Source of the DNA: Heterotrichella gracilis
Lineage: Eukaryota > Sar > Xanthophyceae > Tribonematales > Xanthonemataceae
DNA: 64,000 bases
NCBI GenBank assembly: GCA_032358255.1
Contig: JAULBX010017747.1
Coordinates: 186,001 to 250,000 of the forward strand
Direction: 5' to 3'
Position numbers and translations under genes: made by a program. The number at the start of each line of letters is the position of its first letter. The stretch's first letter is position 1. A model generated the notes under the pieces. The model saw only the letters and a program-made list of their open reading frames with translations. It did no database searches and was not told where the DNA came from. Shown here in pieces: positions 1-64,000 of the stretch.

Positions 1-11
1 GAGACACCACA

Positions 12-3000
12 ATGGAAGACATAGAAGGAAACGCTGCGGTTGCAACAAGCAGCTCAGCTGAGGAGGGACCCAGTGAAAGCTCAAAAGTGCAGTTTAAAAC
101 GGAGGTTATCAGGTATGCAACCTGCCTCTGCTTTTCGCCTTTGTACAGAATCTTGCCCGGGTAGGTTTTGCCATATGCATGCATATGAATATGGGGCAGG
201 GCTCGCCAAGGCATGTCTGGAAGCTTCCGACGTGGCCTTCTGTTCTCTGGGGTTGTAGTGCCAACAGCTGTAATGGGTTGCAGGTATTTCCAGTACCTGA
301 CCTCCAAGCACATGTCCCCAGACAACGCGGCTGTGTGGGCAATGCGCATCGCCTCAGGAACAGGTAGGGTGGTGGTGCACTCCCTTCCCTGTCAAAACCA
401 TACTGGCTTGGCTGTACTGTATTGCACGGTAGAGGAGCTCTTGTGCGGGCGCCTGAGATGGGTTTGGTAGGGGTCGTGTGTGATGCGCATGCCTGAGGTA
501 GGGTTTTGTGTGGTTGTGCAGTTCCACCCCCACTCGACCTCCCCGCCTTCTTGTCTGGCTTGGACGCCCAAGGTGGAAACGAAACGGCTGCCATTGTGGC
601 GAAGCTGCTAACCACTGAGTGCTCAGTGGCCTTTACTTTCGCCAAGGACTTGAGCACTGTGTGCCACGAGGCAAGTGGGGCGCCAGGCGTGGGGCATGTG
701 CGTGCGTCTTGCCTGCACATGCCTAGGGTTTAGGGTTCAGTTTGCAGCTGCTGTGTCTTGCCTGCACATGCCTAGGGTTTAGGGTTCAGTTTGCAGCTGC
801 TGTGTCTTTCGATTCGTGGCGCCCATCTGCACCCACTTGTAACTCGCAAGGCGCTTGCGCACCGCCTAGAACCGCTGGTTCTGCTGCACCATCACCCACT
901 GTACTCGCTGCCGCCTGTGCAACCCTGGGTGCTTGACATGCAACAGCTTCGCCACGTGCACTTGCGGCATCCTTCAAATTTCCAGATGAAACCAAAAGCC
1001 AACGAACCTCCTTGCCAAGACAGTGGGTGCTGCACTTGTTGCAGACTGAAGCAGGGGATGCGCCAGAGGGTGCGCCCACCTGCTCTGGGAGCCAGGCAGT
1101 GGAGGCACTGGATTTCGCGGCAGTGGACGCCTTTTACAGCAAGCTGGTGGCTCTGGACGTGAGGTAGGGCCGCCCCTGCACCGGTCCGCATACAGTGGGT
1201 TGCTGTAATGCCTGCACCCTTGCACCTGGCAGCGCCCCTGCGCTGTGTGCCACAGACTGACTACCCATTAGGATGCGCCACGTGACCATGGGTTGCACTT
1301 CCATTGCTGGTGACGGTGGTGGTTGTGGTGGTGGTGGTTATGGTCCACCAAACCCATGCACCTTCGTTCCTGCATGCCATTCCACCCTCCACGCGGCCAC
1401 CGCCCACATTCCATTCCCATCCCCCACCACGCGATCCCACCCCACCCATCGCTCCAGCCACACCCACCCACTCACCCGCTGCCAAACCCCCACCCTGCAG
1501 CGCGGTGACCAACGCCCTAGTGTCGGGGTGCACACGGCTGGCGGGGGCCATCCTTGCGCGCGCCGCCTCCTGGTCCCGCCACCCCCAGCGCCTGGTGTGG
1601 CTTGTGGTGGTGCTGCTGCAGAACCCGCTGCTGGAGGAGCCGGAGCACTTCAGGTGGGGGCGAAACCCTAAACCCTAAGCCCTTGGCAAAACCCTAAACA
1701 ATAGCACTTTTCAGGTGGTGACGCAACTCAGCAGAACCGCTTACTAGAGGACTCACAGAGTTTCAGCAGTGGTTGGACATGACAGTGTGCATGCCACCCG
1801 TGATCCACCTCACATGCATAGGGGTCCCACTTGGTCGTTGGGTTGCAACGCATCACCCCGCATCCATTACACACCGCATCGCACTCACCCCATCCCCCCC
1901 CTCGCCGCAGCCTGTTGAGTGCCGTGGCTGACCCCCTGTCCAAGGTGGCCTCCTCCTCCTCCTACGAGGGGGCCCGCCAGCTGCTGCAGTCCGCCTTTGG
2001 CGCCTACCACCCAGACTGCTTCAGGGCCCTGCTGTCCAAGCTGCAGCAATTCATCACAATACAGGTGAGGGTGCCTGCCCAGGGGTGTGCTGGGGGTACC
2101 CCGCCCAGGGTGGGATTTGAACACCCTGCCTTTGGTGCGCCTTTGGGCTTGGTGAAACTGACACACTTTGAGGTACATTTACATCCCATGTATCAATTGC
2201 CCTCCGCACTCTCTCTCTTGGCATGCTCGATACTCAGCACATCCCAATATAGCCTCCATTCTATCCCACACAGCCCCACAACACAACCCCTCCAATGCCT
2301 TCCAAACCCTGTGCAGGTGTGCCATCACGCCAACCCCTACACGCGGGACACGCAGCACATTCTGCCGCTCATGAAGCTGCTGGAGTCTGCAAACGACGCA
2401 GCGCACCTGCTGCCCTACCCCGCCTTCTACAACGACGCGCTCAACCACGATGAGTTCAGCAAGCAGATGGACTACGAGAGGTGGGTCGGTTGATAACATG
2501 CAGTGCCCTCCTCTCCGCCACAATCCTGAAAGAAGCTTGAATTGTCACTACTCCACAATTCTGAAAGAAGCTTAAAATGTCAGAATATTGTGAAGGCAAA
2601 GTACGCAAATAGCCAGTGTGGGAGCCTTTATGATCACCATAGGTAGCATTTAAGCAAGGCGGATTAGCAGTCCGCATGCGCATCACAGCAGGTTGCAGCT
2701 CTTGGCTCATTGGCAGAAATTACGCATGCGTCGATATACTCGTTGGCCTACTGTATGAACCCTAAACACCCTAATCCAGGTATCCACCCCCCCTCCAGGC
2801 ACAGGTAACGGCGTGGTCAGTTCTCTTGCTGCCAGTACCCCTTTGTGTACGCTGCCTTTCCACCTATCACCCCCATCACCCCTCACCACCACCCTGCAGG
2901 TATGCGCGCGGCCAGTTCTCCTTCTGCCAGTACCCCTTTGTGTACGACACCGCCTCCAAGGCCGACGTGCTGCGCATGGACAACCAGGCGCAGCAGATGA

Positions 3001-6000
3001 GCGAGTTCTCCGAGGCAATGTACAACAGCCTGTTCAACCCAGCGGGGCCGCAGTGCCCCTACCTCATCCTTAAGGTGAGGAATGCGGTTGGTTTGTTTGT
3101 GGTTTTTTGTGTGCATGTGTAGTTTTGGGGAGGGAGGAATGTGCAACTGCATGTGTAGCCCAAGGGGACTGCAGCGCCCATAGCTCATCTGTAGGCTATT
3201 ATGGTGTGAGATTGGGGGGAGAGGCACCTTGAATATGTGAGGGGGTGGGGTGTTGTGTGAAGGGTGCAGGTATCGTATGTGGTGGTGGGGAGAGGGGCCC
3301 AATGTCATCATTGGGTGAACCCCCAGTATTTAACTCCAGCTGTACTCCCGTTCCCCTTCTGGGGCCCTTTAACCCTCCGACCCATCCTACATGCCCCACC
3401 ACTCCTGCCCATTGATCCTACCCTCCCTCCCTGTCCCTCCCTCCCTCCCTCCCTGTCCTTCCCATCCCCATTCACCCTCATCCCTCCACTCCCCCAGGTG
3501 CGGCGCGGCGAGTTCCTAGTGAACGACACCCTCATCCAGATTTCGCGCTTCAGCGGGAACAACATGCTGCGCAAGCCACTCAGGGTGCAGTTTGTCGGGG
3601 AGGAGGGGGTGGACGAGGGGGGCGTGCAGAAGGTGCGCAATCCCATCCCAATCGCAAGCACATGTACAAGCGGAAGCCCAAGTGATAGCAATCACAAATA
3701 AAGATTGTGTTCTAAATCAATGTTCAATTGTAGTTGCTCATGACTCGGAACCATTTGTTGATCTTGTGGGCACGAAAATGATAATAAAAATCCAAAAAAA
3801 CAAACAAAATTTAAACCCTTCACTTCTTTCCCGCAGGAGTTCTTCCAGCTGCTGGTCCGGTCCCTCTTCGACCCCAACTACGGCATGTTTGGCTACGACA
3901 GCGAGACGCACCTCAACTGGTTCCGCGCCTCCTCCATCGACCTCACCCAGGAGTTTGAGCTGGTGGGCATCATGCTGGGCCTGGCCATCTACAACAACCA
4001 CATCCTGGAGCTCAACTTCCCGCTGGTGACGTTCAAGAAGCTGCTGGGGGAGGAGGACACGCTGGAGGACCTGCAGGTGGGGGGGGAAACCCTAGGGCAC
4101 TGACCAAAACCCTAAATATGTTTTATGTAAGAACTGCTGGGGGAGGAGGACACGCTGGAGGACCTGCAGGTTGGGGGGCAGACCCTAGCGCACTGACCAA
4201 AACCCTAGCATTTGGCCCAAACCCTAACTTGGTTTCTGCAAGAAGCTGCTGGAAGAGGAGGACTTGCTGCAGGACCTGCATGTGAGGAGAATAACCTGCT
4301 CCGCGGGGAGCGAGGAGGGGCGTGGCGTCCCGAGTTCCCCTCGGATCACCAGCACTGGGGATACAAATCGGCACTTTTCATCCCGGGGATGAGCTACATG
4401 GGGACGCTATAAATTTAGAAACCGTCAATCGCGGTTCTTTTTAGCCTATCCCTATGCCGTAGCCTTTCGGACTAGCGGCCGCCGGTACCCGCCGCCCGCT
4501 CGCCTTGACCCAACGTGGTTGCTGCTGCAGGACGTGAAGCCCGAGGTGTACCGCAAACCCTAATCGCATACCCTTATCGCATGTCTGAACCCTTTGCCGC
4601 GCCTGCCCGCCAATTGCATTGACCCCACGTGGTTGCTGCTGCAGGACGTGAAGCCCGAGGTGTACCGCAGCCTGCACAAGCTGCTGGAGAGTGAGGAGGA
4701 TGTGTCAGAGTGGGGGCTCACATTCCAGGTGGGGAGGGGTTTGGGGGGGGGGGGGGTTAATTGGCATGTGGTCGTGGGTGTGAAAGCAAGGGTGCGGTAA
4801 TGATGAAATTGTTAGAAGCATGTAGAGGGTGGCTCTTCCCTTTTGTAGGTCGAGCAGGAGTCGGATTTCAATGGCCAACCAAGAGGGTCGACCTGATCCC
4901 CGAATAAACAGCAATACTAGACCCTAAAGGGTTTCTCCTTGCTGATGTAGGTTGAGCAGGAGTCGGATTTTGGCGAGGCCACCGAGAAGGTGGACCTGGT
5001 CCCCAATGGCGGCCAGGTGGCGGTGACGAGTGACAACCGTGCGGAGTTTGTTCGCCTGTACGTGCACCACATGCTGGACGACTCCATTGCCCGCCAGTTC
5101 AAGCCATTCCAACAGGTGAGGGATGGTGGTAGTGGAGGTGGTTGTGGTGGAAATGAGGGCTGGGTGGCCCTTCAGATTGATAAAAAACCTAAGATCATGG
5201 TCATGATAGGAATGATGTGATTGTGGGTGGTAGGTGTGAAGTTTGACTTCGTTTGATTTTCAATTTTTTGATGCGAATGTGGTTGGTAGGTGGGTGGCAG
5301 TATGGATGCGCAGCCAGGGTGGTAGAGCCTCTGAGAGAAGGGTTGGGATTGCACATTTCTATGCCCCTTCACACACATACACAACTACAACCACCGCACC
5401 CGCACCCGCACCACACCCGCACTCGCACCTACACCCGCACCGCGCAATCCCATTCCTCTCCGAGCCCTAAGCGCAACCCAAACCCTTGCGCAGGGTTTCC
5501 GCAGGCTGTGCAGCACCCGCAGCATGCGCATGCTGCGCGCCGAGGAGCTTGAGCGCCTGGTGTGCGGCAGCAGCCAGCTGGATTTCAAGGCGCTGGAGGA
5601 AAACACGAGATACGAGGACGGATATACCAGGGCATCACAGGTGAGGGCCTAAACCTGCAAATTCCTCATAATTTCCCACTGTTTATTTGTGCAGGCGGTT
5701 AGATGGGAATGTACGGCCATATGCTTTTGTATAGGGTTTTGGGGCGAAGAGTTTAACTCAACGTCCCTGAGGTGGACTCAGTGAAATTGTTTGTTCTCTC
5801 ACAACCCTGAGCACACCTTCTGTGGTCCTAACGGTGGGAGAGGCAAATCCCTAAACCCTAAACCCCCACAACCCCACCCCCCACCCCACCCGCAGGTCAT
5901 CCGCTGGTTCTGGCACGTGGTCCACGCATTTGAGGACGACGAGAAGAAGCGCCTGCTGGCCTTCGTGACAGGCTGCGACAGGGTGCCCATCCGCGGCTTG

Positions 6001-6174
6001 GCGGCCCTGCAGCCGCCCTTCACGGTGTCGCGCAACGGGCCCGATACGCTGCGCCTGCCCACCGCGCACACCTGCTTCAACCACCTGCTGCTGCCCAGCT
6101 ACGACAGCCTGGAGGGGCTGCGCGACAGGCTGCGCACCGCCATCGACAACTCGCAGGGCTTCGGGCTGCGATGA
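12..6174 (+). CDS. HECT-type E3 ubiquitin ligase (UBE3A-like)
   Basis: Transfers ubiquitin from an E2 through a cysteine thioester to substrate lysines. Exons: 12-112, 284-363, 522-670, 1045-1163, 1501-1653, 1911-2064, 2317-2480, 2900-3074, 3498-3632, 3837-4076, 4645-4728, 4951-5115, 5494-5640, 5896-6174; the sum encodes 714 residues in one open frame. The HECT domain fills about residues 370-714. It starts near LRKPLRVQFVGEEGVDEGG, and the catalytic cysteine lies in LPTAHTCFN (residue 682). The region before it (YPAFYNDAL, LLQNPLLEE) resembles the UBE3A linker, and the length is near that family. No AZUL zinc-finger cysteine pattern is visible at the N terminus. The third intron would use a GC donor (GAG/gcaagt); an extra exon between 671 and 1044 cannot be excluded. 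Several introns hold copies of exon edges. The ATG at 12 is the first in frame but lies at the window edge, so upstream exons are possible. Confidence 0.9.
707..804. repeat. 49-base tandem duplication with telomere motif, HECT intron 3
   Basis: Two near-identical 49-base units (707-755 and 756-804) each hold TAGGGTTTAGGGTTCAG followed by an acceptor-like TTTGCAG. The unit therefore duplicates a telomere-like stretch together with a possible 3' splice site inside the intron. Confidence 0.85.
2806..2860 (+). repeat. Decayed copy of HECT exon start (exon 2900-3074)
   Basis: Intronic sequence around 2818-2855 matches the first part of the following exon (from about 2912: CAGTACCCCTTTGTGTACG in both), preceded by a similar acceptor region. 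The copy diverges at both ends. This is a duplicated acceptor-side exon edge. Confidence 0.8.
4125..4283 (+). repeat. Two decayed copies of HECT exon end (exon 3837-4076)
   Basis: Copies at about 4130-4195 and 4239-4283 repeat the last ~40 bases of the exon ending at 4076 (key part GAGGAGGACACGCTGGAGGA). The first copy also repeats the following intron bases with CCCTA motifs. The three units lie head to tail at about 100-base spacing. The second copy has further changes and its donor reads CATGTGAGG. Confidence 0.9.
4503..4560 (+). repeat. Copy of HECT exon start (exon 4645-4728)
   Basis: This stretch repeats the acceptor (GGTTGCTGCTGCAG) and first 24 or so exon bases of the exon at 4645, nearly without change, then breaks off into CAAACCCTAATCGCA, a telomere-like join. 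It could act as a decoy acceptor. Confidence 0.9.
4846..4905 (+). repeat. Decayed copy of HECT exon start (exon 4951-5115)
   Basis: TGTAGGTCGAGCAGGAGTCG at 4846 parallels TGTAGGTTGAGCAGGAGTCG at the true acceptor (4947). The similarity then fades through a GTCGACCTGATCCCC stretch matching GTGGACCTGGTCCCC in the exon. Confidence 0.85.
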
Positions 6175-7640
6175 GATGAGATGAGATGGGAGGGGGCCCC
6201 ATGCGGTGGGGCAAAAGGGGAGGTTTTGGGGGGCCACTGCGGGGGAGGGCTTGGCCTGTAGCAGCTTGCAGGGCTTTGGGCTGCGGTGAGAGGAAGGGGG
6301 CATGGGGCTGCGAGGTGCCGGTGGACTGGATGCTGCGAGGGACAACTGCGCAAGGTTTTGGCCTGCTGTGCTCCTGCAATAGGGCTTGTACTAGTAGGCT
6401 ACGCAGTGGAAGGCACAGCCCGCACCCCGCCTGGCGCCATGGCGCAACCCTGCTGGGGAGGGAAACCGGAGCACACATGGCTGGGTAATACTGTGTACTC
6501 GAGGCTGTAAAACCCTATACCCTGGGAGGTGGACACAAATCATTAATCTGCCCCTGGGCCAGGCAGTCGTCCTGGTGTCTCGGCAACTACGCCAGTGCGC
6601 GACGCAATGTGCTGCTCGCACCGCACCACAGGTTTCACCTCAAACTTGCCAAGTGTGGATGATCAACACCCAGTAACAATTTACTTCACACGAGTCATCA
6701 AAGTTGCACCTCTGAGGCTCAGGCTGGATCAGATTCTAGTACTTTATGGTTTTTAATTATTATATACTATATATGGTTCGAATCCACGTACCTTTGCCCC
6801 CCCCCGCGTGCCCAAAATCCACGTTCCTTTGCTTCCCAGTCCCCACCTATTCAGCTGGGATTGCGTCATGCATGCACACTTTAGGGAGCATTACAACTGA
6901 TCAGTCGACGTCGACGTGATGGCACCTAGCTGCTTGGCATTCAGTGCATTGAGCAACTACAGCCAGCTGAGGCGTTAGCCAAGCGCTCCTTTTCAAGGTG
7001 AGGCCCGTGAGTGTGGGGCAGATACCTGGAGATGCCTATCCAATTCCCTGATTACCTTAAGCAAGAGGCCCCCTGGGGCTGGTGCCTACCTAAGCATATT
7101 CTATTTGCAACTCTACTTTGAAACCCAACCTGCACCAACAGGCAACCACAAATTGCCAGGTTTTGCCTGCTATGGCCTGCATGCAGTGGCCGGGAGCCTC
7201 CGGGAAAAGCGACGCCCTCAATGCATAGCTATCAAAACGGGCTACAGTAGCTGTAACTGTTGCAAGTCCATTGCCGCTTCACACCATCTGCAGGGCACCA
7301 TGACATCATCTGCTGCTGGTCAATGGTATGCTGCATTGGAATGGGGAGGGTCCCCATCCCAGCTGTGCCATGTTAAAAAAACATCATCCACAACTCCACG
7401 ACATTTCCCGTGAGAAAACTGCCACTATTTCCCCCATCACCCATCATGATCGTAGCTCATGCCCGATGCCCAGCCTTCACTTCTGCGCATGCTGCCAGCG
7501 GCTGCCAGAACCCCTGTACTACAGCACCTTGGGCAAGCTCACAGCAAGGTGCTAGCCAGCAGCCTCCAATGCAGTAGTACTACACAGCAGAAGGCCCCAG
7601 GCGCTCTCTTGCCAGCTGTCCTGTGGGGTGACCTGTGCGC
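6175..7640. other. Convergent intergenic region, HECT / CBS gene
   Basis: Holds the 3' ends of two convergent genes. I see no coding exon here. The plus strand at 6891-6895 reads TTACA, a TGTAA signal for the minus-strand CBS gene. A short GATGA-rich repeat follows the HECT stop at 6174-6188. Confidence 0.5.
6506..6510 (+). terminator. Candidate TGTAA polyadenylation signal of HECT gene
   Basis: TGTAA is the usual green-algal polyadenylation pentamer. This one lies 332 bases after the HECT stop, just before the sequence shared with the convergent CBS gene. Position only; no cleavage data. Confidence 0.4.
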
Positions 7641-10185
7641 TCACAGCAGGTTGCAGGAAAGCGCCCCCCGCAGCACATCCGATCGCGTGAGCATGCCCAC
7701 CAGCTTGGGGCCATCGCACACAGGCAGGCGAGTCACCTGCACATAATACAGCAGCGGATGATGATGGCGGCTCAAATGGTGGTCCAAAAACATGCTTCAC
7801 ACATGGGACGCGTGCACGCCTACACAGCTGTTGATTATGATCAGGTGGGAAAATGTGTGATGATATATACTTAGCATACGATCAGGCGTACAACCACCTG
7901 TGAGTGATCAAATGTAAACATGTGGCGCACCAGTGTGTGATCAGGTTGTGATCAGGCACGATCAGTGTGTAATCAGTATGTGATCAAGTGCCGCACCTTC
8001 TTGTTTAGCATGAGCTTGGCCGCCTCCTGCAGCGCCATGCCCGGGGGTACTGACACTGGGTTGTGGGTCATGGCCTCACCAACCTGCAAGACAGTTTAGG
8101 GTTTAGGGTTGAGGTTGGTGGGGGTGGGTGCCAACATGGCGGGTCCAGCCAAGGCAGGGGTATACACAAATATTTTTAAATCTTGTTCATTATGCCTGGC
8201 ATAAGCTGCCCACTTTTTGGGCCAGGATTGCCTTTTTATTGTGTGTACACGCATTTGCAAATGTGGTAGCCAAGACGATGGGCGTAGCAGTTGCAATGCA
8301 TCCCCCGCCCCACCACCCCTCCTCCCTTCACCAGCTCCCTCACACACTGCATCCAGCCCCTGCTTGATCCACAACACACCTCTACGCCTCCAACCCTCCA
8401 AATGCGCGGCCTTTTATTAATCCATATGATATTTTATTACCCCCCGTTGCCCCCCTGCAAACCCACCCCTCCCTCACCGTCTTTGCCAAGAACTTGTCGC
8501 ACTCCTGCTTGTACTGCGCCTCGTTCCTCCAGTACACAAACGCATCAATGAGGCCCAGGTAGACAGGGGGGACGATGTAGTGCGGCTCAGGGCCGCCGGC
8601 CTCCTGCAGTAGGCAAGTAGGAGGACTTGAGCAAGGGGGGAGGAAATGCATGAGCGGGTGGGGAGGTAGACGGGGGCAATGATTGCGGTGCGGCTCAGGA
8701 CCATTGGTGGGTACGCATGGGCCAGGGGGAGGGTGCGCATGCGCAAAGGGTAGATGCGCATGAGCAAAGGGGTAGGAGCGAGGACCCAAAACTGGAAACT
8801 GACAAGAAATCTGGCAGGGGGACATGAGGTGGGCCATGATTGCAGTTACAGAGGGGGCCCGCTGCACCACAATTCTGCCGGGCAGAATTGTGGCGCAGTC
8901 ATTGGCTGCAATTGTGTAAACAGAGACAGGCGCGTGGCAGAGTATTGTGCGCTGCCAAGTGGCCGCCCAAGTCTAGATTGTAGGGTAGATGGCTGGTGCA
9001 GTCGTTACTGAGCCATCACACACAAGCACTTCCAACACACCCATATCAGGACCACACTCTTGCCGTTGGATGTGGGCATGGCATGACAAGCTGCAAGCGC
9101 ATGGTGGGACAATAGCCCCACATCAAGGCTTCCCGCCCCACCCCTTACCCCACCCCTATTCCTCAGTACCCCCTTCCCACCTTCCACAGGATATCACTCT
9201 CCGAGATGACCCCCACCAGCTTGCCTGACGCATCCACCACAGGCGCGCCCGACACACGCCGATCCAGCAGCTGCCGCACAGCCTCCCTGGGACAGGGGAT
9301 GCAAACGGTATGTGGAGGAAATGTAAAATGGGGTGCAGTTTTGGTGAGATGTAGTGTCGTGTCCAGCTACTGCAGCATCGGGCGTGCTTAGCTTGAGTGC
9401 ACCCTAGCGCACCCTAGCTTGAGCTCAGGAAGAATGACACATACATGGGCTGGTTGGTTGGTTGCGCACCTGATGGTGGTGTCGGTTCTGAACACTAGTA
9501 GGTCTGGGCACATCACCTGTGCGCCACACAGGCTCAGGGCGTGTCGTTGGTGGCAGCATATATACAGTGGCGACAGCTGTTAGCAAGTGGGATGCGGTAC
9601 AAGAGCGGTGTGCCACTGAGTAGAAACGGTGTTGAACCCGGTTTCGAGAAAGCTATAAAAACAAAATTGGTGCCATACAGGGTATCTGTCAGTCCAGGTA
9701 AAGTTGTCTGCAGGTGCCTCACTCATGCATGCACTGATGGGATGAATGGCTGGTGGATGCGTTCATGCAAAGCAAGTGCAGCATCCCACCTCCTCGACGG
9801 TTGGCTCCGACCAGTCCAAGCTGCTATCTGCTGTCGCAGCAGCATGCATCACAACGCCTTTGCCACCTGAAACAAGGGTCCGTTAGTCATCAAAAGGTGA
9901 CGTCGCATGTGTTCATGCCACAAGGGGGCGGTCCACAAGCAACCTCTTCTTACTGGGTATGCATCGTCTCGGTTCTTTATGAAAATGTTTGTTGTGACAT
10001 TTAGACGGCTTACCTGGCTGCCGCGTGCGCTGGCGTGTGTTCGTCAGCACTGCTCTCGTTTCGGAGATGCATGTGGGCAGATTGGGCCGAGAGGTCCTGT
10101 TCCGACACGTCAAAAGCAGTGTCTTTGCAGGTGCAGAAAAGGCGCACGCTACCATGTAGCTCATTCTGGAGGAATTCTGGACCAA
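7641..10185 (-). CDS. Two-CBS-domain protein, CBSX-like, probably plastid
   Basis: CBS pairs bind adenosine nucleotides; plant CBSX1/2 proteins use this to regulate thioredoxins in the chloroplast. Exons in gene order: 10185-10014, 9866-9790, 9516-9470, 9286-9181, 8603-8478, 8083-7997, 7736-7641, giving 236 residues in frame. Residues 1 to about 60 are rich in Ser, Thr, Arg and Ala and poor in acidic residues, like a transit peptide. CBS 1 covers about 84-134 (VSGAPVVDASGKLVGVISES) and CBS 2 about 177-232 (VTRLPVCDGPKLVGMLTRSD). They are joined by a 42-residue helical link (Tyr/Trp-rich) of the kind seen in CBSX. The start could be the first Met or the one seven codons later (10164). It is head to head with the MLF gene 530 bases away. 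Family assignment is firm; thioredoxin regulation is inferred. Confidence 0.88.
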
Positions 10186-10715
10186 GACGTGGGAACCACT
10201 AAGACCAATCGAGTTTGGGTATCTCGGTGTATCTTAGCTAGGGGCACGGTGGGGCAGAGTTGCAAACTTGCTGCTCTTATTATCAGTTTCGATGGCATAC
10301 AGGGTTCACAACAACACAGAAAGTACGCACGTATTGGATCACAATGGCTTCGTCTCACCTTTATCAAGCCCTTCGCCCTCTCGCATTGATTTTGCATGCA
10401 TGCACCAGCCCATAACGAGGAGGTTAGGATAGGACCCCCTGCACTTTTCTTCTAGAACTTCGAAACGAGAGCAGTTCGCCCGAAGCTTTCAACCTCATCG
10501 CCTCCGAAACCCAGCAGCAAAAGTGCAGCCATGGTCTGCAACTCTACCTAACCGTATTGTGTTGTATTTTACCTTCTTAGATGCCCAACGCTGAATCTGA
10601 CATGTTGGTGGCATCTGTGCTTGCAATTGCCGTCTGCAGGCCCTAGTTGGGCACGAAGCACTTCACTGCTTCCACCAACGCACTCAGTTCCTAGGCGTGT
10701 AGGCCACTGGCCAGG
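10186..10715. promoter_or_regulatory. Shared upstream region of CBS and MLF genes
   Basis: The 530 bases between two divergent start codons must hold both 5' UTRs and promoters. I see no clear TATA box or further coding sequence. Confidence 0.5.
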
Positions 10716-12336
10716 ATGTTTGGTCGCGGCTCGCTGTTTCCTGGTTTCTTTGGAGAGGACCCGTATGGCTCACAGTTTGGGTCCGGGCGTTCAGGGGATC
10801 CATTTGCGCAGATGGACAGGGTGATGGACAGCTTTTTCAGCGACCCCTTCTTTGCGATGCCCCGTCACCCCGCCTTTGCGCCACGCCAACAGCAGCAACA
10901 GGTACGGAACCGAGGCTGCTGCTCTACCCTCTCCTGTTGTTAGCACTTGAGGCCAAGCAATCTTGTGCACCCCAACCCTGTGTGTTGCAAGCCCTCAGTA
11001 CCCTTGCATGCTCTTCAGGAGCGCACCCGTCGCCTCCCTGGGCCACGCATAGAGGAGGTTGATGAAGAGGACCACGAGGCTGGCAGGTTCACCTCCTCTC
11101 AGCAACCACACGTCGAGGAGCCTGACGATGGTAAGCCCCCTGGTTTCTCAACCTGGTGAACCTGTGCATGTACCCTATAACTTTTGCATGGTGCACCCAT
11201 CGTATGCCCGAAAACACCAGCAGTCAAAGTGTGAAAGCCCTCTCCAAGCAGTGTAGTTTAAACCAGCGACGGGGTGGCAGACACTGAACTGGTAACCAGT
11301 TGCTGACCCTATGTGTTTGTCCAGGCCACCACCCACACGCGCATGGTCCCAGCCAACCCCCTCCAGCTGCACCCCAGAGTGGTGGCGTGTACCACCCTCA
11401 GGCTCGAGGGGCTCCCAGCGGAGCAGGCTTTTTCAGCTACAGCAGCTTCACTCAGCACAGTGGGCCAGGCGGGGTGACCTACTCCAAGACCAGCACTGCC
11501 CGTGGGGATAGCAGGGGGGTAAGTGGAGGCGCAGCCCTCTAGTAATCTATCTCTCTATTGGGAGGGAGTCGCTTTTGTCCAACACTTGGGTTTGACAACA
11601 GCAGCAGGCATGTTTCCTGTCTGTGTGTTCTAACTGTTGGGGGGTGGTGCAGGTTGTGGAGCACCACGAGACAGAGCACGACGGGAGGATAGGGCAGGAG
11701 TCTGTCAGCTATGGGCGCTTCCTGGGAGACAAGGTGGGTGCGGACCTTGATACATTGCCTCACTCCGGTTGGGCACATGGCACGCGTACTTAAGTGCACC
11801 ACCACTCATGACTTCACAACATGCACATATAGTTTTATAGGAGAACACAAGTCATTGACAGAGTTGTGGAAAAAAGGGGGGAGATATTTTCAAACCTGTG
11901 AGTGGAATCTCCACTTTACTGCCACCTGGCCTGCGGTAAAGTGCGTAGGTGTGGGAAGTCTGACCAGGTTTCACAGGGGTTGATGAACCTATTTATATCT
12001 GGCCTGCAGGGCCGCACCGTGAAGCGCACCCGCACAGCCGCCGGCGAGGAGCGCCACTATGCACAGCTGCACAACATGCAGCACGACGAGGCGCACCACT
12101 TTGACAACCGCTGGCATGCAGCCACGGGCGGGGCACCCCCCGCGCCCACACACAATCCCCACCTGCTCCCCCAGGGACTGAGGGGCAGTGGGGGCGAGAG
12201 GCGCGGGCCGCTGATCGAGCCCATGGACTCGGATGACGAGGAGTGGGGCGGCGAGGAGGGTGTGGCGGGGGCGGGGGCGGGAGGCAGCGGCACCAGGTCG
12301 GGCGATACCCTACCTTGGGGTGCACGGCATGTGTGA
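10716..12336 (+). CDS. Myeloid leukaemia factor (MLF1/MLF2) family protein
   Basis: Exons 10716-10901, 11019-11130, 11325-11518, 11653-11733 and 12010-12336 sum to 299 residues in one frame. The N terminus (MFGRGSLFPGFF, then DPFAQMDRVMDSFFSDPF) is the Phe/Asp/Met-rich start of MLF proteins. The middle has the FFSYSSFTQHSGPGGVTYS segment and the RTVKRTRT / HNMQHDEAHHFDNRW stretch typical of the conserved MLF core. The C-terminal ~60 residues are Gly/Asp/Glu-rich and look disordered. In animals MLF proteins bind 14-3-3 and the COP9 signalosome and shuttle to the nucleus; the role in algae is not established. A TGTAA lies at 13116, far downstream. Family call is strong, function is not. Confidence 0.88.
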
Positions 12337-14077
12337 ATGCAGGTGGGGCAGGGCTGTTATCTTTTTCTCGTCATAAATTGCTTGGCCCAAGGCAATGTGG
12401 CCAGAAGCAAGGCTGAAGAATGATTTTTTTCCGCAGTCGGGAACGGCCAGTTTATTGCCATGTTTTTTGTCGAGGGATGAGGTTTTACGATAACAGCCCT
12501 GCCTGTCACCATTGGTCACTGTATGGGGATACCTTTACATGTACAATAGGACTCATTTAGCTGGCTTACCGTCTGTTTGTTCAAAACTATGTGCAGGCAT
12601 CCAAGGCTGTTGCGGCTCGCACATCATATTGAGGTTGCTGCTTTAGTTGGTGAAGTCATACTTACACTGTATGTTTTGCATTAAGCACGTTCATTTGAAC
12701 GCACTTCAGGACAATCAATGCATGAAAGGGGCTGCAGTCAAGCCCTGGCAATTCAATTGTAGTACATTAAGAAAGAAGCCATGCCTGCGACCTGTTATAC
12801 AGCAAGTCATATGATACAAGTCGGTGCTTGCATTTTGCACTTTTGCTCATAATCTTAATTGATGTCTTCTCTGTTATTGCATAATGTTCACCAGCCAATG
12901 CATACATTGCGTGCCATTTTTCTGTATGACACACAGTTGCACCAAATTACCCCAGCGTTCTGCACCAATTTTACACCATTGTGGCCTGCAGACCATTGGT
13001 CAATACATATTTCACATGCATTGCAGCCACACATTCTCAAAGTTTACAGTCAGGGTTCCCAAGATGAACTTGAACCCTGAACCCTTTTGCAGCCGGGGTT
13101 TCCATGCCAGTGACGTGTAACTGGCACATGGTGTAATGCTGCAGCCAAGCTCCAGTGATCATTGATGCGGACACTGGCAGGGTTGTGCAAGGGCCACCGG
13201 CGGGTACACATCTCCCAGTGGCCCCCGCTCATCGGTACATGGACAGCAACGCAGAAAGTGGGAGCCAACGGGCGGCAGCCATGGGCACAGGGGCGCAGCA
13301 TTCAGCAGCGCGTGCGCATCGTCACCAGGGCAACTTTTGCGCCAACGGGCAGCCAGCGTTGAACCCCAATGCGCAATGTCATTATGGAGATGGAGAGGCC
13401 AGAGTGCAGCAAGGGCATGGCGATGGGGCACTGCACGAGCGCTCGGGACCCGCTGGTGATGGCTGTGCAGATGCAGACAGCTTGGATGGCAGCCTGGTGT
13501 TGGGTTGCATGCCCAGGCCTGGTGCTATGGTGGACTGGTGCAGGCTGTGCATGGTCGATGCATGGGCCCGGGTCGCCATGCTGGGGAAAACTTTATCAAG
13601 GAGGCTCAGGTTGACCTGACAGCAGAACTGAATCATTCTCCATGTCACATCGTACATGGGTTTATGCATATTGTTGTTGAGAGCGAATAGCTTGCCTTTG
13701 CAATGTAGAATCACCTGATATACTGTTGCAGCCTTGCGGCGGTAATCTGAACCCCGTCGTGGTGTACAAGCAGTTTTTCAAGACGCATGTTGACTGCCAA
13801 TTTGAAAAAGTGTGTTGAACATTGTTAAAGTCATGCCGTGGTGCAGATACATCGTAGATGCAATAGACAATGAACTAAGCCACCAGCCACCATCTACCAC
13901 ACTACCCGGGTAACAGTGCCACGCCCTTTGAAAGTCGCAACGTATACTCTGATGAGGGATTGCTTCAAGCATGGAATGTACATAATTAAACTGTGTCTCT
14001 CAGATACAAAAAAGCGCCTAAGGCTTATGATTTTTAGCAGCAGCATGAACTGCACCGCAAGCAATGCTCACTTGTAA
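12337..14077. other. Convergent intergenic region, MLF / GTF3C3
   Basis: About 1.7 kb with no exon I can support. TGTAA at 13116-13120 (plus strand) and TTACA near 13042 (TGTAA on the minus strand) are candidate 3' signals for the two converging genes. Open frames around 13155-13620 have no recognisable family and overlap on both strands, so I do not call them. Confidence 0.4.
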
Positions 14078-17000
14078 TTATACAGTCAGGTACTCCCGTA
14101 GCACCTGCCGTGCCAATTCATTGGCCCCACTGGCGCGGTAAATCAGGGCCAAATTGTGCGCCGCCTCCCTCTGCACATCCACCCCCGGCGTGCATCCTGC
14201 ACCGTCCCCGGGAGGTGCCAGCGCAAGGGCTTTTTCATAACAGGGCACCGCGATGTGCACAATCCCCAGCTGGTGCGCGGCCCTGCCCATGTTGTAGGCT
14301 GCCTCCTGGGGATTGGCCCGGGCCCGGGAGTACTCCTGGAGGAATGTGAAGCCCTGGAGGATGGCTTTGTCTCTGTCAGGGACCTTCCTGGTGATGGCCT
14401 GCAGGGTAGGGTAATATGTAGTTGGTAATCCACTCACCACTCTTGAAGAGATCGTCTACATGAGGGTATGTACATACCCTCACTTTTGCTGCAATCCTAA
14501 CCTGGCTTGGGGTGAACCTTGGCACCTACCCTACACCAGGGTTAGTCATTGAAATTCTACCAACCCCTTTAACATGCTCGCCTCACCTTGCTGAGCGGCC
14601 TCGACTGACCGCGATGCACAGGGCCCCGCCACAGCATGCGCCCCTGACCGGTATAAAACGACACCAAGGGAGTTGCCCACCCTCTCAGTACCCTCACCTG
14701 ATGGAGCAGGGTGACCGCAGTGCACAGCATCTGCAGCAGGCTGCGTGGCCCTTATCCCAACCCAGAACTCTATTCCAAACTGGATCTTTGGCCCCCCATT
14801 GCCCCCTCACCTGGTTGAGCAGCGTGACTGCAATGCACAGCATCCGCAGCAGGCCGTGTGCCCCTACCCCGCCTCAATACCTCTAATTTAAACCTTAATT
14901 ATACGCCCCCCTTCACCTGGTTGAGCAGCGTGACTGCAATGCACAGCATCAGCAGCGGGCTGTGCGGCCCCGCCACCAGCGCGTGCATGTACTCGGACAT
15001 GCCGTCGCCGTGCTGGCCCTGCAGGCACATGCAGTGGCCCAGCAGCAGCATGAGGGGCACGCTGGATGGGTGCTTGGTGCGCAGCGGGTGCAGGAACTTC
15101 ATGTTGTGGCGGCCCTGGCCGATGGCGGCTATCAGCCTGCAGGGAAGGGGGTTTAGGGTTTAGGGTTTGGGGCCCTGGCCGATGACGGCTATCGGCCTGC
15201 AGGGAGAGGGTGGGGTGGGGTGTATGACACAGGGGGTTGGAGTGAGGTCAGTATGGACGATACTTTTAAATCGCCCAAACCACATAATTTAAGACAATTT
15301 GTTGACGAATTCATAGACGGTATGAATACGGTGGGGATGTGATTGCCTGGAGGATGTCACCTCAGGTTTCATGTGGCAAGTTTGCTTGCATCACAGACAC
15401 TCCTACAATATCTACAATACAAGGGGTTTTCCAAACGGTCTAGGTTTTTCCTTACTTGCAGTAGAGGTTCCACACCACGTTTGAATGTGGCCAGTGCTGG
15501 CACACCGTGCGCATGTGGGAGAGGGCAGCTGAGTAATCGCCTCGATGGTAGGCCACCTCCGCCAGCACCAGCCTGATTGACTCGCGCTTGTTCTTGTCAA
15601 CCCAGCGCCTGTAAGTGGGGAAGGACAATCCTCTTCCGGTAAACACTTTGGCCCAAAGTTTGGGATGATACGAAGCAGTGAGTGTCCACATCCTCGGCAC
15701 CTCACTAGGTCACCCAAGCAAAACATCAGTACTCCAATATGTGAAACCTTGTTGAGGGTAATGCTACCATCGTGCAAGGTGTAGGGTGCCCGTTAGGTAT
15801 CAGCTTTCAGGTTGCTGGACTGCATGTACGAAGAGTTCAGGAACCACTCTCGTGAGCAGCAGCTTGCGCCAAGCATGCAGGGCATCCTTACCCCAGCCTA
15901 GGGTTTAGGTTGGATGCACGTCACCTGGGACACACATGCAAGTGTAGCTGTAGGGTTTAAAGTTTGGGTAAGGTCCAGGACCTATTGAGGGTTTCTACTC
16001 ACGGGGGCATCATCTTGAGCACTGCTTCTAGGGTATCGGCAGCGGCTGGCAGCTGCCCTAGGGCGCACAGCTGGCGACCCATCCTCAACAGGAGGCCAAA
16101 CTGCACGCTGTCGCGCATCAGATCCGGGAGGAATAGTGGGGCAGGAGCTTCCTCTTCACCTGCAAAACAAGGGGAGTTTAGGGGCACTCAATACATCTGA
16201 ACAGATGATTGGCCAAATTTACCAAGAATGGCAGCAACTTGCAAGGATTCCAAGATTCATTTGACAGTCACAAGTTGTGCAACCAAAATGAATGACTGGC
16301 CAGCAAGATTTATAGCTTTTGCACAAACGGTTAAACTTGCTGGTAGACGTTGCCATTCTGAGGATGGCAACACAGTGCGCGGATACTGTGCCGCCATATC
16401 CGTACAGTAAGTTTGTGCAATACGCACCATGACATATGCAACCCACCCTGGTATGGCACATGCACACCGCCAGCAAGGGTCTCCAAACCTGCCCCACCAC
16501 CCACCTTCGCCCTCAGCACCCGTCACAGCCGCCGCCGCCTCATCAGCAGCAATCACATGCGCTTTCCGCCTATCCCTTTTTTGCCATCCCTGGAACAAGG
16601 GCTGGTCCCCACCCTGGTCCCGACCATCCCCACCGCCCCCTGGTTTCAGCAGCCGCTGCCGCTGCCTTGCCAGGTGGCGTTGTACCGCGGATGCAACCAG
16701 GGGGTCCAGGCCACTTGGCAGGTTTTGGTTCTGCTCGTAGTGGCGGATGGTGTTGATGACCAGGGGGAACATTATGTCCAGGAAGCTGTTCTGCAGGGGA
16801 GGGAACCAGAAGACGTGTTTAAGGTTTAGGGAGGGGGGAACGGTGGCCGAGGCTGAGTTAATCTATCCGGCGTGGTTACGGTATTGGTGAAGGGAATGAG
16901 GGGTCACGGTTTGAATGAAAGCGACTGGTTTATGGTAAGATGTGTGGCAACGCAGCTGCACCAGGCACACATTGGAGACCTCCCCTCAAACTCTACTCAT

Positions 17001-20000
17001 AACCCTGCCCATCTCCCCGCACCCTCCTTACTCCCCCCCAAAATAACCTAACCCTAGACCCTAAACCTCAAACCCCTGTACCTGCTGCTCCAGCTTGTCA
17101 TGCAGCGTGGCCTTCCTCAGCAGCAGCTGAAGCAGCGCGCTGGGGTCAGGCGTGGGGGTTTCGCCTGCTGACGTGGCGGCGTCCAACTGGTCCAACAGCT
17201 GCGCTGCCTCCGCTGCCTGACCCGTGTCAGCATACAGCTCGGCCAACCCCAGGATGGCCTCAGCAGTTGCACCCATGCTGCCGCTCTCTGTGGAGGCACA
17301 TGTCGGGTTTAGGGTTTAAGGGCCTAGGGTCTAGGGTTCAGAGGTTGCCCCCATGCTGCCGCTCTCTGTGAGGCACCCGGATGTGTCAGGCTTAGGGTTT
17401 TGGGTGTAGGGGATAGGGTTTAGGGATACCCCTTACATGTATCCAAGGACTCGTGAGCAGTAACAGCAGGTGGTGAGCTTTGGAGCAGCGTGGAAATGGC
17501 TGGCTGATAACCTTGCAATCCAAGGTATAACCCAGGCTGCCTGACTCCGCCAAACTACCACAAATATTATTTGTATGATTCCAAGCATTTACCACAATAC
17601 TAGGCCCCTTACCCGCCAGCACTGCCTCGAACGCCCCAATTGCCCCCTGCAGGTCCCCCAGCTGGCGCATGCATGCAGACACCTTGTCAAGGACTCCTGG
17701 GTCAGTAGCCAGCACAGGATGCTCCAGGATCTGCACCCGCAAACCACAGCAGCCGGTCAGGATCTCAGCATGGGGCAGGTAGGAGGGGTCATAGCCTTGA
17801 ACGTAGCTGCACATGCAACCCTCCTTCAACATATCAAGGCGGGGAGAATTGCACCACCAATGCCTAGCTATACCATGGCCGTGATGTGCGGCATGTGGTC
17901 CCCTTGGTGATGCGCCCCCCGCCGCACCCACCCCTCTCACATCACCCCCCTCACCCCCCTCCTCCTCACCACCCACCCCCCACCTTTCTGTAGGACACCA
18001 CCGCCTGGTGGGGCTGCACCATGGCCACCCCACCCCACCCCACCCCATCCCCCACCTTTTGGTACAATACCACCCCACCACCACCCCACCCACCCCACTC
18101 TTCACCTTTCTGTAGAACACCACTGCTTGGTGGGGTTGCCCCATGGCCACCAGCTCCCCAGCTGCATCCATGTACAGGTCGCCATAGGCGTCCACGGGCT
18201 CAAGCAGGAGCGGCTGGAGGGACTCAACTGCCTGCTGCACAGACCCCAGGCGGGCAAAGCAGAAGGCGGACTTGACCTGCGGGGAGGGTTTGGTAGGGTT
18301 TTGGTGGGGCTTTGGTAGGGTTTTGGGAGGTGTGGGGTCTCCTGCCGGATCAAGTGGATTCCTCAGAGCGAGTCGCTTCATACACAGCGGGGGCCACCCT
18401 AAACCCTAAATGCTCTGCACCCCTCTCTCGCCCAGGCAGCACCTTCCAACCCCTCTCAGGGTTCTCCTGAAGTCCTCCCCGACTGCACCTCCCAGCACTT
18501 GCAGGGTGTGCCTAGGGTACTCCTCGCCCCCTGTAAGGGTCTTGCCTAGGGTTGCAATCCCATCCCCACCCCCCTACCTGCAGGTCGATGGGTAGCGCCT
18601 CCCCCCCACCCACCACCCCCCGGGTGCGCTGCATGAGGTCCAGGGTGTCCTGGTACCTTTCCCCCTCCATGTACAGCTCAGCGAGGATGTTCACATGCGT
18701 GAGGTCGGTGGCGTCGGGGAAGGCCTGCACACAGGGTTTTGTAGGGGTTGTTATTTGTATGATACCATGCGTGAGGTTGGTGGTGTCGGGAAGGGCTGCG
18801 CACAGGGGTTTTGTAGGGTTTGGGGGGGGGCGGTGGGGGGGCTTCCTGTATGTTCAGGAGTGCGTTGGTAGGATGTTCACATGCGTGAGGAAGGTGGCGT
18901 CGGGGAAGGCCTGCGCACGAGAACCGTGGTAAAACCCACTGCCAAAATGTGCGTCGCCTTGAGATACGGCAGCACGCATCCAAACGTGGATGCTGGAAGC
19001 GGTACCAGATGCAACACGAGGAGCAACATGTCGTGTCCTAGTGGTTGTAGCATTGCAAAATTCTGAAGGATAAAACTGCACCCTTGCAAGCATGAGCGTT
19101 TTCAAATAAAACCCATTAAATCACGTGAAAAGGAAGGGGGTTTCATAGTTGTAGCGCGCTGCTCACATTCAGGTGCTGCTCCAGCGCTGCCATTGCGCGT
19201 GCCGGTTGGTTCATTCGGTGGTACAGGCGGGCAAGCATCTTGGGGATCTCGCCATCGCCGGGCCGGGATTGGCCAAGGGTCTCAAAGCCATCCACTGCCT
19301 GCAGAGGGGGAGTATGGCACATGACGCAAAGCAGGAGTGTTATTATAAACGGTAATAATCTCGCAATAAACCCTCAACCCTAAACTCAAGTGCACCTCCC
19401 CCACCCCAGCAAACTCCACCTCTCCCACCTTCCAGTCTTCCCCAATATCCACATACAGCACCGCCCAATGCAAGTTCTCAACCCTAAAGCCCTAACCACC
19501 TTCACTTTCCCCAACCCCCCAAAGCCCCACCTTCCTGACTTCCCCAATCTCGGCATACAGCACCGCCCTGTCCCAGCGCGCATCCAAATCCCCGGGATCC
19601 AGCCGCATGACCCGGCCCAGGCAGTGAATTGCCTGGCGCAGGAATCCAAGTTGGGTGGACTTGGTGGACACGCGCTTCCACAGGGACACATCCTGCAGAA
19701 ACAGTACTAGGTTTATAGTGCATGGGAACAAGGAGATAAAAGCAGCCGCAGTGAATATGATAAATGTGATGATAAATAGAAAGGATGTGTCATATTACTA
19801 TATACTTCATGGCAATTGCAAGTACGAGGTAGACATGCACCACAGGTAAAATTTGATTGGTTTTTATGCAGATGCCAACATCACACAGTCCCTTCTCGTT
19901 CCCCTCCACCCCCCACCCCCCACCCCCGCACGTTTGTGTGCAGGTGCGCCGCAATCATGAAGAAGTCCAGTGCCCTGCGCTGGTCCCCCAGCCCCTCGTA

Positions 20001-21975
20001 CAGTAGACCCAGGGTGTGGTAGGGGTCGGCAAGGTTGGGGTAGCCGCGGATGACCTCGGTGCACAGGGAGATGGCGTCCTGGTGCCTAAAAGGGGGGCAG
20101 GGTGAGGGGTGGGGTGGGGGGTGGGAGTGGAAGAGCGAAGGGGATGATACATGTCAGGTTGTGGTGACGATGTTATGGATCGTGGGAGGACAGGCAGCGG
20201 GGGCAAGGTGGGGCATGGTCGGGGGATTGCCAAAAGGGGAAAAGATAATGGGTATCACCAGCATGATGCGTATGCGCATGAGCTATGCTGTAACACAGGC
20301 GCCGCAAAATTCAACCATCAATTTGCTTTTGCATCGCGGGGGCGCTGACTCACCTGCCCGTGGCATACATGAGGTTTGCGTCCCCCAGCATGTTCTTCAC
20401 GTCTTCCGGCATCTCCTTGCTACGCACGCCCCGGGCGGCAGCCTTGCGCCTGAGGGGCAGCACAGGGGTCACCACATGTTTGATGCAGCAATGCAGCAGC
20501 TGGGAGTTACATGCATGCGGAGCTATAGCCGGATTGGCAGTCATGTGCGCATAGCAATTCTTAATGTCTTTGGGCGTCTCCTTGCTGCGTGCACCATGGG
20601 CGGCTAGGGGTGGGTCAGTGACGACTGATGGTGCAGGAAGCAGCTGATAGTTCAGTTACATGCATCCAGCAGTGCAGCCACATTCTGCTGAATAGACAGC
20701 TCTGCCATGCATGTTGCCCTTTGCAAGGTGTACTGCAAGGCTTGGGGTGGGGTCGGCTCATATTTCTCACCTGTATCTGGCACGCTGAGTCCGTTTCTTG
20801 CTTGTCCTGTGGTTGTGATCTGTCAGCCCCAGGTCTCCTGCAATCCCCGCAAGGCTGGGGTCGTTCCTGAGCAAGGCAGAAAGGCAACTCGGTAAAAGCA
20901 AAACCCTAGTGAAGGGTTTGGGAGACACTTTTAAAGAGGTTACCCTGTTGACAGTTCTAACGAACCATGACGCAATTGCGGTATTTGATGGACGATTAGT
21001 TGCTGGCTCCATCGTTCTTGCCCATGTGTGGCCAATTGTGTGTACACCCTAAACCCTATATGCATGCATATGCACCAGATGCATGCATGCACCGCAGCAG
21101 CTGCCCAAACACCTCCGCGCATCAATTTGATACCACAAGCAACACCCTTGTCATGTCTGGAGCATGGCAGCGAGGCACTACTGTGTGCATGCCCACGTCG
21201 CGACGTACAGTTGCAGCGGTTGGTCGTCGCCGCTGGAGGCTTCGCTCTCGGGCTCGTAGTCCCCCCCAGAGCTGGAAGCTGCAGCAGCCTGCAGTATACA
21301 GCGACACCGACACACTTCCTCTTTAAATGGGTATACCCGGTTAGGACGTCAACGTCTGAAATCCCCGGCAAAAATTCAAACATCGAACTATGCATGCCGT
21401 GGTGCCCAAAGCCAGGCACCAACAGAGGGGTTTTGCTAGACAACACCCAGCGTTGTTAGGAACCAACTACGCACCTCGTCGTCGTCGCCGCTCCTTCGTC
21501 TCTGCTGCAGGTGCGCGTGCTTCGCAGTGGCAAGAACCTGCACACCACGGGTCCATGTGTCACATTCCATTCCTTGTGGGTGCAAGATGCACACCGACCG
21601 CAACCAACAATCCCACGAAACCACGCCCACAGAACCAAACCAATAGCCTCTACTGCATACGCTTCAACTGAGCAAACGCGCAAGGGCAGCGACTCTCATA
21701 TATCACACCTGGTACGGCTGCATGCCACCCGTTTCCTCTGCCATGCTCTCCAGCGTGGCAAAAGCCTCTGCCTCGTTCCCAAACAGCTCATCATCATCCT
21801 CCCCTTCATCCTCGTCAGCCGTGGTGTACGCGCCAGCGTCGAACCCGCCACCTCTCCCCTGCTGCCATTGGTCGTCCCTGTCCCCGCCATCGTCGCTGCC
21901 ACCCCCCCGAGCTGACTCCTCCTCTTCAGAGGAGTCAGCCTCTTCATTTTCCCACGCTAGATCGGGGCCATCCAT
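14078..21975 (-). CDS. GTF3C3: TFIIIC TPR subunit (GTF3C3 / yeast Tfc4 homologue)
   Basis: Subunit of TFIIIC, which binds internal promoters of tRNA genes and recruits TFIIIB for RNA polymerase III. Seventeen exons, in gene order: 21975-21709, 21504-21475, 21288-21209, 20866-20771, 20449-20354, 20085-19932, 19692-19531, 19298-19167, 18724-18578, 18276-18106, 17730-17613, 17287-17082, 16790-16505, 16159-16003, 15608-15456, 15136-14917, 14398-14078. They sum to 931 residues in frame (human GTF3C3 is 886). Residues 1-130 are acidic; a Lys/Arg patch (HRTSKKRTQRARYRRK) precedes the TPR array from about 165. The end (AAYNMGRAAHQLGIVHIAV ... AHNLALIYRASG) matches the family C terminus closely. The second exon has only 30 bases. 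Introns hold many duplicated exon edges. The start at MDGPDLAW is chosen because the acidic region begins there; an upstream in-frame Met exists. Confidence 0.9.
14583..14875 (-). repeat. Two clear and one weak copy of GTF3C3 exon 16 end
   Basis: The donor-side end of exon 15136-14917 (plus-strand CACCTGGTTGAGCAGCGTGA) recurs at about 14697-14755 and 14811-14870, with a weaker copy at 14583-14640. Each includes the CACCT donor. Spacing is 100-115 bases. All lie within the last intron, so the intron contains a ladder of potential alternative 5' splice sites. Confidence 0.88.
15165..15207 (-). repeat. Copy of GTF3C3 exon 16 start
   Basis: GGCCCTGGCCGATGACGGCT at about 15171 repeats GGCCCTGGCCGATGGCGGCT at the true exon start (15111-15136), with the acceptor GCCTGCAGG retained. 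The two copies are joined by TTTAGGGTTTAGGGTTTGGGG. Confidence 0.92.
17341..17395 (-). repeat. Copy of GTF3C3 exon 12 start
   Basis: CCCATGCTGCCGCTCTCTGT at about 17349 repeats the acceptor edge of the exon at 17287. The copies are separated by and followed by GGGTTTAGGGTTT-like bases. Confidence 0.9.
17983..18070 (-). repeat. Copies of GTF3C3 exon 10 end
   Basis: CCACCTTTCTGTAGGACACC at 17983-18030 repeats the donor edge of exon 18276-18106 (CACCTTTCTGTAGAACACC). A second, worn copy follows around 18050-18070. Confidence 0.82.
18765..18915 (-). repeat. Two copies of GTF3C3 exon 9 start
   Basis: The exon 9 acceptor edge (plus strand GCGTCGGGGAAGGCCTGC at 18711-18728) recurs at about 18767-18800 and 18865-18912, with ATGCGTGAGG and GGTTTTGTAGGG shared around it. 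The farthest copy keeps a good acceptor. Confidence 0.88.
19420..19478 (-). repeat. Copy of GTF3C3 exon 7 end
   Basis: CTTCCCCAATATCCACATAC with CAGCACCGCCCAATGC at 19437-19473 parallels CTTCCCCAATCTCGGCATAC with CAGCACCGCCCTGTCC in the exon. Both are flanked by CAACCCTAAA/CCCTAA bases and a CCCACCTT donor. Confidence 0.85.
20530..20602 (-). repeat. Decayed copy of GTF3C3 exon 5
   Basis: CTCCTTGCTGCGTGCACC at 20577 and the bases before it (ATTCTTAATGTCTTTGGGCG) mirror CTCCTTGCTACGCACGCC and GTTCTTCACGTCTTCCGGCA in exon 20449-20354. Confidence 0.8.
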
Positions 21976-22926
21976 ATTGGACGCGTCTGTGAGGTCAAGG
22001 CTAGCGACCCACAACATATACAGTCGAAACCATGCTGCTTTTTGTAGCAGAGGTACTTTGTCTACTCGTTGCTCAACGCTGTTCACACCCCTGGACAAGT
22101 TCGTCTGGCTTGGTACTTTTTGCTATTAACCGGGCTGAGCGGCCCTCAACAGCAAGTTTTGAAGCCTTCACACAACGTGGCATAGTTACCTAGATTGAGC
22201 TGGCTTGCTGCAAAGGCGAAGACTGCAGCGCAGTGTGTGGACGCACCCAAACCAACCCCCCACCTCCACCTTGTGCCCACTACCACAGAGGGTGCAGCAC
22301 CCACCCTGTACCCCACTACAGTTGTTATTGGCACAACCCGGATTGCTGCGGCATTCCAAGGGTCTTTACCCTCGGGCCAGAGAGCGCAAGTGGAGTCCAA
22401 AGTAGCACACAGGTATAGCACACATGAATGCATGCAGCTGACTAAGCATCGTTTGAAGCCCCTCGCTGAAGGAAACTGCTGCCACCCCAGCATTCAATTT
22501 CACTGTCGCATTGGTTGACCCCTGCCTCTGATTGCTTTTCTACCACCTCAAGAACCCATCCCATCCTAGGATGTACATGCACGTACTCGCACGCCAGCTG
22601 CCTTGCAAGGCATGATGGTGCTGACCACCCTCCTTTCCCTGCAGGGCATCCACCTCATAAGCTGGCGTGGCAAACTCCGTCTGTTCTTCGCTACTTCCAC
22701 TATCCAGTTGGAAAACCCTTATGTAGGGTCTACTATGTGACGTTGGTTTGGTGGACCGTCAGTGTGGCCTAGGGTTGCGAGGGTTTTCCCAGCATGCCTG
22801 CATCAGCCCTGGTGGTAGATGCTGTCGGTCAACGTGCACCGCAAGCATAGCCGCAAGCTCGCAAACCCTGAGCAAAACCCTACAGCTCCTGCGTTCTTGC
22901 CCTTCAACATCGCCGCAAGCTACAGC
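21976..22926. promoter_or_regulatory. Divergent region between GTF3C3 and OPT transporter
   Basis: Holds both promoters. An in-frame upstream ATG for the transporter lies at 22819. An open frame at 22195-22518 might be a 5' exon, but I could not link it by phase with confidence. Confidence 0.4.
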
Positions 22927-25900
22927 ATGACAAGGGGGGCAGATATGGGCCCAGGGGAGGGGAGCCTGGATGGGGAGGTTGCAGGGGAGGATAGTGATTT
23001 TGGACTCGGCGAGGGGCAGCAGGTTTTCCCAGTGGCGCATGGGCACAGGTCAGGAACGCATACGTTGGCAAACTTAAGTTGGAGAATTTTGGGGATATGC
23101 ACCAGCTGGCATGATGCCACATCCTGCATCCCTCCTCCTTGCATATCATTACAGCATGCCTGGTGTTTGCCCTCCCGTCGCACCCCTTCCACCATTCGTC
23201 GCCCCTGTACCCCAGACCAGCTTGTGTCATGACCATTCAGTTCTCTCGGCTGATCCCAAACTTCCCGCACTGGCATCTAAAATGCATGCCCCTCCCCCAC
23301 CCCCACCCCCACCCCACTCACCCCCTCGTCCCACCAACTCCAGGCCAGGCTGCGCCATGACCACCCGATCCCTGGTTGCCGGGCTTACCACTGGCACCCT
23401 CCTGTGCTTCTCCAACATGTACTTTGGGCTGCAGACCGGGTGGGTCACCATGGGCAGCCTGCAGAGCGCCATCCTAGGGTTTGGAGGGTTCCACGTGGCC
23501 CGGAGGGTGTGGGGGATTGAGAAGCTGACAGTGGCGGAAAACGTGATTCTACAGACCATCTCAGTGGCCACAGCAACCATGCCGCTGGCCGCAGGTGGGG
23601 GTGGCGGGAAGGGCAAAGCCGCACATGCGCTGTGGCAAAATTCTTGCGAATCTTGTTAGCATGGTATTGCGCTGGGGATTGTTGCACATGTACATTCAGA
23701 ATACTGGTCCCGTGATAGCTGCTGCCAGATGCATGTGAAAGCGTGCTAACATGTAGTGGTTACACTGTAACCCACGCTTCATTATTGCATGCAGTGTTTT
23801 GGGCTATATTGTCGGATAGTGGTAGTTTGGTGGTGTTATGGGGATTGATGCACCTGGTTGTATTGCTGCATGTGTGCCGGGGTGGTGTGAGGCATGCTCC
23901 ATAATGCATCATCCCGAGCCCACCCCTTCCCTTGTGCAGGCCTGGTGGGTGTCATCCCCGCGCTCACCATGCTCACACCCCTTGAAAACCCCCCCTCGGG
24001 ACCAGTCATATTATCCACCACCCAGCTGCTGCTGTGGTCCCTGGCTCTGGCATTTTTCGGCGCATTTTTTGCTGTCCCGCTGCGGGTGCAGACCATTCTG
24101 TGGGAGAAGCTGCGGTTCCCTTCTGGCACTGCCACCGCCCATGTGATTAGGACACTGCACGCCATGCCTGATGACCAGGTGGGTGTGGGTGGTGCAATGC
24201 GGTGTGCAAGGGAGGGTAAGGTGGTTGTGGCAGTATGGTCGAATGCCCGTTTGGGGCCATTGGCGCATGTGGATTTGTCACTGTGGGCATGCCTGCAGGT
24301 GAAGGATTTCACGTGCTTAGGGTTTAGGACTGAGGGTTTAGTTTGACGATTGGTGACCCCAGTGGTTCCTCTGTTGCACCATCATGGAGGTCTGGTGTAC
24401 TCTATTGTATGTCTCCCTGACCCAGTGTGATTAAAACTGTGGACACTGATTTACCCTACTGTGAACCCTACTGTGGACCCTAATGGGATACCCTCCTCCC
24501 TTGCAGAAGCTGCCACCAGCCCCACCCACCCACACAGGCAGCCACCTTGACCCAGACCTCGACCCCCACCCCCTGCCCTATGGCGCCACAGCCAGCAACA
24601 TCACCCACACGTCCAGGTCAGCATCTGATCTGGAGGGGGGGGATGCCGTTGGCGGAGCAGGTGGCGCTGACGTGGCGAGGCGCCTGTTGGAGCGCCAGGT
24701 GTCAAGGCAGCTGCAGGGCAGTATGGTGCAAGGTAGGGGTTTGGCTTGCAGGCCTCACTGATTTTGTGTGCATTACAAGTTGGGGGTCTGCCCATTTCTT
24801 TGCATGACAATGCTATCCAATTAATGACTCTTACACTGCCTGATCTACCAAGCTCTCTGTTATTGGAACACTTCATCTAGGGCCTGAAGCATGCAGAGTG
24901 CGAGTGGAAATTGGTCAGTGGGGTGTGCTGGTTGTGTCCAATAGTTGCACTAGCATTAAATTCCCAAGTCAATACATTCCAGTAAAGTCAACCCTTAGTG
25001 TTCACCCTTGTTATTCCTCAACCCTTGTTCAGAGCGCCAGCAGTCCATGGCATTTGAGGTGGAAGCTGAGGAGGAGGCCGGAGTTGGGGCACATAACTGG
25101 GAGCAGGCATGGCTGTCATTGCTGGCCACATTTGGGGGGTCAGCGGCCTACACCCTGCTGTCTGGATTTGTGCCCTTCCTGAAATCCTTCCCCATTTTCA
25201 GCTGGGTGGGGTTCCCTGCTGCCACAACGTACGTTCAATCCCGACGTGCGCATTTATTGCCGACCCCCATTCATGGCTTGCTGAAGCAAGGTATATATGT
25301 TTGCGTGTGAGTTCCGCATCTGTTCTTGGTTTGCGATTTGCATTTGGTGACGCAGGGCGTGCCTCGTGGTGTGCTGATGTTCGCTTGTTTGTCCAAGAAA
25401 CCACAACAATGGGCATGCAGCAGCATCAGGTGCTGATTCAAACCCCTGCATGCAGGTGGGGATGGGAGCTAACGCTTTCGCTGGGCTATGTGGGCCAAGG
25501 GATGATCATGGGCCCAAGAACAGCGTTCTCAATGCTGGCGGGGGCAATATTGGGTACGCGTATTGATTTTCACTCAGCACAATGTGATGTAATTAGTAAT
25601 TAGTCATATGAGGCATATAATTTGCGCCCTGTGGTACGTTTCCTTGTGCAGGATGTTGCATGCGTGCTCCTGGACGGGGTGCATTTACCACTGTACAATT
25701 AGTTATATATACATACCTACAAGCCCTCCTCATTCTGCTTTGCACTTCAACCCAGGATTGTTCACCTTGAAAACCCTGCTGTAGGGTATGCTGTCCTGGG
25801 GCCTCATGCTCGCGCTCAGGGGTGGGCGCCCGGTGACATCTGGGATTGGGAGACAGGGGCCACTGGGTGGATCCTGTGGGTTTCCTTGTCCATCATGCTG

Positions 25901-28275
25901 TCAGACAGCCTGGTGTCACTGCTGGTGCTGCTGGGCAAGGGGGTGGTGCACAAGCTTGGGCAACACAGGTGAGATGGCGCATGTTGTTTCCAGTAACGTC
26001 ACCCAGTTAGTTATTTTAGGTGATTGGTTGGGTGCATGTATTAAATATATCAGGAAATCGACCATGCCAGTCGTCTGTTCTACGTGCCAGCTGCTGGTGT
26101 GCTGCCCATGTGCTGCTCATAGAGTGGCACACCAGTTGTCGCCAACTGTGGTTATCTGCACTTTGAAATTATTTCTGTGATTTTGGTCGTGGCATTGTGA
26201 GGATGAGTAGAGTGTTGATGTGACCAAGTAGCATAAAATCAGCATCATACATTCAACGTGGGCTCTAGGAGCCGCCAGTAGCCCTAAACCCTGAACCCTG
26301 AGACCTTAACCCTTGCATCCCAAGGTGGAACCAGGAGCAACCTGAACCCCCAAAACCCTTTTGCAGGGCAAGGAGCTACCAGCGCCTGTCCTCCCCTCCC
26401 CTGTCCCCAACACCCCCCACCGCCATCCACGACAGCTACAAGGGTTGCGAGATACCCAGGACTTGGTGGCTGGCTGGCCTGGCCCTGTCCACCCTGCTGT
26501 GCAGCGCCATCCTGTCCCCTATGTTCCACATGCCGCTGTACCAGCCCCTGGTGGCGGTGGGGCTGGCGCTGCTGGTGGCGGTGGTGGCGGTGCGGGCGCT
26601 GGGCCAGACGGATTTGAACCCAGTGAGCGGGGTGGGAAAGGTGTCACAGGTGGGTAGGGAGAAAAACCCTTGTTTAGGGCTTAGGGTTCAGGGTTGGCAG
26701 TAGTGATGTATGTGCGTTGGGCCAGGCGCATTTGAACCCAGTGAGCGGGGTGGGCAAGGTGTCCCAGGTGGGTGAATAATGACAAATAATCTTTGAAGAG
26801 CTCTGTGCTTTGGTGTCACTGATAGGTTGTGGGGAGGTACTTCTTGACCATGGATTGACAGCGACACCCTGAAGCGTATATTAATTGGGTTGCTTCTTGT
26901 GCCTCAGGGAGTTGCTGCCTCCCCAGTCCATCATTCATACCCCTTGATAACGTCACCAGGATGGGCACCTAATGATCATGCTGACCAGTATCTTGTGGCA
27001 ATTCCTGCAGATAATTTTTGCGGTTGTTGCTCCCGGGAAGGTGGTCCCCAACCTGGTTGCGGGGGCCATTGCTGAGGCGGGAGCGCAGCAGGCAGGGGAC
27101 ATGATGCAGGTGGGAAAGGAAGGGAGAGGGGAAAGATAACCAAACGAATTTATTGATTTCCCAGAATGTTGGTCCCAAAAAATGCCAGTGATTTTTAGTT
27201 GGTTGTGGTATTCACCATTATGATATGCAGCACTGGGTGCTCAGCATGCACACCAAGCTAGAAAAAAGCTGCTGACATGCGTTTCCAGCGGCAATGTGGG
27301 GTCGTTTCTGGACGGATTTTGTTGACTCCTGCATTGTTGCATACAAATGTCATGTGCATCCCAGCACATGTATCTGTACAGCCTCTCAAAATTCAGGATT
27401 CCCGGACATTCACCTCCTGCCCTCACCTCCAGGATTTCAAAACAGCGCACCTGCTGGGCGTCTGCCCACGCTCCCAGTTCCAAGCCATGGCCCTGGGATC
27501 AGGCGCATCCGTGGTCATCTCAGTCCTGGCATACAAGCTCTACACCTCCGCCTGGGAGGTGCCTGGGCCAGAGTTCCCCGCCCCCACCGCAGGCATCTGG
27601 CTAGATATGGCCCGGCTTGTGAACGGGGGCCACCTGCCGCCGCATGTGGGGCCCTTTTGCGTGGTCGCTGCATGCGTGGCGGCGACGGTGCCCCTGGCTG
27701 GCGCGCTCCTAGATGCGCAGGTGGCGGCGGCGACGGCAGGTGTGGTGGCAGTGAATATCTTTACCTGTTTTAATATTATTTATACACTTTTTCCCAGTTC
27801 CCAGAAAATCGGCTCGTTGAATATCCCTTGCCCTAAATGTGTGTATACTGTAGCCCCGACACTCAAAGGGCTTAAGGCCGGAAGTCTAATTTCATTGGCT
27901 TCTAGGTGCGGGGTTTAGCACGAGCCGTTTGCATGCGCTCAATCTGCCTGCCCACCCGTAAACCCTAAACCCTAATTTGGAAATCCTTGCGCAGGTGTCA
28001 GCCGCGGCACCGCCAGCCGCCTGCGCCTCCAGTGGCTGACCCTGGTGCAGCGCTACCTCATCCCCTCCGGGGTGGGCGTGGCTGTGGGGCTGTACATCGC
28101 GCCCAAGTGGACCATCCCCCGGGTGGTTGGGTGTGTGATCGATCTGGTGTGGGCGCGTGTGGACAGGGATGGTCACCGGGGGCTGATGCTGGTGGTGGCT
28201 AGTGGCCTGGTGCTTGGGGAGGGAACAGCTTCGATTGTGCTGGCTCTGGTGAAGGCAGCGGTCAAGGGGCGCTAG
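22927..28275 (+). CDS. OPT-family oligopeptide / metal-chelate transporter
   Basis: Proton-coupled membrane transporter of small peptides or metal chelates. Exons 22927-23048, 23344-23594, 23940-24178, 24507-24732, 25033-25228, 25456-25553, 25785-25968, 26367-26649, 27011-27109, 27433-27739, 27995-28275 sum to 761 residues (797 from the ATG at 22819). Family marks: LLCFSNMYFGLQTGW in the first helix pair; LRFPSGTATAHVI; ELTLSLGYVGQGMIMGP; GWAPGDIWDWETGATGWILW; and GLYIAPKWTIPR near the end. About 14 hydrophobic segments are expected. The loop around exon 4 is long, polar and variable. The overall type is closer to the fungal/bacterial OPT branch than to classic YSL proteins, but substrate cannot be read from sequence. 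The last part of exon 8 is duplicated in the next intron. Confidence 0.9.
26718..26775 (+). repeat. Copy of OPT exon 8 end
   Basis: GCATTTGAACCCAGTGAGCG and the following GGGTGGGCAAGGTGTCCCAG repeat the end of exon 8 (26598-26649) with few changes and keep the CAG/GTGGGTGA donor. The copies are separated by CTTAGGGTTCAGGGTT. Confidence 0.92.
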
Positions 28276-28796
28276 ATTACTTGACAATTTGCATGGATTT
28301 TGATGATTCAAAGCCACTGGTCGCACTGGCGCCTTCAAACCCTTTGCCACTTGCACTGTGTGCCATGTTGCGCATCTATTGTGCAGCCGTTGAAAACTCT
28401 ATGCGGTATCTGCTGCAGGTTGGCAAAGGAGTCGAACTGGAATGCAGTCACAGGAAAAATATATGACACACAGATTCATGACATAGAGCGCACTGAAAAA
28501 TGACAAGTCTTACACCACCAGCTATTTGGGTAGATAGTCCAAAATATGTGGTATATTCGGAAAATGGGTCAAAAAAGAACAAAATAAAAAAGATGCATGC
28601 ATGCATTGCAAAGGCTACACTTTTCTTGAAAGACGTGTTTATGAACTTGTCTCCCTTGATGCCTTCTAGGAAACCACAGCTAAGCTTGGTTACGAGTTAT
28701 GCGTGTAAACCCCTACGATATGTTACCACAGCTATTTCGGAAGTGGCATCATCTGGACACTGCCTCGGGCCCTTACAGCCCTGTTGCAGTGGCCTG

Positions 28797-29529
28797 ATGG
28801 CGAAGGGCAGAGGTGCTGAGCTGTGGCTGAGAAAGCCAGGCAATGAAGCTTGGCTGTTTGTCGCCGCAAACAGCGGCAATGTGTACCTGGAACAGTTACT
28901 GCTCAACCCCAAAACCATGAAGCTGAACGACAAGCCGGGCTTGGTGGACGAGGACTTCTGGACCAAGTTGCCGGTGGAAGCACTCAAGGAGAAGCTTGGC
29001 TCAGGGGGTAGCAAGCACCCCCCAGTGGAGGTGACAGGGGTGCCTCTGCCACAGCCAGGTACTTCCCGTGCTGGTGCCTACGTTGTCTGCAGACAGCCCT
29101 TTTGGACCTGCCTTCGTGTTGCTTGTCATATGGATGCTGGGCCACTGTGCATGTCTGGCCACACAGCTGCAGCTAAGCAAACCCTTGTGTTCACACAATA
29201 TTTTGCTTCAACAAGAACGTGTTCTGCCACTTGGTAGCACACATACCAAGCTTGGAGCACATCGGCCTTTCACTGAAGTCCTTTGTTCCCTTCTACTTGC
29301 AGACCCAGTCCCCTCCCTTGCTGAGCAGCGGAATGCGACCTTCTCGGTTGAGGACTTCCTTGCCGAGTATGGCGGCACGCTCTATGAGGCGCCGACTGGC
29401 AGATGGTTGTCCGGGTGGTGGTGGCCCCATGTCCTGGACTGGCGATGGGTCACAATGGTTGTGGTGCTGGCCCTCTTTCACTTCAACATTTTAGAATTCC
29501 ACAACCCTATGAGTGTGTTGTGGGGCTGA
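28797..29529 (+). CDS. Unknown protein, tandem copy A, one membrane span
   Basis: Exons 28797-29058 and 29303-29529 give 162 residues. I do not recognise the family. It has a basic start (MAKGRGAELWLRKPG), a conserved middle (LNDKPGLVDEDFWTKLP, VTGVPLPQPG), then a Trp-rich stretch (RWLSGWWWPHVLDWRW) leading into one hydrophobic helix (about residues 134-152) and a short tail LEFHNPMSVLWG. The start is placed at 28797 because copy B aligns only from there; the frame stays open further upstream. The layout suggests a small membrane protein with a C-terminal anchor. Organelle or complex membership is unknown. Confidence 0.7.
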
Positions 29530-30668
29530 GGTACGGTTACCCAGGCTTTACCCCTAACTTCGTGCAGCCCAGTCCTGCTGTTGGTGCCACACGTGGTGTA
29601 CAGTGTCTGACTCGTGTGCTGCAGCTCAGTCAATTGTGTAGAGTCTTGGGCATAGCTGGTACCTTGCCAGCAACACGCCGCATAAATGAACACGTGTACA
29701 ATATTGATATGCACAAACCAACCCAACCTATGCTACTAAGCAACAGATAATTCTTTTCATCCTTTTGGTTAGCAGGCAGGCTGGCCTTGGCTGCCACTTT
29801 GAGCACTATTTTAAGCGTTGGTGTCTGTTTCTCAACAAGGGGTTTCCGGTTCGGGCGTCCGCTAGAGTTCAGTTTATTTTTTGCCACCCGTGACGGGTTC
29901 ATATAAATTTGGTCTTTATTATTGGGCAGCTGGTTAGAATAGAACTGAAGTGGAATTGATTGGTTAAAAGCCACTGGCGCCTTTTGATCCTTGGACAAAC
30001 TGCACTGCGTGCCACATATATTGTACAGCTAGAAAGAATGAAAGAAAGGTGCGCACAAAGGCGGAATTAGGGGGCTAAAGCTATTTGGAAAGTGCACGTG
30101 ACAATTGCTGCAGGTTGGTGCACCGGTAAAGGAAACGAATGAAAACGAATGGAATCCAAAAAAAACGTGACAACCATATTCACGACACTGAAAGTCTCAC
30201 ATCATGTACTGATTGGCCCTATATACCAAAATCTATTGATACTGGGTCTGGGGAAAGCGCAGATGAGGAACGGGGACAGAAAGGCGAAGATAATGACAGA
30301 AACCCAGCAGGTGAAACATGCGGCAAGTATCGATAGTGGGTGCAAGCCTTGACTGCAGTCAGTCCCAAAATCTGTGGCATTTTTTTAACTTGGGTAAATG
30401 AATACTAAACATGTGAAAAAACATGCATGCATGCACATGACCTTTTCAAGCAAGGAACGAGTTATGAGCTTGCCTCCCTTGATGCCTTCTGCAAAGGAAC
30501 CAGCTAAGCCCGCTGTGGATTATGCGTGTCGAATCCCCTAGAAGTCCCTACGATATGGTGTTACAGCTGTTTCGGAGGTGGCCTCATCTGGACCCACCAG
30601 TTACTGGTCCAGTGCTGTAAAGTTGTCTTGAGCTATTTACGAACCTGTGGCACGTTTGTACCAGCCTG

Positions 30669-31498
30669 ATGGCGGAGGGCGAAGGTGCTGCGCAGCCGCA
30701 ATACCTGTGGTTGCAAAAGCCAGGCAGTAAACCCAAGAAGTGTGCTTATCACAAAAAGTGGAAGTTGTACATGAAGAGCTTTGGGTTGCATGCCCGTTCC
30801 ATCAGACTTAACGACACTCCCGGCTTGGTGGATGAGGAGTTCTGGACCAAGCTGCCAGGTGACGAACTCAAAGAGAAGCTTGGCGCAGAGGGGAGCAGGC
30901 GCCACCCAGTGGTGGTCACAGGGGTGCCGCTGCCACAGCCAGGTACTTCCCATGTGGTGTCACTGCTGGTGCCTAGCGTGTTGCAGGCAGGGAGCCTCTT
31001 TTGGTCCTGCCTCCGTGTTGCTTGTCATGTGGAACAGGGTGGGTGGTTGCTGGAGCACTGTGCATGTGCGCCCATACAAGCGACAGACAGCTTATTGCCT
31101 AGTCAAGTGCTCAACAGGAGAGTGTTCTGCCACTTGGTGCCGGTGCTCACATAAAGTGCAAGCCATTCCGAGGCGTGTACCGCCCCCTTTGGCCCCCATG
31201 GCACATACCTAGCTTGGAGCATTTTGGTCTTTCACTGGTGTCCTTTGGTTCCCTTCTACTTGCAGCACTATCCCCCTACACACTTGCTGAGCTGGAGGTG
31301 GCCTGCAAGGTCGATGAGTTTGATGACTTCATTGCCGAGGCGCCGACTGCCAGATGGTTCTCCGGGTGGTGGTGGCCACACGTCTTGGACTGGCGATTGG
31401 TCACACTAGTTGTGGTGCTGGCCCTTTTTCATTTCAACATCTTGGAATTCCACAACCCTATGATCTCTTTTGGTCGTGGGCTTTGCGCTCAGCCTTGA
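30669..31498 (+). CDS. Unknown protein, tandem copy B, one membrane span
   Basis: Exons 30669-30942 and 31266-31498 give 168 residues, paralogous to copy A (LNDTPGLVDEEFWTKLP, VTGVPLPQPG, WFSGWWWPHVLDWR, then LALFHFNILEFHNPM). Both frames are intact, which argues that both are functional. A second splice form is possible: donor after 31472 (TTTTG/gtcgtg), acceptor before 31565, third exon 31565-31668. This stays in frame and gives 194 residues with a Lys/Ala/Gly-rich basic tail ending GPRKRAR. Copy A shows no such tail. Function unknown. Confidence 0.7.
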
Positions 31499-31668
31499 AT
31501 CCCTTCCGCTTTGGCCTTGCCTCTTGCCCTTACCCTCAGCTTCTGTCCATTCTGGTTGTGGCAGCACAGGCCAACGTGGTTGGGACCAACGAGGGCAAGG
31601 GCAAGGCCAAGGCCAAAGCAGAAGGGGCCAAGGCTGAGGGCAAGGGCCCCAGAAAGAGAGCCAGATAA

Positions 31669-33383
31669 GAAGCTGGTCCTTGTGGGTGAGCGTTACGCTT
31701 GTGGCGATCTGTGAAGGGTTCAACCAAACCTGGTCTTCAATGGGCGACTGGTTAAGCACACAGAACTTACATGCATGGACAGGGGACGGCTGTTCACTTG
31801 CTCAACTTTATGTCTCGAATCCTGCTATTGATACAAGTATGTATCATGGGAGCTTGGTTGGCGGTGGGGGCAGAGTATTCTCTGCCGAGGAGTGGCTGTT
31901 CACTGAACTCTTGTGCATGTGTCTACCCTTTTGTACGGGCCCCAGTTACGTGCCCATTTTGCAAATTAAAAGCGACAGGTGAACAGAATATGCAAACTTA
32001 GGTACTTGCAGTAAGCCCTGTTATGCCAAGTCTTATTGCGGGTGTCGGAGGATCATTGAATCAGTGGTCATACGGTAATAGGGCTGTTTGCAGAGACCAA
32101 GGTTGTTATATTCTGTGCACCTGTCGCTTATAGCTTGCAAGGCCTTTTTTCTTGTAGGGGTACTGAGTTGGGCAGCTCGGGAACAGCTTATTGCGTGTAT
32201 AATAGACAACATGGTTACAATTGCCTTGTATACTATACTGAGTTGGAAAACTGCGTCACGCAACGGTTTCTGCGTCACGAAACGGTTTCTGGGAGGCTCA
32301 AAATCAGATTGGCTGATCCTTTAGGGTGAGTTGTACCTGATAGGTGCAGGATGCGGCATCGATCATAGGGTATAAACAGTGTTTTGTCAGGCCCTCAGGG
32401 CTGGGCTGACCAACGGTTGGCGCCAGACAAGTAGCGCCAGTCATCTGTACATGTATTGCTGGAGCTTTGTAAACCTTTATTGAATGAGTTGAATTCTGCA
32501 GTTGTTGTGCATCCACCACGGCTGTTTTCCCACACTCCAGATGGTGGCCACTGTCACGTTATAAGTCTTACAGGTGCTGAGCAGAGCTTCTATTCAAGGG
32601 TTGCCTGGCCCAGTTCACGTACACTTGGTCCTACCACCTTAGGAAGGTGAATTAAGGCACCAGTAAAAACACAAATTTCCTGCAGCAAATATGGGTCTTT
32701 AGTACAGTACTACAAACTTTCTGCACAGCTATCTTTGGTCCCTAGGCCAGCCTGCAGCAGCTGGGCTATCATACCACCCAAGAAAATCTTCCAACTGTCA
32801 GTGTCAAAAACCATGTTACCAAGGCGCCTTTTGACCGCGTTGGCAACTTGGTGGGCCCATCTACCCACCAGGGAGTCACTCCACCTCCTGGCAACAACTC
32901 TAGCGTAGTGAAGTTTTAGCAGTAACCGAAATACAAGAAAAATGGACGCGGCAGGTAAACTGCGGCACTTTCAGCAGCCTCACTCCTCAAGCCAGCACGC
33001 AAGATCCCCTGGATGCCCGACTTGCCAAGCAAAGCGGCATAGAGCCACTTGGACGATAGATGTATACGTTAAGCTGGTAGAGCGTATAAGAGAAAGATTC
33101 AATGGGTGCACAACTGGGTGTCACCGAGAGACTGCACAACCAGGCCACAGTGCCTCTCCCTGAACATTTAGAAACCATCCAGTGACCTGCTGGCACATCA
33201 ACACCCTTGCCAGGTTTATAAAGTAATGTAAAATTTCAAAAGCCAGGGAATCATCCACAGACTTTGGATGCAAAGAGAAAGATACAGATTTTTTGGTTTT
33301 CAAGAAGCGAAAAGCTGACTAGCGAGAAAATCACACAGCGTAACCTAGAAATCAAGTTCTCAGCGCATTCAAAATATTGGCCT
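31669..33383. other. Intergenic, no supported gene
   Basis: Holds the 3' flank of copy B and the 3' flank of the convergent deacetylase gene. A 19-base direct repeat (CTGCGTCACGCAACGGTTT type) lies at 32251-32288. Short open frames here have no recognisable family. Confidence 0.4.
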
Positions 33384-36300
33384 TCACAGGGCTGGGGGCA
33401 CGGGGCGGAAGTCACTGCTGGTGCCCAGCTGTGCTGCTAATGCCTGCTTGTGCGCCCGCCTGTGGCGGTGCTGGTCCTTGACGAGCGTGCGCAGCGCCAT
33501 CAGCTGGAGTGCGTAAATCTGCTGGAGTTTGCGGCTGGACTTGCCCTTGTGCGACTTGACAAGCGCCTTCTGCCGCTTGAGCGCCTTGCACAGGTCAGAC
33601 TTGCTGAACTTGGGCAGGTGACGGCAATCGGGGCGCGCAGGACGCACAGCACCCGCCTCATCTCCTGCTTTAGGCTGTGGCTCAGGCGAGGCATCACCCA
33701 CCGCAGCCAATCCGCTCCCCTCCTGTATTGCTGCCTCCCCCTCCATCCCCTCCTGTTGCCCCTCCCCGCCTTCTCCATCCTCGTCCTCCCCTTCCGAGGA
33801 ATCTGAGGCCTCCATCTCCTGGTCAAAGCTGCCATACAGGTCTGCAAGGGTTGCCTGCTGCAGGTGGTCTGTGGCGGGCTCGGGAGGGTCAGGTGTGCTG
33901 GCGCTGGGCGTCTGCTCCACTGGAGCCTGCTGGCCCTCGCGCCCAAAGTGGCTCAGGTGTGAGGGCTGCGGATGTGACTCAGGAGCGCTGCGGGGTGCGC
34001 CGAGCGGGTGGCGTGGCGCGGGCCCATGCTGGGTGCCCGCCAGCGCCCGCAGGCAGCGCCAGTAGCGCGCCTGGATGCGCGCTGACTGCTGGATGGTGTA
34101 GGCGCCCACGTTGGAGGGGTGCGCGTGGCCCCGCAGGCGCGGCGGGCGCTCGCCCAGCAGCACGCGCAGGCAGGCCTCCACCGAGTTGCTGGTCGAGGTC
34201 AGGTTGTAGCCGCCCTCCAGCAGCATGGCCAGCGGCGCCACGGGCTTGAGCATGGCGGTCATGTGCGCAAAGCACTCGGGCGTGACGTGGCAGCCGCCGA
34301 TGGGGTCGCCCAGCGCGGCGTCAAAGCCCGCCGACAGGATGATGAGGTCGGGGTTGAACTCATAGGCGATGGGCACCACCACGTGGTTCATGGCCGCCAG
34401 GTAGTCGCCGTCGCCCATGCCGCCAGCCTGCCAGCCGATGTTGACGTTGAAGCCCTCACCCGCGGCCTTTCCAATCTCGGAAGGTGAGCCGGTGCCGGGG
34501 TAGAACATGCCGCTGCAGGACAGGTGAACACCCGTTTAGTCACTGATCAGAATGCAGATGATGGTCCAACCGCAATCAGCAGTAGCAAGGAACCCATGCC
34601 CAAGCCGAACATAGGCGACCCACCCACAGTGACTGGAAACCTGGTTCAAAAAGCAACACAGGATTCACCAACAAAATCTACATGGGCATCCACTCACTTG
34701 TCATATCGATGGATAGAGATGTACAGCACCGACGGGTCATCCTCAAAGATGTGCTGCGTGCCGTTGCCATGGTGCACATCCCAGTCAAAGATGAGCACCC
34801 GCTTGGCGCCTGCAGCCTGGGCTGCCCGTGCCGCAATCGCCGCATTGTTGAAGAAGCAGAACCCCATGGCCACGTTGCTCTCCGCGTGGTGCCCTGGCGG
34901 GCGCACGATGGCCGCCCCGTACGCGGCCTCACCGCGCACCACCGCTTCCGCCACCTGTGCACAGCCCCCGGCAGACAGCTTTGCGCACATAGCTGTGTGG
35001 GCATTGGCGTAGGTGTCTGGGCTGAGGTACAGCGGGTCGCCATCCGACAGCTGCGCCCGCAGTGAGAGCGCCTCCACCTCGGACAGCAGGCGTGGGGTGT
35101 GGCAGGTGAGCACCTCCTGGGGGCTGGCCTCACGGCAACGTAGCTGCTTGCATTGATCTGCACAGGCACCAGGGGTGGGTCAGGGCAGCTGAATAGTTTG
35201 CAGGATGCACAGCCTGGGAATGGTTAGCTGGGAAGCTGGTCCCCAGTGCAGCAAGATGAGCAGTCACCCACCTCCACCCCTGTTGGAGTAGTGGCAGCGG
35301 GCATGAATGCACTGGAGTGGACTGGGTTCAGGCAACAGCGGGGATGGCAGATGACCAGCTTGGCTGGGCTAAGACGTGAGCGCACCTGCCAGGCCTGTGG
35401 AGAGGATGCGCGCAACAGCTGCCTTGAGGCGGTCTGGCCTCTCCGGGTGGCTGCCCTTGCCCTCCGAGTGCAGCGCCATGCGGTCGTCCCACACCAGCGC
35501 CACCGTCTCACGCGGTGCAGCAGGTTGTTGGCCTTCCGAGTACAAGACAGCAAACAGGGCATGGTCATCCTCTACGCACCGGCCACAGTCCTGCAGCAGC
35601 CAAGTGACAGTGAGTCACAGGCGGAGTAACCCCTTGTAGATTAACAGTGGTTCTGTTTAAAATTGAGGGGTAAGGAGCTGTCGCTTGGCAGCCTCTACTA
35701 CATGACAGGAGGCAGCTGGTGCACACATTACCTGTGTGACTGTAGCACACAGAAGACCCTAGTGCATTGACAGGCGGGCGAAGCCTGCACTGCTGCCAAT
35801 AGAGGGTTGGATGCACGCACCGGACAGATGTTGGACTCCAAAATTCCAGTGCAGTTGACGCAGTGCTGAAAGCTGTAACGCCTGCCATCGTCTGACTCAT
35901 AGCCCTCCGAGCCAGACTCCTCAGAGTCCTCCTCATCGCTTGTGTCAGCTGAATACGAGTGCTCCACACGCCACAGGCTGTCACATCCGGCTGTCAGGTG
36001 CTCATGTGAGTGCTCCGCCTCAAAAGGGCCAGGGTGCCCTAGGTCATGGCCCCCCGTGAAGTCCAGCAGGTGCTCATGCTCGTCGTCCAAGCACCCGCTC
36101 CCCACTTTTAATGTGTCTTCAGACTGGAAAGAGTTCCCATGCTCCAGCACGCTGTCCGCAGCTGGGTGGGGTTCATGCTCCAGACAGTGCTCGGGGGAGA
36201 GAGGGCAGTGGGGTGGCGAGAAGATGCCGCCTTGGGGGAAATGCTGCAGTGGGTCTGATGCTACTTCCTCAAAAAGCTGCTTGACTGGAGTGATCAGGAA

Positions 36301-36384
36301 GGTCCCGTCCTTGCCGGGCGCATTTTGCAAGGGGTGGTCTTTAGCTGCAAACTCATCTGGTGTAGGACAAGGGCTATCTGCCAT
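33384..36384 (-). CDS. Class II histone deacetylase, plant HDA5/HDA15-like
   Basis: Removes acetyl groups from lysines, zinc-dependent. Exons in gene order 36384-35821, 35590-35386, 35157-34698, 34512-33384 give 785 residues in frame. The catalytic domain spans about residues 218-560. It has [10 protein letters not shown] (His346, His347), [11 protein letters not shown] (Asp383, His385), FDAALGDP (Asp474) and LLEGGYN (Tyr512), so all active-site residues are present. Before it lies a cysteine cluster, C-x2-C-x8-C-x2-C-x2-C at residues 175-193, a likely zinc-binding motif in the place where HDA15 has a RanBP2-type finger, but of different spacing. Residues 1-170 are acidic and His-rich. The C-terminal ~200 residues are acidic then basic (Lys/Arg-rich helix near the end). 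Nuclear or shuttling location is inferred. Confidence 0.9.
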
Positions 36385-37984
36385 GCTGTTCCCCTGAAAG
36401 TAAGCCTACAAGCTACCTTTAGGTAACCTGCATCCCGTGATACGATTGTAAGGCACAAATGAGGACTACAAGTGGCAAACACAAAATTGAGGGCAAGAAC
36501 AGGCAAGAATACAAAACGCGCTTCCTTTAAATATTTGAACTTTTAACAGGATGGTGGGGATTGACCACATATAAGCACCCAGCCAAGTAGACAACACTGA
36601 AGAAATAACCTAAGAAGATTCTGAGCTAGGCTGATGCGAGAATTTCAAAACTGCCCCTTTACACCCCCAGGTCCACCACCAGTCAGACATACAGCACAGT
36701 GGCACTTTCCAGAACTGTAACGGCGTTAGCGGTTGCAAACCCCCAGAAAAAGGTCAGGGCAGCGTCAGGTAAGCACAGAGAGGTTGTATGAATTTTCCTA
36801 CCCACCCTTGGCAGCTCGCCGATGCTCCGACCCCAACCTTGGACGTCCAAAAAGCAGGGGATATTAGCGGTCACTTTCGTGGAAAAAAACTGAAAATCGC
36901 CAAAGCGAAGCTCGAAGCTGCAGGCTAGACCATAGAAAACACCGTGTCAAACTCTACGAAGGAACGCCAAAAGAGGCTGCGCGGTCAGCGCTGGCCCATG
37001 ATTTTCCGGACGCGTCCCCCAATGATGATGAGGCTACGCAACGTCCTTTTCACCCCCTCCTCGAAAAGTGACCTAATCGCACGGTGCGGCCACAAGTCAC
37101 CCAGCAGGTGCTCCTAAAACAGCTTGAGAGTAGGTCCAAGCGAAACTATTGGTGGAAGTGGCTTCGATCTTTGGCGATCAGCGCGATTTGTCGACCAAAT
37201 ACAAGCCAAATACTCGCCAAATATAGGCCGTGTGAACAGTTGGAAAATGGCGGCGAAGATGGCGGTGGCCTGCGGCAGGCTGGTGGCCCAATGGGAGTCC
37301 ACCTCTGACACACCGACGGCCCATTTCAAAACAAAGGGCTGAATTGCTCCAGAGGACCTTTGGAAATGCGTGTCAGAAGCATCATCACCACCTTTTTTTT
37401 AATAAATAAAAGCTTCTTTTTTGGAGTTGGGAGTGCAGCGTGTGGTTGACTTCACACGATGTCACAAGCTTGCAGCTGGCACCACTTGACCCAAGAGAGA
37501 CCCAGCTGCCAAGACCTTGCCACAGCAAGCAGGCTTCAAAAAATAAAGCGTGTTAAACATATTCATTATCAGTTGTAATAATAGGGTAAGCAGTTTTCTC
37601 CATTGCCTCTCAAGAGTTGCCAAAGCGTAACTAGTAGGAGAGTATATCGTGTTCCCAAGCCAGTGTGCACTGCTGACAAAGGGCGTGTATCAAGTGTACC
37701 GAGTACAATGCAGCCAGGCTGTGCTGCTGCGAGTGTCGCAGCCGCGGAAGGCTAGCAACCAGCCATATTGTCGATGGCTGCACCTGTAATAAGCCATAGC
37801 AGGAACATACTCAGCAAATCCATCTGGCTTTAAGCTACCAGGCACACAGCCTGCTGGTTGGTCTCCCACCTACCCCTTCTATTCCTTCCCGCTGCCTATC
37901 TACCCGCCCCCACACCCAGTACCTGCATTACAGCACACTACAAACCAACCAAACGCCACCCTCCCCACCCACCCCATCCCCCTG
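36385..37984. other. Upstream region of deacetylase and 3' flank of DCD gene
   Basis: Promoter side of the deacetylase (start at 36384). No exon supported. TTACA at 37928-37932 is a TGTAA signal, 53 bases after the DCD-gene stop on the minus strand. A short run of T then AATAAATAAAAG lies near 37385. Confidence 0.4.
37928..37932 (-). terminator. Candidate TGTAA polyadenylation signal of DCD gene
   Basis: TGTAA on the minus strand, 53 bases downstream of the stop at 37985. The distance is short but possible for a chlorophyte 3' UTR. Confidence 0.4.
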
Positions 37985-40900
37985 CTATCGACCCTTGCCC
38001 CTGCCCCCTCCCCCCCTGGCCTCGGCCTTCCGCTCCTGTGCCAGAAACGCGTCCCACAGGTTGGTGATCTGGTAGTTTGACAGGCTCTGCTCAAACTTGC
38101 GCTCGCCCTTCCCGGGACGTGACTGCAGGATGTCCGCCACTGCGTGCTCGGGCAGGGTGCATGAGAAGTGGCGGTACCAGGACACCCGCACCTGCGCCAG
38201 AAGGGGGGAAGGGGTCAAACGTGTCAACTTTTTTGCATATATTTAAAAATCAGAAATTCATTTCCTATTTCTATGAACACCATACACACACTAAGTTACC
38301 ACTATGTAACTCACATCTTGATCACTTTTGCAAATGGAATGTGACCGCAAATCCCTAGGAGGGGGTTGATGGCGTGCACACCGAAAAAGCTTGCCATAAA
38401 CAGGTTTGTTGCCAGTATATTGCTCAGGACAGGGCAGGACATCTAGTCCGCAAAATGCCGCTGCACTGACCATGGCTTGGAAGCATGGGGTTAACGCCTC
38501 CCCACCAAATCAACCCAGGGTGTGACGATCCCCACGCAACCTAGCACCACAATTCCGCCCCGGCAATGTGTTTTCTGTGAACTCGTTACTGACATTCAGT
38601 CATTTTGAAACCACATTACAAGGGTACCTTGCAATGGAATGCGGCCCGCAAAGTCATTTGGAGGGGGGTGATGGCGTGCACACGGGATAACTTGTCCACA
38701 ACAAGTTTGCCCAGACAAGCATGATAGCATCTGCTCGACAAAAAATGCTGCTGCACTGGCCATGGCTTGTAATCCATAGAGCTGACGCCACCTCCGTAAT
38801 TCAAACCCAGGGTGTGACGATCCCCACGCAACCTAGCACCACAACAACCCCCGCCCCCCCACCCCCACCCACCTGGTGCGGGAACTTGCCCCCCCACGCC
38901 AGCGCCTCCAGGTCCCTGCCAATCTCCTCGGCCTTGAGCATGCCCGTCATGGCCTTGCGCTCGTAGTTCCACAGGAAGATGGCGCTGCGGGTGTCCAGGT
39001 TGGCGGTGTCCGACACCTTGCCCGACCCCACCACCATCAGCTGCAGGCACTCAGCCAGGGTGGCGTCGTTGCACAGGAACAGCTGGCCGTTGCTGAACTT
39101 GGGGCTGTGCAGGGGGGAGAGGGGGGGCGGGAATGTCAGCCAGGAGGTGGGGTAGGGATGATTGGGCTGATGAAAATGCAGTGCGGGTGTGTCATGGGGC
39201 GACTTGCAGGCAAGAGCTTGAGTGGGTGGGCCGGTGTGCACATGGGCGTCAAGAGGGGAGTCTTGCTGTCACCACACAAATGAGATGTCGAGGTCAGTTC
39301 AGGGCATGCAACCAATGACATGTTGCATGCTGACGCTCTGGTAAATGGAATGTGGGGTGCCAGCCAGGGTTGTTGCATGCCAAGCGTACCGCTCATCCAG
39401 CTTCTTGTCCTTCTCCACCTTGTCCTGGTCCTGCTTCTCAGCTTCCTGCTCCTTCTCGCTGGGCACGGGCGCCACCCCAGCCTCGGTATCAGGAGCAGCC
39501 CCCTTCTCACCAGCTGTGTCCTGCTCCCCCTCCCCCTCCTTCCCCTGGGCCAGATCATGCACTTTCTCCCCCTCCCGCTCCTTCTCTCTGGGCCGCTCCC
39601 TCTCCCGCTCGCCAACTTTGTCCCGCGGCTGGTCCTTCTCCCTATCCCTATCCCTATCGCTCTCCCTGTCCCTGCCCCTATCCCGGTAACTATCCCGGTC
39701 CTCGTAGGCATCCCGGTCCCGGTCCCTACCCCTCCCCCTGTCCTTATCCCGATACCGCTCTGAATCCCTGTCCCTGTCCCTGCTCCTATCCCGGCTCCTG
39801 CTCCTATCCCTACCCCTGTCCCTGTCCCGAGATCGGGACCGAGACCAATCCCTGCTCCTATCCCTGCCCCTCTCCCTGCCCCTCTCACGATCCCTGCTCC
39901 TGTCCCTCTCCCTCTCCCTCTCCTTCTCCCGCTGCCTCTCAGTCTCCCTCTCCCTGCTCCTGTCCCTCTCCCGTTCCCTCCCCTTCTCCCTCCCCCCCTC
40001 CCTCTCCTTCTCCCTCTCTTTCTCCCTGGCCCTATCCCGCTCCATGCGCTGCCGCTCCTTCTCGCGCTCGCTGTCCCTCTCCCTCTCCCATTCCTTGTTG
40101 TGCTCCCCCTCCTCGTCCCGCCCAGGCCTGCCCTTGGGGGTGTTGGGGCACAGGTCCACACAGGGCCAGGCCATGTACCTGTCCCGAAGCTTTGTGGGGA
40201 AACGGGACCTGGACACGGGCAGGGACTCTGCATCGCCGCTCCAGCAGACCAAGCCCTTGCCCCTGCGGGAATGGGAGGGGGGTGTGAGGGGTTGCATATA
40301 TGGGGGCGGGCGTGAATTGGCTAGGGCGATGCAGGTTGTGTGCGGCATTATGTGGCTTCCCAGTCGGCAGCCAACCACATGGCATGGCGTCATTCCCACC
40401 ACCATGCAGGTGCGTGTTGACAAGACATTGCAATGTGTGTGACAAACCCACTCAAATGATTGGATAAATTGCAGGCTGACACTGCACTCACAGGACCCAC
40501 CTCAGTTGGGCCTACCCATAATTCTATCCTGGACAATCCCCCCATCCCACCTACCACCACTGCGCCCAAACAATTGGTAAGCAGATGCGTGCATGTAACC
40601 CGTAACTTCTACCGTAGCGACTATCCTCTCATCCTGTACCCTTTCCTCCCCCCACCGCCCTCACTTACAATTTCAGCTCCACCTCCCGAGCCTGCTCCTC
40701 CCCATCAGCATCCCTGGGATGGTCGCTGCCCCTGGACACAGTGTAGCTCAATCTGCCCGGCGCCTTGGTGTCCTCCCCTCTGCCTTGACCGTGAACCGGT
40801 TGATCGACCCCCCTGCCCGCAGTGCCTGCTGGTGCGCCATCCAGCTCGCTGCTGCCGTGCCCGCTGTTGGGCCTGCAGGTGAGGGGGATGGAGTGGGTGG

Positions 40901-43900
40901 GCTGCTTTACCCCTTGCCTACTGTATACAGTGCTCGCGGTACGAAGCTCTTTTGTTGTTAGGCAAACCAGGAGTATAATGTGGAGAAGAACATTGAGTGC
41001 ATGCAGTGCAGTATTCCCCTCCAGCACATGAGGACATGCAAGCGCAGCCATGGCAGCACACACCAGCCTACACCACTGTGGTGCAGCAATCACGGTGCAT
41101 CCCCTTGCCTCCAAGCCACGGTTCAGGGAGGAATGCCATCCCCCCCATCATGGCTGCGTCCGCATCTCAGCAACCTGTTTAGGGTTTAGGTTTAGGGGAA
41201 GGGTCAGGGTTCAATCCCCGCCCCATCAACGGATCCGCCCCGCACCTCAGCATGTCTGGCTGCGCCGCCGCCTGTGGCTGTGCGGGAGTGCTGCCAGCCG
41301 AAGCAAGGAGCGCGCTGCCCTGGGAATTGAGCACCACACCACCACCACCACCAGTCCCGCTCTCCCGGGGACCACGCTCCACCCCCGCGCCATCCGCAGG
41401 CTTTGGCCTATTACTCCCCCCCTCGTGCTGCGCCTGCCTCTGCTGCTGCTGCTGCAGTTGCTGCTGCGGTTGCCGCCTGGAATCCGCCGGCCGCGGCCCC
41501 GCACCCCGCCGCGCGCCCTCCCCTTTCTCCACGCCCCCCTGCTCCACCTTTCCCCCCTTGTCACCGCCCGCACCCCCACCAGGCGCCTTACCCCCCTTGT
41601 CACCGCCCGCAGCCCCACCACCCCCACCACCAGCCGCCTTGGCCAGCTTGGGGATGACAAAAGCTGCGGGTTGCACACGGGGCGCCTCCTCGGCATCACC
41701 TGAACCCAGGACCTCCCGGCGCTTTACAGCCCCCTGCGCCTCATCCTCAGCAGGACGCTTTGAGCCAACGGGGGGTGGTGGGGCAGCGGCGGCGGCGGGA
41801 GGGGGCTGGGGCTTGGGTGGTGGCGGCTGCCTGGCTGCTGCTTGCGCCCTGAGGGCTACCGCTGCCGCCTGCTGCACCATTTTGGCCTGCACTGATACCT
41901 CCAGCCGCTCCTGCAGGCGCTGCTTCAAGAGGTCGGCCTGGCGGGGGCAGCAGGAAGGGGGTCAAGGGGGGAAGAAGGGCGCAGCATGTGGGCGGTAGGG
42001 CGTGGAAGTGCAAGGAGAAGGGTGGCTGTGAGTGAAGGTGGCATGGGCCCTAAAAGCCAGTTGCATTTATAATGATATGCCATTTGTACTGATCATCATA
42101 TGCCGTCTGTCCCCAATGGTATGCCGCCAAGACAATGTGTGTGGATGTGCACCTTCCCCACCCCCATACATCACCCTGTGCATCCTACCACAACCATCAC
42201 ATATGCACCATTACACTTGTCACTCCTCCCACCCCCGCATCACCATGCACATATATACTAGCCACCGCTCCCACCACCCACCCACCCCACCTGCGACAAC
42301 TTGCTGCCTGGCTTGCCGCCCACACCGGCCCCCTTGCCCAGCGCATCCACACACCCCAGGCGCCCACCAGGCTTCGCCTGAGCCTGCATCCGGCTGCCCG
42401 AAAGGAAATCCGAGTCATCAGTCTTGAGCATTGACAAATTGGCTTTCCTGCTATCCGGCTGCAGTAATTGTGGTCCCCGGGGCTTGGTCACATCCCTGGG
42501 TTGCGCCTTGTCGGTGGGGGGTGGGAACTGCTGCTTGGGCCTGGGGGGCTGGTGGGGCCTTGGCTGGGGTGCGGCTGGTGGCGGGGCTGGTGCTGCAGGT
42601 GCCTTGCGTCCCTCCCCTTGAGGTGCGGCTGATTTCACCCCTTGTGGGGGCTGCGTGAGGGGCTGGAGTTCGGAGGATGTCGCCGCAGGCTTGGTCGCAG
42701 GTGCTGGTGCGGCTGGTGCCGGTTTTGGGACCTCCCCTTGGGCTTGCAGCAATTTCCCCCCTTGTGCACCATCACCACCTGCTGGTTTTGCCACAGTGGG
42801 TCCGGCTGTTGGTTTTGAATCCCCAGCCGGAGCCTGTGCATCCCCACCAGCTGCCGCCGAGCCGCCACTTGGTGCTGCATGCCGCGCCCGTTTCTGCACC
42901 CTCCCCTCCCCCCCCTCCTCGCCCGCACCAGCGGGCACCACATCTGCGCCCCCCTGACCCGCGCCCCCCACTTCTGCTGTCGACACCCCACCCGCCTCCT
43001 GCGCACCGGCGGGGGATGCCAGGTGGCGTGTGCGGCTCGCCCGCTTTGTGCCCCCAGTCTGATTTTGTGCCTCCTGGGCAACTGTAGCTGGGAGCTTTGG
43101 GGGGCCCTTGGGGCGGGACCGGGAAGGCCCGCCTTGCGCCTTGCCAGCAGCTTGTGTGGTGGTGGTGGTGGTGGGTGTCACGCCTGTAGGAAGAGGGACA
43201 AGTGCGTGGGAGTGGGGTGGGAGGTGGGGTTTACGGTGACTCATTGTGCAGCCCGGCGGCTCGTTTGCAGGTAGTGATGCTGTAGGGCTGTGGCAGCAAG
43301 GCAAGGTGAGATCACAGGGGTTTACACAAAGGGTTTCCGTATGTTCAGGGTTCAGGTTCACGGCTTGTACCTGTTCCAGCAGCAGCCTGTTTCGAATGGC
43401 CCCCCGACTTGCGCTTGACCAGCGTGTTTATGGGGACTGCGTCAGAGTCAGACGAGGCGCCGTGCTCATGGTCAGAGGGCACAGTGTCGTGGTCACTCAG
43501 CTGCCCCCCCTCCTCCCCCTCCCCTTCTGTGTGGTCCTCCTCTCCCTCCCCTGCTACCCACCACAGCACCAGATTTGAGCTAGAATTTCCCGAAAACAGG
43601 TCATGAAACAGCGCATACCGGCGCAAGGCGATGATCAGTTGGTCTCTCAAATTTGCACCTCACAAATGGGACGTAAAGCAAGCTTGTATTCATTCCATCC
43701 TGAAGATGCATGAAAGTAATGCAATGTAACAATGGTGAATATATTATAAGTTATTACAGTTTATTTTCTATTTTTTTATTCCAGTACTCCCTGGGCCATG
43801 TATGCCCCATCCAGGCTCTTCGATCCAACTCCACCCGCTGTACCCCCAGAATGCATGCAATATACAAAACACACACAGTGCACCTGAGTACCTCACCGAG

Positions 43901-46176
43901 CAACCCATCCACCCGCATGCCCACGCACCTCCCTCCTCCTCCCCCATCTCCTCCCCGCTGGCGTGCCCCCCCTCGAACGCCGTGTCATCCGCCTGCGCCT
44001 CATGCACAATCACCACCGGCCCCTTCGGGCCCTCCGCATCCACATCGTAGCTCAAAAACCTGATGGCCTTGTCCACGTCCCCATCGAGGTACGTCACCTG
44101 GAAGTCGTCGGTGTCTGGGTGGTACTCATTGACCGCACCCTCGTAGTAGGCCCCCTCCTTGTCCCACCTGCACCCCAGGCGAAGGATTTTAGGGGTTTTA
44201 CCCACCAGGTAACAACACCCGTATCAGTGAATGGCTTGGGAAGTGAATGTGATCGGGTAAAGAAATGGAAAAAATGCCAGGATGCATTTATAAAACCAAT
44301 GCTAAGAACGCAGCAACTATTTGCCAATTTGGTAATCCTTGATTAAAACATGAAGAGATGTAAGCGCCACATGACCTGCCCATGTGAGTGGGCCATGCAA
44401 CTCGCCCCATTACACCCCGCCCCATGTGACCTGACTCATACCCCCCACATCCACCCATGCAACCATGCACCCATGCACCCACCCATGCCCCCACCACCCC
44501 CACCCCCTTCGCACCCGCCCCTCCGCACCCACCATATCTTGCACCTCCACCCCACCAGCCGCTCCTTGTCCTCCAGCTCCTGCTGGCTGCGGTTCGCCAG
44601 GCGCATGGACCGGGGCGTCTTGCCGCCCGGCAACCCACGGATGGCAGGCTTGGGCTTGGCATACAGGTTTATGCTGGTGCTGGCTGGCTGCCTGGCTGAG
44701 GTGCGCGTGGTGGTGGTGGTGGCGGGGGGTGGCGTGTCGCCTTTAACGCATTTTGGGGCGGGCTTGGGAGGCGCGGGTTTGGGCTTGGCGACTGCCTTGC
44801 GGGATTTGTCTGGGCGGCTGTCTAGCACCTCTTGTGTGATGTGGGGCCTGCAGGGGGGGCAAATAATTTGAGCGACAAGTGCGTGTGCAAGGATGAATAA
44901 GCTTCAGGGTGCGTCTTATACTTTGCAGTGAGACTAAAATATTGAGCTACTAGCAAAATTGGCTATGCAAGACCAGGCGTTTGTTGTGCATCGCATGGCA
45001 TCAGTCGATGGACAGGTGCGATCAAATGCGTGCGCCAGAGGGGAATCATGTTCATGGTGCAAGCAATTAAACACGATTGTGGCTGTGCTGTGAGGGGTGG
45101 GTTGGTGCAGTGGGGAGGTGCATTCATTCACATGCAGTGCCTTCTCCGTGAGTGGTGCGCACGCTAAGTCATGGTTATTTTTGTGCCGAGTTATGGTTAT
45201 TGTTGTGGGCGCCGTCAAAGGCTGTCAGGAAATGGGGAGGTATGGCCCATGGCGTGGGGCATAATAGGGTGCTGTCAAAACCCTTCAGGGGTTTAGGCAT
45301 GGGTGCGAGCATTGCAAAGCGCGGTGCGCAGTGGAGAGTTGGTGGGTGCCCTAAAGGGTTTCAGCCATAGCCATGGCTGAAACCCTTTACAACTTGTACA
45401 ACTGCTTTCCCCCCATAAACCCTAAACCCTAAACCCTAAACCCTAAACTGTAACTTGTGCCTGGTTCGGTGTCAGACCACGCACGTGATAGTCCACTTTT
45501 TGCTGGTCTGGAAGTGGTAAAAGTTCTTCTCGTCCCTGGATATATCCCCAGACACCTGCACAGCCGCAGGGAGTGGACAGGTGAGGACGCCCGCACCAGG
45601 CTAGGTGGTGTGTACCCACTGTTTTGGGCCAACACCCAGATGCTTGGTGCTACATATTTGCCTTCACCGGTGCCAACGCAGATTGAATTGGACATGGTAT
45701 TTGATTAAAGGGCCACAAAATGCCCCGTCATGGGGAGCCGCACAACCCAACCTTGCACCCGGCTTGCAATAGACACCACGTGTGTGCTTCCGCCACATGT
45801 TGCCCACATGGGTCGAGCTTGCTGTGCACAAACAGAACCACGGGTGAGATGGACCTTGGCCCGTACATAACTGCTTTGAGGTATGGTTGGTCTCGGGTGT
45901 GGTCACACAACCGCTGGCGTTTCCTAGGTGTTGCCCAGGTTTTCCCCCCTGGATGGTGCACCACCGTACCTGTCCTGCGGGGTTCGCCAGCCCCGCAAAG
46001 TCCCTCCATCCCCCTTTGACTATCTCCTCGCACACTTGCTTTGAGGTCAGCCCCTCGGGGTGGTCCTTCAGCACCTCCCAGGCGCACCACTTGAGGGTCT
46101 GCTCGTTGGGGAAGGGGTTGGCCAACTCCTGCTTTCGCCTCCTGGTGGAGCCCCCCCCTGGCGGGGCCGAAGCCAT
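37985..46176 (-). CDS. 1370-residue HTH-Tudor-disordered-RE/RD-DCD protein
   Basis: Exons in gene order: 46176-45970, 45555-45485, 44847-44533, 44167-43929, 43550-43371, 43183-42291, 41937-41246, 40872-40669, 40262-39390, 39104-38873, 38191-37985. All junction phases match and the frame is open for 1370 residues. Residues ~20-92 look like a HARE-HTH winged helix (TLKWCAWEVLKDHPEGLTS, then VSGDISRDEKNFYHF). Residues ~186-245 are Tudor-like (YYEGAVNEYHPDTDDFQVTY), similar to PDS5-type Tudor folds. Residues ~280-930 are Pro/Ala/Gly/Gln-rich and disordered. Residues ~980-1190 are dense in Arg-Glu, Arg-Asp and Arg-Ser pairs, as in RS/RE splicing factors. Residues 1225-1350 fit a DCD domain (QLFLCNDATLAECLQL, AIFLWNYERKAMTGML, then FPHQVRVSWYRHF). 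Such parts suggest a nuclear chromatin or RNA role. The two-domain assignments at the N terminus are by eye; the DCD call is firmer. Confidence 0.78.
38325..38845. repeat. Tandem ~225-base duplication in last DCD-gene intron
   Basis: 38325-38552 and 38626-38845 align along their length: AATGGAATG, GTTGATGGCGTGCACAC / GGTGATGGCGTGCACAC, CCATGGCTTG, and GTGTGACGATCCCCACGCAA with ACCTAGCACCACAA. The offset is about 295 bases. Unlike other repeats here it does not include an exon edge. Confidence 0.9.
39500..40090. repeat. Coding hexamer-type repeats (CCCTNT) for Arg-Asp/Arg-Glu tract
   Basis: Runs of TCCCTATCCCTATCCCTATC and relatives on the plus strand encode alternating Arg and Asp/Glu/Ser on the minus strand in exon 9 of the DCD gene. 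The long open frames on the plus strand here are a by-product of this repeat. Confidence 0.85.
45352..45389. repeat. Perfect 17-base inverted repeat (hairpin)
   Basis: TAAAGGGTTTCAGCCAT and its exact reverse complement are separated by AGCC. It lies in the second intron of the DCD gene, 28 bases from a telomere-type array. RNA from this intron would fold into a stable hairpin. Confidence 0.92.
45417..45448. repeat. Interstitial telomere array (CCCTAAA)4+
   Basis: Four and a half perfect units of AAACCCT in the second intron of the DCD gene, 37 bases from its donor site. This is the longest perfect telomere-type run in the window together with 55041-55068. Confidence 0.95.
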
Positions 46177-47266
46177 GGCGACAGTGTGTCAAGGGTGCAT
46201 GGCGTACAGTATCAGATTCAATATAAAGTCGGGCAAGTTGCAAGGGGTGGTTGAAGGCTACGCCATGCCATATGCATGCATGTTGATGCTGATGAAACCC
46301 CCGGTGGGGAGCCAAGAGCGCACACAAGGTCCTGGATGCGTTCAAAGTCAGTTGGAGCAAGAAAACTTTAAGAGCCCAGATCTACATATACGGTATGAGT
46401 CGAGAGGTATGGCGAAACGACTGGGGTCATGGGCAAACTGGCTGTGCATTTAGGACCTGTGCCGCGCGGGTTCGCAGTGGTATCCACCTTTGTAACACTG
46501 CGTTGACAATTGCTGGCTGTGAACAGCGTTTGACAGCGCAAGTTGCACTAAGGTGCACCCGGGAGGGTATTGGCAGCGGGCCCTGTGGAAACAGCCCACC
46601 GTTGCGTATCGCAGCATCGATCGACAGGCTAGGACCGTCCATGTGGACAGGCACGGCGTGCACCCAGGCTCCAGAACCTTGTTATGAAACATTTAGGCTT
46701 AACTGCAAGAGCAAGCGATAAACTGGTGCCAAAGCGTCTCAAAATCTCGGCATTGGGCATGCCAATTCCTGGCCGTGGCATGGCAAACTCTCGACCCTAA
46801 GCGCGCAGGGGTGCAGTTGTCATGCTTTCAGCAGTGGCTATATTCTTCTGGTCACCGCTTTCAGTTGACAAGGAACGGGTGGTGGCTCTTGCAGGGAGAG
46901 AAAGTATCACACATGCATGCATGCATCTGGTTTCAGGTCTCTGGCTGGAGTTGCCCAGGGTCGACCAAGAGGCATTCTTCGCAAACCAAAGTAGTTTGCG
47001 CAGGCAACTACAGCTTTTGTTCATGTCGATACACGTGTGTGTATTATTTACACCACTACGTACGCCAGTCACGCTCAGAACACCCAAGTGTTGATGTAGA
47101 ATCACCCTGCATGCCAATTGGTGTGTGATGCACAATAATTGCAGCAAATAAGTTTGGTAGGTGTCAAAACAGCAAGAATAACCCATAAAAAAGATCCCTA
47201 AATCCCCCAAGATATTCTCTGGCACACTGAAGCCATAGTGGCCCAAAGTCATCAACCCCGCCACGC
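46177..47266. promoter_or_regulatory. Upstream region of DCD gene, 3' flank of rhomboid gene
   Basis: No exon supported. TTACA at 47046-47050 is a minus-strand TGTAA signal about 220 bases after the rhomboid stop. An open frame at 46395-46721 (plus) has no recognisable domain. Confidence 0.4.
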
Positions 47267-50200
47267 TCACGCCACCACCGCCTTTGGGATGCTGAACTCC
47301 CCCTCCCGCATCACCAGCGCCGCAAACGCAAACCCCGTGGCCGCACCCGCCACGTGCGCCGCGATGTCCAGCTGCTTCCCCGCCTTGTGCGACACATACT
47401 CGTACAGCAGCTGCGCCCCCAGCAACCCTAGGGCATTGAGCTCCAGCCCAAACAGCCACACATACTTGCGGTAGGGCAGCAGCACCGCATTGCAGGCGAG
47501 CAGCGCATACACGATCGACACCCCGCCGTTCCATTCCCAGAGCACCCTCCCGCGCGCGCCGTTGAGCGCCAGGGCGGTGAGCGATGACACCACTGCTGCT
47601 GCTGCGTAGAGGGCCATGAAGGGCCAGAAGCCAAGCTGCGTCTGCAGCGAGGGGCCCACCAGCAGCAGCATCTGCATGAACCCTGTGGAGCGCCAACAGA
47701 AGGAAACGAGGCCATGATTGACTAGGCGCATCACCTCAAGCACAGGACATTGTTTGGAGCAAGAGCCAGATTTAGGGCATGGGTGAGGCAAGAGTCAAAG
47801 TGAAAGAGGGCCAGTCCTTAATGGATGCTGGTCAATTGTCCACATAACCCTATAACAATAGTTTAAGGCTGTTGTGCTTGGATCTCTGAGGTCCCAGTGC
47901 CTTGTGCGGCTTTTTTGTCCCCCACACAAGACCTGTCTCACAATGCACTTGCCTTGACCTGGTCTAAGTACATTTCCTAGCCTATGAGGGATACCAGGTC
48001 TTCATGCGATGGCTGTTTAGGGTATAAGGTGCACGGTTAGGGTTTAGGTTTCAATTTCCTACCTATGAGTGACACCAGGTCCTCGTGTGAGAGCGGTGCC
48101 AGCAAGATGGTCCAGGGGCGCTGGTGCGCCGAGAATCGCGACAAGCGCCAGTGGTTCACCATGATGCGGGTGGGCAGCACATGCCACGCCAGGCAGATGA
48201 GGGCGTTGACCGTCACTATCACCTGTGCACGGCACAATTTGGCAGATCAAATTGAGGTCAGATCAGAGTAGGTCAGCTATTATTGTCATGCATAAAGCAG
48301 TACAATAATACTAACAAATTGTATTATCAGTAGAGTATAGCAGTGTCAGTGGGTGGCTGCGGGCAAAGTGTGCCTTTATGCAGAATCCCCCCTCAATCTA
48401 CCATGGTTGTGGTAGACCTAATGGGGCAGATTCAACCTACCAAACCCACCAAAAGGCTTTAAATGCAGATCGGGCAGCATCACACACACCTGCATAAACT
48501 ACATTATAATCATCTGCACGCACCCACCACCCTTCACCCCGGTACCACATGGCTGTCCTCCGCCCCCCTCCCCCTCCCCCTCCCTTCTTGTTCCTATCCC
48601 CACACACGCACCTCCAGCGGCGTCAGCACCCCCTGCGGCCCATCCGCCATGACCGCCCCCGCCTTGCGCCCCGCAGCGTGCAGGTGGTGCGCCAGCCAGT
48701 TGACCGGCAGCGGCATCCAGCACCCGAAGCAGCCCAGGAACCAGGTGTGGTTGTACAGCAGAAGGCTTGCCAGGTGCAGGTTCCAGCAGGAGGCACCGTA
48801 GCCTGCCTGGTGCCTCAGCCACAGCCACGTGCTAGTGGCGGCACCTGCGGGTGGGTGGACCCCAGAGATCAGCAAGTTTGACCCGCATTGGATTTCGAAA
48901 ACGTGCAGAGGTATGGTGGTGCACTGTATGTGGCATGGGAAACTTGAGCACACCCGTACCACAACAACCAATACGTATGCCAATGTCATTGACCAAGGGG
49001 CATGGGCTACAACACAAAACCAAGCAAACCCAACATGGTAATACAATGCGCGTCACTTGTTCAATGTATGCATGATGCATATGCTCCGCTCATGCGTGCC
49101 CTGAAAGCCCCACCACACCCAGACAGTGGAAATCCCCTCCAACCAATTGTGCTCTACTGAAGTCCTTACCTGGCAAGAAGCCGTAGCCATCCCGCACATA
49201 GTCCTTGAGGAATGCGTAGAAGTGGTCCACACCGGGGTTGGTGCCATAGGCCACCGCCACCACCGCCACAGTGGCAGCTGCGCGCGTCCATGTCAGCAGC
49301 GGCCGCCGCTCAATGCGCCCCTCGGGGGTGATGAAGGTGCGGGTCTGGGGGAGAGGGTGGAAGGGTTGGACTAGCAGGGGTGTGGTGCATGTGCGTGTCT
49401 CAGGGTATGAACATGCGGGTATGGTGCACAAGGGGTTGATGAATGTGCGAGTCTGGGAGAGCGCGCGGGGTTGGACCAGCAGGGTGGTGGTGCATATGTG
49501 TCTTCGGCAGTGCTCCCAATTGGGAGCTGTGCGTAAGACAAGTGTATGATGACCTTATGAGTTCCACTGAATCACTGCAAAGGTGCAGACCAGGGAGCGT
49601 ATTCCCATGCAGCAATGAAAGACTGCACTCACCCATGGCGACGCCTGCCCGCCCCACCATCCCCTCCCCTCCCCTGCCGCCCGCGCATACTGCGGTGCCC
49701 GCTGCTCCGCCTGAGGCGCATGTGTGAATGGCGGCAATCGGCTGACCACATGCACGTGCACCAGCCCCGCAAGGATGCCGCACAGGTGGCCCAGGAAGGA
49801 TGCGTTGGGCACCATGACTTGGATGAGCACAAGCTCAGCCCAGCAGACATACTGCAAGGGGGGTGGGGGCGTGAATGGGCGTGTGAATGGGCATGGGCAC
49901 CATCTCGCATGTGGGTATTGCGCCATGCAACAAATGGTCACAGTTTGCCAGAGTGTGGTGCGGGCATGAGGGAGCATGGATGGGGATCGACCAGCTGACC
50001 CGAATTGAGCATTTTTGGAGGCTATGTGCGCTATCTTTGTCAGGCACTCCTCGGGATATGCGCCCTCGGTCGCAGGGGTCAACGTGAACTGGCAAAGCTG
50101 TATTATGTGCAGCGAACGTCAATTCCAGGGCATTAAGCACCTTGTCATACCGCCCCATGTGATCATCCCATATCACCATCCCATGGCACCAAGCACCTCA

Positions 50201-52401
50201 TCATGCCCTCCCATGTGATGCCACATCACAAGCGCCATCACTTGAACACGCCACGACCTTAATGCATGGCTACTAGGCCACCCAATGCCATAACATGCAA
50301 CCCCAGCCCTGGCGCCCCACCTTTGTCGGCAGCTGCACGCCGTACACCCTCGACCACCCTGGTGTCCTTGCATTGAGCACCACCTTGAGGCCAAACAGCA
50401 CTGCAGAGAACCCCACCGCACATGTGGTGAAGTAGTGGCCCGCAAGCTCAGGAAGGAGCAGTGCGCCTGCCTTGGCCAGCAGCACCACCAGTGCGTGCGA
50501 CACCAGCAGCAGCTCAGTGATGAGGAGGGTGAAATTGGCGCTGCCCATCAGGGGCTCCAGTTGCGCACCCTGGGTGAGTACAACAGTTGGTTGTTTAGTT
50601 ACATGCATGAGCACAACAGATGGAATTATAGGGATAATAATGACAGAGCAAGCATTCTGATGAAGTTGAACGGCTGTAACACATAACGAACGGCTGTAAC
50701 ACATAACGACCCAAATCTCACTGTAGAGTTGTAAGTAGAGGGTTTCAGAATACGGGTGTGCATTGGGGAGTGGGTTGCTTTGATACGCATGCTTAATTTG
50801 TGCATGGCTATGGCCTCTACTGGTGGATGGATCCCATCTGGGGCACGCATGCACCTGGAGGCTGGTTCAGAGGGAGTGGTTTGCATGGGTGAACACACTA
50901 TTGCATGGAGTGAGCTGCGCTGCTGCTTGGCTCAGAGATCGCGTTGATTTATCATCAAACTGTTGAGTCAGCGCCCTTGCGCAGGATAGTTTTTTTTCCT
51001 CATAGCAAGCAGGCAGCGGAGGCATGCACAGCACACATGCGGGTGCATGATGGTTGACTGGGGGATGCTGGCAACCATCAAGGAACGGCAACTCGATGCC
51101 AATCATTGATAATGTGTCTATGCGCACAGAGCACATGGTTCAATGAGGCTGATCTTTGACAACAGTCTGGAGTGCGTGGTGTGTGGTCAACAGTGCAGTG
51201 GTAAATGCATCCAACCTGGGGCAAGCATGTGGGCTGTATTTTCATAGGTTGCATTGTACCATGACACGCGCATCAACCTCACCCCATGTCCATGGCTGGT
51301 ACGTAAGATATACAGTCCAAGAATAAATGGCAGGGATTTGGTCTGGGTTTGCCTGGCAAACAGGCTTGGTGCAGTTGGGGTTACCTTCCAGATAAGGGAC
51401 GACATGTTGTAGAACAGGTGGTACTCGTCCCCATGCAGGAATCCTGACCAGGCTAGCCGAGGCCACTCCTTGCCCTACACACATCAATGTGTGTTGCTTC
51501 AGATACTCACCATGACTGGTAAAGTTAACAATGGTAACAATTTTGCCAGGTGCAATGCGTCATAGGTGCAGCGGCATGCTTAAGCGGTTTGCTTGCGGGC
51601 AAGAACCTTGGATAAAGAGGATGTTGCTCTCAGTGAAAGATGTTGACACCTTTGCTTTGTGGGATGGATATCTAGCAGTGGGCACGAGGGGCACGCGTCT
51701 CACCTGCCATATTCGTGAAGGCAGCAGGCACCCTAACCGGACGCTCGGCACAAACTCAAAGCCTGGGAGGTCCAGGAAGAGGAGCACATTGACTGCAAGT
51801 GAGGAGCTTGTTGTCAAGTTTCACGCATCCTGCCAAGCAAGGCAGGTTGCCGTGGTATAAAGCCTGCCTATTTTGTGCCTTTTTGTGCCTTCTCAGCACA
51901 TGCAGGATGTCATTTGATGGTACACAATCACCTACTTGGATCTCACGTTGATTTTGTGTGTGCGGAGGGCCAGCACCCTCATGCAAAGGCAAAGCTGTGT
52001 CAGAGACAAAGGTGCCTGGTGTGGCACCAACAGAGAATGCCAACAAGCTCAGTACGCATACAGCCTGGGTGCTCCTGGCGCACTGGCAGACTTTAAGTGA
52101 AGCAGTATGCTGGACCATATTATATTGCTGGTGCTTCAAGCTACACGAGTTCAGATACAGTGCCAGACTTCAGTAGCAGAAGAGAAAGTGTATGGTTCGC
52201 CGGATGCATGCATGCATATGCAGTCTCTCCCATCATACCAGCAACAAGGAATAGCGTCACAGGAGGCTTGTTTTCGAGCTGCGATATCTGTTGAAACAGA
52301 AGAAGCCCTAACCTCAGAACCTGCTGCTGTTTGTAAGCGTTGATTGGAGTTCGTTGGGCATATGCCCGCCTCATCGCAGACACAGTCCAGTGATCCGCCA
52401 A
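47267..52401 (-). CDS. Rhomboid protease(s): RBL14-like module plus PARL-like module
   Basis: Rhomboids cut peptide bonds inside membranes with a Ser-His pair. Exons in gene order: 52401-52239, 51792-51704, 51474-51385, 50569-50321, 49851-49633, 49344-49170, 48844-48612, 48222-48063, 47682-47267; all join in frame to 597 residues. Module 1 (residues 1-250) matches plant RBL14/animal RHBDD1: FLHGDEYHLFYNMSSL, GFSAVLFGLKVVLNAR (Ser169) and VPNASFLGHLCGILAGL (His219). Module 2 (about 260-597) has seven hydrophobic segments with NGGVSIVYALLA (Ser515) and DIAAHVAGAATGF (His569), so its serine motif is GVSI rather than GxSG. The join exon 5/6 (TGG/ACC) keeps phase. Alternatively these are two genes: module 1 would end at a stop in 49555 and module 2 start at an in-frame ATG at 49431. 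Membrane protease identity is sure for module 1, probable for module 2. Confidence 0.8.
49433..49492 (-). repeat. Copy of rhomboid exon 6 start
   Basis: GATGAATGTGCGAGTCTGGG at 49438 and following GGTTGGACCAGCAGGG repeat GATGAAGGTGCGGGTCTGGG and GGTTGGACTAGCAGGG at the true acceptor (49330-49380). Further shared bases (GTGGTGCATATG / GTGGTGCATGTG) extend the copy into the intron. Confidence 0.88.
50668..50707. repeat. 20-base direct repeat
   Basis: GAACGGCTGTAACACATAAC occurs twice in a row in the rhomboid gene's third intron. Each unit contains TGTAA on the plus strand. Confidence 0.9.
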
Positions 52402-52819
52402 CTATCTACGAACATAGAGTAGCAACCATTACGATTTTCGGCAGGGTTTATGTGCTTGAAGCACGGCGCGTCTCATATTGAATGTGTGGGCGCTGGGTAA
52501 TATGTTGATGACAACAATATGCATGCACATTATGTATCGCCTTAACCTTATTGCAAACCCCTGCGCAAGGTTTGTCTAGGCAATAGCTATTTAGGTCAGG
52601 GCCAGTCCGCCGGGGCATCCCTCACAACAATTGCAGAGAATAGCACCCTGTTGAACTAAGCAGCGACCAGGCCCATGATATCACGCCACAAACCTGCCGC
52701 CATGGAGAGATGCATGCATTCATCGCTCACATTCCAGGCTTTTTACTAGACAGTTTACCGCTTGTACTCGTGGCCAGCTGGAAACAAAATTGAACTGGGT
52801 TTGGTGAAAGCACCACAAT
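52402..52819. promoter_or_regulatory. Divergent promoter region, rhomboid / RPS17
   Basis: Only 418 bases separate the two start codons, so both promoters and 5' UTRs must lie here. No motif beyond GCATGCAT-rich stretches is evident. Confidence 0.5.
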
Positions 52820-53472
52820 ATGAAGGAGTTCGTCGGAAAGGTGTGCAAACCTTCCATGCTGCATATGCATGCATATGGCATCGCAAGGCTCCGCGCCTCT
52901 GTAAAGGCTCAATACACGTTGTCCTATGCACACACAGGTCGTGTCCAACAAGATGCAAAAGTCTGTCCTGGTGGCGGTGGAGCGGTTGTGGCAACATCCA
53001 AAGTACCCCAAAGTACTCACGCGGCACACCAAGCTCATGGTAGGGCCAGCTCTGCCTTCTCAACCTCACAGAACCCTTGCCACTTGACCCTGCCTACCTT
53101 TACTTCCAAGTCTGGGTGCTTGTTGCAAGACCATGCTTGCTATGCGCAGGCGCATGACGAGGAGGACGCTTGCAACATTGGGGACACAGTGAAGATTGTT
53201 TCCTCGCGGTAAGGTCACATGCTTTTGACCGCTTTTTTAGCTTATACTTCCTTGCACGTTCATCCACAAGCATTTTTGCTTGTCGCAGGCCTCTTAGCAA
53301 GAGGAAACACTGGGTGGTGACTGACATCTTGTTGCGAGCCAAGGTGTATCACGAGGACACCGCGGCAGGAGCGAAACCCGCTCCCGCAAAGTCAGCAGTG
53401 CCCAAGCCCGCGTCTGCATCTGCACTTGGCGGCGCACGTGGCTTTGCAGCTTCATGTCTACAGCAGTCGTAG
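52820..53472 (+). CDS. RPS17: Ribosomal protein uS17, bacterial type, probably mitochondrial
   Basis: Small-subunit protein that binds 16S-type rRNA. Exons 52820-52840, 52938-53039, 53150-53208, 53289-53472 give 121 residues. The core reads VVSNKMQKSVLVAVERLWQH, then YPKVLTRHTKLMAHDEEDAC, NIGDTVKIVSSRPLSKRKHW, matching the uS17 OB fold almost end to end. The first coding exon is only 21 bases (MKEFVGK) and was chosen because it supplies the conserved Gly-Lys before VVS. A 40-residue Ala/Pro/Lys-rich tail follows the core. There is no long transit peptide, and the YPKVLTRHTK form is closer to mitochondrial than plastid S17, so I favour the mitochondrion; a plastid copy is possible. Confidence 0.88.
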
Positions 53473-54609
53473 GCAGCAGCCGCATGCCAAGTGGCGTAAA
53501 CTGCAGCGCTGGGCTGTCAGCAGGAGTTTGGTTGGGGGCCCACGTGACAGCTTATTCGGGAGCCATGCCAGTGCAGTATGGGCAGGGAATATTCTGCAGC
53601 AGCTCGGTGAACAAGTCATCCAACCCGCTGGAGTTGCTGCGTGCAATGGTGGCAGGGGCGAGCCACCAGTGCAGCTGAACTGCACAACAGGGGCTGGGTG
53701 GGGGACGCAGCTTAGTAGTGCCCACTTTTTATGCCAAGCATCAGTGCACCCAACGCTTCAATTTGGCAAAGGTTACTTTTGGATGCTATCAATATTTCCA
53801 GGGAACCTCGTCAGTTTGGTGCAGCAGACAGGCACTTCACTGCCTTTGGAAAGTGTAAGGCTCTGCTTAATACCACATTCTTTTCGCAATTCGCAATAAC
53901 TGCAAAATTATTTTGCACAGCAAATACGCGCGCACAGCCTCTCAGTGAGAGAGAGTGACTGTAAGTCATTTTCGGACACTTTTTGTCCGATGAGACAGTG
54001 ATATTCCCAACTGCAGCACTGCCATGTGTAAAATACCACTAAATGCTGTTGCGCAATGGCACATGCATGATTCTGCAACACTCGACACTGTCAGGTCCCC
54101 GTGGCAAAGCAGTTAAGCCTTGAATGAAGGTTACCCCCTAAAGCCCGGTTAATGAAATTCAATATACCTGTTTACAAGTCCCGCCCTGACGACCATCATG
54201 GCAATAGGAGATCTTCAACGAGTTGTCATAACAGGCCCCGCATTGCACAGTTTATCATGATTTTAAAAAGTGAAGTACACTCCACTGTGTGACATTGTTG
54301 ATGGTATAATTGTCAGGTGCACAGGTGCATGCTGATTTACCAACTGCCTGCCTAGTGCTGGATTTGGTAGAATTCGGCTGGCCGGCAGTGGGGCTGCAAC
54401 TGCTAGTCACTAGACACTGTGTCTATAGCCAGCTCTTGATAAGTCTGTCAAAGTGGACATGAAAAACAATGAACGCAAATCAAGAGGCGAAATGCCTGCT
54501 GCCCCTACCCCTGTCCCCGCTATACCAGCCCTGAATCACTTCTGGTCCTGCACTGCGAGCTGCAGCCTCCCTCAGTGACTCAGGTAGCAATGTGCATGTG
54601 TCTTTCTCC
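53473..54609. other. Convergent intergenic region, RPS17 / HPR
   Basis: No exon supported. TGTAA at 53854-53858 (plus) and TTACA near 54172 (minus-strand TGTAA) are candidate 3' signals. Confidence 0.4.
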
Positions 54610-57600
54610 TTAAGCCTTGGCGATGCCGAGATCCGCTGCGTTCACGATGCTGGGCGACGCCTTTGGGGTTTGATCAAAGGGCCCATCCACAAAGGGCAGC
54701 ACATCCATCTGGCTCCAGGCGGGGTAGCCCTGCAACCTAGCAGCCACATTGCAGGCAGCCAGGGTGGCCTGCGCAGAAGGGGGAAACGGGAACTTAGGCC
54801 AGCTGACCACATGTTGCCTGGCAGTGGGGTAGGGCAGGCATTGAAAAACACAAAAAAGTCCTAGCTGGGGTCATATAGATCACGACTCAGTGCTCACACC
54901 TCACGCCGCGACGGCCGACATGACCCAGCAATCGCCCTGTCAGTGTTCACGAGCCATTCACGAGCTAGAATGCAAGCTCCAAGGTCATTTCCCTCATACA
55001 TCTTAATCATCTCAACTCCAAATGCCCGTGCATCAAGTTCAGGGTTTAGGGTTTAGGGTTTAGGGTTTGTGTGGCCAGCCAAGCCAAGCCAAGCTACGCA
55101 CCATCCCCGCGCGCGTCCATAGCGATGCGGATGCGATGTGTGGCACAACCACAGCGTTGGGGCAATCCGCCAGGCCGGGCTTCATGAGGGGCTCGTCCTC
55201 AAACACATCCAAGCCAACCCTACACGGAGGTTGAAAACAAGGAGTCAGCATGCACAGGGCACATGCAGGTGGGGTCCCTGGCTATGCACGGTTGCCTCAG
55301 AAATACATCTTCCCCACACCGCCACCATCACCACCTTGCTTTGGACCATGCTATCAGGAGGGCCAGGATGCATTCATGTCGGTAGGTAAAGCGCCCAATG
55401 AGCCCCTTCATCCCCTCGTCCCTTTCCCAGAAGAATACAATCTTGCTCCAAAGTCCCCACCTGAAGTCTGGGTTGGCCTTGAGGTGCTCCACCAGCGCCA
55501 CCTCGTCGATGCACGGCCCCCGCGCAGCGTTCACCAGGATTGCGTCTGGCTTCATGAGGGACAGGCGCTCCTTGTTCATGAGGTGCTGCGTGGTGGCGTC
55601 CAGGTTGCAGTGTAGGCTCACAACCTGAAGGGCATAACTCAAGTAAGACAATGAAAAAACTTCCGCAACAACCCGATGAAGGTGTAACCATTGGTAACTC
55701 TCTGTAATCTTGGTTTTGTGCGAAAAGCGGCCCGATCGTTGTCACATATTCTTCACCCAACAGTGGGTGCTCCCACCATTTACCCAACGCATGAGCCACA
55801 CCTGAATCCCCCCGACTTAGGTGCGAATGAAGTGTGTGATCGACATCCGTGGGCCCCCATGTGACACCAGCAGGGCCGGCAACATCGATGGGCCTCAATC
55901 CCGCACGACCAACACATGCCATATATCAGTGCAAGCATAGACCCACCCGGCGCCACATGCGCTAGGCAGGTCACTAAACTAGCTGTATTGCTGAACTGCA
56001 GGTGATTAAATTCCAAACCCTAACAACCTAAACCCCATGCCACAGCAGGGTCAAGGCTGTTAGGGTTTAGGATTTGGGGGTTTGCACTCACATCGGCCTC
56101 CTTGAGCACATCCTCCACGCTGTCCAGCCTGGTGACCGTCACCCGCGGCTCCCCATGCGCCTCCAGCAGGTCCCCGTAGGCCTTGATGTACGCCTCAAGC
56201 TTGGTGTTGGGGTAGGGATCGTAGTACACCAGGTTCATTTTGTGCCCCTCCACCATCATGCGAGCGTAGGCGGTCCCAATGCGCCCTGGACATTTAAATT
56301 GTGGGTTTATGGATCAAGAATTAATATCCAGATTGGAATGCCATGCTGTGAGGCTGGTGGTCCAAGCAGGGGCTGCTTGCATTGTATTAGATTTGGTGTG
56401 AAGATGATACTCAGGCAGCTCATCCATATGTTCTGTACATTTTGTAAGGCACGTAAAACCGGTGCTGGACTAGCAAGCATTGGCTCTTCAATTCCTCCCT
56501 CCCATTGCAGCCCAATGGCGATGCGCCACCGCCACATGCACATCGCACACCATCCATGTGCAGGGTACAGCATAGGTGCCTACAGCTTGGCGTGCCACCC
56601 GCCTGGTTTTTCATGATATGTGGCCATCAGCCGGGTCACATGCATACAAGGCTTGGCGCCTGGGCACCCAGCTGTCCCGTACACCCACCTGCCCCAACGA
56701 TGCCCACCGTCTTGTGCTGCAGCAGGTTGCCGATGAACAGTGTGGGCAGCCAGCCCTTGTACTCCCCAGCGCGCATGAAGCGGTCCGACTCCACCACCCT
56801 CCTTGCGGCGGCAAAGGTGAGCGCAAGCGCCAGCTCAGCGGTGGTGTCAGTGAGCACACCTGGAGGGGGGCGGGGCAGCTGGGGTTCAGGACCCGCCCAA
56901 AGGTTGAACACAGTCCACGTGGGAGATGAGTCCCATACGCTGATCTGGTGCCAGTTGTGGTCATGCTGCGTGATAGTGGCGTGCAAGCTGTCATGGTGAT
57001 TCGCATGCTGCAACCACTCGGTGGTATGGGAGCCTTTGTGAAAGAGGTCCCATAGCCCTTGTTTGACCAGGCAAATAGCGACCATGCATGGGTGCGTGAC
57101 CACCGTGCGGGATGGCAAGTGGCCAGGGCTGTGCGCATGCCCACCTGGTGTGTTCCCGACAGGGATGCCCCGCTCAGTCGCTGCAGGCACCTTGACATTG
57201 TTGTACCCCACCGCGTAGTTGCTGTATGCGGTCCCGCCAGCCTGCTGCAGCGCTGTGAACAGCTCCTCGCTCCAGTCCTGAGGGACCGATGGATGGATGG
57301 TGAGCCGCGTCAGATGGATGTGTGGGGTGCAGGCTAGGCGGCGTTGCAGTGCTACTTGAGGGGCGTCACTGGGAGGTTCACGCCTATGGCTTGGTGGGTA
57401 GGGTGCAAGCTTTGCAGCGTTCACCCTCCCATTGTGGCTAAGCCCCTGACACGCATTGTGCTTGAAGCAGGCCATAGAAGTGTCTGGCATGGCGCATTGC
57501 TGCATGGCCACGTCTATGGTGCACCCACTGGCTAGCTAGGTCGTACTGTCTTGGAGAGGCCCAATGGACTGCCCAGGTTATAACTCATGGTGACTTTGTG

Positions 57601-58070
57601 AGTTATATGAACCTAGTACTTATGTCTGCAGCGTTGCACCAGAAGGTTTACCTCTGTTAGCTGGCCTATCACACCGTCGCACTTGCTGCCAATCAGAGTC
57701 TTGATGGTGGCGTTGTCGAGGATAGTTTGATCTGAGGTGCACACCTCCACTCGGCAGCCAGAGGACGTGAGTACGTTCAACCAACGGTCACCTGGCAGTG
57801 GTTTTGTGACCAGTACACGTTTGGAACCGCTCTCGTTGTGAACCTGCAGGGCACACATGTTTGTTGGGTGGCATGCAACCCTACTACCATAGCATTCCCA
57901 AGGACACCCAATCTAGGTATCCTCCAAAGCACTAGTCGGACCTCTATGGGGATGCCGTTGATAGATGAAGAAGCCATTGTCCTTTGCAGTGCAAAAGTCG
58001 CTGGCAAGCGGGCACTCGCTCCAACCCTGCTAGTCAGCTGACGGAATGCAGTCAGAAATGCCATGGCCAC
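54610..58070 (-). CDS. HPR1: NADH-dependent hydroxypyruvate reductase (glycerate dehydrogenase)
   Basis: Reduces hydroxypyruvate to glycerate in photorespiration. Exons in gene order: 58070-57942, 57843-57652, 57277-57145, 56859-56689, 56285-56092, 55624-55461, 55219-55102, 54768-54610; 419 residues in frame. Closely parallels plant HPR1: KCDGVIGQLTEDWSEELF, AVGYNNV, TVGIVGAGRIGTAYARMMVE (Gly207-x-Gly209-x2-Gly212), NAARGPCIDE (Arg308), DVFEDEPLMKPGLAD (Glu337), VVVPHIASAS (His355). The catalytic Arg-Glu-His set is complete. The first ~35 residues are rich in Ala, Arg, Ser and Thr without acids, like a mitochondrial presequence. The C terminus is GIAKA, not the SKL-type peroxisomal signal of land plants. 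This fits mitochondrial photorespiration known in chlorophycean algae. Confidence 0.94.
55041..55068. repeat. Interstitial telomere array (TTTAGGG)4
   Basis: Four consecutive AGGGTTT units in the last intron of the HPR gene, 34 bases from the donor of exon 7. Further single TTTAGGG motifs occur in the fifth intron near 56062. Confidence 0.95.
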
Positions 58071-59143
58071 TAGGCATGCATATGTCGTGACAGGCAGCAG
58101 TTACGACGTGCGGAAGTACCGGTGGCAACAAAAGACTCCGACTTGGTTTGCACAATATAAGCACGTCCACCTTTGTGGGTTGTATGAGATAGCATTTGCG
58201 TTGCTCTAGTACCGGGTGAACATACCATACAAACAGGGACGAGACAGAAACACCCTACCCAGTATGACTATTCCCCTGACCCCCAACCCTGCCCACCACT
58301 GGTCCAGTGGAATATTATGTTCAACACCGTTGCAGTTCCATGGCATGTGTGGAATAAGCTACAGGCTCTTTCATATTTGGGTGCAATTGCTGCAGAATGC
58401 AGCAGCCGTTTGATTAACCGATGATGATATGCAAGGCGGTGGACACCCTGATGAGCTAGTGATACTGTGTGACTGAAAACATGTGTACACCAAATTATGG
58501 AGCTACAGAACATCAACTGAGGTCCTCGTTCCAGTCAGCATGAACAACCCGCAATGGAGTGGCACTTCAGTGCGCATGCGTGGGACCAATGTCATGCCCG
58601 GCAACGGTTGGAAATACCTAAATTATTTAGGTATTATACGTTTGCGTAACTGCAACAAGTGTCCACAACCGTATAGACATGGGAAAAGACTGAAAGCAGT
58701 TCAATGTGCGGCACAAAGGTACACGTGATGCCCTGCTGCCGTTGTCAATATGCACTGCGTAATGTTGCCAAGTGCACGCGTGGCACACACCAATGCAGCC
58801 AATATTCCACCCATTCTGATTTGCATGTGTACGAGTGTGCTGCAAACCTTGCCTCAGTCACAACCGCCCCCAGGCCCCAGCGCCATCGTTGCATTGTCAT
58901 ACGCCATGGTGCATGCCGCCCCAGTACCAATCCATGGAAATGTGCACAAGCACAGCTGGCCCACGCTATAATGCCACAGCCCTGCACTGCCATCCCACTG
59001 AGCTGAGTTGCAGGAGCCTAGCCAGGCCTTGGCAGCATATGTCCCAGCCCAAGGTATCATGCTGCATCTGCACCTCGCCTGGCCGCTCCCCCGCCCAGCC
59101 TGCCAGTCCACCCGCATGCCCCAGCGCAGCGTCTGGCTAATTG
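58071..59143. promoter_or_regulatory. Upstream region of HPR gene, 3' flank of PQ-loop gene
   Basis: Both neighbours are on the minus strand, so this holds the HPR promoter and the PQ-loop 3' UTR. No exon or clear element is visible. Confidence 0.4.
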
Positions 59144-61321
59144 CTATAACACCTCCGCACCCCCCAGCAGCGGCTGCCGCGCCCCGTCCTCCTCCTTCTT
59201 CCTCTTCCCGTTGTAAAACACCCCCTGGCTGTAGATGGTGACGTCCAGCGACACAGTCCCCAGGCTGCCGATCAGCCACGGCAGCTGCTGCAGAAGCCGC
59301 TGCAGCGAGTAGGTCCTGATGATGATGCCGAGGCCGTAGCTGCTGTTGGCCGCCATGGCGCACACAAACATGCCCATGGCCAGGCCCTCCACCGAGCGGC
59401 GCTGCGCGTTGCGGATGATCTGCGACACCCGCGAGCACAGGTACAGGACCGAGGAGATGTAGCCCAGCACCGTGCCCACCGCCCTGCAGGCGGGAGAGGG
59501 CGCGCGTCAGTGGGAGGCGGCGGCTGCGGGGTGGGCATGCGTGCGGGCCCGGTGGTGTGTGGCCGCCATTGACTCCAAGTACAGTGCACATGTGCATGCA
59601 TCATCGGAGCTAATACCCCAACAGTCAACAGCCGCTGCCTCCCAACAACTATGCATGCACCACAACAATTCCCTTGCTCACCGTAGCCATTGCAACTGGC
59701 CTGGGTCGCCCGAATGCTCCATCAGCATGCGCCCGCCATGTACCGCCCTCACCCCACCACCGCCCGCTGCAGCGCTCAGCTGCCAGTGCAGGAGCACAAC
59801 AGAACCAATCGCCAGCAGGGCACTGCAGAACATGGGTGAAAGCGTTTGCATCGACGGCGGAATGGCTGCAATGTAGCGTGACAACATGTGGTCGGCAGTG
59901 CCAGGTAGATGCATGGGCAGCACTGCGTCGCACCTTGCTGGCTTGCCCACCAGGCCTGGCCGAAGGGTTGCCATTCCCTCTACCGGCATCAGCGGGTTTG
60001 CTTCCACCTCCTCCCCTTCCGCTGTGTCCTGGCATGACGGAATGGCATATTAGGGGCCTAAATCCCTCGTCACATGCAACCCATGCACGCATGCACGTAT
60101 AAACCCATTTAAGACTGCTGGCATGTATTGTTTACATCACATCTGCGTACTGCACATTGATCCCGTTCAATCCATGTGTATTCAGGGCGTGATACACCTA
60201 TGCTGATAGACCACTGGGCACATGATTCTAGAAAGATAGAGGTATGCCACGAATACCGAGTCGGTACATGGCATGACAGTGAGTGCCACTGGGTGATGAT
60301 GCCCCTCATTTACTGGTACCTGTGGTTGGCTAGCATCACCCTCAGTGCCATCCTGGCCGGTGAGTCGGTGTGGTTGGTGATGGTGGTGGTGGTGTCGGTG
60401 CGCATGGTGGTGGTGCCGTTGCGCAAACACGTACAGCCGCTCTCGCCGCCGCTGCAGTGTGCTGTAGTAGATGTACTGTAGCATGAGCAACATATCCATG
60501 AAGATGAAATACCTGCGCATAAAGAACCATGCTAAATCAAGGGCAGGCATGATTTGCATAAGCGGAATATTAACAATTGCTGATGTCATTCTTGCTGGCA
60601 AGGATCGCTTTTGAGCATGCGCATGGCGGTATGACGCTGTACAGAGAACATGGTTACTCACGTTGCCGTGAACAGTGTGGTTGGCAGCTGCTCCCCATTC
60701 AGCAGTGATCCCAGTAGGTTGAAGGTATCGCCCTGCACGCAACATCCGCTTGTTCATATCTCGTGCAGGTGGCCAGGTCTATCACACTATGCTGCAAGCT
60801 GAGACTGTTGTGATGCATGGGACAAACGCACCAGCAGCCACTGTGCCAGGAACCACGCGCTCAGTGCCTCTGCGCTTTTAGTTTTGAAGTTCTTCAGGAA
60901 CTGAGGTATCTGCGCCACCATCCAAAGCATGATCGACATCAGGCTGATGATGAAGCCGGTCATGTCTCGAGTGCTGCAATAAGGAGTTACTTGTTATAGG
61001 CTTTCAATACCCACACCGTTTGAGGGGAAAGCCTACAAAACAACGTTCACCCAGACAGTACACGATCAACAGGCTGTACAACGATGACTCTTATCTCTTC
61101 AACCAGTGCGCAACTGCCCGCCGTACTTACTTATATATACAGTCATAGAGGTAAGTCTGAATGAACTGGTTGGCACCAGGCTGACATTGGGCCCCTCCCA
61201 TAGTGAAGTATAAATTGTTAAGTGCACTCTCAGCCGAGTCAACCACGACAGCAAAGGGATGCCAATTGGTCTGTCCTGTAGCATTCCTGCACCAAAAATT
61301 CACTCGGCAATGCTGAACCAC
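59144..61321 (-). CDS. PQ-loop repeat membrane protein (PQLC2/Ypq-like)
   Basis: PQ-loop proteins of this type export basic amino acids from lysosomes or vacuoles. Exons in gene order: 61321-61131, 60973-60832, 60732-60662, 60512-60320, 60028-59682, 59483-59144; 427 residues if the start is at 61321. PQ-loop 1 is VAQIPQFLKNFKTKSAEALS; loop 2 is SRVSQIIRNAQRRSVEGLA, where the Pro is replaced by Ser. Other marks are WFLAQWLLGDTFNLLGSLL and MFVCAMAANSSYGLGI. Between the halves is a loop with HHHHAHRHHHHHHQPH (about residues 168-183), coded by a CAC repeat. The N terminus is uncertain: an acceptor-like TGCAG at 61289 suggests that the true first exon may lie further upstream, carrying a signal peptide. 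Confidence 0.85.
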
Positions 61322-62240
61322 GCTACACTTTTAGGTGTTATCCAAACTACCTGTGCACAAGACAATTGCTGCGTGGCCAAGCCACTAGGACACCCCATAC
61401 TCAATACAATTGGAGAAGAGATACAGCTTCCCTTATTCCTTTATGCTAGGGTTTTGCTTCCAGGCCGGTGAATTAACTGTTTGCATGCCGTGATTGGAAC
61501 AACAACAACAACAACAACACATGTAATTTGCAAATTACATGTGAGATAAACATGCTGTGTCAGTCCGTACAACAACACAGAAATACCCAGTTCTGAACCC
61601 AACTCTCGCCGCTGTTACCTTATGTCAGCAATTCAAGATTGCATCCGGCTAGGCTCCTCAGAGAAGGAACCTGGCATGGGTCTGCGATGCATGCATACTG
61701 GGCGATGGTCCCCAACCCATTCAACACCGCGTGCATATTTCAAACAAACCCACGCGGTTCGAAAAATGTCTCCGAATATATGTTAACATAGCAGCACACG
61801 AGCCAGGAGCGGCAGGTTATGCGCACAGTTGGTGGCTGCTCATCGAATGCATGCGATGGGACTGGGTGCAGGTCCGTCACTGGCTGCTGCTCACGACACG
61901 CCGGATACACCAGCAGGCTTTCCCAAGTATTTCAGCAGTCTGCTGCTGCTCATAAACGCTTGCAAAGTGTTTGAGCAAATGGATCCCGAGCCCTCGTGTC
62001 CCGTCCTCGTTGCACCAATATTATCCTCGCAAGGCACGTCTCGTCTTGTTTGCATGCACAGTGACCTACTTCTACAGCGAAGGTAGCCCGGTAGCAGCAG
62101 ATATGCAAAACGGTTGAGCGGTCCCTGTCGTGTCTCCCTATTTGACCGGTTGCTAGTTCCCAAGAGGAGCTTGGTGGCTCCAGCGAGCCGTGCTCTACCC
62201 AACCCCTTAGACCCCTAGAAGGAGGCTGATTCTGGACAAG
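61322..62240. promoter_or_regulatory. Divergent region, PQ-loop / COX5C
   Basis: Holds both promoters and perhaps a first exon of the PQ-loop gene. Contains an AAC microsatellite at 61498-61518 that runs into a perfect palindrome. Confidence 0.5.
61518..61543. repeat. Perfect 26-base palindrome
   Basis: CACATGTAATTTG followed directly by its reverse complement CAAATTACATGTG, with no spacer, just after an AAC trinucleotide run. It could be a dimeric binding site or simple hairpin. Its place between two divergent genes makes a regulatory role possible but unproven. Confidence 0.93.
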
Positions 62241-62554
62241 ATGTCGGGCAGCAAAGCGGTGATTCACGCTGCCAAGATGTTCACAACTACTGGGCAGGCC
62301 AGCAAGGTGTCTGTGGTGAAGGAAATCGTCATGGGGTCCGCTCTGGGCCTGGCTTTCGGCTTCGTCTGGAAGGTATCTGCCAAACTGACAATGCTTCCTC
62401 TGCTATGCCAAATTGCTGGGCAAGGTTTACTCTCATTTCTGCTTTTTGGAAGCCTGTGTCTTTAAAGCCTTCTTCTGCGTTGCAGACATGGCACTGGAAC
62501 GAGATGAGGAAAGTGGACACTTACTACAGGACCCTGGAAGCAGCCAGGAGTTAG
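62241..62554 (+). CDS. COX5C: Cytochrome c oxidase subunit 5C
   Basis: Small single-span subunit of respiratory complex IV, related to animal COX6C. Exons 62241-62372 and 62486-62554 give 66 residues, the usual size. VSVVKEIVMGSALGLAFGF forms the membrane helix and WKTWHWNEMRKVDTYYRTLE the conserved Trp-His-Trp-Asn matrix or intermembrane tail, as in plant COX5C (HHWNEQRKTRAFYDLLE). The intron splits the WK/TWHWN junction. No cleavable presequence is expected in this family. Head to head with the PQ-loop gene. Confidence 0.95.
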
Positions 62555-64000
62555 CTTGCCTCTGCATCTGGAGCTGACAGCTGGAGCTCACATGCGTTTA
62601 CCTAACATGCTGAGGTGTCTTGCCTTTATGACTTATACTCTGTACGGCAGCTTACTACTAAAGGATTGAACACCCTGGGACACTTTCTTCTCTGTAACCT
62701 CCTTGGCGTTCACTGGGATCCTCCACTGGGCCTGTACCGAGGTTCTGACACTCGGCACACTGCAAGATGCAGGAAACCTGCTGCTCTTAAGCAACAGCAG
62801 CATACGCATGGTCCATGTCCTTGTCTTTCAGCTGACTCACCTTCCCATGTGTTGCTCAAGGAGGTTGGACAGCGGCGATTGTTCCACAGAGTTGCACCAA
62901 CCTCGTTCAATTTCAACAACATGCCCATGGTGACTGCAGCATTGTTGTCCCTGCTACTGGCATACTGGCAGTGGCGCATCCAGTAGGATAAGGCAATTGA
63001 TCATGGGTGGGGGTGGGGGTGGGGGCACAGTCCAATTTTGCCGCTGAGGCTTGGCAGATACAGATCTCCAAGTAAACAGCAACATCAGTGCAGTCAAGCA
63101 GCGGTACAGACAGGTGAAATAGGGCGAGGTTCAGCACGTCAAAGGGGTTGCACAGGAGGGCGCGCCCTGCTTCACCTTGCATTGCTGGCAACAGGGGATG
63201 GCTGCGTCCTGCTCTGCAACTGGTTTGCTAACAGAAAAGCCAGCTGCGTGATGTGCACCATTTTTTGCATGCTCATGAGCTCATCTGCAGCCCTAGTGTA
63301 CTTGATATGTGCTGTTGCAACCTGTGCAGCCATGCATGGCGGCACCAGTACAAGGGCCCTTGTTGCTCATGGGGCTGTTGAACAGTTATTATTCCATGCC
63401 ACTTCACAAGCATGGCTGGTGCAGGGCTGGCAAGGATTTGCATTGCTGCAGCTGTGCGATTGAGCCATGGCACTGGCTCGTGGTCTTATGTCAAGGGTAG
63501 GCTGCCCACAGTGACTGGCAGTCCCGCCTGGCGCAAGGAAGGAAACGTTAGGGTGCAAATCTCAGGGGTGAATTAAAAGTAAGACTATGCAGAAATGCTT
63601 CGTACAGCTGTACGCCTTCAGCTAACATACACTGCTTGCAAGCATGAAGATGATTGTGATGACTAACGTTGAACACTGACTGGAAAACCCCTTTGAAAAC
63701 CCTAGAGAACCCTACATTAACATGCCACATTAATGGCGCCACCACGGTGAACTTGAGCCGAAGACTTCTAGAGGAAGTCATATAGAGTGGGAAACTTATT
63801 GGTAACCAGCTGAACCCCGCTACGCTGTATCTGTGTGACATATAGCTGTGTTGCAGTGCGCTGACTGCAGTGTGTTGAGTTTGAATTTGACTCCTCGGCA
63901 GTTCACCGTTCCAGTGCCACGCCCCAACCCCGTTGAATACCCCTCACCAATAGAACCGTGACTGTTGTATACAACGACTTCCAAACATGTATTTGAACGG
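62555..64000. other. 3' flank of COX5C and window end, no supported gene
   Basis: TGTAA at 62693-62697, 139 bases after the COX5C stop, is a good polyadenylation candidate. A GGGTGG/GGGGGT run lies at 63003-63028. Open frames up to 141 codons (63038-63463) show no recognisable family, so I call none. Confidence 0.45.
62693..62697 (+). terminator. Candidate TGTAA polyadenylation signal of COX5C
   Basis: First TGTAA after the stop codon, 139 bases downstream, a distance usual for chlorophyte 3' UTRs. Confidence 0.5.

What the first reader, a model, noticed from the sequence alone, without database searches (positions are those of the whole stretch)
707..49492. Exon echoes: introns carry decayed copies of neighbouring exon edges with splice sites
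In HECT (2806, 4125, 4503, 4846), GTF3C3 (14583-14870, 15165, 17341, 17983, 18765, 19420, 20530), OPT (26718) and rhomboid (49433), an intron holds one to three extra copies of the first or last 25-60 bases of an adjacent exon, always with the acceptor or donor. Copies range from almost exact to worn, so the process seems continuing. Many are joined by CCCTAAA/TTTAGGG bases. I know of no described class of intron growth that matches this: it would lengthen introns in exon-edge units and seed decoy splice sites. The seeing is direct; the single-process idea is inference.
Basis: partly seen in the sequence, partly recalled or inferred. Interest (0 to 1): 0.8.

Follow-up and report, generated by a model that had tools for sequence, protein, structure and literature searches.

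The report
Telomere-stitched duplications at intron ends
In this alga-like genome about one intron in eight carries a worn extra copy of the neighbouring exon's edge and splice site, often stitched in with bits of telomere sequence, as if broken DNA beside splice sites had been patched by making a short duplication.

Summary
In 223 kb of nuclear sequence, 41 of 336 modelled introns hold an echo of their own exon edge (44 echoes; about 0.1 expected; reverse complement 0), and 37 of 44 cross the splice site. Hits fade into the exon: 44/654, 10/477, 1/319 per 50-nt step.

The unit is a short local duplication, D-filler-D, straddling a splice site. Fillers hold telomere-type words in 22 of 43 cases, against 7.9±2.4 in matched echo-free intron. 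Conversely, 30 of 160 intronic telomere tracts are flanked by direct repeats, against 3.3% at motif-free points. Telomere words cluster within about 60 nt of both intron ends, and near donors genome-wide.

Best explanation: staggered breaks near intron ends, filled in to give duplications, with telomeric filler added before joining. Both ingredients are published; their joint, splice-site-focused occurrence looks new. Why events sit at intron ends, and whether telomerase made the filler, is not shown; filler orientation does not fit the simplest telomerase model.

The parts
706..808 (+). exact tandem 49-mer holding TAGGGTTTAGGGTT, acceptor-like CAG and exon-start bases
   Evidence: Tandem Repeats Finder, 100% match; modelled intron 698-796
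2802..2851 (+). acceptor echo of 2897-2946 (HECT)
   Evidence: 86% over 50 nt; crosses the acceptor by 3 nt
4077..4128 (+). donor bases plus filler with AAACCCTA words between the exon end and its first echo
   Evidence: sequence read; tandem unit 4035-4207
4129..4171 (+). first donor echo of exon end 4035-4076
   Evidence: 95% with flanks
4239..4287 (+). second donor echo of the same exon end
   Evidence: 86%
4490..4555 (+). acceptor echo of 4600-4669
   Evidence: 90% over 70 nt; 96% over the core; filler starts AACCCTAATCGC
4823..4901 (+). acceptor echo of 4925-5004
   Evidence: 77%, 82% core
14691..14864 (-). two donor echoes (14691-14751, 14804-14864) of 14910-14970 in the GTF3C3-like gene
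   Evidence: 83-84% and 90-91%
15171..15210 (-). acceptor echo of 15111-15149; filler 15150-15170 is CCCTAAA-type
   Evidence: 95%; not found in the masked scans
17338..17376 (-). acceptor echo of 17260-17299, telomeric filler
   Evidence: 90%, 89%
17956..18029 (-). donor echo of 18073-18151
   Evidence: 81%, 86% core
18766..18918 (-). two acceptor echoes (18766-18822, 18870-18918) of 18684-18750
   Evidence: 88% and 94%
19424..19466 (-). donor echo of 19526-19568
   Evidence: 88%
20558..20604 (-). weak acceptor-side echo of about 20393-20439; does not reach the splice site
   Evidence: 77%
26714..26773 (+). donor echo of 26596-26655, filler with AAACCC and TTTAGGG
   Evidence: 92%
   Evidence: 84%, 86%
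49432..49501 (-). acceptor-side echo of 49324-49396 (rhomboid-like gene)
   Evidence: 79%; 21 exon bases in the exon copy; below threshold

Best explanation
These are scars of DNA break repair. Two nicks on opposite strands, one a few to about 40 nt inside the intron and one about 30-70 nt inside the exon, open a staggered break. Both overhangs are filled in, so the segment between the nicks (D: exon edge plus splice site) ends up on both sides. Before the ends are joined, filler DNA is added, about half the time containing telomere-type words. The product is D-filler-D, adding a median of 115 bp. At a splice junction the new copy falls inside the intron, so the original splice site can still make the same mRNA and the change can be tolerated. 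SHOWN: D-filler-D geometry, telomeric enrichment of filler, flanking repeats around telomere tracts, clustering of telomere words at both intron ends. INFERRED: the staggered break, fill-in, end joining, and tolerance through splicing. GUESSED: that telomere-end machinery (telomerase, CST-Pol alpha) supplies filler and fill-in, and that G-rich exon-side 3' ends at intron borders draw it there.
For: Direct, not inverted: 106 against 3. Own-intron specificity and fall-off with distance into the exon. 37 of 44 cross the splice site. Fillers of 200 nt or less with a telomere word 22 of 43 against 7.9±2.4 position-matched, maximum 16 in 1000 draws. From the telomere side: 30 of 160 scorable tracts flanked by direct repeats at score >=30 against 0.07% shuffled, 0.6% inverted, 3.3% at motif-free intron points (48 of 208 tracts dropped beforehand as low complexity). 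Word density 1.98/kb in introns, 0.72 elsewhere, 0.21 in exons. Words pile up 10-50 nt from donors and acceptors. Genome-wide, CAGGTGNG followed by AACCCTA 1660 at 0-30 nt against 610 at 70-100, TAGGGTT 2233 against 736, reversed-pattern controls 16-18 each. Location: exon-edge+intron duplications 25 against 11.9 expected, both-intron 9 against 20.7. Contig starts carry (CCCTAAA)n and a TERT RNA-binding domain is encoded. Precedents: CST-Pol alpha fill-in of 3' overhangs gives small tandem duplications (PMC8355091: abstract, introduction and discussion read); telomeric insertions at breaks include target duplications in 4.5-16% (PMC2246262, PMC7215372: passages).
Against: No empty site was seen: no relative of this genome is held. 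Filler orientation does not fit telomerase adding G-strand to both ends: G-strand reads on the D1 side 1 of 16, C-strand on the D2 side 8 of 16 (fillers of 15-150 nt); distances by orientation do not differ (p 0.41 and 0.68). Outward-G orientation is only mildly favoured (89 of 145, p 0.008; donors genome-wide 2233 of 3893), and at acceptors that could be selection against extra AG. About half of the fillers have no telomere word (21 of 44), and many have only one or two. Duplications wholly inside exons are NOT fewer than placement predicts (4 against 3.4), so purging of exonic events is not shown by that test, though at least one of the four (L015 8078) is an echo that the finder called an exon. 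STN1 was not found, but the control rang nowhere, so that is uninformative. The edge excess shrinks when a twofold longer lifetime of exon-anchored pairs is allowed (p 1.2e-5 becomes 0.014; for copies of 90% or more, 0.0007 becomes 0.021). G-rich stubs: no difference at acceptors (0.44 against 0.42, p 0.48).
Confidence: 0.6

Rival explanations
1. Ordinary random local tandem duplication plus retention: duplications arise anywhere, harmful ones are lost, and those at exon edges stay detectable longest because one copy is held by coding constraint. No hotspot is needed.
For: Anchoring is expected and could give up to about twofold; with twofold anchoring the edge excess is only p 0.014. Flanked tracts near intron ends 24 of 100 against 6 of 60 far from them is a ratio that anchoring could largely give. 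Pairs of an internal exon stretch with intron are as frequent as placement predicts (12 against 12.4).
Against: Telomere words are not anchored, yet cluster at intron ends, also in the 298 echo-free introns and genome-wide near donors. Both-intron duplications are fewer than placement predicts (9 against 20.7), while exon-internal ones are not (4 against 3.4), the reverse of what purging predicts.
Confidence: 0.2
2. Telomere-type words near splice sites are functional splicing signals kept by selection, and break there because telomeric tracts are fragile, producing the duplications as a by-product.
For: AAACCCT is the commonest intronic 7-mer and such words sit near both splice sites; interstitial telomeric repeats are reported prone to breakage (PMC11626172, seen only as a listing).
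Against: At donors both orientations are about equally common (40 and 43 within 80 nt), which does not suit a strand-read RNA signal. Only 101 of 336 introns carry the word.
Confidence: 0.1
3. Tandem-unit expansion: an intron-edge unit (D plus filler) expands by slippage or unequal exchange; telomeric bases are just part of the unit.
For: 15 of 41 echo sets have more than one copy, and 14 of 20 gaps between copies lie between 83 and 122 nt. Fillers within one array can be alike (L015 549-1016; L010 9537-9929 by reading).
Against: 26 of 41 echoes are single. Fillers of different introns share only short words (13-28 nt in the part of the list printed). It explains array growth, not the first duplication.
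Confidence: 0.06
4. Introner-like mobile element or intron birth by tandem duplication of AG|GT sequence.
For: Direct repeats near intron ends; a slight excess of exon-1-end against intron-end matches (7 against 2.2 at >=12 of 24); a HECT paralog on C771 (L002) appears to lack the intron at 4077-4644 (my reading).
Against: Only 8 intron pairs, 15 of 336 introns, share 40 nt or more (low complexity filtered). The matching test at the other end gives less than expected (1 against 3.5).
Confidence: 0.02
5. Assembly artefact.
For: No reads were available to check.
Against: Copies range from 70% to 96% identical with different fillers, and the donor-telomere pattern recurs thousands of times genome-wide.
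Confidence: 0.02

Closest known systems
Short interstitial telomeric sequences inserted at double-strand breaks (mammals; PMC2246262, PMC7215372; passages read)
   Same: Telomere-type repeats inside chromosomes, absent or rare in exons, sometimes with random filler and direct duplication of the target, attributed to staggered breaks.
   Different: There duplications are 4.5-16% of events and intronic location is as expected by chance (31% of human ones); here words cluster at intron ends and 30 of 160 scorable tracts still show flanking repeats. Repeats here are often degenerate (my reading).
Small tandem duplications from CST-guided Pol alpha-primase fill-in at breaks with 3' overhangs (PMC8355091)
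   Same: Direct duplications of tens of bases at staggered breaks; the same complex fills in telomere ends.
   Different: No telomeric filler and no splice-site focus in the sections read; dependence on CST cannot be tested here.
Filler-bearing tandem duplications in plants (rice natural insertions, paired-nick experiments; recalled, primary papers not read)
   Same: Tandem duplications and filler after staggered breaks in the green lineage.
   Different: Telomeric filler and exon-edge focus are not part of what I recall.
Introners (PMC9860276, search listing only)
   Same: Genome-wide remodelling of introns in some eukaryotes.
   Different: Introners are copies of one element that make new introns; here each intron copies its own exon edge.
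Direct repeats near splice sites (PMC11782384, abstract read)
   Same: Direct repeats near intron borders read as break-repair traces.
   Different: Those are 4-30 bp pairs around the two borders of one intron, read as insertion of the whole intron; here copies are mostly 35-130 nt and repeat one end of an existing intron.

Membership tests
Interstitial telomeric sequence inserted at a break | species telomere repeat at non-terminal sites | tested here: met
   (CCCTAAA)n at contig starts C70 and C140 and at inner places; its words enriched in introns
Interstitial telomeric sequence inserted at a break | break-site processing: duplication, deletion or filler | tested here: met
   30 of 160 tracts flanked by direct repeats against 3.3% at control points
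Interstitial telomeric sequence inserted at a break | empty orthologous site | not testable with these tools
   no relative of this genome is held
Interstitial telomeric sequence inserted at a break | repeat strand extending from the break end as telomerase would add it | tested here: inconclusive
   fillers do not fit; overall outward-G 89 of 145
CST-Pol alpha small tandem duplication | direct duplication of tens of bp with variable length | tested here: met
   exon part 10-90% range 29-69 nt, offset median 115
CST-Pol alpha small tandem duplication | dependence on CST, Pol alpha, end joining | not testable with these tools
   genetics needed; STN1 search uninformative
Introner | one sequence family shared by many introns | tested here: not met
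   8 pairs, 15 of 336 introns
Intron birth by tandem duplication (AG|GT) | exon-1 end matches intron end and intron start matches exon-2 start in register | tested here: not met
   at >=12 of 24: 7 against 2.2 expected and 1 against 3.5 expected, n=321 each; the small excess on the first side is noted

The most novel reading that the evidence does not exclude
Intron ends in this lineage are a genome-wide hotspot where breaks are handled as if they were telomeres: the exon-side end, G-rich at donors and at the complement of acceptors, receives telomeric repeats and telomere-style fill-in, which duplicates the exon edge with its splice site. This would be an ongoing, splice-site-focused mutational process that lengthens introns and multiplies splice sites, linking telomere biology to gene architecture.
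Probability: 0.3. Interest if true: 0.82.

Novelty: new variant of a known kind. Interest (0 to 1): 0.62.

Why it matters
How introns lengthen, and where extra splice sites come from, are mostly answered with transposons or random insertion. Here a repair-like scar with a recognisable signature (D, telomeric filler, D) is detectable in about one sampled intron in eight and sits at splice sites. If the location bias is mutational, splice junctions are break-prone, or differently repaired, in this lineage. In 34 scored echoes 28 keep the GT or AG, about what drift predicts (26.0), so it supplies raw material for alternative splice sites. It can be tested directly by resequencing or by repair mutants.

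Tried and rejected
In-register intron-birth test: a slight excess on one side only (7 against 2.2; 1 against 3.5), taken as no support. The donor-flank against acceptor-flank null in that same call was flawed (it kept both exons while swapping introns, and the finder had called some echoes as exons), so I use only the x and y tests from it.

Head-to-head telomerase model: filler orientation goes the other way and distances are uninformative.

Growth outward from the exon edge, youngest copy nearest: not supported, 7 against 8 in 15 echo sets (two of these rows are the same L015 intron seen from both sides).

Purging of exonic duplications: not shown by placement (4 against 3.4); only the low density of telomere words in exons (0.21 against 1.98/kb) points that way.

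Tandem repeats on C9 as empty sites: L027 holds scattered relics with 5S rRNA-like stretches (recognised from memory), not usable. HECT paralogs L002 and L004 are too diverged to serve as empty sites.

Genome-wide acceptor patterns (3254 sense, 2568 antisense, controls 16 and 29) are not used as evidence, because TGCAGG also occurs beside donors on the other strand and no distant-gap comparison was run.

First scans masked low complexity and missed 15165, whose filler is almost pure telomere repeat; one search repeats the exon-edge search unmasked. The placement test still rests on the masked scan, drops overlapping pairs and pairs longer than 200, and leaves 57 families. (splice dinucleotides) and 63 use the 41 echoes, not the 44.

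G-rich stub test at donors: outward tracts 0.43 G (n=15), inward 0.24 (n=24), none 0.33 (n=233), p 0.065 and 0.018; acceptors 0.44 against 0.42, p 0.48. Suggestive at most.

Literature: all 10 searches used. None of the titles and abstract starts listed was about telomere-filled duplications at exon edges; lists were cut at 8-20 rows and the library lacks most subscription journals.

Full report
WHERE WE ARE. The window is contig C178, 186001-250000, of a 68.5 Mb, 903-contig genome. Contig starts C70 and C140 carry (CCCTAAA)n, the plant-type telomere, and a TERT RNA-binding domain is encoded on C626 in two pieces. With the intron-rich genes this points to a green alga (inference; the species was not determined). 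Contigs C1 (33-36% GC in four samples) and C406 (28% GC) do not look like part of it: sampled frames are bacterial-like and crAss-like-phage-like. They were left out of the counts and served as a rough control.

MATERIAL. I sampled 18 stretches including the window, 223,098 bp in all, taken as nuclear, and trained a small hidden Markov gene finder on them. It gave 46 gene models, 514 exons and, after keeping exons of 45 nt or more and introns up to 1500 nt, 336 introns (median 288 nt). For the HECT gene its main exons agree with my own reading of the splice sites and translate into a full HECT domain (3e-98). It also mistakes some echoes for small exons and merges neighbouring genes, so counts are approximate.

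THE OBSERVATION. In the sample, direct local repeats outnumber inverted ones 106 to 3. The 50 nt of exon next to the intron match their own intron in 44 of 654 tests against about 0.1 expected, the next 50 nt in 10 of 477, and the next in 1 of 319; reverse complements give none (score >=30). The 44 echoes lie in 41 of 336 introns. 37 cross the splice site, with a median of 46 nt of exon and 14.5 nt of intron (the intron side is capped at 40 nt by the method). Identities run from 70% to 96% with a median of 87%.

WHAT IT IS. The cases read D-filler-D: the exon edge with its splice site, a filler (median 60 nt), and the same segment again. The added length has a median of 115 bp. The filler holds telomere-type words in 22 of 43 cases of 200 nt or less; segments at the same distance from splice sites in echo-free introns give 7.9±2.4 (maximum 16 of 1000 draws). 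Turned round, 30 of 160 scorable telomere tracts in introns have direct repeats on their two sides (score >=30); motif-free intron points give 3.3%, inverted repeats 0.6%, shuffled flanks 0.07%. So duplication and telomere tract often belong to one kind of event.

WHERE IT HAPPENS. Telomere words are about nine times rarer in exons (0.21/kb) than in introns (1.98/kb), with 0.72/kb elsewhere. Inside introns they peak 10-50 nt from the donor and 10-50 nt from the acceptor, also in the 298 echo-free introns. Near donors they are far above what positional base composition gives (40 against 1.9 and 38 against 0.6). Genome-wide, a donor-like CAGGTGNG is followed within 30 nt by AACCCTA 1660 times and by TAGGGTT 2233 times, and at 70-100 nt 610 and 736 times; the backwards patterns give 16-18 each time. 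Duplications that pair an exon edge with intron are 25 of 57 families against 11.9 expected from local random placement, while pairs wholly in introns are 9 against 20.7; internal exon with intron 12 against 12.4, wholly exonic 4 against 3.4, other mixtures 7 against 8.6. The wholly exonic number does not show the loss that purging would give, although at least one of the four is an echo called as exon (L015 8078). One bias favours the edge excess: exon-anchored pairs decay on one side only. Allowing a factor of two, the excess is p 0.014 overall and 0.021 for copies of 90% or more. The telomere clustering is free of that bias and is the stronger argument for a real focus on intron ends.

HOW IT MOST LIKELY WORKS. 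A staggered break, both overhangs filled in, filler added, ends joined. Published work shows that small tandem duplications form this way at 3' overhangs through CST and Pol alpha-primase, the complex that also fills in telomere ends (PMC8355091; abstract, introduction and discussion read), and that telomeric repeats enter mammalian genomes at breaks, sometimes with target duplications (PMC2246262, PMC7215372; passages read). The present case joins the two. The focus on intron ends could come from their base composition: G-rich at donors and C-rich at acceptors, so that the exon-side 3' end is G-rich on one strand in both cases, the kind of end telomere machinery prefers (recalled). This is a conjecture. 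The G-strand does run outward somewhat more often (89 of 145; 2233 of 3893 donors genome-wide), and donor stubs before outward tracts are somewhat G-richer (0.43 against 0.33, p 0.065), but acceptor stubs are not, and within fillers the order is not the one telomerase acting on both ends would give. Copying from telomeric DNA or RNA during end joining would fit as well.

WHAT IT DOES. It lengthens introns (echo introns median 380 nt, others 272) and leaves spare splice sites: 28 of 34 scored echoes keep GT or AG, 26.0 expected from their identity, so decoys are neither preserved nor removed visibly. In 15 of 41 echo sets there is more than one copy, 14 of 20 gaps between copies lying between 83 and 122 nt, probably by later tandem expansion.

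STANDING. Confirmed as a real, common, splice-site-centred feature; best read as a new variant of break-repair duplication with telomeric filler. Polarity by an empty site, ongoing activity and the enzymes involved are untested.

Noticed in passing
G000 contig C1 (L005, L022-L024), 894 kb, and C406 (L014), 45.7 kb: Low-GC contigs with bacterial-like genes (aldehyde dehydrogenase, PIF1/HRDC helicase) and, on C406, a crAss-like phage muzzle-protein match (1.5e-15): likely a companion bacterium and a phage in the assembly.
   Followed up: partly
window 4077-4644 and L002: A diverged HECT paralog on C771 appears to have continuous coding sequence where the window gene has the intron with two donor echoes and one acceptor echo; gain or loss of that intron is open (my reading).
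   Followed up: no
nuclear sample, introns: GCATGCA words are as over-represented in the sample as the telomere words (335 against 311 for AAACCCT) and frequent in introns on both strands (113 and 99); no explanation sought.
   Followed up: no
L027 (C9:126001-134000), about 1070-1200 and 7425-7555: Two 5S rRNA-like copies inside a larger repeat (recognised from memory; 90% repeat 780-1291/7152-7643).
   Followed up: no
window 28539-31463: Two long diverged local duplications (about 600-670 and 270 bp, 68% and 78%) spanning modelled coding exons, larger than and unlike the echoes.
   Followed up: no
   Followed up: no
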